Source of the DNA: Isoetes taiwanensis
Lineage: Eukaryota; Streptophyta; Lycopodiopsida; Isoetales; Isoetaceae
DNA length: 64,000 nt
Direction: 5' to 3'
Assembly (NCBI GenBank): GCA_021234155.1
Contig: JAJEKV010000059.1
Location: forward strand, 4,212,571-4,276,570
In this document: in pieces, positions 1-64,000 of the stretch
Layout: each line of letters opens with the position of its first letter
Numbering within the stretch: position 1 is the stretch's first letter
Program-made: the position numbers and the translations under genes
Notes under the pieces: model-generated
The model's database searches: none
What the model was told of the DNA's origin: nothing
What the model saw: only the letters and a program-made list of their open reading frames with translations

Positions 1-1924
1 GAAATAACATAGACTCAACTAATCCTTATCACATGCATCTAACTTATAGTTAGGGTTCCATTTATTAAGGTTTCTGAACTAGAACTGAGGGTTCTACGGT
101 AGCTCTACCATGCTAACCTATTCAGAATGATACATCCTGCATCGCCTACCTACTCATCTACACCAAATACCGCTCCTTGGCCATCGCCACTTGATGCTAG
201 CATCTCCCTAAGCGCTAGGTGTTTGGTGATGAGATGCTCCCTTTATCGTGATGCGCGATCGGATGTCTCCATGGTGGGTTGGACGGTTTGGGACTTAAAA
301 AGTGGACCTAGGCTAGGGTTTAGGCCTAGTTATATGTTAGAGCTCACTTTCATAGGTCCACATGATACTAGTTGGATGACCCCACATGGCAAGGCACTAA
401 TGGGGTGGCTCCATGTGACAATGTTGGGTTGCCTTGCCTAAGGTAGGTAGATTATATAACTAACTTGTTCCTTTGGCATTACGTCGGATTGCATATGTAT
501 GTAATATTGCCTCATTGTTACATGTTTGTGAGCCCCAAATGAAAAGTTGGGTAACTTAGTTAGTGTATCTTAGACTTTATGGAACGAGTCAACATGTCGA
601 ATAGCATTGTTGCAAAAGTGGTCTTGGCCTAAATTAATATGAGCAATGAAATGGTTAGAAAGAAACAAAATAACATTTAAATATAATGGAATAATCTCAC
701 AAGTGGACCTTCATGACGTGAAACAATCTAAACAACAAGTAACACTACTTAAATCCCGATAAATGTGCACAGTTAAACAATAGAAGAAATCCATGCAAAA
801 AATGTGCACAATACAAAAAATAGAAGATATCCACGCAAAGTATCTTTGAATACGTTAAAGGTTGTTTAAACCTCAAGATTGTGTTCCAAATGTTCTTGCA
901 AATATTTTATCTTCGTAAGATATTGAAGACATACATATCTTCCAATAATAAAAGTAGCGAGTTAGACATTTGTAGGTGCATCAATATATAGCTTTGCAAG
1001 TTGTGCGACCGACTTATGTAATATACCTCGTGTAAGGGTTATAAGGGGGGGATCATGCTGAACCATAACATGTAGACCATGTTGAACCATAACATGTAAC
1101 CATTTGGACAATAAGATTGAAAAAGTATATGCACAGCTTATAATTTGGCTTGCATATCATTATGCTCACAAAATATTCAAAATTTAATTTTGTAATTATA
1201 CACGAAATTGTTATCATATGATCCTACAATAGGCTTCCAAATGGGTTGTGAGGTTGTTGGTGAACAAACTCTGAACTTGTAGTAACTCTTTAATACAATG
1301 GATATAAACCACTTACTTTCAATTAGCAGAAGCCTTTGATACAATTAAATGTATATAATGCAATGCAAACATAAATATTGGCAACAAATTTACTTCATTT
1401 GTTATTGGGTGCAGTTGCATGGATCCAAATGCAATGACTTGAGCAGTCACTGCTATAGCAAAAAAATCTAAGTTTTCTTCTTCAATACAAATTGCTTTTC
1501 ATGTAATCTTGTTGTATATCCACTTGCTCAGCAAATTCTTTTGCATGGTTTCTTGCCTTGGCCTCCACTCTATTCTAGTGTCCTCGCTTTTCTACATCAA
1601 ATTAATCCACCCATTTACGCTAAGAAATAATTTTCCTCCCCTTTTACCTAAGCTATGTTCTGGTTGCACATTACTTGGATCAGTATCTCCCCCATTGTTA
1701 TCAATACCATCGGTAAGAATGTCGTTAAAATTTTCTTCTTCATAAGTGATGTCTGGTTCATTTCCTTCACAATTTAAGCATAGAGAATGGAGTAAGCACA
1801 ATTGAAATTAGGAATAGTGAAAGAAGTAGGAATATATAATTTCAAAACTAAACCACCTAGATTTACGACAATTTTTATGCCATACCATTGATCCATAGCA
1901 TCATACACATCGTAGAAGAAGTTT
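1..1924. other. AT-rich non-coding stretch
   Basis: I see no convincing gene here. Open frames are short and lack domain-like composition. Two items stand out. Around 280-480 is a segment (words such as TAGGGTTTAGG, CATGTGGC, CCTAAGGTAGG) that resembles 21950-22110, probably members of one dispersed repeat. At about 1050-1099 a roughly 25-bp unit containing TGAACCATAACATGTA occurs twice in tandem. Confidence 0.5.
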
Positions 1925-1933
1925 ATTGACAAA

Positions 1934-4560
1934 TTGCAATCTTGTGCTCAGGACCTGTCATTTGCCAATAACTATTTCTATGCCCATGCTTTTAAGTGCT
2001 TGTATCCGTGGTCTAGCTTCCAAAGGAGGTTGAGGTGCGATTCTCTCACCCCTGTTTGCAAGCAAAGCATAACAGAATTCTGGAAACAAAATAGCAGAGT
2101 CTCTCCTTGCAAGAAAGATGTTGTGAACACTGTTGGAGAGTCAGGCTTCCGAATTTCTTATCCCTTGCACCTTATGGAGGTCACACAGGTATAAGTTTCC
2201 ATACAAATTTTTTTTTGCTATTATTGCATAAATATTTCTAATCAACGGCCACCATTCAGCTGCAGCTATTTCAACAATACAAAAAGGCACATCCTGAACA
2301 CCATGTTTGCTTAAAGGCTTTCGAGAAGTTGAAGCCTATTTATGTAAAGAAAGTATCAGAAAGGGAAACCTGTTGTTGCATATACCATATGAAGTTGAGT
2401 ATGCCAGGGTAGCCCTCGAATGCATTAAGGTCAACAAAACCGGATTTCATGGTGAAGAGTGCAAGTGCACCGCGAGGTCTGTGGACCTGGTGAGAAGTGT
2501 TCCGCCACCAACATACGTATGACTCAACCAAATGAGCTGGAGGGTCGTGGGTTTGCAACAAGAGCGAGGGTGAAGAATGGCATAAACATGACCGCTTGAT
2601 GCGCATATGTCGTGTGGCATAAAACTCTTCCTATATGTCCAAGAGAAAGAGAGAATCATGAGTTCTTGCTTGAATGGAAGACGCTTCAAAAGGTAATACT
2701 CTCTTTTTATTGCACTTTGAAAACATGCCGATATGTGTCGCCATCCACCAACACTTTTTGTGCTTTCAAACTTGCTTAATCTTCCGCTTTTATGCTACGC
2801 ATCTTGTTACGCATTCCAAAGGGAGACGTAAGAAGCCGGTGGAGTTGCATCATTTACCAAGGGGAGGTGCTGTGTGGCGCCAGAAAAGAAAAGAGCCAAT
2901 GCCACCAAGAAGGGAAACAAAAGTAAGAAATCCAAGGTAGTCGGGTGGGACACAACACTACCAAGCCGCACACAAGTTGAGAAGAAGGGAAACAAAAGTA
3001 AGAAATCCAAGGTAGTCATTGGGACACACCGTCGCAAAGCAGGTTGAGAAGAAGGGAAACAAAAGTAAGAAATCCAAGGAAGCTGGTGGGACAAACACCA
3101 AGCCGACAGACAAGACGAGACCTCAAATGGCAAGGGAAAAAAAAAGAAAGGACCAAAGCGGTCCTTAGATTGTCTTACAAGAGAACCAAGAAGTTGAAGG
3201 ATTTCATTTCATATCCGTGTTCCACATTGAAGATATTCGTGCCACACAATTATGTGGTTAGATGGCAGGCCATGCAATTCGTGAGTTGCCTAGACAATAT
3301 CCAAGATGGCACCATTGTTTCAGAATTGATTTTTGCAGAGAATTACAAGCATAAAAAATACAAAGGGAGGTTCAAAGCCAGCATTGGCACAATGACCGAT
3401 AACAATTCTCGCCCACATCACGATAGGATGGACATCAGGTTACGGGATCGTAAAAGCTATTGAAGGAAACCCATTTTTACTTGAGTGATGACAAGCTTCA
3501 TGACACTCTTTTGTGCAAAGACTGCCTTAGAAAGCACAATTCATGGCTTGTATCAAATGGTGTAGATTTCTCCGGTGCATATAGTTTGGTCGATGGTTGT
3601 TCTAGCCAATTCAAATCTGCTGCCGCCATTCTATTTCCTACCAAGATATCACCATGAGCTATGGAAGGAAATAGTATGGAATTTCTTTGGGACAGCCCAT
3701 GGTAAGGGAGAGCACGATGGGCAAGGGGCAGTCCTTAAAGGGGCATTCACTAGAGAGCAGCTCAAGTATGATGGGGTGAGATTTAGGGGTGTCGCTGATG
3801 CCCGTGGAATTGGAACTCGTTGGAATGAAGGTACCAACAATGGGGACATCAAAAGGTATTATGCTTTCATCCGTTGTATTCTCATTGAGTAGTGCCGCCC
3901 CAGAACCGGCCAGAATAATGTTTGAATAGTGCTTTCATCCGCTTTAAGTGATGTCCGTGGAACTCGTAACGCGTGATGAGTAGTGCCTGTATTATGTCAT
4001 TCGCGGAGCTGCGCAATACTTGTTATCTCCTGCGTACTTCTGGGTAATTGGAAAGGATGATGTTGATAGGATGCACTACCGGATTGGCGCTGTGGTGGAA
4101 GGGACCAAGCAAATACACAACATCCGGATATACTTGGCCAAATCAAGCACAAGGGTGGCTCATAGAGGTTTAACTTGTTTCGCGGGTAACCGCTTGAAAG
4201 GAAACGGGTCATCTTGTGTGAACAAGCACAAAGTTGAAGAATTGGAAATATGTTACACTAAAGCCGATAAGCCCACCGGGTGAAGGTAATCAAGACTAAA
4301 TCGATGAGGCATTTTTGAAGGTGATGGAGAATGGCTTAGTGGAAACGAGAGGAAGGTGATAACTTTGTCCGCTAGAAGTGAGGAGGGAAATCGCAGGAGA
4401 ATGCAGATTTCTATGTGGTCAAATGTGTTAAGTCGAGGCATATCCTTGATGTAATTGTCAAGGATTCTTTGGGGTCAGACCTTCAATGTGGATGAACATG
4501 TGTTGGCTGGTTTGTACTATGTCCGCCAGATGGTAGTTGGGAGCTACTTGAAGACAAAGG
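1934..4560 (+). pseudogene. Copy A: decayed DDE-type transposase-like gene
   Basis: This is a broken multi-exon gene related to those at 26552-29382 and 43213-46142(-). Recognisable blocks in order are: a FW-N-R-SP-KKDV segment (about 2075-2130); an ERETCCC-YH Cys block (2350-2385); a CKCTARSV Cys block (2459-2480); EEWHKH and ICPRERE (2575-2660); three lysine-rich repeats; a VPHNYVVRWQAMQF block (about 3240-3280); FAENY; a SDD-HDT block (3480-3505); DGCSSQFKS (3590-3620); and WNFFGTAHGKGEHDGQGA (3678-3730). A C-terminal block FYVVKC follows near 4405. Stops and frame changes occur throughout, so it cannot encode a full protein. The paired SDG and HGKGEHDG blocks look like an RNase-H-fold DDE core; that is inference. 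GT-AG-like junctions occur, for example GTATAAG after 2188. Exact exon limits are uncertain. Confidence 0.6.
2911..3110 (+). repeat. Lysine-rich coding tandem repeat
   Basis: A unit beginning AGGGAAACAAAAGTAAGAAA starts at 2911, 2986 and 3053 (periods 75 and 67 bp). In one frame it reads as KKGNKSKKSK-type repeats within the copy A transposase-like gene. The equivalent region of copy B has only a short lysine/proline stretch, so this is a local expansion. Confidence 0.75.
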
Positions 4561-5089
4561 CCTGACTTTCCAAAGACACCATCATCACGATCGCCTATCA
4601 AGTTTGAGATGAATCGATTCCCGCACCAACAGATTTTCCCTTGAACAAAGCTACTCACCGGATGATCCTTGGATACCGCCATATGAAGGTTGAATATGCT
4701 TTGACCTAGTTGTTTTATCATTGTAACAGGTCTGTAGTTACTTGTGTACTTGTCTCAAATTTTGATCATTGTATTGGAGACAATGCTTGTGAGACAATGT
4801 TTGTAGTATTGGATCTTTGATTGGAGTATTTTAGTATTGGAAACAATGCTTGTAGTATTGGAGAGTAAGCTTGATATATATTACAAAAAATTGTACACTC
4901 AAGATTAGAGACATCACTCAAGATCACTCAATACTCAAGATAAGACAAAGTAATCATACATATATATTACAAAAAAGTAGTGTACAATGGTTACTTCATG
5001 AGTCATCGAAGTCTTTAGAGTCATGCTCCTCGCCAGGAAGGGTGCCCAGCAGCTACCTTTGTACTTCTAATGGAGCATTGAGGATATAG

Positions 5090-5733
5090 TAGGCCGAGAC
5101 AAGATAGTTGTTGAGGCAAGAATCCAAAGACCGCAAATCGCTCTCCTTGTCCAACCATGCATCGTAGATGTCAATTTGTGAGATCGCTTTCTGCATCAGA
5201 AGAGAAGACAAGTATTCCAAAGCTGGACACATGCACTTGCGAAAAAGTTGTCCTCTTCTTGCCCCTTGAAAGGCATAACAGAACGGTTGTGTGTGTGTGG
5301 TTTAGAAACCTTTGTGTAGGCTGTCATCAACCAGAAAAATCATACCATGATATTGAGGAAAATCCTCAAGTACAACCTTCAACTCCTTGAAAAAAGGTTG
5401 CTTTTCTTTGCTGGTTGGATGCTCGCATGCATAGCAATGCTCTTGACCATATACCTTCAAGAATCTGGTCTGCAAATCAGGGAACAATGCATCCACCATA
5501 TCTTTTGTATTCCAAAGTAGAGAAGCACTCCAAATCACAATATCAAACCTCTGCAGTGCCCACTCCACAAACTCATGATACCTTGGTCTGCAAATGAGGT
5601 ACTTACTTGTAGTTTCTTTTACAACATGCTTCGTTTGTGGTGGAGGCAAGATTTTCCCGTTCATTCTCCTCTGTTGTGTCTGTGCCAGTACACCATTTAT
5701 GTCAAGCACCAAGCACTTCCGCTGGGTGTCCAT
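5090..5733 (-). pseudogene. Copy A: FCP1/NIF-like HAD phosphatase domain gene
   Basis: The open frame 5302-5733 encodes an FCP1-homology (NLI-interacting-factor type) domain. It starts with CLVLDINGVLAQT, the HAD motif I position with Asn in place of the second Asp. WALQRFDIVIWSAS follows (motif II region, Ser after W), then FPQYHGMIFLVDDSLHK (motif III/IV, paired Asp). FCP1-type enzymes dephosphorylate Ser/Thr, classically on the RNA polymerase II tail; a D-x-N variant box also occurs in plant FCP1-like proteins, as I recall. The frame stops at HKGF, but a C-terminal-like stretch continues in another frame to about 5090. The gene lies tail-to-tail with the transposase-like gene on its left, the same arrangement as in copies B and C. 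Confidence 0.65.
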
Positions 5734-5739
5734 CCCTCG

Positions 5740-8300
5740 ACGTTTTTAACCATCGCCGATGTGTGTACGATCGTGTTTGTCCGGCGGCCGCGATGTGGCC
5801 GGACTCTCACTGGAAGTGCTATCGGGAGGTCTTGGACATTGCCGCGACCGGCCGGACTCGGCTTTATCTTTGCTACCGTGATGATGGAGAGTGCCGATAG
5901 CCATAGTCGATACATCCTTATTAGTATCTCCCCGCCCCCAATGTATGGGTGTTTCCTCGTTATCAAGAACCCTTTGCGGTGCCTTTGTCCTCGGTTTCTT
6001 CATTCACGACTGCCTTGTTCTCCCGCATGCAAGGATGAGCTCCAATTAACAACCGAAATTTGTAGAGAATACACGCTCGAAATGTAACAGATAATGTGCA
6101 CCTTTTGTATGTTAGAGTTTTCAGGCACTTCTTTATCTCAGATTGTCTTCTTCATCGATTCACTAAGTATAACCATTGGTCGCCTTCTTTTTCTCAGAGA
6201 CAAGTTTTACGAAGCCTAAGTTGAATGAATAATCCAAACCAAAATTTGCACATTAAAGGTGGAATAAAACAGGATCAAATATATTAATTGTTTGAACAAA
6301 AACCTTTTGGCTGATGGTTTAGGGTTGTCTTACAAAATCAAGGTTTGTGGCCTCGAAATACATAAGGCAAAATTACATTAGCCTTGTTTTTTTTTTCCAA
6401 ATGATACTTCTATAGGGACGCCCTCATCAAGGTCATTTTCCGACTCACCCTCACTTTCTTCTTCCACAACCTTCCCCGCCCTTGACCGTGTCAACTCGCT
6501 TCACCGCTTAACGATCGTCTGAACTGGATTGCCGACATCTTCGCCATCATTTTCCTTCCCCGCAAAGAGGAGAAGGCCTTTGTAGAGGCAAATGCGTAAT
6601 TTGGAACTATAATATAATTGTTGGCACCATCGGCACTACTTGAATCTCCCTTTGATTCTCGTGATGCTTTGGTGTCTCCAAAGATTGTGCCGCTTTGCGC
6701 AGTAGTGTTGAAGATGGCCGGGTAGTTTGTCATTCAATGTCTACAAAGACCTTCTAATGCTGCCAATTCAAAATCGAGCCCCAAAACGGGCATGTACCTT
6801 TTTTCCCATGTCTTGGCCGTGGAGTGTGAACCCTTGTGGACTTGTGCTTTACCGATCCCCGGGTCCTTTTACTTTTGGTGTGTTGACTGTTTCCTTTTCC
6901 CGCCGCTATCGAGTTGTGGCTACATGCTCATCAACATCAATTATCTTCTTCTCGGTTTTGTGAGATGTTCCAAAGATGCAACACTTCACGCATCATTAAG
7001 CTTACCTATTTCGCGACTAACCCCCAGAGGGAATGGTCTCGCAACCGAGGCAAAGATCCTTTTTCCATGAGCAAACCGGTGCAGCTAACATGATAATGAT
7101 GTCCACATTTCATCCGCAGGGCCGAGGGTGTAATCATCCCCGAATGCAAGACCACGTGGTGGAGCATCTCCTCATCTCCAATTGGCAACCGGAATGGTAT
7201 TGGAGTGATGCCGAATCATTGATCATTTCTCTTGGTCATCTCCCTCAGCCTGGTGACATTCTGTAAGTGCTGCTGGGCTTTTGCAAGGAGGGACTCGTTG
7301 TTGGCAATCTCAACAGTTAGTGCAGCCACCTTTTCTACACAGGTTTGATCTATTGGCCCACCCCCCATTTCAAGTAGGGACTTCAAAGATATATTTCGCC
7401 ATATCTTTCTCCCTCTCCAAAGAATGAATCTCGCCAGAGACACCTACATTAGGATCCGCATTGTTTGAAGACGGGCAATATTATCCTTTATGGTCTTCAA
7501 CTTCCCCTCTGCAATGGAGAAGAAGGTGCCCTTTGTTCGAGATTGTGCAAACTGTTCCTTCTTTGACACTAGGTCACTGGCCGCATTTTTAGGGCTTCGC
7601 GATATCTTGGATCATGCTTTCCAGACGGGAAATATTTTCCCCATAAGCTGAGAATGCTGCTGGACACATTGCAGTACTCCTGAATGACAACCTCCCTTCT
7701 AATTTTACAGCAGATTCTGCCGAGGCTGGGCCTTCGCTATGCTTTCAGGTGCCGTTGTTCCATTTGGATTTGTTGGGTCATTTGTGTTCACCGGGTACGG
7801 GTAGTCCGGGTTCACTCTTGACCTTGCTCGAATAGGCTCGCTTTTGTCGCCATGCTGCCCAATTAACCTTGAAATTTTCGGGATCCCGCTGGCCCTCCGG
7901 GCGGTTGTTGAATGCAAATAAAAAGGAAACCATCTTCCTTACTTTCTCTATTCTTCAACCCTTCCGGGTATATCTTGCTCAATGGGTTCAATTAGAGCTT
8001 CTTCATGCTCGCCTTACTTTGTCGATGGATTTCTTGTTGGGAATGACACCATTGGTGTCCCAAACCTCATTATACTCGCTGCGCAGATATCACATCCGTT
8101 TCAAAAATTGAGAGGGATGCACACCCTCATTTGATAGACCCGCGATAAGCATGGAAGTCCTCCCCGGTTGGCAATCACCCGTGTCCGGTCTTAGGGCACG
8201 TTCCTTCGGGCTGAAAGAAAGCAAGGAAAACAAATTAACAGGGGCATCGTAAGCCATCAAAATTGGTAATCGTGATTTTGCTTACCTAGCGCGATGGCAT
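5740..8300 (-). pseudogene. Copy A: remnants upstream of the phosphatase gene
   Basis: The minus strand holds scattered coding-like pieces. The clearest is 7216-7443, a helical, probably coiled-coil segment (KVAALTVEIANNESLLAKAQ). It runs via a frame change into 7006-7188, which contains CGHHYHVSC, a Cys/His pattern like part of a zinc-binding domain. Copy C has a coiled-coil segment in the equivalent position (38400-38950), so this is probably the N-terminal half of the element's second gene or a separate upstream gene. Many stops intervene. I see nothing else recognisable between 5740 and 8300, and the right boundary of copy A is not visible. Confidence 0.35.
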
Positions 8301-8759
8301 CCATTGGAATTGCCGGCCGAGCCGGGGATTAACAACCTTCTTCACCATAGTGCGTTCGAGTTTTGGAATACTAGAGTGAATGTGGAAATTCTCGAGCTTC
8401 TTCTCCGCGGGCTATTTTGGCGGAGTAGCAAAAGGTGGGGAGCACGGTTGCAAATTACAAATTCAAAATCCCTTCCGCGGTCATTAGTTACGGTGGGCGT
8501 GAAGGTGTTATGATTGAAACGGGTACGCCCTATGTGAAGTGACGGGCATAGCATAGGTTAGACTTCAATTGGTGAAGGGTGGAAAAAATAGTATGAAGGG
8601 TCCTGGTGCTGGGTTCAGCACCGCGTTTATTTGATACCCACCAGCATACTTTCACCCCGCTACATTGCGTAAAAATCAGCAAGAACGATGTTTGATCTAT
8701 CGATGATCGAGCCAAAAGCCTTTTGGCGAGAGTGCTTTGATAAGAGGCATCAACCACCT

Positions 8760-10800
8760 GAAAAATGTTACCGCACCGCTGGAGATAGCGGTTGGAGGAG
8801 TTGTATGACCCCCCAGGAGCAATTGCTGACGTGCCAGATCAACTAGGAGAAACACTGCAGCTCTCAGAGGCGGACATCCACCAGGGTCTTAGGCATCTTG
8901 CTAATGGTAAAGCAAAGGACTTGCAGGGACTTCAGCCGAAGCTATTGAAATGGGGTGGGACAGCTTTGTTCGGACCTTGGATTGGATAATCAATCAGGCC
9001 ATCGAGAGGGCCTCCCGCAGAATGGATGGTTAGCAAGGTCAACCCTATTCATAAGACGGGGAAGCGTGGATGACTCCACCAACTACCGTGATGATCATGG
9101 TGAGCCCATTACTCGCAAAACTTCTAGCAGGGATGCTGGAGAAGAAGTTAACGCGAATGGGTGGAGGAAACCGAGTCGCGCAGCTTGGCCGGTGTTTCAC
9201 CGCCCACCTCCACGAAAGTGATCATATTTTTACCTCGTAATCCTTATGGAAGCTAGCCGCAATGCACGACGCGGACTGTATTGTTGTTTCGCGGGATTTT
9301 AAGATCAAGATATGATACGGTCCCCTGGGACTGTTGTGGCAACGCTTGCAAGAGCTACATGTCCCACGGGATTTGCAGAATGCCATCTACCGGCTGTATG
9401 ACGGAATATATACCACTTTGCCTCGCCACAACGGGTGAACAGCACCATAGGTGTTAAACGGGGATGCCCGCTATCTCCAACGCTTTTGACTCTATATTGA
9501 CAAGTTGGAGACCTGGATGCAAGAACATGGAGGTGGTGGCCCGTGAGTTGTCGAGAGGCATATACAAGAAAACAATTGCTCTATGCACGATCCGGGCTTA
9601 TTATCCCATACATCCAGGAGTATGCGCAGAACATTTGATGCTCTCTACCAATTCTCGCGGACATAGCAGAATGATACCAACCGCCAGAAAACCAAGATGT
9701 TGCCAATCTGCGTCATAAGCAAAGATGATATCCCGTGACTTTTATTACGAGGGAGGACAAAGGATGGAAGTTGTAAGGACCTTTAAGTATCCGGGAATCG
9801 ATTTCTCGCTAACATGCTATGGGATGACGGTAGAAAGAAGGGTCACCAGGGATGGAAGGCCCCGTGATGCAATGCGTAATAGCTATCACGTATCAGATCT
9901 GCGATTGGGCACGCGAAAAGCACACTTGTTCCGGAAAGCACTCGGGAACCAAAGATCGCCAGATGGGGTAGAGGTCCGGGGGCCGATTACAAGGGTACTT
10001 GGGATAAGCTAGAGAGGGTGCGTAAGGCTTTCCCCGACATACATCCTAGGCGCCAAGGGACACGGTGCCTTATCCAATTTTGCTGTATGAGATCGGCTTT
10101 TGCCCCTAAAGATTCGCTATGCTGTGCACCTTGGCGTGATTTCCATAAGGTTGGCCTAAATGGATGCACAACATCTTCCTCCCCGGCTCAATTATTGGGA
10201 CAAGGACCGCAACGCCCCAAGAGAGTATGGCAAGAGCATTGTAGGGGATGGTTCGCGACGATGGTCCATAGACTATCAACACATTGTGGATATGTCGGAT
10301 ATCGCAGCAGGAGCTGCGATTTGAATGCGCGCTTTCTTTTGCCTCTTTGTGGGATGCCCACTCTTGCAAAGCCCAAAACAGAGCACTACCACATACAGTC
10401 AATCCGCCGCTTGAACACGCCTCCCACCAATATATGAAGGCACACATTTCCACCAAGAAACGAAGAGCTATAGCTGTAATAAGGAGGTGGTCCCACCATC
10501 TCGAATTGAGACAAAGTCAATGGGTACGTGATGGAGGGCGTGGAATCCCCAAGATGAGAGATTATGCCGTCTTTGCCACATGCAGATAGTAGAAGATGAA
10601 CACCATGCTCTACAGAATGCCCAAAGATATGCACACATCCGAAAGCAGCTTCATGCCGATCTCGTGATGCTCGAGATAGCAATTCACTAACCGCTGGCTT
10701 CGCCAATGGTGGCACGCCTTGCGCCCTACATTCAAGCAAATCTCCACCGGCCGGGGAGTCCCTCACAAAGACAGTGGAATTTGAGCCAAATAGGGCCTCT
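8760..10800 (+). mobile_element. Decayed LINE (non-LTR retrotransposon), 3' part
   Basis: Pieces of a reverse transcriptase can be read across several frames: LSEADIHQGLRHLANGKAKD near 8860-8920 (finger region with the usual NGKA-D block), GVKRGCPLSPTLF near 9450-9490, and FKYPGIDFS near 9780. Near 10555-10650 a terminal Cys-His segment reads ERLCRLCHMQIVEDEHH, the pattern seen at the end of plant LINE ORF2. No YADD box is intact. Stops occur every few dozen codons, so the copy is old. The 3' end appears to run into the repeat at 10925-11000, which carries a (CTTC)n tail instead of poly(A), suggesting an RTE-like group. That clade assignment is inference. Confidence 0.6.
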
Positions 10801-10924
10801 CAATGCCCACTACAAGGGCTTTTCCTCCCACACGGGGTTTTTTCATCGGTGGTAGAGACACATTGTGTTGTGGTTTCCGTGGTTTTATTTTGTGTTTGGA
10901 AACTTTCCGCTATATTGTAAAACC

Positions 10925-11000
10925 GTCTCATAGGCCAGTTGGTCTCCGTGGGCGTTAAAATATACTTCCTTCCTTCCTTCCTTCCTTCCTTTTTTTTTAT
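10925..11000 (+). repeat. LINE-type 3' end with (CTTC)n tail
   Basis: The block TCATAGGCCAGTTGGTCTCC (10929-10948) followed by GTGGGCGTTAAAATA precedes five CTTC units and an oligo-T. The same block occurs at 20519-20590 (+) and 51426-51500 (-), each followed by its own short tandem repeat, so this is a mobile 3' terminus, not chance similarity. Confidence 0.7.
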
Positions 11001-13480
11001 ACTATCTGCCTTTTCCAAAATTAGAACAATATCCTCTCCTTTCCAATTATAGGAAATATCTTCCTGTTCTTACAAATTCTTATCTAGTTTATCTCCTCTA
11101 ATCATAGCGATAGTATTCTAGTTCAGATATTCCCCCTATTTTCCTTAGATATTTAGCATACTTTAATATAGACGCCGAATTCAATTTGTTTCCCACCAAT
11201 TCCCAACCTTAGTATTCCTGGCCTAAGGTTAGGAATAAAAATCATTTACCTAGGTGTGTTACATCTAGTGCAATGAATATATACTGATCCAGTAAATTTG
11301 CTTGTTAGTCAATATGCTAATCTGGTCCTAGAACCTATGATAGTCTTCTATGCTTTTGAAAGTTCTTAAGTTCCTGAAATCACAACCTATGAAGCGTGCT
11401 AATGTATTGACTATGTCAACCCACATCCCCAGCTGACTAACTTGATAACATGTGAAACTATTACTGCCCTCCTCCACCGGACCAAGAAGATACTGGTTTA
11501 CCTTGCCAACTATGTCTTCTGGAAGGGTATCATTTTCCTCTTCATTTTGGCTCTCTATCCATCTGCTGACTCTATTTGCATTAAGTTCTCTGTAAAGATG
11601 GGATGCATCTTCCTAACGTCAACCATGTCCTGGAACTTCTCTTTCCTCACAACTTTTAAGTACTTGAGAAGGGTGATGCCAATTCTCTTTAACTCACCCT
11701 CTCACTTGCCATGGTCTTCTTCCCCAGATAGAATTTGTCATTTCTAAGAAAGGTGGTGTCCGCTTTGATCTCGCAAGCGATTAGTTTATGCAAGTCCATT
11801 GGATGCATCGGCTTCAAAGTGCGACAATTGTTGTTCGTGAAGTGATATGAAGGTGTAAACTCCAGGCTGTCTTTGCAAAATAATCATTAAGACGTAAAGC
11901 CGATAAACACAAATCCACCCCTTAGGGGCAAATCTCACCACCCAACTGGGCTATCCTGAGCAAGGGAATCTCGAGAAAGATTGAATTTTGGAAAGGATTG
12001 GCTTAAGGAAAAAAACAATTTAACACTAGAGGACTCTCCTGCAAAGAACTTCTCAAATTCAAGTCAAGAAGTAAGGATTTAGAGTAGGATAAGGTTTGGT
12101 TTGGGATCCACCCAATTCATCCAACTCTTAGAATGCCAGAATATCAGAATATCAAGGAATCAAAGAATTGATGAAGATATTTGAAGACGGTCTCGCTAAA
12201 GCCGGATTACCGAGTCGACAGTCGCAGCTGTTGGGAACATGACCGGAAGTATTGTAGCTTGTCCATCTTTTATTGTAGCAAAGTCCAAAATTATTGCTTA
12301 AGACTACCGGTGTCCATCGATAATGAGATATCGATGCCCCCTCTTATGCTTTTCGATGCTATCTCTTATATAGAGGTTCGACCTTTTGTAAAAGGTCATT
12401 GCCTTTTTATCTTCCTATAATCTCTTAATTTTAGAACAAAGGCCTTCGTCCTTTTATTCCTATTCTAAAGACCGTAGCTCACACTAATCTTTTAACCATT
12501 GGGTAATTCAACATAGATTTAGGTTCTCAGGCTTGACGTAGACAATTTGACTTTCTTTCTCATTCTCTTGCTCCCATAGCCACTCTCCTGCACTACCATA
12601 TCAATTCCTCCCCTTCCTGGGATTGATCATCCTCGATCTAGAAATGATATGGCAAATTAACACAACCAAGTCCATAATGGCAATCCCAATTAAGTCCATA
12701 ATCAGAAATAGTCAAATTCAACCCTTCAGGCTAAAAAGCCCTTCAAGCTAAAAAGCCCTTAAGGCTAAAAAGTTACAGACTAACTATTATGTTGCAGTTA
12801 TAATAGATGTCTCAAGATATACATTAAAGCAGGCTTTAAGGATATAGAGGATCAAAATCAAACAAATAAATTACTTTTTGACATGCAAGCGCCTATTTCA
12901 GAAAGAAATATTAGTCAGAGAACTGAAATACTTATGCTTGTATTGTTTACCTATAGATTAACTCACCAGTTCTAGGAGCCCATTTTAAAGATGCAAGAGT
13001 TGAACCATATATTTGGTTTTAATTTTTCAATCTTCCACTGCGCAAGACGAGCCATAGTACAAATTGTCTCATGCTTATAGTCTCTTTTATTTCTTGTTAC
13101 TACCTAGTCCCAAAACTTCACAATCAAATTCTATTGCTTATTTCCATTCCAACAATCTCATTCTTGTTCTTTGCTTCACAACAAAAATCCACCTCTTCTG
13201 GCTTTGATGTTCTGAAAAAACAACCTTTATATCGTGGAAGAAATCAAATAGTGCGGAGACATCCATCTGGGTTTTTCGAAGTTGATTCCATGAATGTCTT
13301 AGTAGATCTAAGTTGAGCCCTATGTGTATTCACATCAAGTTCAACAAGTTTTCTATCTATCTATCTATCCATGTCAATTCGGTAAACAATGCATGGTGGA
13401 TTGTAATTTATACATAACCAGAATCACGTTGGCATATTTGCAATCCAGTCCTTGAGATAGAAGAGGAGGAGCATGAGGAA
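11001..13480. other. Non-coding stretch
   Basis: No gene is recognisable. Small open frames at 11442-11747, 12181-12420 and 13071-13316 have no motif I can identify and are probably chance. The only structured item is the short tandem repeat at 12716-12773. Confidence 0.5.
12716..12773. repeat. Short tandem repeat
   Basis: A unit of about 17-18 bp (GGCTAAAAAGCCCTTCAA and variants) is repeated three times, ending in CTAAAAAGTTAC. Each unit contains a small GGCT-AAAA-AGCC palindrome. Confidence 0.75.
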
Positions 13481-13485
13481 GATTA

Positions 13486-13725
13486 GAACATGAACAAGAA
13501 ATTGAATTTATAGAGCCAATTGATGTGGAAGATTATGAAGTTCAAGAGGGAATGAGCAATGAAGAACTAAGGTCACTGATGCATAGGTCAGTGGCACACA
13601 TATATTATATGGAGAAAGAGAATGATATTGAGCCTTATAATCCAACGATTTAGATGACGATGAGTGGGAGGACATTCAACGTGACTTTTTGGTCAATGAT
13701 TTGATGTTAAATGAAGAAGAATAAT
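13486..13725 (+). pseudogene. Acidic C-terminal gene fragment, family unknown
   Basis: From about 13492 a frame reads an acidic polypeptide (EQEIEFIEPIDVEDYEVQEG, then further residues) to a TAG at 13651. A one-base shift continues it as DDDEWEDIQRDFL to a TAA near 13722. The acidic ending is reminiscent of transposase C-termini. A CACTA terminus lies 0.9 kb downstream, so this may be the tail of that element's protein. I do not recognise a domain. Confidence 0.35.
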
Positions 13726-14219
13726 ATTTCATTGTATGTTAAGTTCAAACACGCATATATGCATAATTCAATTTTTGGAAGTTGATGTTTTGAAAATATT
13801 ATTGTATTTCGCAAATATAATGGTTTTGCTATATATTATTGTAAGAACTTGAACTTTCTATGTCATTAAATTCGATACATTTGTGATCATCAAGACCATT
13901 TTGAGAGGATGCTTATTGCAATTAAATTGTGTCTAGGCTTCAATGTCCTATGTAAGATAAATTAGTTTCAAGTATAAGAGATCAAAGTAAGCCAAGACAA
14001 TAGTATTCAATATCAGTTTCCAAATGAATGCAGTATATAATAAGTTCAATAAGCAAAACAGTTCAAACTAAGCCAAAAGAATAGAATTCAATATACTTGA
14101 TTATAGATTGTATCAATGAACAAAAGTATCTAATTCCCATATGTGGCTACCCTTGGTGTTATAAGGTAAATTAAGTTAATGGCCTGCCCTTGGCTAAATT
14201 GATGCCATCTCCCAAGTGG

Positions 14220-14603
14220 ACGATTATTGTGATGAATAATCTGACGAATATATCGTTAGAAATTTCATCACATGTTTCATCAATATTTTCGTCCACACTT
14301 TCACGACTTTTTGCATCACTCCACTCTCGGGCCGATTTTGCATCATAATATCGTCACACTTTTACGCGTCATATTTAACGTCAGAACTTTCATCAAACAA
14401 TTCATCAGAGTTTTCATCATGTTTTCATTAGCATTTATGTCAGAAAATATTTCGTCAAGCTAATAGTCATATAAATCTTCAGAAAGATTCATCACCGTAT
14501 TAGTCAAAAAATACGTCATTTGAATCGTCAGAAAAACACACAACAAACTCAGAAAATAATTATGAGGAATTTTCTGACGTAGAACTAACATTCTCTTGTA
14601 GTG
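14220..14603. mobile_element. CACTA element terminus (right end only)
   Basis: The segment ends in TTCTCTTGTAGTG at 14603, the reverse complement of the canonical CACTACAAGA terminus. The preceding 380 bp are full of short CGTCA/TGACG, ATCGTCAGA and TTCATCA motifs, the subterminal repeats typical of CACTA transposons. I do not find a matching CACTACAAGA start upstream in the window, so the left end is missing, diverged or at an unrecognised place. Confidence 0.65.
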
Positions 14604-14639
14604 TTGACCTCTTATTGACACAAGGAAGAATTAGCCCTT

Positions 14640-14965
14640 TGTCGGGAAATTGGGGGGACGCCCCTAGAGTTAAGACAAGACCTAGAGGTTTACTGAGAGT
14701 TAAAAAATTTCTCCGTGAATGTCGACCACTTTGCCCATGGGGTCCATAAGAACCCTTGGACAAAAATGTATCCCCAGGGCCAAACTAGACGGGCGCCCAA
14801 TTCGTCCGGGGGTGTTATAGTTAGTGGCATGATAGGGGGAAAGCCCTCCAGGGCCAAACTGGGCGGACGCCCAATTTCCTCCGGGAGGGAGGGGGTGGTT
14901 ACTTGCATAACAAGGAGGATGCCCCCAAAGACTGAACTAAACACCCACCCAATTTGACAAAAGGT
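14640..14965. repeat. GC-rich imperfect tandem repeat
   Basis: Units of roughly 80-90 bp share GGGCCAAACT, GACGCCCAATT and a run of G's (near 14775-14820, 14850-14900 and 14925-14955). Composition differs sharply from the AT-rich surroundings. I see no coding function. Confidence 0.5.
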
Positions 14966-16400
14966 GGGTGGCAAAGGCACGAATAATTAAGAGAGAAACT
15001 CACCGAATATGGACCAACCTGTGACTATTCGGGTTTGCCTTTCTTTGGTTTTCCATAAATGGCCCACTGATTACGCAGTTGCTGCACCTGCTCGAAGAAG
15101 ACATCCTCGTGAATGGTCTTCTTCTTTAAAAAGGAAGGCAATCTCTTATATCACAAGAACAAGTTATGCATACCTGAAGCATCAAGAGTAAGGAAGCTAA
15201 TCTCAGATTTTTATGTGATGTCTAGTTGCTCTATGAAATTATTTCATACAAATGCTGCTCTATTTTGTATGAAGAGTAGGTTAGATGCCTCAAGTTTAAC
15301 CTCTCAATTATGGGTATGAAGAAGATTAGATTATTGACTTTACTTGTTAGTGACTTTGCTTGAAATTATCTATTGCTAAAAAGGTCTCCACAAATTGTGG
15401 CGCGCAATTTGAGCCACCAATGTTGTCAACTGGAGTATATACGTAGTTAGAGTAACACATTTTGAGATTTTACTGAAACACAAGTTATATTTTATGTAGG
15501 GCAAGCGATGACGAGAACCCAACTGCCAAGAAGTGTAGATTTGGGCCTGGCATTGTGGACATTTCAGACTAAGTCAAAATTATTTTCAATTTTACATTAT
15601 ATTGAAATGTTACTTTGGACTTCTTGTCATTAACATTTAATTAATGCGCACACATAATTTTAACGGGCACACATGCTCACACATGCGGAATACGTGATTA
15701 GCTAATCACATTGACATAGCATACATGTGTAATAAATGTGGCAATCATTTCATTGATGCGTCATTTTTCTGTGAATCATGCAGGGCCGTGGTTAAAAAGA
15801 GGGGAGCCAATATTAGCACCCGAAACTTTTAGATGGAAGGCATGAACACGCTCACACTATCTCCCCCCGATTGGGGTTATTAAAAAAAAAAATTGGGAAA
15901 CCCTTCCCGGAAGGGTTTCCACAAGAATATAATTTTTTTGTCGGTGCACGATATCCGCCTGTAATTAATTCTTAGAATTAAATTTCTACGGCTATTCTCG
16001 AAGAGCTTTTTTCAGGAAAGCAAATTTTTTTGGTTCTTTCGTGAACAGATCATCAATTGTATGTATTCATGCTTGATCCAATATAAGAAATTGTCTATTG
16101 TGAAAATGCACATGTATCATGGTCTAAACAATTTCTAACTAGCCTAAATGCTCTATTCTATTCACATTCTATCTTGTTGTTCCCTCTTTCTCCAATCTTT
16201 TTCAACAATTTGTCCTCTCCAATTCTCTCCAATAGTTTGCCCCAACCTGTGGATGAGAATAGATGGGACTTTGAGGCCAAGCAGTTATGCATTTCCACAC
16301 GATATTTCAACTCTGAGCATAGTTTGTTTGCCATATATCAAATTGTGTTGTTGAATTCAAACCACATTTGAAGAGTCGCACACTACTTTTTCGCATGCTC
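14966..16400. other. Non-coding stretch with a perfect palindrome
   Basis: No gene is recognisable. At about 15896-15921 GGAAACCCTTCC is followed directly by CGGAAGGGTTTCC, a near-perfect palindrome built on the same motif as the array at 16521-16850. Confidence 0.5.
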
Positions 16401-16412
16401 CGGATCCATAAG

Positions 16413-16510
16413 GAGATGCAATGGCGGAGAGCAAAGCGCAAGAAGCGCCCTTAAAAATTTTGAGATGCAATGGCGGAGAGCAAAGCGCAAGAAGCGCCCT
16501 TCAAATTTTT
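16413..16510. repeat. 49-bp direct tandem duplication
   Basis: Two nearly identical 49-bp copies start at 16413 and 16462 (GAGATGCAATGGCGGAGAGC and onward), each ending in an A/T-rich tail after GAAGCGCCCTT. They differ by very few bases, so the duplication is recent. Confidence 0.85.
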
Positions 16511-16520
16511 TGATGAAACG

Positions 16521-16850
16521 TGGAAACCCTTCCTATTTTCCCCCATTTGTGGAAACCCTTCCTATTTTCCCATGGGTTTGGAAAATAGGAAGGGTTTCCA
16601 TTTGAATTAAAATTTAAATTCTTGAGTGTCGCGGCATATTTATGAGTGCATGAGCGTGCACCATTAATGCCGGCCATGCGGTTAAGGCGCGCTTTAAAAA
16701 AAAAAAAAAAAATGGAAACCCTTCCCATTTTCCTAGAAAACCCTTCCGATTTTCAAATTGGAAACCCTTCCAATTTTCCATTAAAACCAGGAAGGGAGCC
16801 GGAAGGTCCTATTTTCCATGGAAAATTGGAAGGGTTTCTATGAGAGCCCA
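16521..16850. repeat. Direct and inverted array of GGAAACCCTTCC units
   Basis: At least six units of the form GGAAACCCTTCC(N)ATTTTCC occur in both orientations. The pair 16550-16570 and 16580-16600 is a perfect 21-bp inverted repeat around a 9-base spacer, able to form a hairpin. Further units follow at 16716-16785 and, inverted, at 16820-16840. An A-run (16690-16711) sits in the middle. Confidence 0.8.
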
Positions 16851-17099
16851 ACCCAAATAGGGAGTACTTAGAACCATCGGCATGAACACCTTTATTTCCA
16901 TATTAGAGTGAATGGTTATTCTGTGTTGGTTGTGTTTATAAGGCAAATGTGAGCTTGGGTGATGGAGTGATTTCTGACCTTGCCTGTTTGTTACATAATC
17001 GTGAAATATGAAAGTATAATAGCTCAGCAATCGATTCAAATGGAGCAAATACGTGATGCAAGTGGATAAATTTTGGACGTAGCTCATCCATTGCATTGT

Positions 17100-17726
17100 T
17101 TGTATACCTAGTTTCTAATCGCAATAACTTTTTTGTGATCAATCAACTAAAAAAATCTCCTTCATAAATCTTATAGATATGAGTGAGCGCTATCCAATAG
17201 CAGTAGAATCGTCAAAAACGGAGTTGGAATCTTCAAGTTATAATGTTTTAAGTAAGTGCTATAAAAAATGACGTAAATAAGCATAACTTGTGAATTTCAA
17301 CTCCGATTTCGATGAATTTGACGTCGTTTGGAAGATCTTCTCCTGATCTATAATGTTTGTGAAGACAACTTTTGCATTTGAGGAGCAAAAAAAGCTCTAT
17401 TACCTTTTTTCCAAAACTGCTCTTCATTTGGAGGGTATTTTTGGAATTTTCACAAACTTGAGGGGTATATTTGGAATTTTCCCTTAAAAAAATCAGTGGT
17501 AATGCAAAGTCGCTGGACTCAAACCGCAGCATTTATTGTTGCAGGCTACGTTGATTTTTTCCACCATACTAGGAATTTTTTGTCTGAAGGAATGTTATAT
17601 ATCTGCAGTAGTGTTACATATCTGCAATAATGTTACATATTAGGGCTAAAGCAGCATGTGATGTTCCATGGACATTTCCATTGACAGAATCACGGAGTTG
17701 TCATTTGTTATTCCTGTTATCTTTTC
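17100..17726. other. Non-coding DNA 3' of the receptor kinase gene
   Basis: No coding signal is seen. A TATATTTGGAATTTT-type sequence repeats near 17440-17480, and a TGTTACATAT-CTGCA motif repeats near 17593-17640. This should contain the 3' UTR and poly(A) signals of the kinase gene, which is read right to left. Confidence 0.45.
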
Positions 17727-20174
17727 TTACCTTGGATCTATATTTGATACTAAATCCACTGTAGAAGAACCTGCTGCAAAGGAGGACTTGGATTCAAGCA
17801 GTTTCATAAAGTTTTCACGTGTCTGAGCGCTTATATTTCGGTGGAAACCATGGTTAGTTTTGATCTCTGGAATTGCCGCTTTGCCTTCTAACATTTGCAC
17901 AACCATTGACATGTTTGGCCTATCATCAACTTCATGTTGAACGCATAGACAGGCCACTTTAACCATTCTTTTTGCCTCTTCCAAATCAAATGAATCCCCA
18001 AAATTTTTAACCAGTAGACTGCGCAGAAAGTTTGTCTCACTTATTAGTCTGAACATTGTGCCACTTTCTTGTAGAATGTTTTGAGTGTTCCATCCAATTA
18101 TCTCTAGTAAAACAACCCCAAAGCTGAAGACATCTGCCTTGACATTAATGGCACCTTGTGTGAACCATTCAGGTGCCAGATACCCGCGGGTTCCTCTTAC
18201 CATTGTCATCACAAAACTCTGGCCCCTGTCAATGAACCTAGACAAACCAAAATCAGAAACCTTTGCTTCAAAATTGTGGTCAAGAAGTATGTTTTGGGGC
18301 TTCACATCCAGATGCATAATTCTTTCAGAGCATTCCTCATGCAAGTAAGCCATGCCCTTAGCTGCTCCCATTGCAATATTTAGTCTAGTTTGCCAGTTCA
18401 AATCAGCTGATTTCTTACCAAATATCCACTGGTCTAAAGAACCATTCATCATATATTCATAGACTAATGCTCTCTTTCGTCTTTCAGCACAAAAACCAAC
18501 TAACTGTACCAGGTTAAAGTGGTGAACCTTGCTGAGAATTGACACCTCTGCATAGAATTCCTTTGGATTTTGAGTCAAACCATCAAGCTTCTTCACTGCA
18601 ACAAAGTTTCCATTTGGCAGTCTTCCTTTGTACACCGTGCCAAAGCCTCCCTTGCCTAGCTCGTCTTTGAATTCGCCTGTGATCTCCTCAAGTTCCTTGT
18701 AAGAAAACCTCTTTAATGTTGCTTCTGAGATGTAGGACTCTAAAATACTGTCTTCCTCCTCAGAATCTGAATTCTGCATCTTTTTCTTTAGCCAACATGC
18801 TATGAGCGCTGCTAAAGCAAGGAAAAGTCCAAGGACAACACAGATAGATATAACAACTTTCAGTTTTAAAGAGTTCGAATGCAAATGCACAGATGGAGTA
18901 GTTGAGATATTATGGCACATCCTAAAAAAGACATAATGGCTACTGTTATTGGTTTCCTTCAGACTACTTACCTGACTATAGAGAAAACAGCTATCGGTAA
19001 TGAAGAACCCTGTTTGACAAGATTTATTCCGCAAACATGCGTCTTTACAATCTTGTAAGCTAGTGACATTGATCTCAGGGTTGATATATTGATTGGCAAA
19101 ATAATCAATTCCTGCAATAGGCTTGGTCAAACTGCTATTACTACAAGAACTTGTATACAGGACCTGAGGCTCTTGTTCCTTGCAACCAGCTGCATGATTG
19201 GACTGATCTGCATATGTGAAATCGCTAGAATATGTACAGCTGCAGGAGCCATTGGTGCACAAGCCATAGGAACCACAAACTGTGGGCAAGTCGCAATCTT
19301 CGAAACCTCCCTTGCTAGGTGCCCACTTAGTTGCAGTTAATTGGCCCATGGAGTTGAGCCTCACAAAAGTTGCATATGAAAAAGTATTTGAACTTTCAAG
19401 TCCCATTATCTCGGTTATGCTATCTGCTCCAACTTGACAATGTGTACTATTAAGGAAGTTGTTCTGTGTTACATGATCCAAATCAGAGCGGAGTTGCAGA
19501 GAAAGTCTTGTGTCATTGCAACAGAAGACTAGATAATTTCCTGAAGAAGCCGTGTAATTCCATTTTTTATAGATTTGATCCCCATATAGAGCTACAAGCA
19601 TACTCTCTTGCATTTGTAGGCTATAACTCCCTTTGAACAACTTCATGCCCTGCCTTAGAACCTGGGTGCAGACCATAGTATCTGTGGGATTGTCAAAGCT
19701 TTGCCATATCTTATGAGAATTATTGTCCCAAAGGATAAGGTTTCCTCTGTCTGAGATGCTTAACCGTTGTACTTCATAACCCTTTGTCTGAGTAGACCAT
19801 GCTTCAGTTCCATCATCATACAGTACGAGGTTTCCATCTGTACCAATACTCAAAAATCCCTTGTCACTGATAGCACGAGAAGAATTGGCAGTCCACATTT
19901 CCTGCCCAAAGTATCCATCGTCAATTGTATTATCATAGACAACTATGGACAACCTGTATCGTGCATCTTCATTTTCCAAAAAAAACAGACCATAATTGTA
20001 ATCAGAGTTGCTCAGATTTGCAAAAAGACCTGTCCAGTAGCCCTTCAACCCGTTGTCCAGATCTGTCAAAGAATAATCTGTTACATATATGGTCAGTGGA
20101 ATCTGATAGATTCCTTCCTCATAGGAAAAAACCAAGAACGATAGAAACATTATTGCCCATAACAAAAGATTCAT
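17727..20174 (-). CDS. G-type (bulb) lectin receptor-like serine/threonine kinase
   Basis: This intronless 815-residue frame is a plasma-membrane receptor kinase. Residues 1-20 form a signal peptide (LLLWAIMFLSFLVF). A bulb-type lectin region occupies about 60-170 (GNLVLYDDGTEAWSTQ, NLILWDN). A Cys-rich EGF-like part lies at 294-331, and a PAN/apple-like part at about 344-420 with spaced cysteines. The transmembrane helix is about 437-460. The kinase domain runs about 501-770: glycine loop GKGGFG at 507-512, Lys528 in AVKK, HLD at 621-623 with KPQN, DFG at 641-643, and APEW near 667-670. HLD in place of HRD makes it a non-RD kinase, a class often linked to immune signalling. The layout matches the SD2-type lectin kinases. 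The start is the first ATG and gives a proper signal peptide; it ends in TAA. No breaks are seen, so it is probably functional. Its ligand cannot be inferred. Confidence 0.93.
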   Translation of the reverse strand: MNLLLWAIMFLSFLVFSYEEGIYQIPLTIYVTDYSLTDLDNGLKGYWTGLFANLSNSDYNYGLFFLENEDARYRLSIVVYDNTIDDGYFGQEMWTANSSRAISDKGFLSIGTDGNLVLYDDGTEAWSTQTKGYEVQRLSISDRGNLILWDNNSHKIWQSFDNPTDTMVCTQVLRQGMKLFKGSYSLQMQESMLVALYGDQIYKKWNYTASSGNYLVFCCNDTRLSLQLRSDLDHVTQNNFLNSTHCQVGADSITEIMGLESSNTFSYATFVRLNSMGQLTATKWAPSKGGFEDCDLPTVCGSYGLCTNGSCSCTYSSDFTYADQSNHAAGCKEQEPQVLYTSSCSNSSLTKPIAGIDYFANQYINPEINVTSLQDCKDACLRNKSCQTGFFITDSCFLYSQVSSLKETNNSSHYVFFRMCHNISTTPSVHLHSNSLKLKVVISICVVLGLFLALAALIACWLKKKMQNSDSEEEDSILESYISEATLKRFSYKELEEITGEFKDELGKGGFGTVYKGRLPNGNFVAVKKLDGLTQNPKEFYAEVSILSKVHHFNLVQLVGFCAERRKRALVYEYMMNGSLDQWIFGKKSADLNWQTRLNIAMGAAKGMAYLHEECSERIMHLDVKPQNILLDHNFEAKVSDFGLSRFIDRGQSFVMTMVRGTRGYLAPEWFTQGAINVKADVFSFGVVLLEIIGWNTQNILQESGTMFRLISETNFLRSLLVKNFGDSFDLEEAKRMVKVACLCVQHEVDDRPNMSMVVQMLEGKAAIPEIKTNHGFHRNISAQTRENFMKLLESKSSFAAGSSTVDLVSNIDPR

Positions 20175-20518
20175 GTTGTCGAAACAAACGCGAATTCCTC
20201 AATGCAAGTATGATCACAAAAGCTTCTTTTCTTTGAGACTTTGCTGTCCGAAATGAGTTGAATTGAATTGGTTTAGTTTTTACTGTGAGGTTGACGACTT
20301 GGCATGTTTTCAGATTATTGTGAGGAGCTGGCCAAGTCCTTCGCCTAACTTGATTCCTATTCAAGAAGTTCACATGGAAAAATTAATTACTTAATTAATT
20401 AATAGCTAGAAGTTGCTCGCTGCTATGCTTGGTCTTTATAATGAAGCAACATATCATTTTCCTCTACAACTCGTGCCTACTAACGAGATAATGATATTCT
20501 GGTTATTCTAATGCATTG

Positions 20519-20590
20519 TATGGGTCCCATGGCCTATTGGTCTCCGTGGACATTAAAAATTTTATTCTGTTCTATTCTATTTTTTTTAGG
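20519..20590 (+). repeat. LINE-type 3' end with (ATTCT)n tail
   Basis: GGGTCCCATGGCCTATTGGT (20522-20541) followed by CTCCGTGGACATTAAAA matches the blocks at 10925 and, inverted, 51440-51490. It is followed by TTCTGTTCTATTCTATT and a T-run. This is a truncated copy of the same mobile 3' terminus. Confidence 0.65.
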
Positions 20591-22097
20591 TAAGATTTTT
20601 ATTTTTTTATTAATATATAAATGGTACAAGGCCCTTATTCACCCAATTAGTGAAGGACATAGTAGGATACACAACCAGCTAATGCAGTACTTTATTGGAG
20701 CTCTCTCAACCTCTTCCTTGCTCATTAGTACTATGGAGGCCACTGCTATTCCAAAAAGTACCATAGCAATGGCTGCAACCTCTTCCCAATGTCCAAGTAC
20801 TATGGAAGATAATTCCTCAATTTTCTGCAATCAGCTACTTATGAAACCTCCATAATGCTCCACTAACCTAAAAAAAAAACTGGCCCTAAGATAATCAATT
20901 TAAAGCTTGCTTCTATAGATTGCCACGGACAACAATACTATGCAAAGGACTCCACTCTGCTACAACACCTGGAGCTAAAATTCCCATGAAGTTCCTCCCT
21001 CCGAAAGTTGCAACTATTCAAGTGATGATTGATAGAAGAATACTACCTAGTTACCACCATAAACACCTGTATTGGAATTAAGAGCCAAGTGTAGTCCATC
21101 TGCATCTAACTCCAGCAGGCTTGTCCCCTACTGGTGCCAAGCATACGTACAGTGGAAGCCTCACGTCTCCTAAAGACATATAGCCCTACACATACCATTG
21201 TTTACAGTGCCATCTGTACAAAAGCTTCTTCTAGCTGGGATAGAAGATCACGGGCCTAATTGAAACCCATCTTATTCTCTCGTTCTTTCATTAAAACTTC
21301 CCGATTGGAGAGTTGCTTTATATGATAACAAGGTCCATGTTAATGGGAGTGGTCCTTTTGTTGAGTTGAAAGTGCAACAAAATTTTAAAATTTATTGAGT
21401 TTAAAGTCATTTAATGGCTAGTTGCGCGCAACTATGGAATATATATATATTATTTTAACTTTTCTTCCTCGATTAATATATTAATGCAGTAATGATGTTT
21501 AGGATTCGAAGAACCTTAAACATTCAAGTAGTTCATTAGCTCTTGAATATTTTTGATGGACTTGAAATCTTAGAATTCTAAAACTCAAGGTAAAACTTAT
21601 TTTAAATTGTTACGTGTGCATCTCTATAGAATAATTGTGATGTCAAGATTATGGAGAGAGATAAAAGACCTTTTAATTCAACCACGTAGGTGAATATTTT
21701 TTAAAGCAAGTAGGTTCCCTTGATTAATTAAATACTGAGTGACGTAGTTATGCTCATTGACATTTATTATGATGACATACACCAAGGGTCCTACATTGTA
21801 AAATGTTCATCAATCAATTAATGAACCATGACTTGGCTAGTTACAATCGACGAATTGGTCGGCATGACTATATCCTTTTCTTTTGAAACTTCGTGCATTA
21901 ATAGTGATGTCTCCAAATAGAGTTTCGAGCACAAACAGGGTTCAAGGACCGTTGGAGCCAGAAAATGGCCTAGGTTTAGGGTTTGGCCATTAGTAAGTTA
22001 GGGTTGCCATATGCCATGTGGCTCCAATAGAGTGCATCTATGTGGCAGGTCACAAATAGGATGGAGCCATGTGGAAATGGTTCTATACCTAAGGTTG
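20591..22097. other. Non-coding stretch
   Basis: No gene is seen. A TA-repeat lies at 21440-21450. From about 21950 to 22114 is a copy of the dispersed repeat also seen at 280-480 (TAGGGTTTGG, CCATGTGGCTCC, CCTAAGGTTGG). It is the target of the LINE insertion and resumes at 24571. Confidence 0.5.
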
Positions 22098-22111
22098 GCT
22101 AAGTTATATAT

Positions 22112-22114
<3 letters not shown>
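22098..22114. repeat. Target-site duplication, left copy
   Basis: GCTAAGTTATATATAAT occurs here and identically at 24554-24570, flanking the LINE. The perfect 17-bp match marks a fairly recent insertion. Confidence 0.9.
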
Positions 22115-22144
<30 letters not shown>

Positions 22145-24553
22145 AAGGACGAAAGCCAAAAAGTTTATTAATCAGAGAAAAAGTACAAAATTTACATGTC
22201 TCATCTAACTGTGTAAGCACACAAAGATGCCACAGGAGCACGAGCCTGGAGCACAATGTACTTACTCCAGAATAGGAGACTAATGATAAGAATCAATTCG
22301 AGATATGAATCCGATCACGATCCATCCGGTTACGAGTCAAGGGAAGAACACTCGTAAGCTGTCAATATCTTTTTCTGGGCCACTGTAATAACACTGTGTG
22401 CAGATGAATAAATGCCCTGAAAGATGTGGTGTCTGCGACGCTCCCATATCGACCATAGGAGCCAACCGGAACCAAGGTGAAATGCCCTTTGTTTAGCTGA
22501 AGGCCATCCATTGGGATAGGACGCCAAAAGGATGCATCGGCAAATCCAAAGGTAATCTTTAATTAAACAAACCTTGTAGCCAGGACCACGCTGGTTGAAC
22601 CTCAGGACAATCAAAGAGACAATGCTCAAGAGTCTCAACGTCCGAGAGGCAGAGCGGGCATACCGCAGATATGCGAGGATCATAGCGATGTCGAAAGGCA
22701 TTAACCCGCAGGCACCTGTGGATAACCTGCCACCACAGTACAGAGACTTTAGGGTGGAGCAACCTATCCCAAAGCCATCGCCACGTACGACACAAAGTGG
22801 GTTGTGGAACATGTAGGTGCCAACGATCCGCAACCGGAGGGTTGTGGTGCTAAAAGAAGGCGATATCGATCCGACAAATTGCTTGCCTTTGTGAATATTT
22901 TCATGACAGCCCCATGGCACCCTTTCAAAGAACACCAACTTGCACTATAAGAGGCAAATTTTTCGCGACCTTCTCCCATAGAGATACATCCCAACGAGAG
23001 CAGGAACTTTGCCCGAAATTCAGGCCAAGACAAGAGGGCTTACCCTCCTCATACCATGCTTGAATAGAGACAACACCGCAAGAACCCATCGTCTCTGGGT
23101 AAGGGGATGAACCGAGGTCGCCAATGGAGGTGCCGAGGGGTCCGGAGGCAGCGGGTGGTGCCCACCACGGTGGAGTCTCCAATAGGGTGTGGATAGAGGG
23201 CATGGCGAGAAAAGATGTCCGATGCCTCCCATGCCGCCAACAAGCCACGCAAAAATGGAGAAGCGCTTTGGAAAAGGTCAAGAGTCCAAATAAAGCCCAA
23301 GGTAGGATTGGTTTGATGACCTTCTTGCCTAGAGGGATACTGGTGACCAAGAGCTTGTCTAAGAAGGCGTGAACAGGAGAGTCATCCCCACCATTGAAGT
23401 CTCCAAATGAACTTTGAAATAAGCACTTTGCTCTGCAAAGAAGAAGTCCATCATACCCGCACCACCGCCCATTTTGGAAGGATGCACTTCGACCAAGCCA
23501 CCTTAACCCGGCACCTTCCTCCGCACCCAAATAAAGTTCAACTATTGCAATGAGCTCACGCGACTTTGATCTCGTGGTGCTAGCAAGAAGGATGCCATAT
23601 AAACATGGGTACTACTAAGGACCCGACTTGGCCCCGTAATGCGACCTGCGAGAGACAACTTAGCAAGTGGACCACCGAACAAGTGCTTCTCCAAACCCCT
23701 AATGATCTCCTCCCAAGCAGCTCCCATAGTAACATGGATGCCAACTGGAATCCCCAACAACTTGACGGCCTGTCCATGCGCAAGTAATTTCCATGGATAA
23801 TCGTGAACACATGCCGGAGCCGGATTGTCCAATGTCCACAAAGTCGCACTTACGCCACCCCCACAAGAATGGGAAGCCGGTGAAAAAGTGTCTAAAAGCA
23901 TTTTGGCAAAGTGACAAGATTCTCATCATTAGCGACTAGGAAGAGGAACGTGTCGCCGTGATATTGATTGCAAACCTCTTGCGTGCCATCCTCCCCACCG
24001 CAAGACCATGGAGAAGTCCCTCCATCGTTGCAATGGTGAATAAGCGTGATAAAGCCTCGCAACAATTGTGAAAAGCAATGGTGCTAAAGGGCATCCCCGG
24101 GCGAATACCACACCGAAAGTGAAAAGGCATGTGATGACTCACCATGGAACAGATCGCCCGAAAGCAGAGATATGCGACTTCATAATATCGATGTGAATTG
24201 TTCCCCAAATCCCGTCTTAGCATACAACGACGCATGAATTTCCAAATGAATCGTCATAAGCTTTTGCAAAATCAAGCTTAAGGTATACAAACTGGGAAGG
24301 TTTTGCCTACGTGCCCAATAAATTCCCTCGTAAGCAGCAGCAACATTATTCAAAATGCACCGTTTTGGAAGAAAAACCCTTTGGGTTGTTGAGATGGACT
24401 CTACGCCAAGATGTCCTTTACCCTTCTGCAAAAGCCTTGGCGAAGATCTTATATACGGATGACAATAAGGTGATGGGCCGCCAGTCTGAAATAGTCTGAG
24501 GATCCTTGACCTTGGGGATAAGTGAGATGGCACCTGTGTTTAGAATTATATTT
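22115..24553 (-). mobile_element. 5'-truncated L1-type LINE
   Basis: The element reads right to left. It begins inside the reverse transcriptase domain (AISLIPKVKDPQTISDWRPI near 24500-24550, the usual RT2 block) and passes FAKAYD-like and GCPLAPLLF pieces near 24080-24270. It ends with a Cys-His segment (CPLCLSDVETLEHCLFDC near 22580-22680), then a poly(A) tail seen as about 29 T's at 22114-22142. Many frameshifts and stops are present, including breaks among the frames 22925-23530, 23542-23901 and 24180-24533. Truncation at the 5' end plus a 17-bp target duplication is the expected product of target-primed reverse transcription. No functional ORF remains. Confidence 0.88.
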
Positions 24554-24570
24554 GCTAAGTTATATATAAT
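24554..24570. repeat. Target-site duplication, right copy
   Basis: This matches 22098-22114 exactly. The repeat interrupted by the LINE continues to the right (GACTTAGCCATGC and onward). Confidence 0.9.
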
Positions 24571-26040
24571 GACTTAGCCATGCTCCCTTTACCCACGTTA
24601 ATGTATATAAACCTACTAAGGTAGGTTTGTATGGTGACGTGGCCTAACATATATGCATTTATTCCATATATTTTTAGGGGCGTCACATTCTCCCCAAACA
24701 TAATGATGTCGTTAGCATTACAATAGGGTGAACGAACCTGCATCAACCTTAATTATACAATAATGGATGTAACATTTAGAATTTAAAGTGACGACTTCCA
24801 ATGCTCCATTATAACAATAGTTGTAAAGGCTATACTTATATACCTGTACAAAATTATATAGTCTTAATAGTTCATCATTATAAAGGTAATAGCATAATGC
24901 CATAACATGATGTTTAGGAGTTTATAATTAAGTACAAGATCTATAACTCTTATTCTTCTCGTGATTGCTCCCTCCCTGATGTCCCCTTTTACTGGCCTGC
25001 AATATGTAGTACATCATTTTAGTTTAATTTATAAGTTGTGGTTTTAAAGGGACCATCCCCCTAATTACCTCCTTGAGCTGAACTACTAGCTCAAGTTTAC
25101 CCCTACTTACCTACACCCGATCGTGGCCCATAAGATTAAAGCTTAAGGACCATTTAAGATGATCTTATCATCGCCTATGATTCCACAGTAAGAACTAGCT
25201 TAACGAGTCAGAGTACCATCATATGAGTTCATAAGATCTGTATCAAACTTGCTTTGATTCGTACACGTGGTTCCAAGAGTAACTTAGTTGTGATGCAGTT
25301 GATGCCTTACGAATTTGAATGTGAAGGAGCTAAAGGATCTGTCACATGTAGCTTCATTTTTGCAATGTATTACCTATTTGAAGTTATGCAACATATAATC
25401 TGGCAGTTCATTGCACATAATGATAACACGAAACCATTTAAAATAATGCAGTAATGGAAGATGTGACTTGGTGATCAGGGTATGAACATGTTTTCATATT
25501 ATAATTATGAACCTTTGGGTGTAAATTCTATAGTGGTGTACAGAAAGCACTGTCCAGACGTGTGTGAAAGTGCTTAGTACCTCCTGGACATGTGACGTCC
25601 AACCGAATTAAAACAGAATTGGCATGCACCAAGAATAGTATATGCAACGGAATGGCAGGGATCAGTGACTAGGATCTCCAAAGACGCGGGAACTCCATTG
25701 GCGGGGAGGATCGATGGAGTTTCCTTTAGTGGATGGCGGGAAAAATCAGAATTCGGAATTGCAATTAGAGAATTGCAATACCAATTCATACAATTCAAAC
25801 AAATTTTGCATTGTTTCAATTGAATTCTCAATTTGGAATTGTAATTCAAGTCGTGAAATCTGTCTCGTGAATTTCAATGGAAAGCTCCTTTGAAAGCATC
25901 GATTCAAGTAGAAGAAGGATTTTCTTGCAAATTCAAGCTGAAAATAGAAGAAAATCCCGAGAAAGAAAGAGATAGAGAGAGAAGGAAAACAATCCTCCTG
26001 CCAATACCAAAGATTGTGGTGTTTTGAGTGAAAGAAGATT
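24571..26040. other. Non-coding stretch
   Basis: AT-rich with no convincing gene. The segment 25745-25850 is dense in AATTG/CAATT words. A frame at 26048-26254 (68 residues, KNLEHYFNKITNTFA and onward) could be an N-terminal exon of the following transposase-like gene, but I cannot align it with copies A or C. Confidence 0.4.
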
Positions 26041-26551
26041 ATAGGAATTGTCGAAGAATTTGGAACATTATTTCAATAAAATTACAAATACTTTTGCCTC
26101 GAATGTGGACAAAGGGAAGTTAGCATCGAGATTCTTCAAGAAGATTAAACATCTTCCACTCGATGTTGATGTAGCAGATCCAAAAGAAAATGCCCTTATG
26201 AGGGATTTAATTTTGAATGTGAAAGAGAGACTTTTCCCCGGGGATGTCACATAGTTTAAGGCGTATATACCATGTGAGTGAAAGAAGTGGGTTTTTTTTT
26301 ACCCTAAACCGTATGTATAAATACGGATAGGGGCTTGGCTAGGGGATTTTCTGGGGGGAATCCAGTGTAATATGTATACGGGAAGGGGCGTTTAGACGGT
26401 TGGACAAGGCATATACGGAGGGTTTTTTGCTGACCCCATTAACGCACGTGGCGTATCACCTTTATAGTAGGTGAAACCCCCGGGGACTTTTCAAGCTCAA
26501 AAATATGATAGAAATACTGATGTTTTTCAAGCAAAAAGGAGTACACTGCAA

Positions 26552-29382
26552 ATGGCTGCATCTTCAACAAAGGGAGTGAATCAATCAGCAATAGCAAGGC
26601 TTCTATCTATTCCAAGAAGAACTGCGGCAAAGCACATTTCGTAGACGTGTGTATGCAGAATTTGAAGCAGGTTCCTGGTCAATGTTTGAGGAGGAGAAAA
26701 AGGTCGATGCACTTTCGGATGAAGCAATAGGTAAGATAAAGAATTTTTGGGATGAGAATACTAGAATCTCACCATATAAAAAACATGTGAGAAAACATGT
26801 TAGTGAAACAGTGAAAAGATTGACCATCCTATTCATTTCTTTGGAGGTGACACAAGTAAGCACATTCGCCTCTTTTTCAGTATTTTGCATGATATTGTTC
26901 TTTGAATCGTGTTTATGATCAGTTGCGACTTTATCTTCAATTCGGAAAGAGTATCCCGAGATCAATATATATGCCAAACTTTTGACAAGCTTAAACCTAG
27001 CTATATTAGGAGATTACAAGAAAGAGAGACTTGTCACGCCGATTTACCACATGCACCTTGATTTTTGTCATGCGGGGCAATTAATAACATGAGGTCTGAT
27101 CCTTATAGTGTGCACAAAGATTGCAAATGCGCATGCGTGGTATGTGGTCCAGGTCCAACATGCAATGCTAAGGACAATATTTTCAAATCTACAAGTGAGT
27201 ATTAGAGAAATGTGGTATGCCCCAAAGTAGAAGCAGATGAATGGCACAAACATGCATGCTTGATGCAGACCTGCAAGAAATGTGGTCTCAAGAGGTAAGT
27301 TATTAACATAGTTCATATATTGTTTTTTTCATTTCTATGATATCTAGATAACATATCTCATATATTGTTTAACTTTTCATTTCTATGATATCTAGCTTCA
27401 ATATTCTCTTACAGTACTTTTTCTAATCCACTTTATACAGGATTCCAAAATGTCCAAGGGAAACAAGTAAATCATTAGAACACCTGTTGGATTGGAAAGT
27501 TTTTGAAAAAGTTAGTGTTGAGTTTGTATTAGAAGGATCACGTCATTTATACTAATTTGTTGATTCTACTACTTGCAGCAAGAAGCTGTTTCTAAGAGAA
27601 ACCCTAAGAAGAAACCAACTAAAGTTACAAGATTGGCCTACAAGACTAGTACCCGTTTTGAATTTCAGGAACATGCAAGAAAAACAATGGCAGCATTTGT
27701 GCCACACAACTACAAGGCTTATTGGCAAGCAAAACAATTCAGACAATGTTTGGCAAGTTTTGGATAGATAGATAGATAGTATTTTAACGTCACGCCACTA
27801 GGCAGCATCCAACCATGTGACCACACACCACACTGCATTGCTCGGTTGGGCCCTGCCCCCAACCACCTTACATTGCGTCTGTTAGGATTTGACCCCCAAC
27901 AGTACCGAGTGCGATTCTGGGTGGTCTCGAACTCGAGACCACATTGCTAAGGAACTAGTGTGTTACCACTAGACCAAACGCCCAGACGGAGAAGACACAA
28001 TAGTTTCTGTAATTGACTTTGCAGAAAACTATGGTTTCAAAGTTCAGCGGGAAGCGCAATCATGTCATTGGCACACTGACCAGGTATCCATTTTAGTTCA
28101 TATCACTTATAGGTTTGGAAGGAAACAAGAGGTGGATGGCAATGACATCAAGAAGAAAAGAAAAGATATGAAGTAAAAAGATGATAACAGAGAAATTATA
28201 AAAGAGTCACTTCTATATTTCAGATGAGAAGTCTCATGACACTGAATTTGTACAGCATTGCCTCTTAAAATGCCACTTGGTTGGAGACAAATGGTATTCA
28301 ATATTCCAAGCATTACGTATGGTCAGATGGTTGTTCATCTCAATTTAAGTCTTCAAGACCATTCTATTTCTTGGGTAGATGGTACAGAGATCTTGGGAAG
28401 GAGATTATTTGGAATTTCTTTGGCAGCTCGCATGGAAAAGGTGAGCATGATGGCCAAGGAGCAGTGGTAAAAAGATTTCTCACAAAGGAACAACTGAAGT
28501 ATAATGGGAGAAAACTCCAATTTGCTGCAGATGTCGTTCGATTTTTAAATGAATTCTTTACCAACAGCTCATTTGATTCCGATATACACAGGTAAGTACT
28601 GCACTTGTAGCACTTGAAGCACTTAGACCTGTATTTTATAATAATTATTGTGCATGATTTTTATGTATGTTTGGTGATAGTTTACTAGTTTTGTACATAT
28701 TGAAGGCCATTTATGTATAAATATGATATTTTGAACCTTTTTTTTTTTTTGTTATTGGAATGTTTACTTACCTATACAACACTTACAGTACTTACAGCAG
28801 TTAAGCACTTACAGCACTTGAATAATTGTTGCCTGAAGGTACTTTTGGGAAATTGATCCTCATAGTATAGATAGATCAGAAAGGTATGATGCTCAGACTC
28901 TCAAAGGGACAACTAAAATTCATTGCATCAGGCCTTTTGATAGAAAATCCTTTGAAGCTTGCACATAGACCTTTGTCATGTTTTGCATGTCTTGCCAGCA
29001 AGGGAAATGGGACTCCTGTAGCACTAAATCTCGTATAGGAGGTTGGGAGACAAATGAGTTGGTCCCAAAAAAAAGCACGCAAGGTGAAATTCACGAGAAT
29101 GAGGTTGAGTCCAAGGCGAGGAGGCGGATAGTGAAGATGATGGTGACCATGATCCGGATCAGTTCTAATGTAGAAGTAGGGGACAATTTTGCAATTAAAT
29201 GCGAAGAAGGCAATGCTGAGAGTGTAGACTTTTATGTCCTGAAATGTATTGAGACAAAGAACACATTACTCTGGGGCAATGTTTTTGGAATTGGTGAGGT
29301 CATACTTTCTGGCTACTATTACAAACAATTGGAAGGTGAATTAAGTTTTCAACTTCTTTTAGACAAACCAGCTCACGATTAA
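26552..29382 (+). pseudogene. Copy B: DDE-type transposase-like gene
   Basis: This is the best-preserved copy. Blocks in order: a helix-turn-helix-like segment VNQSAIARLLSIPRRTAAKH (26577-26636), then a one-base shift; FWDENTRISPYKKHV (26745-26790); a Cys block CKCACVVCGPG (27125-27160); DEWHKHACLMQTCKKCG (27238-27288, C-x2-CG); IPKCPRET; a basic stretch; FVPHNYKAYWQAKQF (27698-27742); a SINE insertion; DFAENY; DEKSHDTEF (28222-28250); WSDGCSSQFKS (28317-28350); and WNFFGSSHGKGEHDGQGA (28410-28462). After an intron come FWEID and a C-terminal FYVLKC...SGYYYKQ block (about 29228-29330). Introns have GT-AG ends (26853, 27296, 27511, 28084, 28593). There is a frame break near 28300 and a stop near 28957. 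The two Asp-Gly blocks probably carry DDE catalytic residues; the superfamily is not identified. Confidence 0.7.
27765..27987 (-). mobile_element. tRNA-derived SINE
   Basis: Read on the minus strand, the head has an A box (GGTCTAGTGGTAA, 27963-27975) and a B box (GGTCTCGAGTTCGAGACC, 27922-27939), the split RNA polymerase III promoter of tRNA genes. An unrelated body and a (TATC)n tail at 27765-27778 follow. It interrupts an exon of the copy B transposase-like gene: coding resumes in register with the other copies after GGA at 27988-27990, suggesting a very short duplication (GGA) or loss of part of the target. Confidence 0.85.
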
Positions 29383-29745
29383 TACGACCACCCTCGTTAG
29401 GCTTTGCAAATTTGACATGACTTTGGTGAAAGACAACACAGTATAGTATGGATGAGCGGACATGCCAACAAATAATGAGGCTTTGCCTTCAAGTTGATAA
29501 CAGTTTAGGAGCAGCAATTGTGCAAAGAAGATAAAAATATTCATTGATAACTTAATAAGTATATCCAGGTCCAAAGTATATATCAAAATGTATACAAAAT
29601 TGGCCAGCCTACATGAACAACAAAAATGGCTGGCTGTCAGTTGACTATTTACAATTTGTTTCACCTAACTATTTACAAATTGTTTCAGGTGTTGCAAGGC
29701 AGAGTTGTTGATGAACTTGCTATCACTTTTGTTCGATCGACCACT

Positions 29746-31804
29746 TCACAAATGTAGAGTAATAGAGATTAAAAGAAACCTCTTTGAGAAGCTGTTAACA
29801 TTCTTTGCATCCAACCTCTCAAGAATGTCCACGGCCTCCATATCAAAGAAATCCACATATTGTGCTCTCTTCAATAATGTCTTCCAGTTATCATCCACTA
29901 CAAGTGACCACAACAATGGAAATATGGAATCCACTAGCAAACTTGAACTTGACTTAAATTCTTCAATCCTCATGCTTGCTGCAATAACAATTGTATAAGG
30001 TGGACACAAGAATGTCTTATAAACTGAGTCATCAACCAAAATACATCTTTCACTGTATTGAGGAAACTGGCAGTACATCTTTTCCAAGGGTTTCATGAAC
30101 ACTGGTTTGCCAACATATCCAGGAAACGTGAAAGGCATTTTGTCACAAAACTCTTGTCCCCAAATAAAAACAAACCTGTGTACAAGTAATGGACACAACT
30201 TCTCTAACACTTCCTTTGTATTGAAAGCAGATGACCATATAGCCAAGTCATAGTAAACACTTACCTTGTTTAAAAATTCTGTAACACCAGACCTGAATAA
30301 AACTATCTTGTTTTTTATATACTCTATAATGTGTGGACCAGGTATTTCAAGTTTTTCAGACTTTGAATATGTTTTAACCAAAACACTATTGAGGTCCATA
30401 ATCAATAGCTTTCTACTCACAATGATATCTCTGCTATGTGTTGCTTTACCTATTTCTTCACTTGTTGAACCATGTTGGCTGAACCATGTTGGCTGAAAAG
30501 ATCACCACTAGGTCTCATCCTGTTGACCAAATCAAACCCTGATCCAGGACCAGTTGTAGACATTTTGAAAATGTAACAGCGTTCATTTAGCGGATCATGA
30601 AGCTGGTAAGGGAATTTAGATCCATGGAAATATTCATATTTGCTTCTTTTCTTTAACTCCAATCATCCTAAGATATCATCTAAACACTGCCTATTTCTTC
30701 TCCTCGCATCATCAATCCATCTCTTCAACCTAGTTCCAACCTTGTCAATAACTCACTTATTTGATCCGTATCCATCTTCTCAACACTATCTCCCTCCGAT
30801 GAGCCCATAATTGAACGAACAATTTCATCCATAGCTAATTTGTTCTGTTTATGTCTTGGCCCACTAAGATGTAAGGTTGTGTCTGAATTAACTAAGTCCC
30901 TCATGCGCTTCACTTGACTCCTGCATTCTGCTTTTTTAATGGGACGTGTGTGCTCCCCAATATGGACAGCTAGTCTTGTTTCTGTAATTCTGTTAGACAA
31001 ACAATAGTACATGGACACCAGACATCGTGCCACACAAGTTGATGCCAGATGACAATATTCACAGCTTATAGATCCATGGAATGAAGTTAGTTCACCAATC
31101 TCAGGTCATCTTTGCAATGCACCTCTCCAGTGCAACTCATTGTGGTTGCCTTTAGTCAATAAATGATCACAAGACATGTTTTTACATTGCAAGTGACCAC
31201 CACAATATGATAGCCTGACTGTCCCATCAAAACTAGGTATGTCAACCCTATTGGTATGCATCCATACATGGGGATCAACCGAATGTTGCATACCTTCCAT
31301 TTGTGTTTTACTGATGGACTGACCTGGCAACTCAAAAACAATTTTTCCATTATAATATTGTGGCAGACACTCCACCTGCCTAGGTTTTCCAATCTCCAAT
31401 AACAATTTTTTAAGTTTGCTATTTATGGGACATGATGTTATCTTTAAGTACGTAGAAGTGCATTGGGATGTAGTTGCTCCATTAGAAAAATGGGGGGAAT
31501 CAAGGACAACTGGACAGAGAGGAGATTTGCCTTCAGCAGGAATACCATGTACCTCTACTACGATGCCATTTTTTTCATCAACCTTAGAAATTCCTAGTCC
31601 AGAAGCACTAACAGATTCAACAACCACAGTGCTAGCTACATTAGATTCCACATCTGTCGAACTTTGAATCATACATAAATTGCTAGAAAGTGCATTGAAA
31701 GTTCTAGACAAATCTGTTGTACTAACCTCACATACTCCATTTTGGAAAGGAAGCAATAATATTTGTTGTAGACCAGAGGCTTTCAGTGCGAGGTAAGACG
31801 CCAT
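29746..31804 (-). pseudogene. Copy B: Cys/His-rich plus FCP1-like phosphatase gene
   Basis: The gene starts at ATG 31802-31804. Its N-terminal part (31106-31804) ends in a Cys/His-rich domain: YCGGHLQCKNMSCD, then past a stop CEYCHLAS, C-x3-C and VHIGEHTRPI (30920-31130), spacing reminiscent of WRKY-GCM1/FLYWCH zinc domains (inference). A basic linker GTRLKRWIDDARRRNRQC (30680-30735) leads into the FCP1-homology domain at 29746-30420: LLIMDLNSVLV (D-x-N box), YYDLAIWSSAF, and FPQYSERCILVDDSVYK. Breaks include a stop near 31104, a TGA near 30663 and a 14-bp direct duplication (ACCATGTTGGCTGA, 30470-30497) that shifts the frame just before the phosphatase domain. It is tail-to-tail with the transposase-like gene and head-to-head with the methyltransferase gene. 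Confidence 0.6.
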
Positions 31805-32110
31805 ATGGCATGGTAAAATTTGTATTTCCCGTTAAACTCGTTTTAATAGTATAGTCTCAACGGTTAATTAGAAATTATGTTTGCGTAATTCACGGGTGCA
31901 CTACTGTCAGTTACATTACCAATGGCTAGTGAATTTCAATCCATCTAACCAAGCAATAATGTATTTTAGTGTTCTCACCTAAATATAAAAAGTGGGTATT
32001 TTCACTAAAACATTTGAATCGGTTGAACAGTAAATCTTATACCCGAAGCGGATGATGTGCTCTTCGATTGATCCATCACCAAGGCGAGCGAGCAAGAACA
32101 CAGGTTGGTA
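31805..32110. promoter_or_regulatory. Putative divergent promoter region
   Basis: About 300 bp lie between the ATG of the phosphatase gene (-) and the probable 5' end of the ParB-like/methyltransferase gene (+). At about 32100 the sequence ACAG|GTTGGT could be the donor of a 5' leader intron ending at CAACAG (32931). Both genes could share this control region. Inferred from layout only; I see no certain TATA box. Confidence 0.3.
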
Positions 32111-32232
32111 TAACATCTTTTCTTTCTAGTGCACTGCTAACATCTCACTGCACCCGTTCAAGGTTTTCTCCTTTTCATTTCATGTCTCGGAAGTCTGAAA
32201 CTGAGTACATCTTCAAACCCGCCTCATGTTTT

Positions 32233-32830
32233 CTTGAACGGTGCCGTTCAAGGTTTTCTGTTTGAAATGTTCAAACTCCAAGTTCTTAAAACCTGATATC
32301 ATTTTCAAATCTATCCCTTTATCACAGTAGCTGAACTTGCTGAACGGTACCGTTCATCGTTTGAGGCTTCTTCTTCTTTAGCTTATTCAAAAATTTCATG
32401 TATCTGGCCGAAATTTCTAGTTTCCTCAAGTTCATTCATTTCTTGACCGGTGTCGTTCGGGTTTTCATGCTAGAATTTTCATGTTCGAAATAGCATATTT
32501 CATCTATCGAAATTATCTTGAACGGTGTCGTTCGAGTTTTCATGCTAGAGTTTCATTCTCGAATTATCATATTTAATCCATCCACATGTTCTTGAACAGT
32601 GCCGTTCGAGTTTTCATGCTAGAGTTTTATGTTCGAATTAGCATGTTCAATCTATCAACATTTTCTTGAACGGGGTCGTTCGAGTTTTCATTGCAGAGTT
32701 TTATGTTCGAATTAGCATATTCAATCCATCCACATTTTCTTGAACGGTGCCATTCGAGTTTTCATTGCAGAGTTTTATGTTCGAATTAGCACATTCAAAA
32801 TTTTCAAATTTTCTTGAACGGTGTTGTTCA
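32233..32830. repeat. 74-bp tandem array of GAACGG-CCGTTC palindromes
   Basis: Units begin with CTTGAACGGTGCCGTTCGAG or a close variant at 32442, 32517, 32591, 32665, 32739 and 32813, giving spacings of 75, 74, 74, 74 and 74 bp. Single diverged boxes occur at 32233 and 32340 (the latter, GAACGGTACCGTTC, is a perfect palindrome). The units also share TTTCATGCTAGAGTTTTATG and TTCGAATTAGCATATTCAA. The array lies just 5' of the first coding block of the ParB-like/methyltransferase gene, probably within its leader intron. A protein-binding (iteron-like) role is inference. Confidence 0.88.
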
Positions 32831-32902
32831 ATATTTTTTGGTTTTGCTTCTGGTTTTCAGTAAGTATTTTTCTGCTTTCCTAAGGTACATTTTTATTTCC
32901 TG

Positions 32903-33409
32903 ATGATTTTAATGTTGCAACAGTTCAAGGTTATGTACTTCACCCGCAAGAATCTTGATTATAAAGGTCCAGGAAAGCCTCGAAAACAAAAGACAACAAC
33001 AACAAACTCAGCAGACAGTTTTCAATCTTTGATTATCGCCCAGTCAAAATCTATCATTACTGACAGAAAAATGAATTCAGATACTAACAGAAAAATGAAT
33101 TCAGAGGCTACTGATGTTGGCACAGACATGGCCTCACATAGTACTAACTATGATGCATTAGATGCTAATGAACCTCATCTTGATGTGGCTACTCCCCATA
33201 ATTGTGGAAATCAGGAGGATGATAATGTAGTAAACTCGGATGAAGGTAAAGGAGAAACCATAGATGTGATACAACAACAAGAAGGAGATAGTGTTGGGGC
33301 CACACAACAATGTGATGGAGATAATGACGAGCTACCAGCTTTATTCATTGTGAATCAAGTATCACAGACATTAAAGGAGCTAGAGATAAACAGGGAATCT
33401 CCTAAACCC
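32903..33409 (+). pseudogene. ParB-like/methyltransferase gene, N-terminal part
   Basis: An open frame starts at ATG 32903 (MILMLQQFKVMYFTRKN), or the exon may begin after CAACAG at 32932. It encodes a polar, low-complexity region rich in Asp, Asn, Gln and Ser with the doublet DRKMNSDTNRKMNSE. It ends in a helical stretch (VSQTLKELEINRESPKP) at the exact start of the Copia 5' LTR. Across the retrotransposon, the same reading frame resumes at 57606 with LIPLCRIQIHEAVRM and goes on toward the ParB-like domain. This block is therefore the front part of the gene at 57606-61266, split by the 24.2-kb insertion. Confidence 0.65.
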
Positions 33410-34039
33410 TGTTAAATGTTGAGTTATCAGATGATAAAAGGGATGATTGATTGTTTGAAGCTTGAAAGATCAATATTAAGTTGTCAATGGAGCAAGAGGT
33501 AACATGATTAAGGGGGAATGTTTGTTTAAAATCGAAAATTCCAATGGTTGTGAATAAGCTTTTTTTAAGGGGTATGCATGTGGGATAATTCGAATTGAGA
33601 AGAAGCCGTTTTTCTACGTATTGCCTGTGGGATAAACTCAAGCACTATTGTTTCCATCTGTGGCTGCTAAGATCCTGCCTAAACCGTCGGAATGAGCAAA
33701 TATAAGCACAGGAGAATGACTATAATGATATACTTGGAACCGTTTGTGTGTTGAAGCAGCGAAGACAGTCGGAAGTACTTAAGTTCTCGACCCGATCCCT
33801 TAGCTACAGTACCTCAATGGTTTAATGCCTATGATTTGCTTCAATGGTCAATGTTCTATGGAAAGTTAGTTTTAAATCAAAGGATTAGGGACCACAACTT
33901 GGCTCCTTTGATCTCATAGAAAAATTTCTTAACTTCCATTGTTTCTTGAATATTAGTAAAGGTTGCATTATTGACCTGATCAAGGTGTCTCTAAATTGTT
34001 AGAAGCAAATAAGATCTTGCAGACTCTCATTTTCTATCA
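33410..34039 (+). repeat. Copia 5' LTR
   Basis: 630 bp, TG...CA ends, followed directly by the primer-binding site. It matches the split 3' LTR (47167-47266 plus 57071-57600). The intact reading CATGATTAAGGGGG near 33503 shows the empty site of the CACTA insertion. Confidence 0.95.
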
Positions 34040-34040
34040 T

Positions 34041-34052
34041 TGGTATCAGAGC
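34041..34052 (+). other. Copia primer-binding site
   Basis: TGGTATCAGAGC follows the LTR after one base. It is complementary to the 3' end of plant initiator methionine tRNA, the usual primer of Copia elements. Confidence 0.9.
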
Positions 34053-34064
34053 TCAGGTGTTAAA

Positions 34065-35050
34065 ATGTCTATTAGATTTGCAGCAAATTTGTTGAATCAA
34101 ATTGAAGTATTTAAGGGGGATACGGGTTTCCAAGTGTGGAAAGAAGGTATTAAGTCTATTCTTGAATTTGAAAATTTGTGGTATTTAGTAGATGGAGGAC
34201 AGATTAGAACCACAGCAAGTTCTGGAGGGTCAAGCCCTGGTGTAAGCACAAGTGCAAGTGCATCAAGTGGAGAAGCTGAAGGGGGTTCTTCAACTCAAAC
34301 AGCAGGTGTTTCTGATATGGCAAAGATTAAAGAAGCACAAGCAATTATTCTAAGCAAGGTTGGTACTGCTCTTAAGTTGAGATTAAGAGGGATGAAACCA
34401 CATGAGATGTGGCAATATTTGGTGAGTCAATATGAAGTCAAAAGTTCTTCTCAAATTGATGTGTTGGAGAAGCAATTGAGGAAATTAAAGTTATTTGAGA
34501 AAGATAATTTCACAGATTTTCTTGAAAAGTTTGACTCGATTGTTGCAGACTTGGAAGGGGAAGTGATCAATATCAGATCCTGGCTTTGTCTAGGGCAGTT
34601 TCTCATAATACTCAGTTGGCAACCCTTATAAGGAATATAGCAACATCAAAGGAGCATGCTTTGAGAATGATTCGAACTGAGTTCGAGCAAACAAAAGGCC
34701 TATATGATGATGATGATCAATCTGTTGAGTTGTTGTTTGCAGGGAAACAAAGAAGAGGAGGAAATGCTAGTTTTGGAAGAGGAGACAAAGTGGGACCTTG
34801 CTTTGCATGCAATCAATATGGACATTTGAAATCAGACTGTCCAAATGCAGGTAAAAGTTTTAAATGTTTTAACTGTGATGGAAAAGGTCATTTAGCAGCT
34901 GATTGCCCAAGTCCAAAAGGCATAAGTGGGAAAGGAAGAGGTCGAGGTCGAGGCTCAAGGGGTCGAAAAAGGCATAAGTGGGAAAGGAAGAGGTCGAGGT
35001 CGAGGCTTTCAAAATTCAAGGGGTCGAAGAAAGCCCAGGGGAGGATCTAG
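34065..35050 (+). pseudogene. Copia gag (nucleocapsid), two frameshifts
   Basis: It starts at ATG 34065 (MSIRFAANLLNQIEVFKG). The capsid-like part includes GFQVWKEGIKSILE and DVLEKQLRKLKLFE, typical of the plant Copia gag family (UBN2/DUF4219 type). A frame change occurs near 34575. Two zinc knuckles follow, CFACNQYGHLKSDC (34799) and CFNCDGKGHLAADC (34864), which bind genomic RNA. A second frame change comes from a 52-bp tandem duplication (copies start at 34919 and 34971, GGCATAAGTGGGAAAGG) in the Arg/Gly-rich tail. Gag of this copy cannot be made as one chain. Confidence 0.85.
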
Positions 35051-37677
35051 CATCAACATAGTTGAAGATACTAAATCAGAAGAAGAAAATTTGGATGATA
35101 CAATAGAGGTAACAAAATTACTCAGTGTTGTTCAGAAGTTGAATAAATTTGACAACAAATTCCTTGTTATAGATTCAGGAGCAGAAAAGAGTGTAGTACA
35201 TGATCCTAAACTATTGAAAGAATGCAAAAGGAAATGGGGTCAAGTACAACTTGGTGATGGTGGAGTGCAAGATATTAGAGATTCAGGAATTTTGGAGATT
35301 TTTGATCTACAAGGGAAAAGTGTATTACTTAAGGAAGTTTTGTGTGTTCCAAACCTAGTGAGGAATTTAATATCAGTTTGCCAGCTCGTGTATCTTGGTT
35401 TCAAGGTTGTATTTGAAAAACTTCAATGCAAAATATATCAAAACAATATTCTGAAATTTATTGGCAGAAGGGTTGGTAATTTATTTGGCTTTCAAAAAGA
35501 AAAGACTCCAAGTATTAATATTGTTGAATTACCAACTAGAGACACATGGCATAATAGATTGTGTCATACAAACAGGGCAAATGTCGAGTTGTTAGAGAAA
35601 AATAAATTCATAACAGTCAAGGGAGGAGATATGAAAAGATTATGTGCTGGTTGCCAGCTTGGCAAGCAAACAAGACTGCCTTTCAAAAAGTCTGCTAAGA
35701 GAGCTAAAGGGATATTGGATTTGATCCATACAGACCTGTGTGGTCCAATGAATATCACAAGTATGCAACAAAACAAATACTTCATAACTTTTATAGATGA
35801 TTTTAGCAGGAAGACAAAATGTTATCTGCTTAAAACCAAAGATCAGGCTTTTGATGCACTCAAACTGTTTGTGGCTGAAGTTGAACTAGAAAGAGGAAGA
35901 AAAATTAAGTGCATAAGGTCTGATAGAGGAGGAGAGTATTTGTCAGGTGAGTTTAAAGCTTTTTGTGCAAAGCGTGGTATAAAAGACAATTGACTTGTAG
36001 GTTTTCACCCCAACAAAACGGTGTAGCCGAAAAGGAAAAATAGGACTACGTTGAATCTTTGTCGAGGTCAATGCTAAAGTATTCAGGATTGCCTAATTTT
36101 ACGTGTGGATGAAGGCGGAGAACCGCAAATCTACATTCAAAATATGCGGCCTACAGTTAGCACAAGAGGAACAATACCTAATATGTTGTGGTCAAGAAAA
36201 ATTCCAAGTTATGAGCATTTAAGATCATATGGGTGTCTAGCTTTTGTTCATGTTCCTGAAGAGATAAGGAAAAAGCTTGATGATCGAGCATGTTTGCCTA
36301 CTTAGTAGGATATGATCCTAACTCTAAAGGCTATAGGTTATATGATCCTGTGCATAGGAAAATATTAATCAGTAGGGATGTGGTGTTTGATGAAGAAAAA
36401 TATTACAAGGCCATTCCAAATGTAAATGAAAAGATTAAAGATATAAATGTGGAAAATACTAATACTGTGATTGCAGAGGCTGCTGAACCAACTTCTCAGG
36501 TTGTACAAGGTGTAAAATTGGATAATGATAGTGACTCTGAAGACGAACCTGACCAAACAAGAGAAATTAACTCTGATGCAGAAATACAGCAAGAGGTTGA
36601 GTCAACAGTTGAACAATCTGAAAATGAACATGAGGAGTTGCTAGAGCCTTTGCCAATAATTGTCCCTGAAAAAAGACAAAGAATGAAGAGAAGATCTGAA
36701 GCTCAGATTTTGGCTGATGAAGCTAGGGTCAATATAGAGTTATTTGGAAGAAGTCAAACTGGAAAAAGCAAAAGGTATGAAATCTTTGAAGTTAATTCCT
36801 TGTTTGATATTCTGATCTTAGAAACAGATGATGTGCCACTTACCTTTGAAGAGGCTGTGCAAAGTAGAAATTCAAATCATTGGATTCAGGCAATGGAAGA
36901 GGAAATGCATGCTTTTAAAAGAACTGGCACTTATACAGTAGTAGAAAAACCTCCAAATAAGAATGTAGTTGGAAGCAAGTGGATTTTCAGAGTTAAACAA
37001 GGAGTAGATGGGAAGCTAAATAAATTTAAGGCCAGGTTGGTAGCACGGGCTTTACTCAAAAGAGAGGCTTGGATTTTGAAGAGACATTCTCTCCCTTGGT
37101 AAAAATTAATAGTTTGAGAATATTATTGTCAATTGCAAATGCACATGAGCTCGAAATACATCACATGGATGTAAGTACAGCCTTTTTGAATGCAGAATTA
37201 GAGGAAGAAATTTATTTAAAACCTGCATCTAGTTTTGAAGAAGAAAATAACAAAGTCTGGAGGTTGAACAAAGCGGTTTATGGATTGAAGCAAGCTCCAA
37301 GCGAATGGTATAGGTGTATGGATAATTACCTTTTGGAGCAAGGTTTTCAGAAATTGCAATGTGATGTTGATGGTGAACATTGGTGTATTATTGCCCTATA
37401 TGTAGATGATAATATAATGGTTGCAAATAATACATCAATATTATGTCATTGTAAAAAGTTGTTGAAGAATAGGTTTCGGATGACAGATCTAGGGGAATTG
37501 AAGAGATTTTTGGGTATTGATATGATTAGAGATAAGAAAAACAAACTTTTGATGTTGAGTCAAGAAACCCAGATCCTCAACATGCTTAAAAAATTTGTTA
37601 TGAGTGAATGCAACATTGCAAACACTCCACTGGTACCAGGGCATAAGATATCAGCATTAATGTGCCCAAAGACTCTT
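35020..37677 (+). pseudogene. Copia pol: protease, integrase, reverse transcriptase
   Basis: The protease active site is VIDSGAEKS (about 35167). The pre-integrase zinc region has H-x3-H and CAGCQLG (35545-35660). The integrase DDE core has HTDLCG (about 35727) and SDRGGEY (about 35920); the third-residue region QQNGVAE follows at 36013 after a stop at 35991. Several stops and shifts lie between 35990 and 36300. Reverse transcriptase starts near WIQAMEEEM (36880). A one-base shift near 37050 breaks LVAR-GF, then SPLVKINSLR and LYVDDN (YVDD at 37399-37410) follow. The frame ends where the inserted transposon begins (37678); in the empty element it would run on into 46458. Confidence 0.88.
37674..37677. 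repeat. Target-site duplication TCTT, left copy
   Basis: TCTT precedes GGGTAAAAGC here and follows GCTTTTACCC at 46454-46457. Joining the flanks with one TCTT restores the Copia reading frame (CPKTLEEQKLMENVPYR), confirming the insertion limits. Confidence 0.9.
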
Positions 37678-37699
37678 GGGTAAAAGCATGAAAGGGTGT
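37678..37699 (+). repeat. Copy C terminal inverted repeat, left
   Basis: It starts GGGTAAAAGCATGAAAGG and continues GTGT. The right-end counterpart is 46432-46453. Palindromic TACATATACATATGTA follows at about 37719. Confidence 0.88.
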
Positions 37700-37930
37700 C
37701 TATAAATGTAGCCCTTTTTGTACATATACATATGTACAAAATGCACATTTTTGGAATAACTGTCATCATGATCCGCTAGTAACTGCCATGATTAATGGCT
37801 ATCCACTACACGAACCTTAATTATCGGATTTTGAAATTCTTTCCCAAATTCTTTCTTGGTTTGCCTCTCGTTCACTATCCCGCCCCTGCCTTCTCTCGCT
37901 TGAATTCGATCACGAATTCTTCATCTAGCT

Positions 37931-39170
37931 ATGGCCCCAAACGCCCCCGGATGAGTGCTTGCTCATCACCACAGCCTAAGCAAGAAGCCGGTGCTTCCGC
38001 AATGGATTTTACCTCCAAGGAGTTTACGTTTGGGTTCCGAGGTGATCCAAGCCAAAGACCTCCGTGATAAATATGCAGAGGCCCACATACCCAACCTAGA
38101 GATGGTTATGAGCGAGGTATGGGGTGCAGCTCAAAAAAGCAGGCGAGGATTCAAGGAAGGGAGAATCCAACGCATGGAAAGATGATTTTTTAAATATTAT
38201 GAATTGGTTTATGGCAAGAAAGCGGGTTACAAACCATTATATTTCTACCTATTTTGCGAGCATTTGCTCTTCACTTGAAGGGGCGGCTTTGTTGATTGGA
38301 TGGGCGTGGCTAGGACCGCCAAAGATCTTGCCAAAACCCTCATTTCGGGCGTTACTGAGAGGACCCTACAACAAAATCCTCAACTATCAAACAGGGACAT
38401 CGTATTGCTTGTGAGAATATTAGAGCCCTGGGTTATTCTAGATCAGATGTTGACACAATAAAGCAGTTACTTAAGCATGGGTTGGAGGAGAAAACTAACC
38501 TATTGAATGAAGTAGAAGCATTGGAAGAAAGAAGGAGGGATGCATTGAAGGTCATCAGCCGGATTGAGGGTAGAAAGGATATGCTATCAGAAGATCGGCA
38601 GCAGATCTGCTTTAAAAATAGATGAGACAAAACAGAATTTGACAAATTGTCCCGAGGATCCTGGCTGGAAATCAAGTTATGTTGGTGTTGAAGTACAAGT
38701 TGGAAGACTTGGTTATGAGTAGACATGATAAAGAGCAAACACTCTTCTAAGCTAGACATTGGTTTGCGAGGAAGCAACTAAAGAAATTGAAAGGCATGAA
38801 ATCTCAATTGAACAAGCAAAGGAAAAACTTAATTGCATTGAATTGGTTCAGCAAAGGCATTCCGTGATTTTGGATTTCATGGGGAGAGCGGGACCTATTG
38901 TTCGCGACCGAGGCCCCACCCTCAGAGGGGAGCTACTTCTATAGAGCAGTTCATCACATTCAGGTTCATGTACCTGTTGTGGCCAAGGCTTTGGCAAAAC
39001 CGGGTTTGTTCTTTACTAGCTCCATGCAGAGATGCTTATTGCCTCTTACGCTTGTGTTATCGGGTCCATGAAAAGATTTAATTGCATAAAAGGTTGCATC
39101 CGGGATGAGGGCATTCAAATTGCTTGGTTTCCCCTTTGTGAAAGGTATGCATTGCTCTCAACTAATTTAA
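37931..39170 (+). pseudogene. Copy C: left gene, coiled-coil/Cys remnants
   Basis: Coding-like pieces in shifting frames include ILPPRSLRLGSEVIQAKDLR (38002-38060), DIVLLVRILEPW (38398-38435), a coiled-coil stretch LNEVEALEERRRDALKVI (38504-38560) and a second one EEATKEIERHEISIEQAKEK (38766-38825). A Cys-containing tail (SCTCCGQGFGK) lies near 38965. Copy A has a coiled coil and a Cys/His patch in the equivalent place. Stops are frequent. I cannot assign a function; it is probably the N-terminal half of the FCP1-containing gene or a separate third gene. Confidence 0.4.
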
Positions 39171-39179
39171 ACTTATATT

Positions 39180-39680
39180 TCACTTAATTCATATTTGTTA
39201 TTGTAATCTGCATAGTTCTACATGTATGGCTTTCGGTGCATTGCTATTCCTTGTACATGTATAACTTTTAGTGTACATCCGTAGCGTAGGTACATAGGCA
39301 TATATTTGCTTGTTTATTGATGCTTTTATTTTTGAGCTTGGATTTGCGGTTGTATCGGTTGTACATGTCTCTAATGGAGTCTACATCCGCAAATAGATGT
39401 ATATGCATTTATTTTTAGAGTGCATCCGTAGATGGATTCATAAGTATGTGCATTTTTACATATATGTGCTTTTTTTTGGGCATAGATCTACATTCCCTAA
39501 GCGGATACACAGGTACATCTAGGTACATCGGTGTACATCTGGGTATCTTGATGTACCTTTATGTACATTGAGGAACATGTACATGTACATTTGGCTATAG
39601 TTAAATGTAGTTACTTACATTTGGTACATTTATGTACATGAAATGTACATGCTTGGCGAATGTACCGATATTTCTCATTA
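39180..39680. repeat. TGTACAT motif cluster 1 (copy C)
   Basis: More than a dozen TACAT/ATGTACAT words, many palindromic (ATGTACAT, ACATGTACATGT), are packed into 500 bp, often as GGTACATC or TGTACATC. The same motif recurs at 44940-45320 and near both ends of the element. Transposase-binding sites are one explanation. Confidence 0.7.
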
Positions 39681-39699
39681 GTTACGTTTTCATGTTCTT

Positions 39700-41870
39700 T
39701 TATGTCTATTGAAATTTAGATCATTTGTTTGTTTTGCGGATGAGGTCGTTCCTATCCCGGCGGCTTTAATGGCTGATGTTCTTGAGCCATCTGCGATCGA
39801 CTCTTCTTCTGATTTGACTGAGCATAATAAGCGGACCGAATCTGTAGACCCTCTACCTTCCAACTCAGATCACCAATGACATTTACGAGTGCCATTAATA
39901 GAACAAACAATGCACAATGCCTCCTCGAACATGGCAAAGTGAAGTTGAGGAAATTGAGAGGATGGCACTTGAGAAAGCTAAAGCGGTTAGGGTGCAGACC
40001 CTTCAATGGATGCTTTGCCGCAAATGAAACTCCTTCATTACCAAGTGCTAAATTAGTAATTGGAGAAGCTAAGAAAGATTGACTTTCTCAAAGATCATCT
40101 GCGGAGGTCGATTCACGGACCATTGTTACGTAAGAAGCTACAAAGGAATCGGGATCAGATTTTATCCCGGGAGATACCGGGGAAGAGGAAGTCGAGTTGG
40201 TAGTTGAGTCCACTCCAAAGAGGAGGCAAAAGAATGCTGGTGATGGCACTCAAGAGGAAAAAAACAGCAAAATCTCCTCCAAAGCAAAAAAAAATGTCCT
40301 CCAAAAGAAAATCTCCGGGCAAAAAGTGCCACCACCACCTAGAAAGAGGTATGTCCAAGATGAACTAATTTTGTTAAACATCTCAGATTTATGATAATTA
40401 ACCACATTTTTTTTGTACATAGGACACGCGATCACAGCCGTGAAGGAAGCTGATCCCGATCCTTCCGAAGTCGAACGGAAGAGGAAGAGGATGAGGATCT
40501 ACAAGCAAATATTGATGTGATAACAAATAAGGTCAGGAGTCCACGAAGATCTTGAAGCGGTGATGAATTTACAAGGTGAGTAATATACAATTGATTACAA
40601 TAGATATATTCTTTTGCTAATCTTTGTTGTTTCCTTATACAGTTTAGTGAACCTAATCAAAAGGTTGGTTCCATTCACTCCTTATAGGGATTTGTCCTCC
40701 TAAGCTGCACCCTCTATCTTTCAAAGTGATGTTGACGAGTTCTCACTGGAAGTGGACTTGACCTCTAAGATGGTAGATGTCTATGGAGGTAGGCTAGCAT
40801 TTCAACATATTTATGTTATTTCATTCCCTAAGTCACTCATCTTATGTATTAATATGTATTCGGATTTGTGTGCGTGTACCTTTGTAGCAGATCTTCCATC
40901 CGATTGGAAACACAAGTTTTTACGGTTCGATAGGACACCTTCAATTTTGTGAATTCCCTCAAGAGCAAAGTGATGCACGTAACACTAACATAAAGGAAGG
41001 CTGGATGGCATTTTGATTGCAAGATGCCAATACATATTTGTTCCAATTCTGCAAGGCCCAAATGTGGCATTGGCAATACTTGTGCTTGCTTTGGTCGGTG
41101 AAAAGCTCTTGTCCATCTATAGCTAGCCCAAGTATCTGAGATCCTCTCTCTGTCAAAGGCTATGTACCCGATGCTAAAGTGGTCCGAAGTAAGTATGAGT
41201 TTCGCATTTTAGTTTTATGATTTGATTATTCTCATATTGCAATTTCTTATGCTTGATTTATTCTCACATTGCAATTTTGCGGGTTTCATAAGCTTGTGAT
41301 CAATAACATGATGCTAGGATCCAACGGCTTAAATCATGGTAGGAAGAACTTTGATGCTCCCGTGTTACGTCCTAAAATGCCGTAAACTAGTACCAAAGAA
41401 CCCTTGCATGTACATTGTGGCTTACATGCACAAATTCATAGATGCCGTGGTTGATGCGCCAAGCTCCATTTTTGTAAGTAGAACATGTTATTTTCCTATT
41501 AGTTATTTGTTGGTATAGTCCTCTAATACTTGTGCACCATGCGGATGACACCCGGTTGGTTCGATGCCTATGCCAAGTCGCGGAGGGATCATCTAATGGA
41601 GGCATTAATTGTAGAAGGCTTAGATGAATATACAAGCGGTTGTTCCTACAGGGTAGATAGTCCCTTTGACTTGTTTGTGAATTTACGTTTTGTATAAGCC
41701 ATGCTCGAGCTTCTTTGTACTCAATAAGTAATGAAAATATTAATTTATTTGGCTCACTTACACCGTGCAAATAAGAATTGTGTAATTATCAATGTGTTTT
41801 TTCTCAATTGTGTAATCTGAAATGTAATTATAAATTGTGAATAGACTCTCAAGTGTTTTTGCCGTGGTGA
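39700..41870 (+). other. Copy C interior, coding remnants only
   Basis: Short coding-like pieces occur, such as VPIPAALMADVLEPS (39749), a Lys-rich patch (40200-40350) and FSLEVDLTSKMVDVYG (40738-40788) with a possible GT-AG intron to 40890. A stretch near 40980-41120 reads CQYIFVPILQGPN. I considered a Ulp1-type protease there, but the frame breaks and catalytic residues are not readable. No gene is assigned. Confidence 0.3.
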
Positions 41871-41881
41871 ATCATCTAATC

Positions 41882-42330
41882 AGGAGAAAGCTCATTATCT
41901 TTGACTTAAATTCGTGGTTGGGCAAGAGTGTGGACAAGAATGAAAATATTAACTCAAGATACCAAAAGATCCGAAAGATGAGCTTCAATTCAATATAGGA
42001 AGCAGTGTTTTTTTTTGCGAGGCGGGGTTAGCATCACTTTTTTGCATTTGTAAGAGAAGGGTTTGATGTTGCCATCCGGTCTTCACTCACTTCTAAAAAT
42101 CTTCTACCAATTGTGGATCAAATTTGTGATGCTTTTTCCATAAAGTGAAGTTTGTTTTGACCAGGCAAGATGTTGGACTCGCCACACAAACACCCTATCG
42201 AACCTCAAAGGGGTTGTTTGTGAAGCCATTAGTCGTGGTATGGAAAGAGTACCCCAGTACTATGGAAATACGTTTTGATCGATGACGAGATACAAATCCA
42301 CTCGAATCCGTAGGAAGCTACATATGTCCT
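41882..42330 (+). pseudogene. Copy C: FCP1-like phosphatase domain
   Basis: From 41882 the frame reads RRKLIIFDLNSWLGKS (D-x-N catalytic box, as in copies A and B). After frame changes come FVREGFDVAIRSSLTSKN (42050-42100; Arg replaces the Trp of WSS), then KPLVVVWKEYP and, in another frame, YYGKYVLIDDEIQ (42220-42295), matching the FPQYSERCILVDDSVYK block of copy B. Order and spacing equal those of the other two copies, so the assignment is firm although the gene is badly decayed. It converges on the transposase-like gene at 43213-46142(-). Confidence 0.6.
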
Positions 42331-42424
42331 TTCTCTTGGACACCAATATTAGCCGGGCGACGGTTTTGTTTGTCATGGAGCTCATTCCATGGCTTAATGG
42401 ATTGAAAATGGTCAAGATGGTATA

Positions 42425-43191
42425 GTGTATGTAAAAGAGCATCCAATGACTAATGCAAAGCAGATAGCATATCGAGGCGGTGGAAAATATTTTGTTTGGC
42501 AAACTATGGCAAAGCAACTTGGGTGCTCACGCCTAAATTTAGTCAATATATGGAGCAAGCAATGGAGAAATGCGGCCATGTTATTGGCCTCTCGAGTGGC
42601 CCATTGTTGGTACAGACTAAAACTGATGTACAAATTCAAATGTTATGAATATATGTATGAAAGTTTTTGTTCATTGCACTTGAGTACTCTGTTTTTACTG
42701 TCTTTCTTATTGGTACAATTATGAGTGTGTATACATAATTAAGTCAATCTTCATTTGCTTTGTAGATGAATGGACTGAAACACAAAATACTATTATGAAA
42801 CTAAGAGATAGAGTTCTGCTGCACCCAGAGGTAATAGAAACCAACACAAGCTGCAAGCACATAGGGTTGGGGACCGATTATCGCCTCTATACTGCTGTTC
42901 CTGGACTGTGGGAAAAGGTTGACCAAATTGAAAACTATGAGGAACGAGCAACCACAAAATGTATATTGGCAGCAACTCACTTGTTGCACAACCCTTGGGG
43001 AAGGCCGCGGTCAGGAAGATGAAGGCCATGTAGGATGGAAAGGTTTGCCGGTGGCACGAGCTATAGAAACCGCATGGACTACTGCGTTAGAGGATATCTC
43101 TACAGCCTCTAGGCGGGCTGGAAGACATGATGCAATAGTCATAAGATATCAGGCTCCTACTGACATTTTGAAGCTAGGCCATGAATTATGA
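42425..43191 (+). pseudogene. Copy C: unknown coding segment between the convergent genes
   Basis: Two coding-like stretches are present: 42425-42600 (YVKEHPMTNAKQIAYRGG, and WSKQWRNAAMLLA) and 42795-43191 (KLRDRVLLHPEVIETNTSC, then after a shift GWKGLPVARAIETAWTTALE). The second may be the last exon, following an AG near 42764 (TTTGTAG). I recognise no domain. It may be the C-terminal part of the phosphatase gene; in copies A and B that tail differs too much to tell. Confidence 0.35.
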
Positions 43192-43212
43192 GCCATGCTC
43201 ACTTTCAGGCTC

Positions 43213-46142
43213 CTACTTATTGTGGCAGCCTGGGATTAGTTCATAATATTGTCCTTCAATGACACTAGTGCCAGCAGAGTAATCATTTCCATAGTCATCA
43301 ATTGAATCTTCTTCCAATGCATGCTTTTCCCTGGTGCACATGATAACATAGTATGAAACACCTTCCACATTGTCTGGTGCTGCAAAAGACACAAATACAT
43401 CTGAAACTCCTACAGTGTCATCTAAACCAGCCTCGTCTTCTGCATACAAAACATCCACATCATTTTCAGCTTCACCACAAGAGGCAATATGATCTGTGGG
43501 CTCCAAACTTTTTAGAGACCATTCTCCACAATGTTTAATGTTCTCACAATTCAACCAATTGAAGTTAATGCAAGCATCACAAAAGCACTAGAGTGAGATG
43601 CAGATAGCAACTTTGTTGGATCTGGCTTTGGTTTATAGTTGACCGCAGAATGTATCTGGCTGAAAGTACTGTGTAAAGTCTTGCAATTGAATGCTTGCTG
43701 CTGTTCACATCTATTTTTCCAACCTCCCAAAACACCCTTTCACAATCCGATTCCTTGGCCCTTAAAACTGCACAAGCTGTTTCTGCACCTGTCACTGGCA
43801 TGCCATTTTGTTTTCTCTGCTCACTCTCAAGCCACAACTTTGCTATACCAGCCTCGCCATCATGTGTGCCTTTCCATGGCCAGATCCAAAGAAATTCCAT
43901 ATCACTTTCGAATTTTATTTTCAACATGGTATCTACAGATTCCATACCATGCCGTCTGATTTGGATTGAGATGCACAACCATCCGACCACACATAATGAA
44001 GGTTTATGTGTCCACCTCCATTATTCTTAAGCCACCCCAAATGTAATTTAAAACCATGTTGCACAAAATGAGTGTCATGCTTTCTCGTCATCCGAAACAT
44101 AGAAATGCAATTTTTTTTTAAGCTTACCTTCTATTTTCATCATTGAAATATGGACCAAAATACTAATTTGATCGGGATTCCAATGCCGGATTGCACTACG
44201 TCCCCTGGTTTCAATGTGTAGTTCTCTGCAAAGTCAACAAATGACAACACACTATTATCCAGGAGTTTCTCAACACATCTTTTAAACATTTTGCTCTGCC
44301 GGTGTCTTAACGTAAAGTTATGATCGTAAACTTAGCAAGCTGATTTTTCATGTTCTTTAACAAAACGGATGCTTTGTCATTATTCGATCAACTAATCTAA
44401 GCCTTACGGATGTACTTTTTGGATGGCTCATTGACATATGCATATACTTGCTACCCACATTCTGAATTCCATCTTCCTCGTTTGGACAGATGTCGAATTT
44501 CTTCACTCCACATTCATCACATTCGCCTTTGATGCATTTTAGTTTATGCCATTCATCCGTCACAAATTTCTAAACCTGTTGACCTCCACAAGATACTAAC
44601 ATTATCAAAAGTCTTCTTGTTTGCTTGACATACTCCATTGATTTTTTGGGATGCCAGACAACTGCAGCAGCAAGTGCAATTAACATGTAGGGATCTCCTC
44701 ATATCATTGAAGGCCTTTCTGTACAGATCTGCTTGCTCATGTTTGACACAACAACATGTGTTTCTCTCCTTCAATTTCCTTATGCAATCAGGTTTCAGAT
44801 ACCGAACCGTCGGCTTAATTTTGGTATCGGGGATTACGATATACAAACTGATGATAAAGCTTCGGTTGCAATAACAAAACCATTAAAGACCATGTTAGCA
44901 AAATGATGTCGGCAACCGGATGCCAAAAGAGTATTGAGCTATACTATTGTACAATTAATGTATGGTCTATGTACATAAAATGTCCATCCAACAGTTCAAT
45001 CGATCACATCTTGTACATCTAATGTACATCTAATGTACATCGGTAATCTAATGTACAGACCATAGCAGTTCCATCGATCATTTATTGTACATCCAATGTA
45101 CATCCGGTGTACATCTAATCAATGTTCCAATATTAGTACATCACATTAATGTTACAATATTAGTACAACTAATGTACATATGTCGATTTGTTTGGCTTCA
45201 TTACGAAAAGTACACTAAACTTTAAAATGATGTAATTTTGATATTCAAGTACATGTAAATGCGGTTTTGCATGGACATGTAAGTGTTAATGGATGTACAT
45301 CTAAAAAGTACCTAATAGCACATCACCGCAAGATTTACGCTCTTTGTGTAAACAATGTATAAATGTAAACAATGTAAAATGCAATACATTTCATGAAAAC
45401 CATGTGTATTCATTAACAAAGGTCACTTTCGAATGAGAACTAGAATGTACGGAAGAAAGTCATGAAAGAATTTTGGAAGAAAACATAATCTCCAAAACTG
45501 AATTGATTCAATTACAAGAGCAAACTGTGAGATATCAAGGTATTGTATTGCTTGTGTTCTCCTCTTCATGACATCTCTAACCTTTGGTGAAACTTTGGTA
45601 TTGTCAAGCCAAAATTCACTTAAGACGACATTTGATTGAATCATCGATTCTATTTGATCTTGGCATCCTTCACCGCCAAAGCCCATACATTTGCTCCACT
45701 TAATGACATTATCTTCCTTCTTGCTGCGGCTTTGGATAAATTTCTTGGTCAGTATCTTTAGCAATTTTGAAGAAACATTCTTGTTTATATCTCCTTTTTT
45801 CCAACAATCATTGATAATGATGAATGTTTTGTACCAATTTATCTTTGCTATTAGCGGACTTTACTTCTTGAAGCCCATCTTTCAAGTTTCGATCATTGAT
45901 TTCATAACAATAACCCGGAAGGATTTCCAATTCTGAGGTTCAAAACGGGGAAAAAGCACGTCATCTTGCAATAAACGATCACAAAAACTAATCTTTGATC
46001 TCGACCGAGCGTTTGCCAAAGAATCGAGGATGCAATCTACCACCTGTCAACACGCTGCTTTATTTGTTTTGTGGCATAACACCGGCCAATGTCGATACTT
46101 ACGCTTAGAACCATCACTTCCATTGGAATTCTCACCCTCCAT
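43213..46142 (-). pseudogene. Copy C: DDE-type transposase-like gene
   Basis: It starts at ATG 46140-46142 (MEGENSNGSDGSKRKYRHWP), about 290 bp inside the right terminal repeat. An almost open N-terminal region follows. Then come FWLDNTKVSPKVRDVMKRR (45560-45615), a KERNTCCCVKH block (about 44750), NCTCCCSC (about 44680), DEWHKLKCIKGECDECG (44510-44560), FVDFAENY (about 44240), a frame break near 44090, KHDTHFVQHG, YVWSDGCASQSKS (43950-43990), and EFLWIWPWKGTHDGEAGI (43855-43910), where HGKGEHDGQGA of copy B is changed. The C-terminal YYVIMC...GQYYEL block lies at 43225-43360. Cysteine spacing is conserved with copies A and B. Frame breaks make it non-functional. Confidence 0.65.
44940..45320. 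repeat. TGTACAT motif cluster 2 (copy C)
   Basis: Ten or more TGTACATC/ATGTACAT words occur, for example CTTGTACATCTAATGTACAT (45011-45030) and CCAATGTACATCCGGTGTAC (45091-45110). The cluster lies within what should be an intron or spacer of the minus-strand transposase-like gene. Confidence 0.7.
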
Positions 46143-46431
46143 GAGCAGATTGAAATTGATTTGTATTTCTTGTAGATTCAATTGGCATGTGTTTTGCACG
46201 GAATTCGTTCGGTGTTCGATCCCCGTGAAAGGGGAATTTCGGAAGGGAGGGACGGATCCATTCAATTGGTTCGGTGGTTTGGTGGTTAACCAAGAATTTC
46301 GGGGAATGTCGGGGATGATCTTGCAATCATTGCATATCGACACAAAACGACAAACCATAGTATCTTGATGTACATCTAAAATGTACCCCAAAAAAGCACA
46401 AATTCGTCCTTCAATTCAGTACGATGTACGT

Positions 46432-46457
46432 ACATCCTTTCGTGCTTTTACCCTCTT
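46432..46457 (-). repeat. Copy C right terminal inverted repeat and TCTT duplication
   Basis: Read on the minus strand it begins GGGTAAAAGCACGAAAGGAT, matching the left end except for two positions. TCTT at 46454-46457 is the target duplication. Confidence 0.88.
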
Positions 46458-47111
46458 GAAGAACAAAAACTTATGGAGAATGTACCCTATAGATCTCTAA
46501 TCAGATGTCTATCATATTTGGCTAACTGCACAAGGCCTGATATAGCATTTGGAGTTAACTTACTGAGCAGATATAACAATAATCCAGGTAGAGAACATTG
46601 GATAGCAGCAAAGAGGATTTTAAGGTATCTTAAAGGCACATTGAAAATTGGAATTATGTACAGTACAACTGATCTCATCTTGAAGGCTTATTGTGACTCT
46701 GACTGGGCTGGAGATTTGGATCAGAGGAAGTCAACTTCAGGATATGTTGTACTGCTAGGTGGAGCACCAGTGGCATGGAAATGCAAAAAACAAGGCAGCA
46801 TAGCACTCTCTAGTGCGGAGGCAGAGTATAATGCAGCTTCACTTCTAGCAAAGGAGTTAATATGGGAAAGAAGACTTCTGGCAGAATTAAACTGTGAACA
46901 AGCTGGTCCAACACAAATCTTGTGTGACAACACAAGTTGCATTGCAATGACAAAGAATCCAATACTACATGAAAGATCCAAACACATTGAGATGCAAGTG
47001 CATTTTATTCGAGATGTAGTTCAGAAAAAGTTAGTGCAGTTAACCTATGTTAAAACATTAGATCAGTTTGCTGACATTCTAACTAAAGCATTAACTGTTA
47101 GCAGGTTTTAA
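46458..47111 (+). pseudogene. Copia pol: RNase H part
   Basis: This continues the Copia reverse transcriptase after copy C. VPYRSLIRCLSYLANCTRPD and YLKGTLKIGI are the connection region. RNase H follows with DSDWAGD (Asp near 46694), SSAEAEY (Glu near 46817), LCDNTSC (Asp near 46925) and KHIEMQVHFIRD near the end. This part itself is open to the stop at 47109-47111. RNase H removes the RNA strand during reverse transcription. Confidence 0.92.
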
Positions 47112-47155
47112 GAACTGAGAAATAATGTGCAGTACAATGGCAGACTTATATCATT

Positions 47156-47166
47156 TGAAGGGGGAA
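47156..47166 (+). other. Copia polypurine tract
   Basis: TGAAGGGGGAA immediately precedes the 3' LTR start TGTTAAATG. It is the primer for plus-strand DNA synthesis. Confidence 0.85.
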
Positions 47167-47266
47167 TGTTAAATGTTGAGTTATCAGATGATAAAAGGGA
47201 TGATTGATTGTTTGAAGCTTGAAAGATCAATATTAAGTTGTCAATGGAGCAAGAGGTAACATGATT
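47167..47266 (+). repeat. Copia 3' LTR, first part
   Basis: 100 bp identical by eye to the start of the 5' LTR, cut at ATT (47264-47266) by the CACTA element. It continues at 57071. Confidence 0.95.
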
Positions 47267-47879
47267 CACTACAAGAGGATAGTCCTTTTGCGTCAAACTC
47301 TGCGTCACTACATTTTAAGGTTTGTCAAATTTGTGTCACAAGCTTGAAAGTGACACAAATTTATCTCATTGCGTCAAAACTTATGTCATTATAATTGTGT
47401 CAGCTATAACGTCTTTTTTTTGAAAGATTTGTTTCAAGTTTTTGATAATTTTATGTTAGTTTTATAGTGCTAATTGTGTCATGTATTGTGTAAGGTTTGT
47501 GACATATTTTAGAGTCAAACATGTCAATAGTTTTGTGGCAGTTACAATGTCATTCATGCTAAGGCTTTGAGTCAACTTTGATACACGGTTGTGTCAATAT
47601 TTGTTATATCTTTTTTGTCATCATTTGTAAAAGGTTTATGTCATCTTATAGTGTCAAATATATTGACAATCCTACTTTAGTGTTCTATGAAATATTGTTA
47701 TTGCATCAAGAAAGTGTCAATGTCGTGACATTGCAAAGTAGAAATACTTAAATATCTTGATGTAGAAAGGGCTAAGTTTGCCACTATGTAATATGATGAA
47801 CAAAATCCTAGCAAATAGTTATATTATTTGTTATTTTTACTGACGATACGTTTTGAATGCTAATATTCTAAACTTACAA

Positions 47880-48264
47880 AAATATCATTAGACATTATCG
47901 TATTTATATCGGGGATTTCACCTAGGCATATGGGGATACCCTCATCCGCATGCAAAGGGTCAACATAAAACCCCCAGTATCACGACTTTTTAGAGGTGGA
48001 AAACCCCCTATATATGTAAATAGAAAAGGCCGTTTCCGCCCCTTTAGTAGATGTACTTACGGACTATCTTAATTTTACATACCCGGTACCCGATCTTGTA
48101 CTTTCGTCGAGTTTGTGCACCCTAGCCTTATTTCGAGAGTCACCTTCATATTCAATTGTATCACCGACTTGGTGATGCATGAGGCTTCTTAGCCTTGGCA
48201 CCCATATGAAAATAAAGGTGCCAAAAGGTGCGCCTTTACGAGTACTTCCGACTTACCCAATAGG
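47880..48264. other. CACTA interior, non-coding
   Basis: No coding signal is seen. The segment around 47920-48030 (ATGGGGATACCC, AAAACCCCC, TATATATGTAAATAG) shares its style with 26290-26480 and 52390-52430 (CGTATACATACGGGGATTTC). This may be a dispersed repeat, but I could not delimit it. Confidence 0.35.
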
Positions 48265-49118
48265 TGATCTGACACTAGCTTGGGGCGTGGCTCTCGAGAA
48301 GGATTTGCGAGAAACAAACACGAGAGGCAAGGGTCTTTTATTAACTTTGATCATTATAGCCTTAGGTGTTTTTAAATTGCACTTTTAATAAGGGAACCAT
48401 TGAAAAGTCAAATATCTTAAACTAAAAGGAACTATTGGAATCGAGTTAACAGATTAGATAAAAACAACGAAGCATGTAAACAAACAAAATTGAAAACCGA
48501 GTCCTTTGTTGTAAAAAGGGGGCAGACTGTACAAAAATGGTTATTGGATCAGCGGACCGGGCGGATTGCGAGGAAAAGGGCATCCGGAACTGTTAAGAAT
48601 AGCAGAAAAAGGTCAGATGTGGCTGAAATTAGTTCCTGGGGCCTTGAAGCAGGCCGAATTGATAAAAAAGGCAGTCGTAATTAGCATAAGAAGAAAAGGT
48701 AAACCCAGATTTAGACTAACATGCCTTTTAGAGTATTATAAATGAATCGGATCTGTTGAATTGAAGCATCTGAAAGAATCTAAAGCATCCGAAAAGAATC
48801 TAGCATGTGATAGAAGTCTGTCTACAGAAATCTTTTGATAAAGTGTAGTTGAATTAAGTGTTTCCATTAGCTCTAGAGAATTCCAAAAATCCCAGAGAGG
48901 TTATCCAGCTGGTTAGCAGACTCTCAGAATTGGGAGGAGTTTGAGCTAAGATTTGCCGTGTTTGCAAATCAGAGCGCGGTTGGGTGGATAAGTTGTCTTA
49001 GAGAGATCTAGTTCTGGAGATTCCAGGTTGTTTGAATAACAGTGTTTGAAAGTTTTGCAGACAGGTAAACCGTTTGTATCAAGTGGTATCAGAGCTGTTG
49101 CATCCTAAGATCCTGTGA

Positions 49119-50318
49119 AATGGCCCGAACAAATTTAATCTTCACGTAGACCAAAAGATAATCGGGGCTATGAATCTTTGCCGCAGGCAAAAGACAAATT
49201 GGCATGCCTACATCCGTTAGTTTTTGGGGAGAACCGGAGGAAACTTGAATATGTAGCAGTGCAGTATGGGCACTTGCGGACATATTCCAACACCTCCTCC
49301 TGCACGCAAGCACTCCACCCGGTTACTCCACCACCACGATTCTCCTCACAAGTTGCCAATGCCAAAACAGGTCGAATTAAATGGTTGGAGAAGGTAGAAG
49401 GAATGCCGTCATATGCAGGAGATAAACGGAGTCCGCCAGCAGTTCTAGGATTCCTGGCCAGTTGGGAAAGCTTCTTTGAAAGAGTAAAAGCTACGGAGGA
49501 GCAGAAACTGCAAGCTATGGACAAATATATAACTGACGTAGCCAGAATATGGTGGCAAGGGCATAAAAAGTTGTTACCGCAGATAAAAACTTGGGCAGCT
49601 TTTAGAAAAGCATTCGAGTCGCACAACTTGCATGCAAATTATTACCCAGATCTTAAAAGACAGTGGGATCTTTTTAAACAAGGGGAACATGAATCAGTAC
49701 ATCATTTTTACTCCAAGTTCTCCTACTTAGTTGTACATATGGGAGAACTACAGCCAGGAGGACTATCTAAAAGTGAAGTGACGCGAAAATTCATAGCAGG
49801 ACTGCGAGATCCATTATATGCCGAGCTATGTTTTGCAGAACCATCAACTATTGATGAAACTCAATCCTGGCCTAATACGGTATGATATATGGGAGGGGTA
49901 CCCTCAGGAGAAAAATTTTAAGCCAGACAATGGCAAGGCATCTGAAAGAGAGAATAAGCGGAATCGAGCAAGTGCTTTGCCTAGTAATGAAGAACCCCGT
50001 ACGAAGAGAAGCAACGGAGAACGCGGGATGGCCAAGGCTCAAGCAAACGCACCCCCGGGAGGATGTTTTATATGTGGAGGTCCACACTATAAGAATCAAT
50101 GTCCAAAAGTTGTATCCAAAGGGGATCCTGAGCAACCGAAGGAGGATACTCGAGCAAAAGCCCGAACATCTGCGCAGATTGCCCATGTTCGTATTGCAGA
50201 AGAAGTTCCTGAAAAGGTTCCTGAAAGTTCCCACGCTAACGCTAAGTTTGACAAAGAAAAGTACGAAGACTATGAAAGAAGTCGGCTTCAAATTGGCTAC
50301 GTGGGTAAAAACAAGTAG
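49119..50318 (+). pseudogene. Retrotransposon gag with one zinc knuckle
   Basis: ATG 49119 is a plausible start but needs a frame change before 49178. The capsid core (Retrotrans_gag type) includes KYITDVARIWWQGHKKLLPQ (49522-49580), WAAFRKAFESHN and EHESVHHFYSKFSYLV. A frame change near 49860 leads to a basic segment and a knuckle CFICGGPHYKNQC (about 50065), then a Lys/Glu-rich tail ending at 50318. It would form the particle shell for packaging element RNA. The pattern is Ty3/gypsy-like, distinct from the surrounding Copia gag. Confidence 0.75.
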
Positions 50319-50504
50319 AGTAAAATGTCTGTGTAGACATGTGTGTGTGAATGGTTTGAGCATTGTATTCATTTGGTTTGAAATAATGAAAGTTTTTTTT
50401 CAAATGAATGTTGCTCTAGATTTAGAAGGGGGCAACTGTGACTGCAGCACAGAAGCCAGACCCTTAGAATTATCGGGCAGATGGTAAGATTACCAGCCCA
50501 GAAG

Positions 50505-50700
50505 AAATCCTTTCAAAGTAGATAGTCAGGTGACTAGCTTAGAAAGAAAGGTGGTTATTCAGATAAAGCGGATAGTCCGGTTGACTAGCTTTGGGAAAGA
50601 TTCTAGACAAAGCGGATAGCAAGTTGACTAGCTTTGGGAAAGATCGTTACTCCCTAAAGGCGGATGATCGAGGGACGATCAGCCTTTGGGAAGGAGGGAA
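50505..50700. repeat. Tandem repeat with GTTGACTAGCTTTGGGAAAG
   Basis: Units of about 48 bp (AAAGCGGATAG, then GTTGACTAGCTTTGGGAAAG) occur two to three times before the right LTR of the gag-only element, probably in its untranslated region. Confidence 0.7.
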
Positions 50701-50750
50701 TTGATACGGCACTAGCTTGGGGTGGCTCGAGAGAAGGATTTGCGAGAAAC

Positions 50751-51425
50751 CGCTATCTAAAGCTTAGAAACAAAGCTAAAATGGTTGAGTAAAGCGGTTG
50801 GGTCCACATTCTAATCGGATGTTTTCGATCTCTAAGTGTCCGAAAATACCATTCTTTCTTGCCAATCTTTGCTTACTCTGCATAAACAAAAACATAGATT
50901 TGAGCCTTTATTCAAAATCCTTTTTTTTATTACTACGTGGTCCGGATGCAAGAAATTATCAAGTTTTTATTCAAGAGTGTCTAAGAGAGGAAAGCTCGTT
51001 TTGGAAAGCCCGGTAACTTCGGGGCATAAAAATTACGTGATTCAAGCGTGAGACCATAAAGATTTCTTTGAAATGATACCCAAATTAGGACTGGAGTTGG
51101 CGAAATCTCAATCTGGGACATCGATTGAAAGAGGAATGTTTGCCTTGAGCGAAAAGAGGCAAAAAAATGGCCCAATTCAATGAAGTTACATGAATCTTCG
51201 ACTCAAAATAAAACAGAGAATATGATATATTTGCCCAGATTTATAGATTATATTCCATGGCTAGACGCTCCGAAAAAATGGAATAGACGGAATTGGTTAT
51301 TCTTCGTGCATTTTTGAATCAGTAATTTCCTTATATGTTTTCAATGCGGCAATTATTAATGCCTGTCTAGCGAAATTATCAACAGCATCAAGTTTGGGTC
51401 GGGTGCAATCTTTTAAGCCCCAAAT
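50751..51425. other. Unidentified stretch within CACTA
   Basis: The composition looks coding on the minus strand in short pieces (for example DNFARQALIIAALKTYKEIT near 51310-51390), but stops break every frame. I considered an organelle-derived insert and could not match it to a gene I know. Confidence 0.25.
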
Positions 51426-51500
51426 ATAGAATAGAATAGAATAGAATAGAATATGATTTTATCGTCCACGGAGACCAACTGGCCTATGGGACCCAAGTAC
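51426..51500 (-). repeat. LINE-type 3' end with (ATTCT)n tail
   Basis: On the minus strand: GGGTCCCATAGGCCAGTTGG, then TCTCCGTGGACGATAAAAT and four or more ATTCT units. It matches 10925-11000 and 20519-20590. Confidence 0.7.
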
Positions 51501-51809
51501 AAAGAGAGAGCAACAGGCGTATTACTACCAGGATAGAGCGGATAGAGCTGAGTCAAAGCAAATTAGCATTGCAAAGCCAGAGATTTCGCAATCTCATAAA
51601 CAAAACCAACCCAAAGAAACAAAAACCAAACAAAAAAAGAAGAGATCGGAAGGAAGAAAAATACTTGATTAAAACCGACCGATCAATGATTATCTAAAAT
51701 CCTCAGATGATTTGGATAGAAATTCATCGCCCAGGAGGCGCTTTTTGAGTGTCCATAAGGACGAAATTTTTGCTACGTGAGAAAATAAGAAGGAAAATTT
51801 TTTGTTCTC

Positions 51810-52190
51810 TTCCGGCAGCGACGAAGTGAGCTTTGCGGCAGCGACGGAGTGAGCTTTATTTCCGGCAGCGACTTAGTGAGATTCGGTTGCAAGCTTGCTT
51901 GCTTGTGACAGATTCGGTGGTTTCTTTTGTTTTGTGACAGATTTAGTGGGGAACTATTGTGGCGGAGCTATGGCAGAGGAAGCCCTGTTTGCCATGAAAC
52001 AATAGTATGGCGAAGCTATGGCCTCCATAGCTGGAGCTTTGCAAAGCGGAACCTCCATAGCCGACCTCCATAGCCAGAGCTTTCCAAAGCGAAACCTCCA
52101 TAGCCGACCTCCATAGCCAGGGCAGTACTGAAATCAGAAAACCTTCTGGAGGTTTCTTGGCGGAGCTCTGGCGATGCCGCCTGAGCTCCC
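51810..52190. repeat. Two adjacent tandem repeats
   Basis: At 51815-51875 the unit GGCAGCGACGAAGTGAGCTT occurs three times. At 52010-52130 a unit of about 50 bp (CTCCATAGCC, AGAGCTTTCCAAAGCG, AACCTCCATAGCCGACCTCC) occurs two to three times. Both are GC-richer than their surroundings, and CTCCATAGC words are also imperfectly inverted with GCTATGG at 51967 and 52013. Confidence 0.75.
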
Positions 52191-53504
52191 AGCAGGTTGT
52201 TTACTGTTTTGAACAAAAGCATAAAAAACCAGAAATTTCGTCCTTGTGGACGTTTACGGACTGCTAGTTCTGCCTCGCCGGAATTGCGTGCTCTGCTAAA
52301 TCTGCCCAGTCTCTGCTCCTTCTACTCCATTTTCTTGTGCGCATCTGCACTTGTTTGCATCCGTTATCTGTGACGCTCCCTGAATATATAAGGCGCTCCG
52401 GACGTATACATACGGGGATTTCCCCCTCCCATGGCAATCAGCTCACCATGAGCAGGGCCCTCCGTCTAACTCGGACCATCTATAGAAAGATGCCCGGGTG
52501 AAGGACACGGAGGTGTCATTCGGCCCACGATAGCAAAGTTTTAGGCATTGAAGGTCATCTTTAAATTCATTTTCACGATCTTTAGTCTCATTTCCATTGT
52601 CATGATCTTTAGTTTTGATATGCATTATTGTAGTGTTAGACCTAGTGCGAAAACATGATAAGAATACTACCATGCCATGTATTGTACCAACAATCAGCTC
52701 CAAGAGAAATGCCCCCCTTAAGACACAGTTACCTATCAGCAGTCCAAACATCATTATCATGGTCATGCCCAAGCCACAACGTTGTCTATGAGAGCACCAA
52801 GAAAAAACTCATTCTCTGTAATAGACAGAGAAAAAAACCCTTGTTTCAAAAGCAAAAAATAGCAGCATCTGTGATATCCATGTGCCGCCGGAAAAACACC
52901 ATTGAACACAAAATAACAACATACATAACATGAATATCTCCCCTCACTTTTAAAAAGACAAATGTAAAATTGGATAATAGCCATCCACCAACCATGCCTC
53001 ACCATGTGTCATCTTTTCCTTTTATTGGGGAGGGAGGTGTCACGAGCGTCAACGGCATTACGAACGCTTTTGCCCCCACCGAATTACAATTGCTTAAGAA
53101 ACACCCTCGGGGGTTAACTATGGAATTGGTTTTTTTTTTGGGGGTTAACGGTGCTTTCCCATTGGACAAAAACCTTTTGAGGTCATGTGCAAAGCTCTAG
53201 TATTCCCATTAGGAGATTTAGATTTAGGATCTGAGTCCCAAGTAAACACTACCCACTTTTTGACTCTCGAAGTCTTAGACCTGATTTTGTCAATTTGTGC
53301 CATTTTTTATCTATTTGTGCCAAGAAAGGTTTGTCTTTCCAAGGAAATGATGCAAGTCTGAGGTTGAGGTGATCCCCCCTCTCCCCACCTTCATTCTGAT
53401 CCCATGGGAAACCACGACCCCCAAAATAATGAGCTTCCAGGTATACAACGGTCCTCTATGGTTAACTTGATATTTCGAATTTATGCAATCCAATAATAGA
53501 AAGT

Positions 53505-55049
53505 GTGATTCGGTTGGTCTCCCGCTTAGAGCGGAGATCGGTTCTCCTTCGTCGACCATCCAACGCCTTTGGCTTGCTCCGAATAAGCCCTTCCAAGTTC
53601 TCCCCAGTAAGTTTATATGATTCTTTTTTGTATGTGAGTTTTCATTTTAAGCTTTTGATTGTTCCGGTGACTGGTCGGCAAGGCAAAGATAAGGGCAAAG
53701 CCTACTTCTGGAAATCGGACCGAATGGCTTAATTTATCATGAATCCCTTTTTTAGATCCAATATTTTGGTCCATGTATGATCTGCTGCATCAAATGACAT
53801 CATTTGAAGTATCTACTGTTTGTAAGAAAGCATATAAAGCATGAAATTATAAGGTAGATTTTAGTCGCGCATAGATTTAGGTCAAAGCACATGCACGAAG
53901 AACACAGGCAAATATCACTTTGTTCATTTCTCTATCTAAATTGTTTGCATGTCTAGTTGTCTTCAACTTGCAATATGCTACTATCGTTCAACACAGCTAA
54001 CACAGTTTAAACCTGGAGAAATTTGTTTGTCAAGGATAATTGGGTCAGTTATTGCAGGTTCAGCTTCAGCGTAGAGATTAACCAGATTATTGATTGGGTT
54101 GAGAAGCATCTAACAAACCATTTAGATTCACATACTGGACATGTAGGCAGGGCGCACGTCATTGGTATAGAGAGGTAAGGAGCAATCATTTGCAAGATTA
54201 TATTTTTGCATTTGTAAGGTTTGTTTTCTCTGTTAGTCTGCTTTCGTATTCTATTCTTTAATAACTTTCAAACAGCATACATTTATCAACTTACGGAGCC
54301 AATAGAGTGGCGAAATATCAGAAGGTTAGAAATCATTGTGGTAAAAATGACCTCTCTCCAAAAATCTGTTTGTTTAATTATTGTCTTGCCAGGCTGCAGG
54401 CGTGATGCTAAAGCTAAGCCTTCAATATATAGCCATCAAGGAACGGATCGCTTCAGTAATGCCCATTAATTTCTATAGGTTACTGAAATGGTGGCGGATG
54501 TACGTCCTAAGTGGTATCATGCGACATCATCTTCTTTAAGTCAAGACGCAAAAAGTCTCTACATTGCATCAAAGCAGCAAGGGCTTTAAATTATGCTTGA
54601 TGTTCTAGGTAAGCTCAACGTCTCCATCTTAATTTTTATGTTCGACAATATAATGTGATAATTGGATAAGAATTAGCAGAAATGTACCTCGAAATGGCAG
54701 AATGGTTGTAGTTGATCAATGTGCTGCAGCTTTGAGGCTTACTCTAAACCTTTTATTATGTCTCAAGTTTGCATGTTCCTCTCATGAACAAGTGTATTCT
54801 ATTCTTATTTTGTCAATAATTATGGGCCTGTCCGGTTCAATATGTTCATCATGACAGTTGTTCACTGCAGATTCTGGAAGTGAAGGAGCCGCTGCAGCAA
54901 GCAATCAGCAGACGCCTAATGAAGAAACTAGCAACAAGTTTATGTTGAGCAAGCAGGGACTCTTGACAGCCTTATTGATGGTAAACGCACAACTAGCTTT
55001 GTCCACAAGGAAAAAAGCATTAGAAGATAACATTCTTATGATTTTGTGA
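53505..55049 (+). pseudogene. Possible captured host-gene exons in the CACTA element
   Basis: Several short coding-like blocks have consensus splice borders: 53505-53608 (ends before GTAAGT), about 54059-54174 (after TTATTGCAG, before GTAAGG; reads EINQIIDWVEKHLTNHLDSH), about 54394-54480 (after TTGCCAG; VMLKLSLQYIAIKERIASVM), about 54479-54590 (after TTCTATAG; MVADVRPKWYHATSSSL), and 54871-55049 (after CACTGCAG; SKQGLLTALLMVNAQLALST, ending in TGA). I do not recognise the protein. Such exon-intron fragments in a CACTA lacking a transposase suggest transduplication. Confidence 0.4.
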
Positions 55050-55409
55050 TGATTTGGATTTGCATGAACATGTAACAGTGTGTATTCCTTGCCTCTTTTG
55101 AAATTGCTTAAGAGTAAGGTAGAAGAGATGTTTGAATACCATTCTCGAGCAATTTTGATCCATTTTTCCCTGCTTAATCACCTTATTTTCCTAAAAGTCG
55201 CATGGTAACTCTATCTACGAGTTGTTTAACTGTTGTGATTTCCTTAAGATCTTCTCAGATCTTATGCTATTGCAGGCAGCCATTCTATTCATGTTAGAAA
55301 ATGGAGATGCTATTTTTGTTAGTTGCGTTTGATCACCACCTCGATGAAGATCCTCATTTTAGACAACACGGAGGTTCCACACTAATAGCACTGAACTTTT
55401 TAGAAAGCA

Positions 55410-55492
55410 CTCCTCAAGCAGGTGACATCAAGATTTGAACCAATAAACCAATCTCAAGCAGGTGACATCAAGATTTGAACCAATAAACCAAA
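55410..55492. repeat. 41-bp tandem duplication
   Basis: TCAAGCAGGTGACATCAAGA followed by TTTGAACCAATAAACCAA occurs twice in direct succession, essentially identical. The surrounding region (55050-56500) shows no gene that I can recognise. Confidence 0.85.
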
Positions 55493-57067
55493 ATTTCCGG
55501 AACTCATATACCAGGGCAATATTCTGCATCTTTAGTTGATAGTGGATGTGCATCATGTTATTTCTTAGGAGTATAGCTGAGAACTTTGTAAGCATGGTTT
55601 TTGCATATCCTATTTTGGATAAATTATAATGTAGATGGATTTTGCATGTCCATTGAAATTTTGGACACTTATTTGGCAGATGGCGAATTTGGCATCGAAT
55701 GGTGGACATAAACTTCATGCCCATTGCTTGAAATTTAGTGACCAAATAGCCATACAATGGTGCTAAGGTACGATTTTGTTCTATTTCTTCTGGCCACTCA
55801 TTGAAATTTGTTCTTGGCACTTAGTTTGGTGCATTTTTTGTATGTATTTGGTTGCTTTAGGCTGAACAAAACTTGGCATCACGGCTTGCCATAAAATTCA
55901 TGTATTATGCTGGATTTTGGCAGATTGAGAAAAGTATCTATATCGACATTTTGTTTCATAGGTGCGTTAATGCTGCTTTTTAAATATTGACTGGTCTGAT
56001 TTGAAAACTTTGCATTTTAGGTATAAAAGGCCATGCTGGCATTCAATTATTGGAGTTGTCCATCATTCATTTGTTAGGAAAGCAGTGAATGATCACATCA
56101 TTGTATGTTACTTTGGCAAGGCAGCTATCCCATATGGAAATGACAAACTGCAAAGGTTAAGAGGCATGTGATTGTATATCAAGCAAGAAAAGTGAAGTTG
56201 CAGAAAATGGTTTCAGAACATGAGTAGCAATGACTCGTGAGATGGGAAGTAACAAAAGAAATAATGCCCGGCTTGACATGGCATGCCTTTGTAGTAACTT
56301 TCTCATGCTGAAAGTATTGTAAATGCAGAATAATGTTTTATTTGAATCTAAACTATTGTTCAACAACTTTATGATTAAAAATCTTAATCATTTTTCGTGC
56401 AATCACTCTTTTTTCAGTTCTCTCTTTCATTGTTTATTATGGACTTGACAAGGCTTGAAGGGAGAATTGCTACAAAGAATACTTTCAATTTGGACACAAA
56501 GTTGACTATGGTGCCCATAAAATTGAGATATAGATGCCACAAAAGAGACAATTTTGTTTCACAAATATCACAAAAATAAAACAAATTTGTCATAATTATT
56601 TAACTAAAGGTCACAATTATGTTATAAAAATAAAATAAAGATTGTTATAATTGCACAATAAAGCATCTTACATATAGTATGCTGTTTTCGTTTTGGGTTG
56701 GGGGAGGGAGTCACAGATATGATGCAAATGATGTTAACATAAGAAGGATAAAGATGTTAAAATAGTGCCACAATGTAGTCGCATAGTCGAGACTGATATG
56801 ATACAAAAAGGAACGCAATTATTAAATAACTTTGATATAAGCTTGATACAAACATGTCATATAAGTGACATAACTGATGTCATTGTGTCATTTTTGCGTT
56901 ATGTAGTTGTGACGCAATATTTGACGCAAAAGTTGACGTCCATGCGACATCAAAGTATGATACTTTTAGAGTCAATTTTGTGACATTTCGTGGGAATTTG
57001 AGAACATGCATAGCGTCACTTTGCTTGACACTATGCGCGACGAAAAACCTTATATTCTGTTGTAGTG

Positions 57068-57600
57068 ATTAAGGGGGAATGTTTGTTTAAAATCGAAAAT
57101 TCCAATGGTTGTGAATAAGCTTTTTTTAAGGGGTATGCATGTGGGATAATTCTAATTGAGAAGAAGCCATTTTTCTACGTATTGCCTGTGGGATAAACTC
57201 AAGCACTGTTGTTTCCATCTGTGGCGGCTAAGATCCTGCCTAAACCGTCGGAATGAGCAAATATAAGCACAGGAGAATGACTATAATGATATACTTGGAA
57301 CCGTTTGTGTGTTGAAGCAGCGAAGACAGTCGAAAGTGCTTAAGTTCTCGACCCGATCCCTTAGCTACAGTACCTCAATGGTTTAATGCCTATGATTTGC
57401 TTCAATGGTCAATGTTCTATGGGAAGTTAGTTTTAAATCAAAGGATTAGGGACCCCAACTTGGCTCCTTTGATCTCATAGAAAAATTTCTTAACTTCCAT
57501 TGTTTCTTGAATATTAGTAAAGGTTGCATTATTGACCTGATCAAGGTGTCTCTAAATTGTTAGAAGCAAATAAGATCTTGCAGACTCTCATTTTCTATCA
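57068..57600 (+). repeat. Copia 3' LTR, second part
   Basis: It resumes after the ATT duplication with AAGGGGGAATG and runs to TTTCTATCA at 57600. With 47167-47266 it makes a 630-bp LTR. Confidence 0.95.
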
Positions 57601-57605
57601 CACCC

Positions 57606-60600
57606 CTCATTCCATTATGCAGAATACAAATACATGAGGCTGTGAGAATGGTTACACCAAACTGTCAACAGCTGCGTGACCAGGGAATAAATTACTAATC
57701 GCATATTTCTTATTAGCCAGAATGACTTTAGCTAAACTTGCTCGATATTAATCCCAAAACTTTCTGTGGTTTAGCTAAACACTACACATTTTTCCTCTCA
57801 TACTTTCTAGCCTTTAACTAAACTAACTCAAACATCATCCGAAAAATTTCTTTGGTGTGGCCAACAAAAAATATTAAGCCAAATTAGTATACCCTTTTTC
57901 AATCGTTTCCACTTATTTTAGTCATTTTCTTTGTGAAAACATTCTAAAATAATGCTAATTAGCAAATCTAGGACCCAAATTAATTCATAATGCTAGAAAC
58001 TAAACCAGTAATCATATATTTCATATAAACTAGAATAATGTTAGCTAAACTAGCCCGAAATTCATTCTAAAAGTTTATATGGTTTGGCTAAACAATACAA
58101 AATTTCATTCTCTTACTTTCTAGCATTTGGCTAAAGAGCTCCAGGGATGGTGCAGTCCCGAAAAAAGTTAAGCTAAAATTATTATTTTTTTTCCAATTTT
58201 TTCCATTTACTTTAGCCAATTTTTTTTTTAAAATGTGCTAAAAAATCGCCAAATAGCTAAGTTTAGCTCTTAAATTATTCCATGTGCGTGACACTTTAAG
58301 AAGAGACGGTTAAAAAGGACAATTTATACTGTCCATAAAGGGACCCAAGGGTAAAGAGACTCCAGTTACCGAGGAATTGATCAGTGATAATTGGCAAGTG
58401 GAGAACGAAAACTTTGAGCAGGAACTGTCCACTAATCCACATTGGTCTGATCTATCAGGTAAGATGTTTTTGTGCTGGGACGGGAACCATCGTACTAATG
58501 CATGGATGGAGGAAATTTCTGAAAGATACACATATGCCCCGAACATGCACATCAGAGTTCAAGCAACCTTTGTGGAGGTTGATAGAAAAAAAGAAGCTGA
58601 AACTCATAACTGCAATGAGAAGAATTAATGAGTAAGATCAGAATTTGAGCCTGTCATAAATCGTTTGCCAGTATTTGTACTAATTCAATGCTTTTTCCGT
58701 GTAGACTGAATGAGAAAGGAGTTGTAAGAGAGACACTCAAGGACTTGTATGCAGTGCACAAAGTGGCAACCAGAGACTTGAGAATGTTTACCAAAGAAGT
58801 GACAGAAGAAGAAATAGCAAAAGCTAGAGCTAAAGAAGTTAAAGTACTTGGAGAGGAACCTTGGTACCCTCTGACTAGATTCATGCTAGCTCAGATCTTA
58901 TACAAGGTACGTTAAATGTGGCACGCAAATACTATTTTAATTGTTGTGTGAACTGACAACGAGTATGTACAGGCCAATATTGAAAATGACATTGAATTGT
59001 TGATGAAGGTCCACACATAAAAAATGCCAGAGTTAAAAGCACGAGAAAAATCCGAGAAAGAAGTTAGAAGAAGATGGACAAATAAGCTACATAAATACTT
59101 AGCAATTGTTTGTCCTACCGTAGGACCAACATGGCTTAAGGCAGTGACCTCCAAAGATGTGAGCACAAACGATTTTAAACTGACACTAGAAAAGTTATAT
59201 GATATGGCCAAGGCAACAGTAGACAATGATGTTAGAAACAATTGGATATTGCTTATCACTACTGAGTCAAACCTCTTGAATAGCTACAGAATGCCAGGTA
59301 ATGACAGGGATTTTCATGAATGGATCAAAAAAGAAACTTAATTGGAGCATGTATAAAAAAAAGCAAGGAGCTTCTAAATGCCATACAAGAGGATGAGCCT
59401 GAATTTGTTCATTTAGAGAACACCACAGAAACAGTACATACTTCGTTCCGTTACATGAAAATGGAGTACAGGAAGAAGATATTCGTCAACAATGAGAAAC
59501 ACATGTCCCACACCGTTTCTTACGATAAAGCACATGATCTTCTCAATTGTGCCAAAAGAACAGTCTTCAGGTACTCTAACATAGAATCTTATTGATCTAA
59601 ATTCAATACTTTTTGCTTCACTAAAAATTATTCTTTCTTGCCATTTCCAGGTACATTAAGCATGCTATTCATAAGAAATACGTGGACAAACTACCAAGTA
59701 CTGTCCTACCATGGAAGCAAACAGATGATCAAGGATGGATGTACTCAGACAATCTGAATAAGAGATTCAATTCAAGATTAGTAGAATTTGAAATTGAAGA
59801 GTGTCCTTGGTGGTTAGATTTTCCAGAGAGTGAGTATCCAAAGGAAGAGAAGGATACATGGGCGGCATGTTCGCAAACAGATATAGACTCAATTAATCCA
59901 TCAAATTCGCAGGATGTGTCAAGTCCAGAGATGGAAAATACCAAAAGAAAACGCAAGGAGAAGTTAAAAAAAAACAAAAACAAAAAACGTAGACGTGATA
60001 TTGTCATATCAGATGAAGAGAATGATGAAAACTTGGCACATATTCATGATAGTCAAGATGTCATCCTCAATAGATTTAGTAAGGATTCTCAAATATCAGG
60101 ACATGGTGATCGTGCTGAAAATGATTTAAAAAAATATGGTAGTTGCTCTATAGGTTACGTATGGGCAAGTGCATCTGCTTTGACTGCAAATTTCACTTCA
60201 GAATCAGAGACATCCATTTTCAAAGTACTTCAAGAATTTGGAAAACAGAATAAGTTAGCTGATCATGCTTATAAAAGGAATGGGAAGAACAGGGATTGGG
60301 GTTGCCACATCGTTTTCTGTGATCTTCCTACAAATCAATACCCAACATGGGGTCATTCTACAAATCCACAATGAAATTCATGCGACTCCATCTTCATTGA
60401 AAACATCACTGCCATTGCAAATTTATGTATAGATGACAATGGCTTCTTCATAGTCATATGCACAGATGATCAGCTACCTAATATCGATTTCAATGCAAGG
60501 AAAAGAAATTTGCAGAAAAGGAGACTGTACCATATATACAGTTCCACACCCTTCGGCGTCACTACAGATGAGCTTGGTACAATTAACAATAATCACCTCT

Positions 60601-61266
60601 GCTTGTCAGTGTATTCTAGAGCAGGGCTGAAAACACCAAGGATCTCTAAGAATGTCTTCAGCAGTGCAGACCTTAATCAGCATGCATCGACAATTGTGCA
60701 TTACTTGCCAGATGAAGAGAAGTTATTTGTGTCCAATAAAAGAAATGATAGGTGCAATCTTGAGAAATCAGTCCGTTTCATGGAGTTCATTGTATCTAGC
60801 TTTTCTCCGACAAATTCATTGGTGTTGGATCTAATGCCCGGTGTTGGTTCACTTATGGAGGCATGTGCCATTCGTGGTAGACATTATTATGGCTTAGAGC
60901 AAGACCGAGACATGTATGAAGATGTTAAAGATAATCGGCTGTCTTACAAACACGCAAACATTGATGAAAAAATTGTTAAAGAACATGTCATTGAAGATAT
61001 TTCTGCAAATGTTGATGAGGCAGACATTATGGCCGAGGATGTGGATGAACCAGATGACTAGTTGGTATTTGATTTTAAAATATTTTATGTCCTTTCATTC
61101 TTTTTTGCAGATATTTAACTAACTGATATGCCATTGCCAACAGCATGCTGCTACCTTATGCAGACCAGCCTATTTTATGGAGCTGATTGAGTCACCAATT
61201 TTGTTACCAGCAAAAAAGAGGATAAGACGATGTATTTATGTAGATGATGAGGCAGATGAGGAATGA
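57606..61266 (+). pseudogene. ParB-like plus beta-class DNA methyltransferase gene, main part
   Basis: The frame of 32903-33409 resumes here: PLCRIQIHEAVRM...LRDQGINY, cut at 57694 by a 576-bp insert. A ParB-like domain follows with FLCWDGNHRTNAWMEEI (58470-58520). A frame shift in an A-run (58586) precedes an intron (about 58630-58705); the next exon ends at GT 58907. A third exon from 58973 has a TAA at 59018 and a shift near 59330. After an intron (about 59572-59651) the last large frame carries an NLS-like basic run (KRKRKEKLKKNKNKKRRR, about 59943-59996), VFCDLPTNQY (60312-60341, DPPY-like motif IV), one TGA at 60372, a beta-strand FFIVIC, then VLDLMPGVGSLMEACA (60822-60869, SAM motif I) and YGLEQD. 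The C-terminal exon is about 61144-61266. Motif IV before motif I indicates the beta class (N6/N4 type). CDLPT may impair catalysis. Confidence 0.6.
57695..58270. mobile_element. 576-bp insertion with TAAATTA duplication
   Basis: TAAATTA at 57688-57694 and 58271-58277 flanks the segment. Internally it is two diverged copies of a roughly 300-bp unit (TTTAGCTAAACTTGCTCG near 57728 and TTAGCTAAACTAGCCCG near 58042, each followed by GTTTAGCTAAACA or GTTTGGCTAAACA and TACTTTCTAGC). It interrupts the ParB-like coding region. It looks like a small non-autonomous element; clear terminal inverted repeats are not visible. Confidence 0.65.
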
Positions 61267-62265
61267 CATGGATTGATAATTGCCATCATACTTTTGAACT
61301 TTGTAATTTATAACTATTAAAACATAGTATCAACAAAAAGTGAACAAGCTTGGTTTCACAAGAACATTGGTCTACAAGCATACCATGATTCATCTATATT
61401 GATCCTTGCGGCAATGGTCCGCTTTCATTTTCGTATATCATGTCTTCCAGTGTGACTGAGTAGTCCAGTTTGTTGCCGAAGATCGCAAGAGATTGTCGAG
61501 TACTTCTGCATTATGCTGCGTCCTGTTCAGCAATAATAGCACATGTGCTTCCCTTTTCTGTTGGAAGAGGTGGTAGTTTCTATCGAAATGGCACCTGATC
61601 ATTGTTCAGCCATAGCTCGGTCATTTTCAGCATTATTTCCAGGGCCTTGCATTTGATTACTTCCCTTTTCAGCTGTAGAATGTAATGTACTTGTTCTTGC
61701 TTCCCCATTGCGTCTGCCTCTTTGTCTGCTCCTCCTGTATGAGCCCCCACCTTCTCTAGTCGACTAACACAGAATTGGAACTCGGTGCTGTGTCTTTTCT
61801 TGAAATTTTCTTAGGATCTCCATCTGTAAGCCATTCATTCTATCTAGAAGCGATTCAGAGAGTGATCGCTGCATGCGTAGCCCATTTTCTCCCCGTTGAA
61901 GCCTCGTGGTTACCATGTTTGCTGTGGGATTGCTCTATTCTTTCCTCTTCTGCTACTCTATTTTCCTGCCTTTACAATGAACTATGATAGTGCCGTACCT
62001 GGTAGTTCCCGCACTGCCGCACCCGCAAAGTATGTGGTCTGCATGTGTCAATGGTTGTAACTATTTGAAAGCATGTAGATGAAAGGAATATCTCAATTTT
62101 TTGAAAAAAAAACACCCAAAACACTTCGGTAAAAAAGCCACATCTTAGTTTCCCCCAAAATGTGAGCAACTTTATTGCATGCTTGGTTTCACATATTGTG
62201 GCTCCAGTTCAATTACTTCTTGACTGTTGAACATTTGCGTCTAAAACCTTTAACATGGTCGATTC
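61267..62265. other. Mostly non-coding, possible minus-strand remnant
   Basis: On the minus strand 61770-61890 reads MQRSLSESLLDRMNGLQMEI and onward, and 61600-61750 reads an Arg-rich stretch (YRRSRQRGRRNGEARTS). A stop separates them, and no frame exceeds 60 codons. It may be the 3' part of a decayed gene convergent with the methyltransferase gene. Nothing else is recognised. Confidence 0.25.
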
Positions 62266-62270
62266 ATTAT

Positions 62271-62458
62271 AGAAGCTATTGTTTAAAGCATGAAATTTAA
62301 GCATGTTCTTTAGCATGCACTATCCTTATCCAATGAGTGTATTGGGTGCCATTTGCTCCAACATAGAAGCTAAGGTTTAAAGTATGAAATTAGAGTTGTT
62401 CTCTAGCATATATTGCCCTTATCCAATGAGTGTATTGGGTGCCAATTAAGGTTCGATC
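62271..62458. repeat. 94-bp tandem duplication
   Basis: Two diverged copies start at 62271 and 62365 (AGAAGCTA, TTTAAAG-ATGAAAT), each ending with CCTTATCCAATGAGTGTATT and GGGTGCCA. Confidence 0.8.
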
Positions 62459-62721
62459 GATAAATTGTTTTTGAACATTGCTTTCACTCAAGGAAGGAAC
62501 CATGAGTCCTCAATATAATGAAGTGAACCTCTAGAATCGATAAGTCCTGATGTCGCAAAGTCTTTAAGATGCAATGTCTTTAAGATGCATCCTAGCTTAA
62601 GCTCGGCATTGTGTTGGAATATATCATGGAATGTATTTTAGGGTCTATAAATCGATCCATAAACGCAAAGCTAATATATTGGCTGCCATTAGACAATTTC
62701 AATAATAAAAACTAGTTACGG

Positions 62722-62740
62722 TGCCCAGCGTTGCTGGGCA
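62722..62740. repeat. Hairpin TGCCCAGC-GTT-GCTGGGCA
   Basis: A perfect 8-bp stem with a 3-base loop follows AAAACTAGTTACGG. It may mark the end of a mobile element, but I cannot name one. Confidence 0.6.
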
Positions 62741-64000
62741 AACGTTACGAACCTGCAAATGATAGCCAAATAAAAAGAAAAGATGTATACCATTATTGTT
62801 GAGTGTTTTGTGGATTATTGTTGGGCAATATGTGGAAAATGTAGCGAGGCTCTAAGTTTCATCTAAATATAACGATTTATACAACTTCTATTAAACATGA
62901 ACTTTACAATTTTTTGTCCTTGAAATAAAACCTAATATGGAATCTAAATAGCGTTCAGTATTGCTGGTATATAATGTATTTATTGCGCATAAGACAACAT
63001 TATGACACAGATGCAAACACATTAAGACAACATGCAAACACAGATGTATTTGCAAAACAAAATGAAGTAGAACATGTTAGTTTTGGAGATAAGGTGTATA
63101 AGAGCATGGAAGCATGGGTTTGCTCTTCTGATTTTCCATCATATCCATTCTCAAAAAAGATTAATCCTTACTCTTGTTACATCTTTAATATGCAGTCCCC
63201 TCAGGCTTAATATTTAAATGCTAACTATATCACAGAGAATAGTGCAGAGGCAAATGTAGGATGTGTATAAAATGCGCCATGTATTTAATGAGCATTGTCC
63301 AATTACCTGTTCCATGATATACAGTTTTGCATATGATTATCTCATCCTGCAAGTTGCTAGGTTCAAATCCATTGACACTTAATATGCCTCAGAAGCAAAC
63401 ATAGCATGGGACGTGACAGATCAGATATAACACACTTAATAATTGATGATATCAATGTCAGGAGGGATGTAACCAAACTCTTACAATTGCAAAATGCTTT
63501 CATCCATGTTTGTCTTGAGAATGGCCAAGGATGTGGCAGAAGCCAACAAAGATGTTAGGGTTTTAATTATTACCTTAAACAAGGTTTAAAATGAAACGCA
63601 CTTATTTAAGAAGTGCGTTTGAAAGATTCCTTTATAAAAATTGAAAACTTGAAAAAAACAGACAAAATAGGGAGCAAAATAGATTGTTGAGCACTTAGCG
63701 TTCGGAATACCCACAAAAAAGTAACATTTTTTAAGCTTTTTCATTTTTAAAAGAGGGCAAAAAAAAAATGCTGGAGAGAAACATTAGGTTCGAAAAGTCA
63801 ATAAGTTCTTATTGTTGAGAATAGAAGGAAATATAGTTTGCCTTTTTGCACGCTTAATGTAAGTACTACTAAAATCAAACATATAAAAGACAAAGAGTGT
63901 GAAATCATGGAGCAAGAGAGAGTTGATCTAATTAAGCATTGTTGAAGATACAAAGCTTTCAGTTTAAAAATTTTCATAAACAATTCTTAGCACATAGTTT
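62741..64000. other. Non-coding stretch
   Basis: AT-rich, no gene recognised. The frame at 62974-63210 has no motif. At 63590-63620 AAACGCACTT-ATTTAAG-AAGTGCGTTT forms a 10-bp inverted repeat. Confidence 0.5.

Follow-up and report, generated by a model that had tools for sequence, protein, structure and literature searches.

How a phosphatase-like gene comes to lie tail-to-tail with a transposase-like gene at three places in one window of DNA (the whole analysed stretch of 64,000 nucleotides from Isoetes taiwanensis), and what it might do there, is the question raised by this locus. Cut-and-paste transposons usually encode a transposase only, sometimes together with a DNA-binding or protease partner, and a search of the open-licence literature found no account of a transposon with accessory genes such as those described below. 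The reading favored here, to which we assign a probability of roughly 0.6, is that the window holds members of a Sola-like group whose conserved accessory unit would help the element to persist in its host by way of an altered phosphatase and a RING-like partner.

The original prediction placed a DDE-like gene and a gene with FCP1 homology 3' end to 3' end in three copies, A, B, and C, and profiles built from genomic relatives recovered both genes, in convergent orientation, in all three. The limits of the copies had been set at 1934-5733, 26552-31804, and 41882-46142, and are here redrawn. Copy A (approximately 2005-8657, plus strand) is a near-complete A-family element without its left end, delimited by alignment to the genomic copy L042, to which it shows 86-89% nucleotide identity over 2005-8657, and by its right terminal inverted repeat (8635-8657, minus strand), which begins GGGTGAAAGTATGC on the minus strand and is the repeat present at both ends of a further relative, L041. 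Transposase pieces of copy A, located by scanning the window with the alignment A2 profile, lie at 3092-4615 on the plus strand (best E 1.6e-33), with a weak N-terminal piece at 2242-2403 found by the same profile, while the phosphatase-like gene, which carries the motif LDINGV, occupies 5047-5745 on the minus strand (Pfam NIF E 8.4e-14 for the open reading frame at 5305-5745; profile E 2.9e-71 for 5047-5727). At 7060-7695, also on the minus strand, is the remnant of a coiled-coil/RING-like gene (profile of alignment A3, E 4.9e-39), a third gene that was missed by the original description.

Copy B (25517 to approximately 30497, plus strand), assigned by family similarity to the B family, is truncated on its right side; it is approximately 92% identical to L010, L012, and other copies, and this similarity is gone beyond approximately 30497. 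Its left terminal inverted repeat, a B-family repeat, is at 25517-25538 (plus strand), its transposase pieces are at 27561-29391 (plus strand; A2 profile, best E 2.7e-66), and its phosphatase-like gene, with the motif MDLNSV, is at 29668-30423 (minus strand; NIF E 3.7e-10 for the open reading frame at 29749-30501; profile E 9e-107 for 29668-30420). Adjoining the truncated copy, the minus strand of 30728-31831 holds two open frames of 126 and 241 amino acids, neither of which matches a Pfam family above cut-off.

Copy C (37678-46453, minus strand) is a complete C-family element of 8,776 bp, as established from its terminal repeats and flanks: C-family repeats are found at 37678-37699 (left, plus strand) and 46432-46453 (right, minus strand), the target duplication TCTT is found at 37674-37677 and 46454-46457, and the element is approximately 90% identical to two other complete copies, L072 and L073. 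Its genes are remnants, namely of a phosphatase-like gene with the motif FDLNSW at 41879-42142 on the plus strand (profile E 4.3e-10, with a weak continuation to 42261 at E 0.1) and of a transposase at 43225-44370 on the minus strand (A2 profile, best E 2.5e-37, with a weak piece extending to 44834). The Pfam NIF family matches above cut-off in copies A and B, but not on the fragment in copy C, where it is the profile that finds the remnant. Copies A, B, and C represent three families of one transposon group, with differing terminal sequences; the strong divergence noted between them is real but is caused by their belonging to different families, and a recent segmental duplication had rightly been rejected as their source.

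Searches of the 1.66-Gb genome assembly, in which two MIR166 loci score over the cut-off, as suits a land plant, revealed six families in all, designated B, L15, A, L20, L44/45, and C. The phosphatase-like gene is found in each of the six, which bears out the view that its pairing with the transposase is ancestral and part of a DNA transposon, and five (B, L15, A, L20, and L44/45) possess the transposase, the phosphatase-like gene, and the coiled-coil/RING-like gene, the order being transposase, phosphatase, RING-like in the B, L15, A, and L44/45 families. In the C family, copies L072 and L073 carry transposase and phosphatase remnants, and matches to the RING-like gene fall below significance (E 0.15 in L072, 2.4 in L073, and 0.02 in copy C of the window). 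Terminal repeats of approximately 20-25 bp, every one beginning GGGTR, were read in five families. They are present at both ends in the B, L15, A, and C families, in all four of which the transposase and the phosphatase lie between the same terminal repeats; for the L20 family the left end was found and the right end was not, and for the L44/45 family termini were looked for and not found. Wherever both ends were examined a 4-bp target duplication was present (21 of 21 elements: 14/14 of B type, 3/3 of L15, 1/1 of A, and 3/3 of C), with A or T at 66 of the 84 duplicated positions.

The abundance of these elements can be gauged from their termini. The B-family repeat, searched as 22 bp with at most two mismatches, occurs 273 times genome-wide and the C-family repeat 4,203 times, with no match for the reversed control in either case; the approximately 4,200 terminal repeats of a single family mark the group as very successful in this genome. 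The first 100 of the 273 B-family ends include both termini of 12 complete elements of B type, none longer than 8.6 kb, and every one of these elements contains the phosphatase (10 as judged from the genome match list, and C907 and C986 by direct reading), a result contrary to what would be seen if most full-length copies were without it. Among 100 of the 4,203 C-family places there are 26 end pairs, 16 of which span 9-10 kb and 10 less than 400 bp. The short pairs, known by span alone, are inverted-repeat in form, measure approximately 250-265 bp, and are probably miniature derivatives. A phosphatase-less lineage was considered for L020 and L043 and rejected: the phosphatase is present in L070 and L071, two further members of their family, and L020 is a deletion derivative that retains the phosphatase remnant LIVLDLNGVLVKTF, while L043 is rearranged, with no phosphatase in 8 kb.

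The association between the genes also extends genome-wide. Taking 150 of 154 phosphatase matches and 150 of 157 transposase matches, pairs within 12 kb are tail-to-tail in 63 cases, head-to-head in one, and same-strand in none, against an expectation of 0.33; the 63 pairs comprise 64 phosphatase and 58 transposase matches, some of which are pieces of a single place. In the A family, 150 phosphatase matches and 116 of 142 transposase rows gave 44 tail-to-tail, two head-to-head, and two same-strand pairs among the matches listed, with 0.25 expected. An L15-type query yielded 107 rows for the RING-like gene, of which 90 were used, the remainder being more fragments of the same places. Among the matches listed, 30 of these 90 have a phosphatase neighbor, invariably on the same strand and with the RING-like gene upstream (30/30), and 22 have a transposase neighbor, invariably tail-to-tail (22/22). 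Phosphatase matches without a transposase partner (86 of 150 in the B list and 104 of 150 in the A list, among the matches listed) need not stand alone in the genome, given that the lists comprise only part of the matches. The RING-like matches obtained with the L15-type query adjoin not one of the 150 listed phosphatase matches of A type. Chance neighbors, or a host gene, were rejected on the basis of pair counts that lie far above expectation and favor one orientation.

The transposase itself is more difficult to place. Its pieces in L011 and L020 match no Pfam family, including rve, the family of the Gypsy-type integrase found in Ginger transposons. A profile of the transposase found no match in the PDB better than E 0.79, and a search of viral contigs with one L15 transposase gave 17 pattern matches and no relative. 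As candidates for a DDD/E catalytic triad, Asp residues in VIDFAE, WSDGC, and KGEHDG are common to those transposases whose aligned sequence extends over the stretches in question, and the structure model (pLDDT 42.6) is too poor to place them. TTAA duplications are typical of piggyBac, Kolobok, and Sola3, and none of the 21 target duplications seen here is TTAA.

It is Sola that the group resembles, and it does so in its termini and target duplications: Sola elements, including Sola2-Fanzor1 of Dictyostelium fasciculatum and Polysphondylium pallidum, are characterized by short terminal repeats and AT-rich 4-bp target duplications, and sometimes carry a captured extra gene, Fanzor1, much as extra genes are carried here (PMC3627910, PMC10741241). 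The extra genes differ, being in the present group an SCP-like HAD protein in six families and a coiled-coil/RING-like protein in five. The absence of any Pfam match, and of a PDB match better than E 0.79, would also suit a transposase of an undescribed superfamily that is not Sola and likewise makes 4-bp duplications. We regard this as possible though doubtful, given that short repeats and AT-rich duplications fit Sola as described (PMC3627910, PMC10741241) and that Sola annotations exist for two ferns, Azolla and Ceratopteris (PMC6786969, PMC6890710). The group is accordingly spoken of here as Sola-like, cut-and-paste transposons.

Characterization of the phosphatase-like protein reveals both what it shares with known enzymes and what it has lost. 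Its scores against the Pfam family NIF (PF03031), at 52, 40.1, and 43.2 bits, exceed the cut-off of 21.8, and across the 20 rows of alignment A1 three residues are invariant: D10, the nucleophilic Asp; K118, the Lys; and D138, the motif IV Asp. Position 12 of A1, in contrast, is Asn in every row except two DxDxT host rows, and the second motif-I Asp is replaced in 28 of the 28 element copies read (by Asn in 27 and by Lys in one, L011), a count in which several copies stand for each family and are non-independent. Mutations of the acid/base Asp of SCP1 inactivate that enzyme, and this residue, D98, is the one that we take to be matched by position 12 of A1. Among the fold matches is a crystal structure of SCP1 bearing D98A (entry 3l0y); the open-licence literature searched yielded no text on mutations of this Asp inactivating SCP1. 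In HAD phosphatases the second Asp serves as the general acid/base (PMC12715507).

A structure model of the L15-family protein from L018 (pLDDT 91.6) aligns with SCP2 at Z 20.6 (rmsd 2.1 over 161 residues), followed by SCP1 (20.1), CTDNEP1 (18.7), Tim50 (17.7), UBLCP1 (17.1), and Fcp1 (16.6). By Foldseek E-value it is CTDNEP1 that comes first (E 1.9e-12). The protein is thus predicted from the model to have an SCP-like fold, with SCP nearest by Z. In profile searches, a single element protein used alone reached only E 0.011 (Fcp1), and the inclusion of the two DxDxT host rows in the phosphatase profile raised the scores to SCP1. In comparison with SCP/CTDSP proteins (human SCP1 and SCP2) and FCP1, the likeness of the element protein lies in its fold, nucleophilic Asp, Lys, and motif IV Asp, while it differs in the second motif-I Asp, in being encoded by a transposon, and in the stretch between motifs I and II, which is poorly conserved even across the element families of A1. 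In a tree of 38 rows all DxN sequences form a single clade that excludes the DxDxT host rows, with long branches meeting and a weak inner order, and no host progenitor of the gene was found among these rows.

The third gene encodes a protein whose frame stops before that of the phosphatase starts in the copies read. The eight-ligand spacing pattern of RING-H2 domains is reproduced in the 10 rows of alignment A3 as C-x2-C, C-x-H, H-x2-C, and C-x2-C, and the eight Cys/His columns are invariant or at least 90% conserved; Pfam RING matches nevertheless remain below cut-offs. The RING-like part is preceded by a stretch that is coiled-coil-like in appearance (with a weak match to Pfam FPP, below cut-off) and is followed in several copies by a Lys-rich tail. 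When compared with RING-H2 E3 ligases such as RLIM and RNF13, the likeness consists of the eight-ligand spacing and weak profile matches (E 0.19-0.23); the element protein, known here from sequence alone, differs in falling below the Pfam cut-offs.

Evidence for selection comes primarily from the L15 family. Between its old lineages, at dS 0.8-1.1, the phosphatase has a dN/dS of 0.18-0.32, and the L15 ratios are 0.17-0.33 in RING-like pairs and 0.14-0.23 in transposase pairs (the last at dS 0.36-0.53), these rows again including several non-independent copies per family; L15 transposase pairs that have hardly diverged yield an uninformative 0.79-1.87. The accessory genes are therefore, to judge by these ratios, under purifying selection between old lineages of this one family. 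The ratio is 0.37-0.60 within the A family and spans 0.27-0.91 between B copies of recent origin, as expected when decay follows insertion. In the same L15 element pairs, synonymous divergence of the transposase half is approximately half that of the accessory half. Similarly, L041 is 86-92% alike to copy A and L042 on the left and only 68% in the right half, which contains the RING-like gene, whereas copy A and L042 are 86% alike throughout, the right half included. Taken together, the lower transposase dS and the right-half divergence of L041 indicate that the right-hand module has been exchanged between lineages.

The architecture, termini, recurrence, purifying selection, predicted fold, and missing acid can all be read from the sequences, and a function may be proposed for the accessory unit. 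The two accessory proteins would help the element to persist in its host, the altered phosphatase binding, or slowly turning over, a phosphoprotein that would be either a host protein or the transposase, with the RING-like protein as the partner that would modify or remove it. With the nucleophile, the Lys, and the metal-binding Asp kept and the acid/base Asp gone, it is expected that a phosphoprotein would be bound with slow turnover or none. Such binding or slow turnover, probably in conjunction with the RING-like protein, appears more likely than the FCP1-type action on RNA polymerase II originally proposed. A more specific version, in which the SCP-like protein captures a phosphorylated host factor of silencing, transcription, or DNA repair and the RING-like partner marks it for removal as a two-part counter-host unit, is offered as a speculative and rather unlikely elaboration; were it true, the families of the group would depend on disarming the same host pathway. 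An SCP-like protein without its acid/base, lying beside a RING-like protein, under purifying selection, and present in deeply diverged families, would provide a handle on how plant DNA transposons meet host control, and opens the question of which phosphoprotein a transposon needs to bind.

One alternative holds that the phosphatase-like and RING-like proteins have no host target and instead bind or modify their own transposase, in the service of dose control, assembly, or cell-cycle timing. That the accessory genes are encoded convergently with the transposase in every family examined favors this possibility, yet the halved synonymous divergence of the L15 transposase half suggests partly separate histories and argues somewhat against tight co-adaptation, such that we consider an exclusive transposase target unlikely, if well worth keeping in mind. 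Considerably less plausible is an active FCP1-type phosphatase that acts on the C-terminal domain (CTD) of RNA polymerase II and aids expression. The FCP/SCP fold, the NIF match, and the retained nucleophile, Lys, and motif IV Asp would accommodate such an enzyme, but the fold is nearest to SCP, the acid/base Asp has become Asn (27) or Lys (1) in all 28 copies, the stretch between motifs I and II is poorly conserved, and nothing singles out the CTD; the proposal is regarded here as improbable. Least credible is that the gene is a functionless passenger, derived from a single capture of part of a host gene: fragments of host genes are common in transposons, and many phosphatase copies are broken by stops, but many others hold open frames of 250-390 amino acids, all six families have the gene, and the L15 dN/dS of 0.18-0.32 was obtained with dS near 1.

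Returning to the window, copy C may provide information on how such elements move. It is inserted in the pol region of a Copia-like element, between the parts encoding reverse transcriptase (37030-37680) and RNase H (46380-47108), these domain names being taken from reading the translations. The Copia-like element spans 33410-47266 and has near-identical long repeats, 100% identical over 100 bp and 98.5% identical over 535 bp provided that, as inferred, a 9.8-kb insertion splits the right repeat. That insertion seemingly does so and appears to be flanked by a 5-bp duplication, TGATT; the Copia-like 5' end occurs a second time at 57066-57600. The genes of copy C are decayed, and the copy is approximately 10% diverged from L072 and L073, though the surrounding repeats are 98.5-100% identical; the presence of a decayed copy within an element with near-identical repeats suggests mobilization in trans of copies that had decayed beforehand. 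Rfam gave no match in the window, and 32477-32846 holds a tandem repeat with a 74-bp unit.

Phosphatase genes of the DxN type are also found in many copies elsewhere in the genome. At two such loci, L068 and L069, no transposase of the present kind was found in the 8-8.5 kb fetched, and the phosphatase is preceded, in the same orientation, by a gene that contains, as seen by eye, a similar stretch in each (GGNVAREAL and GGYIGREAL); these loci possibly represent a second kind of mobile element with the same phosphatase family. At a further locus (L017:4585-5715, minus strand), the phosphatase frame is continuous with an upstream stretch that, again by eye, resembles a retroelement protease.
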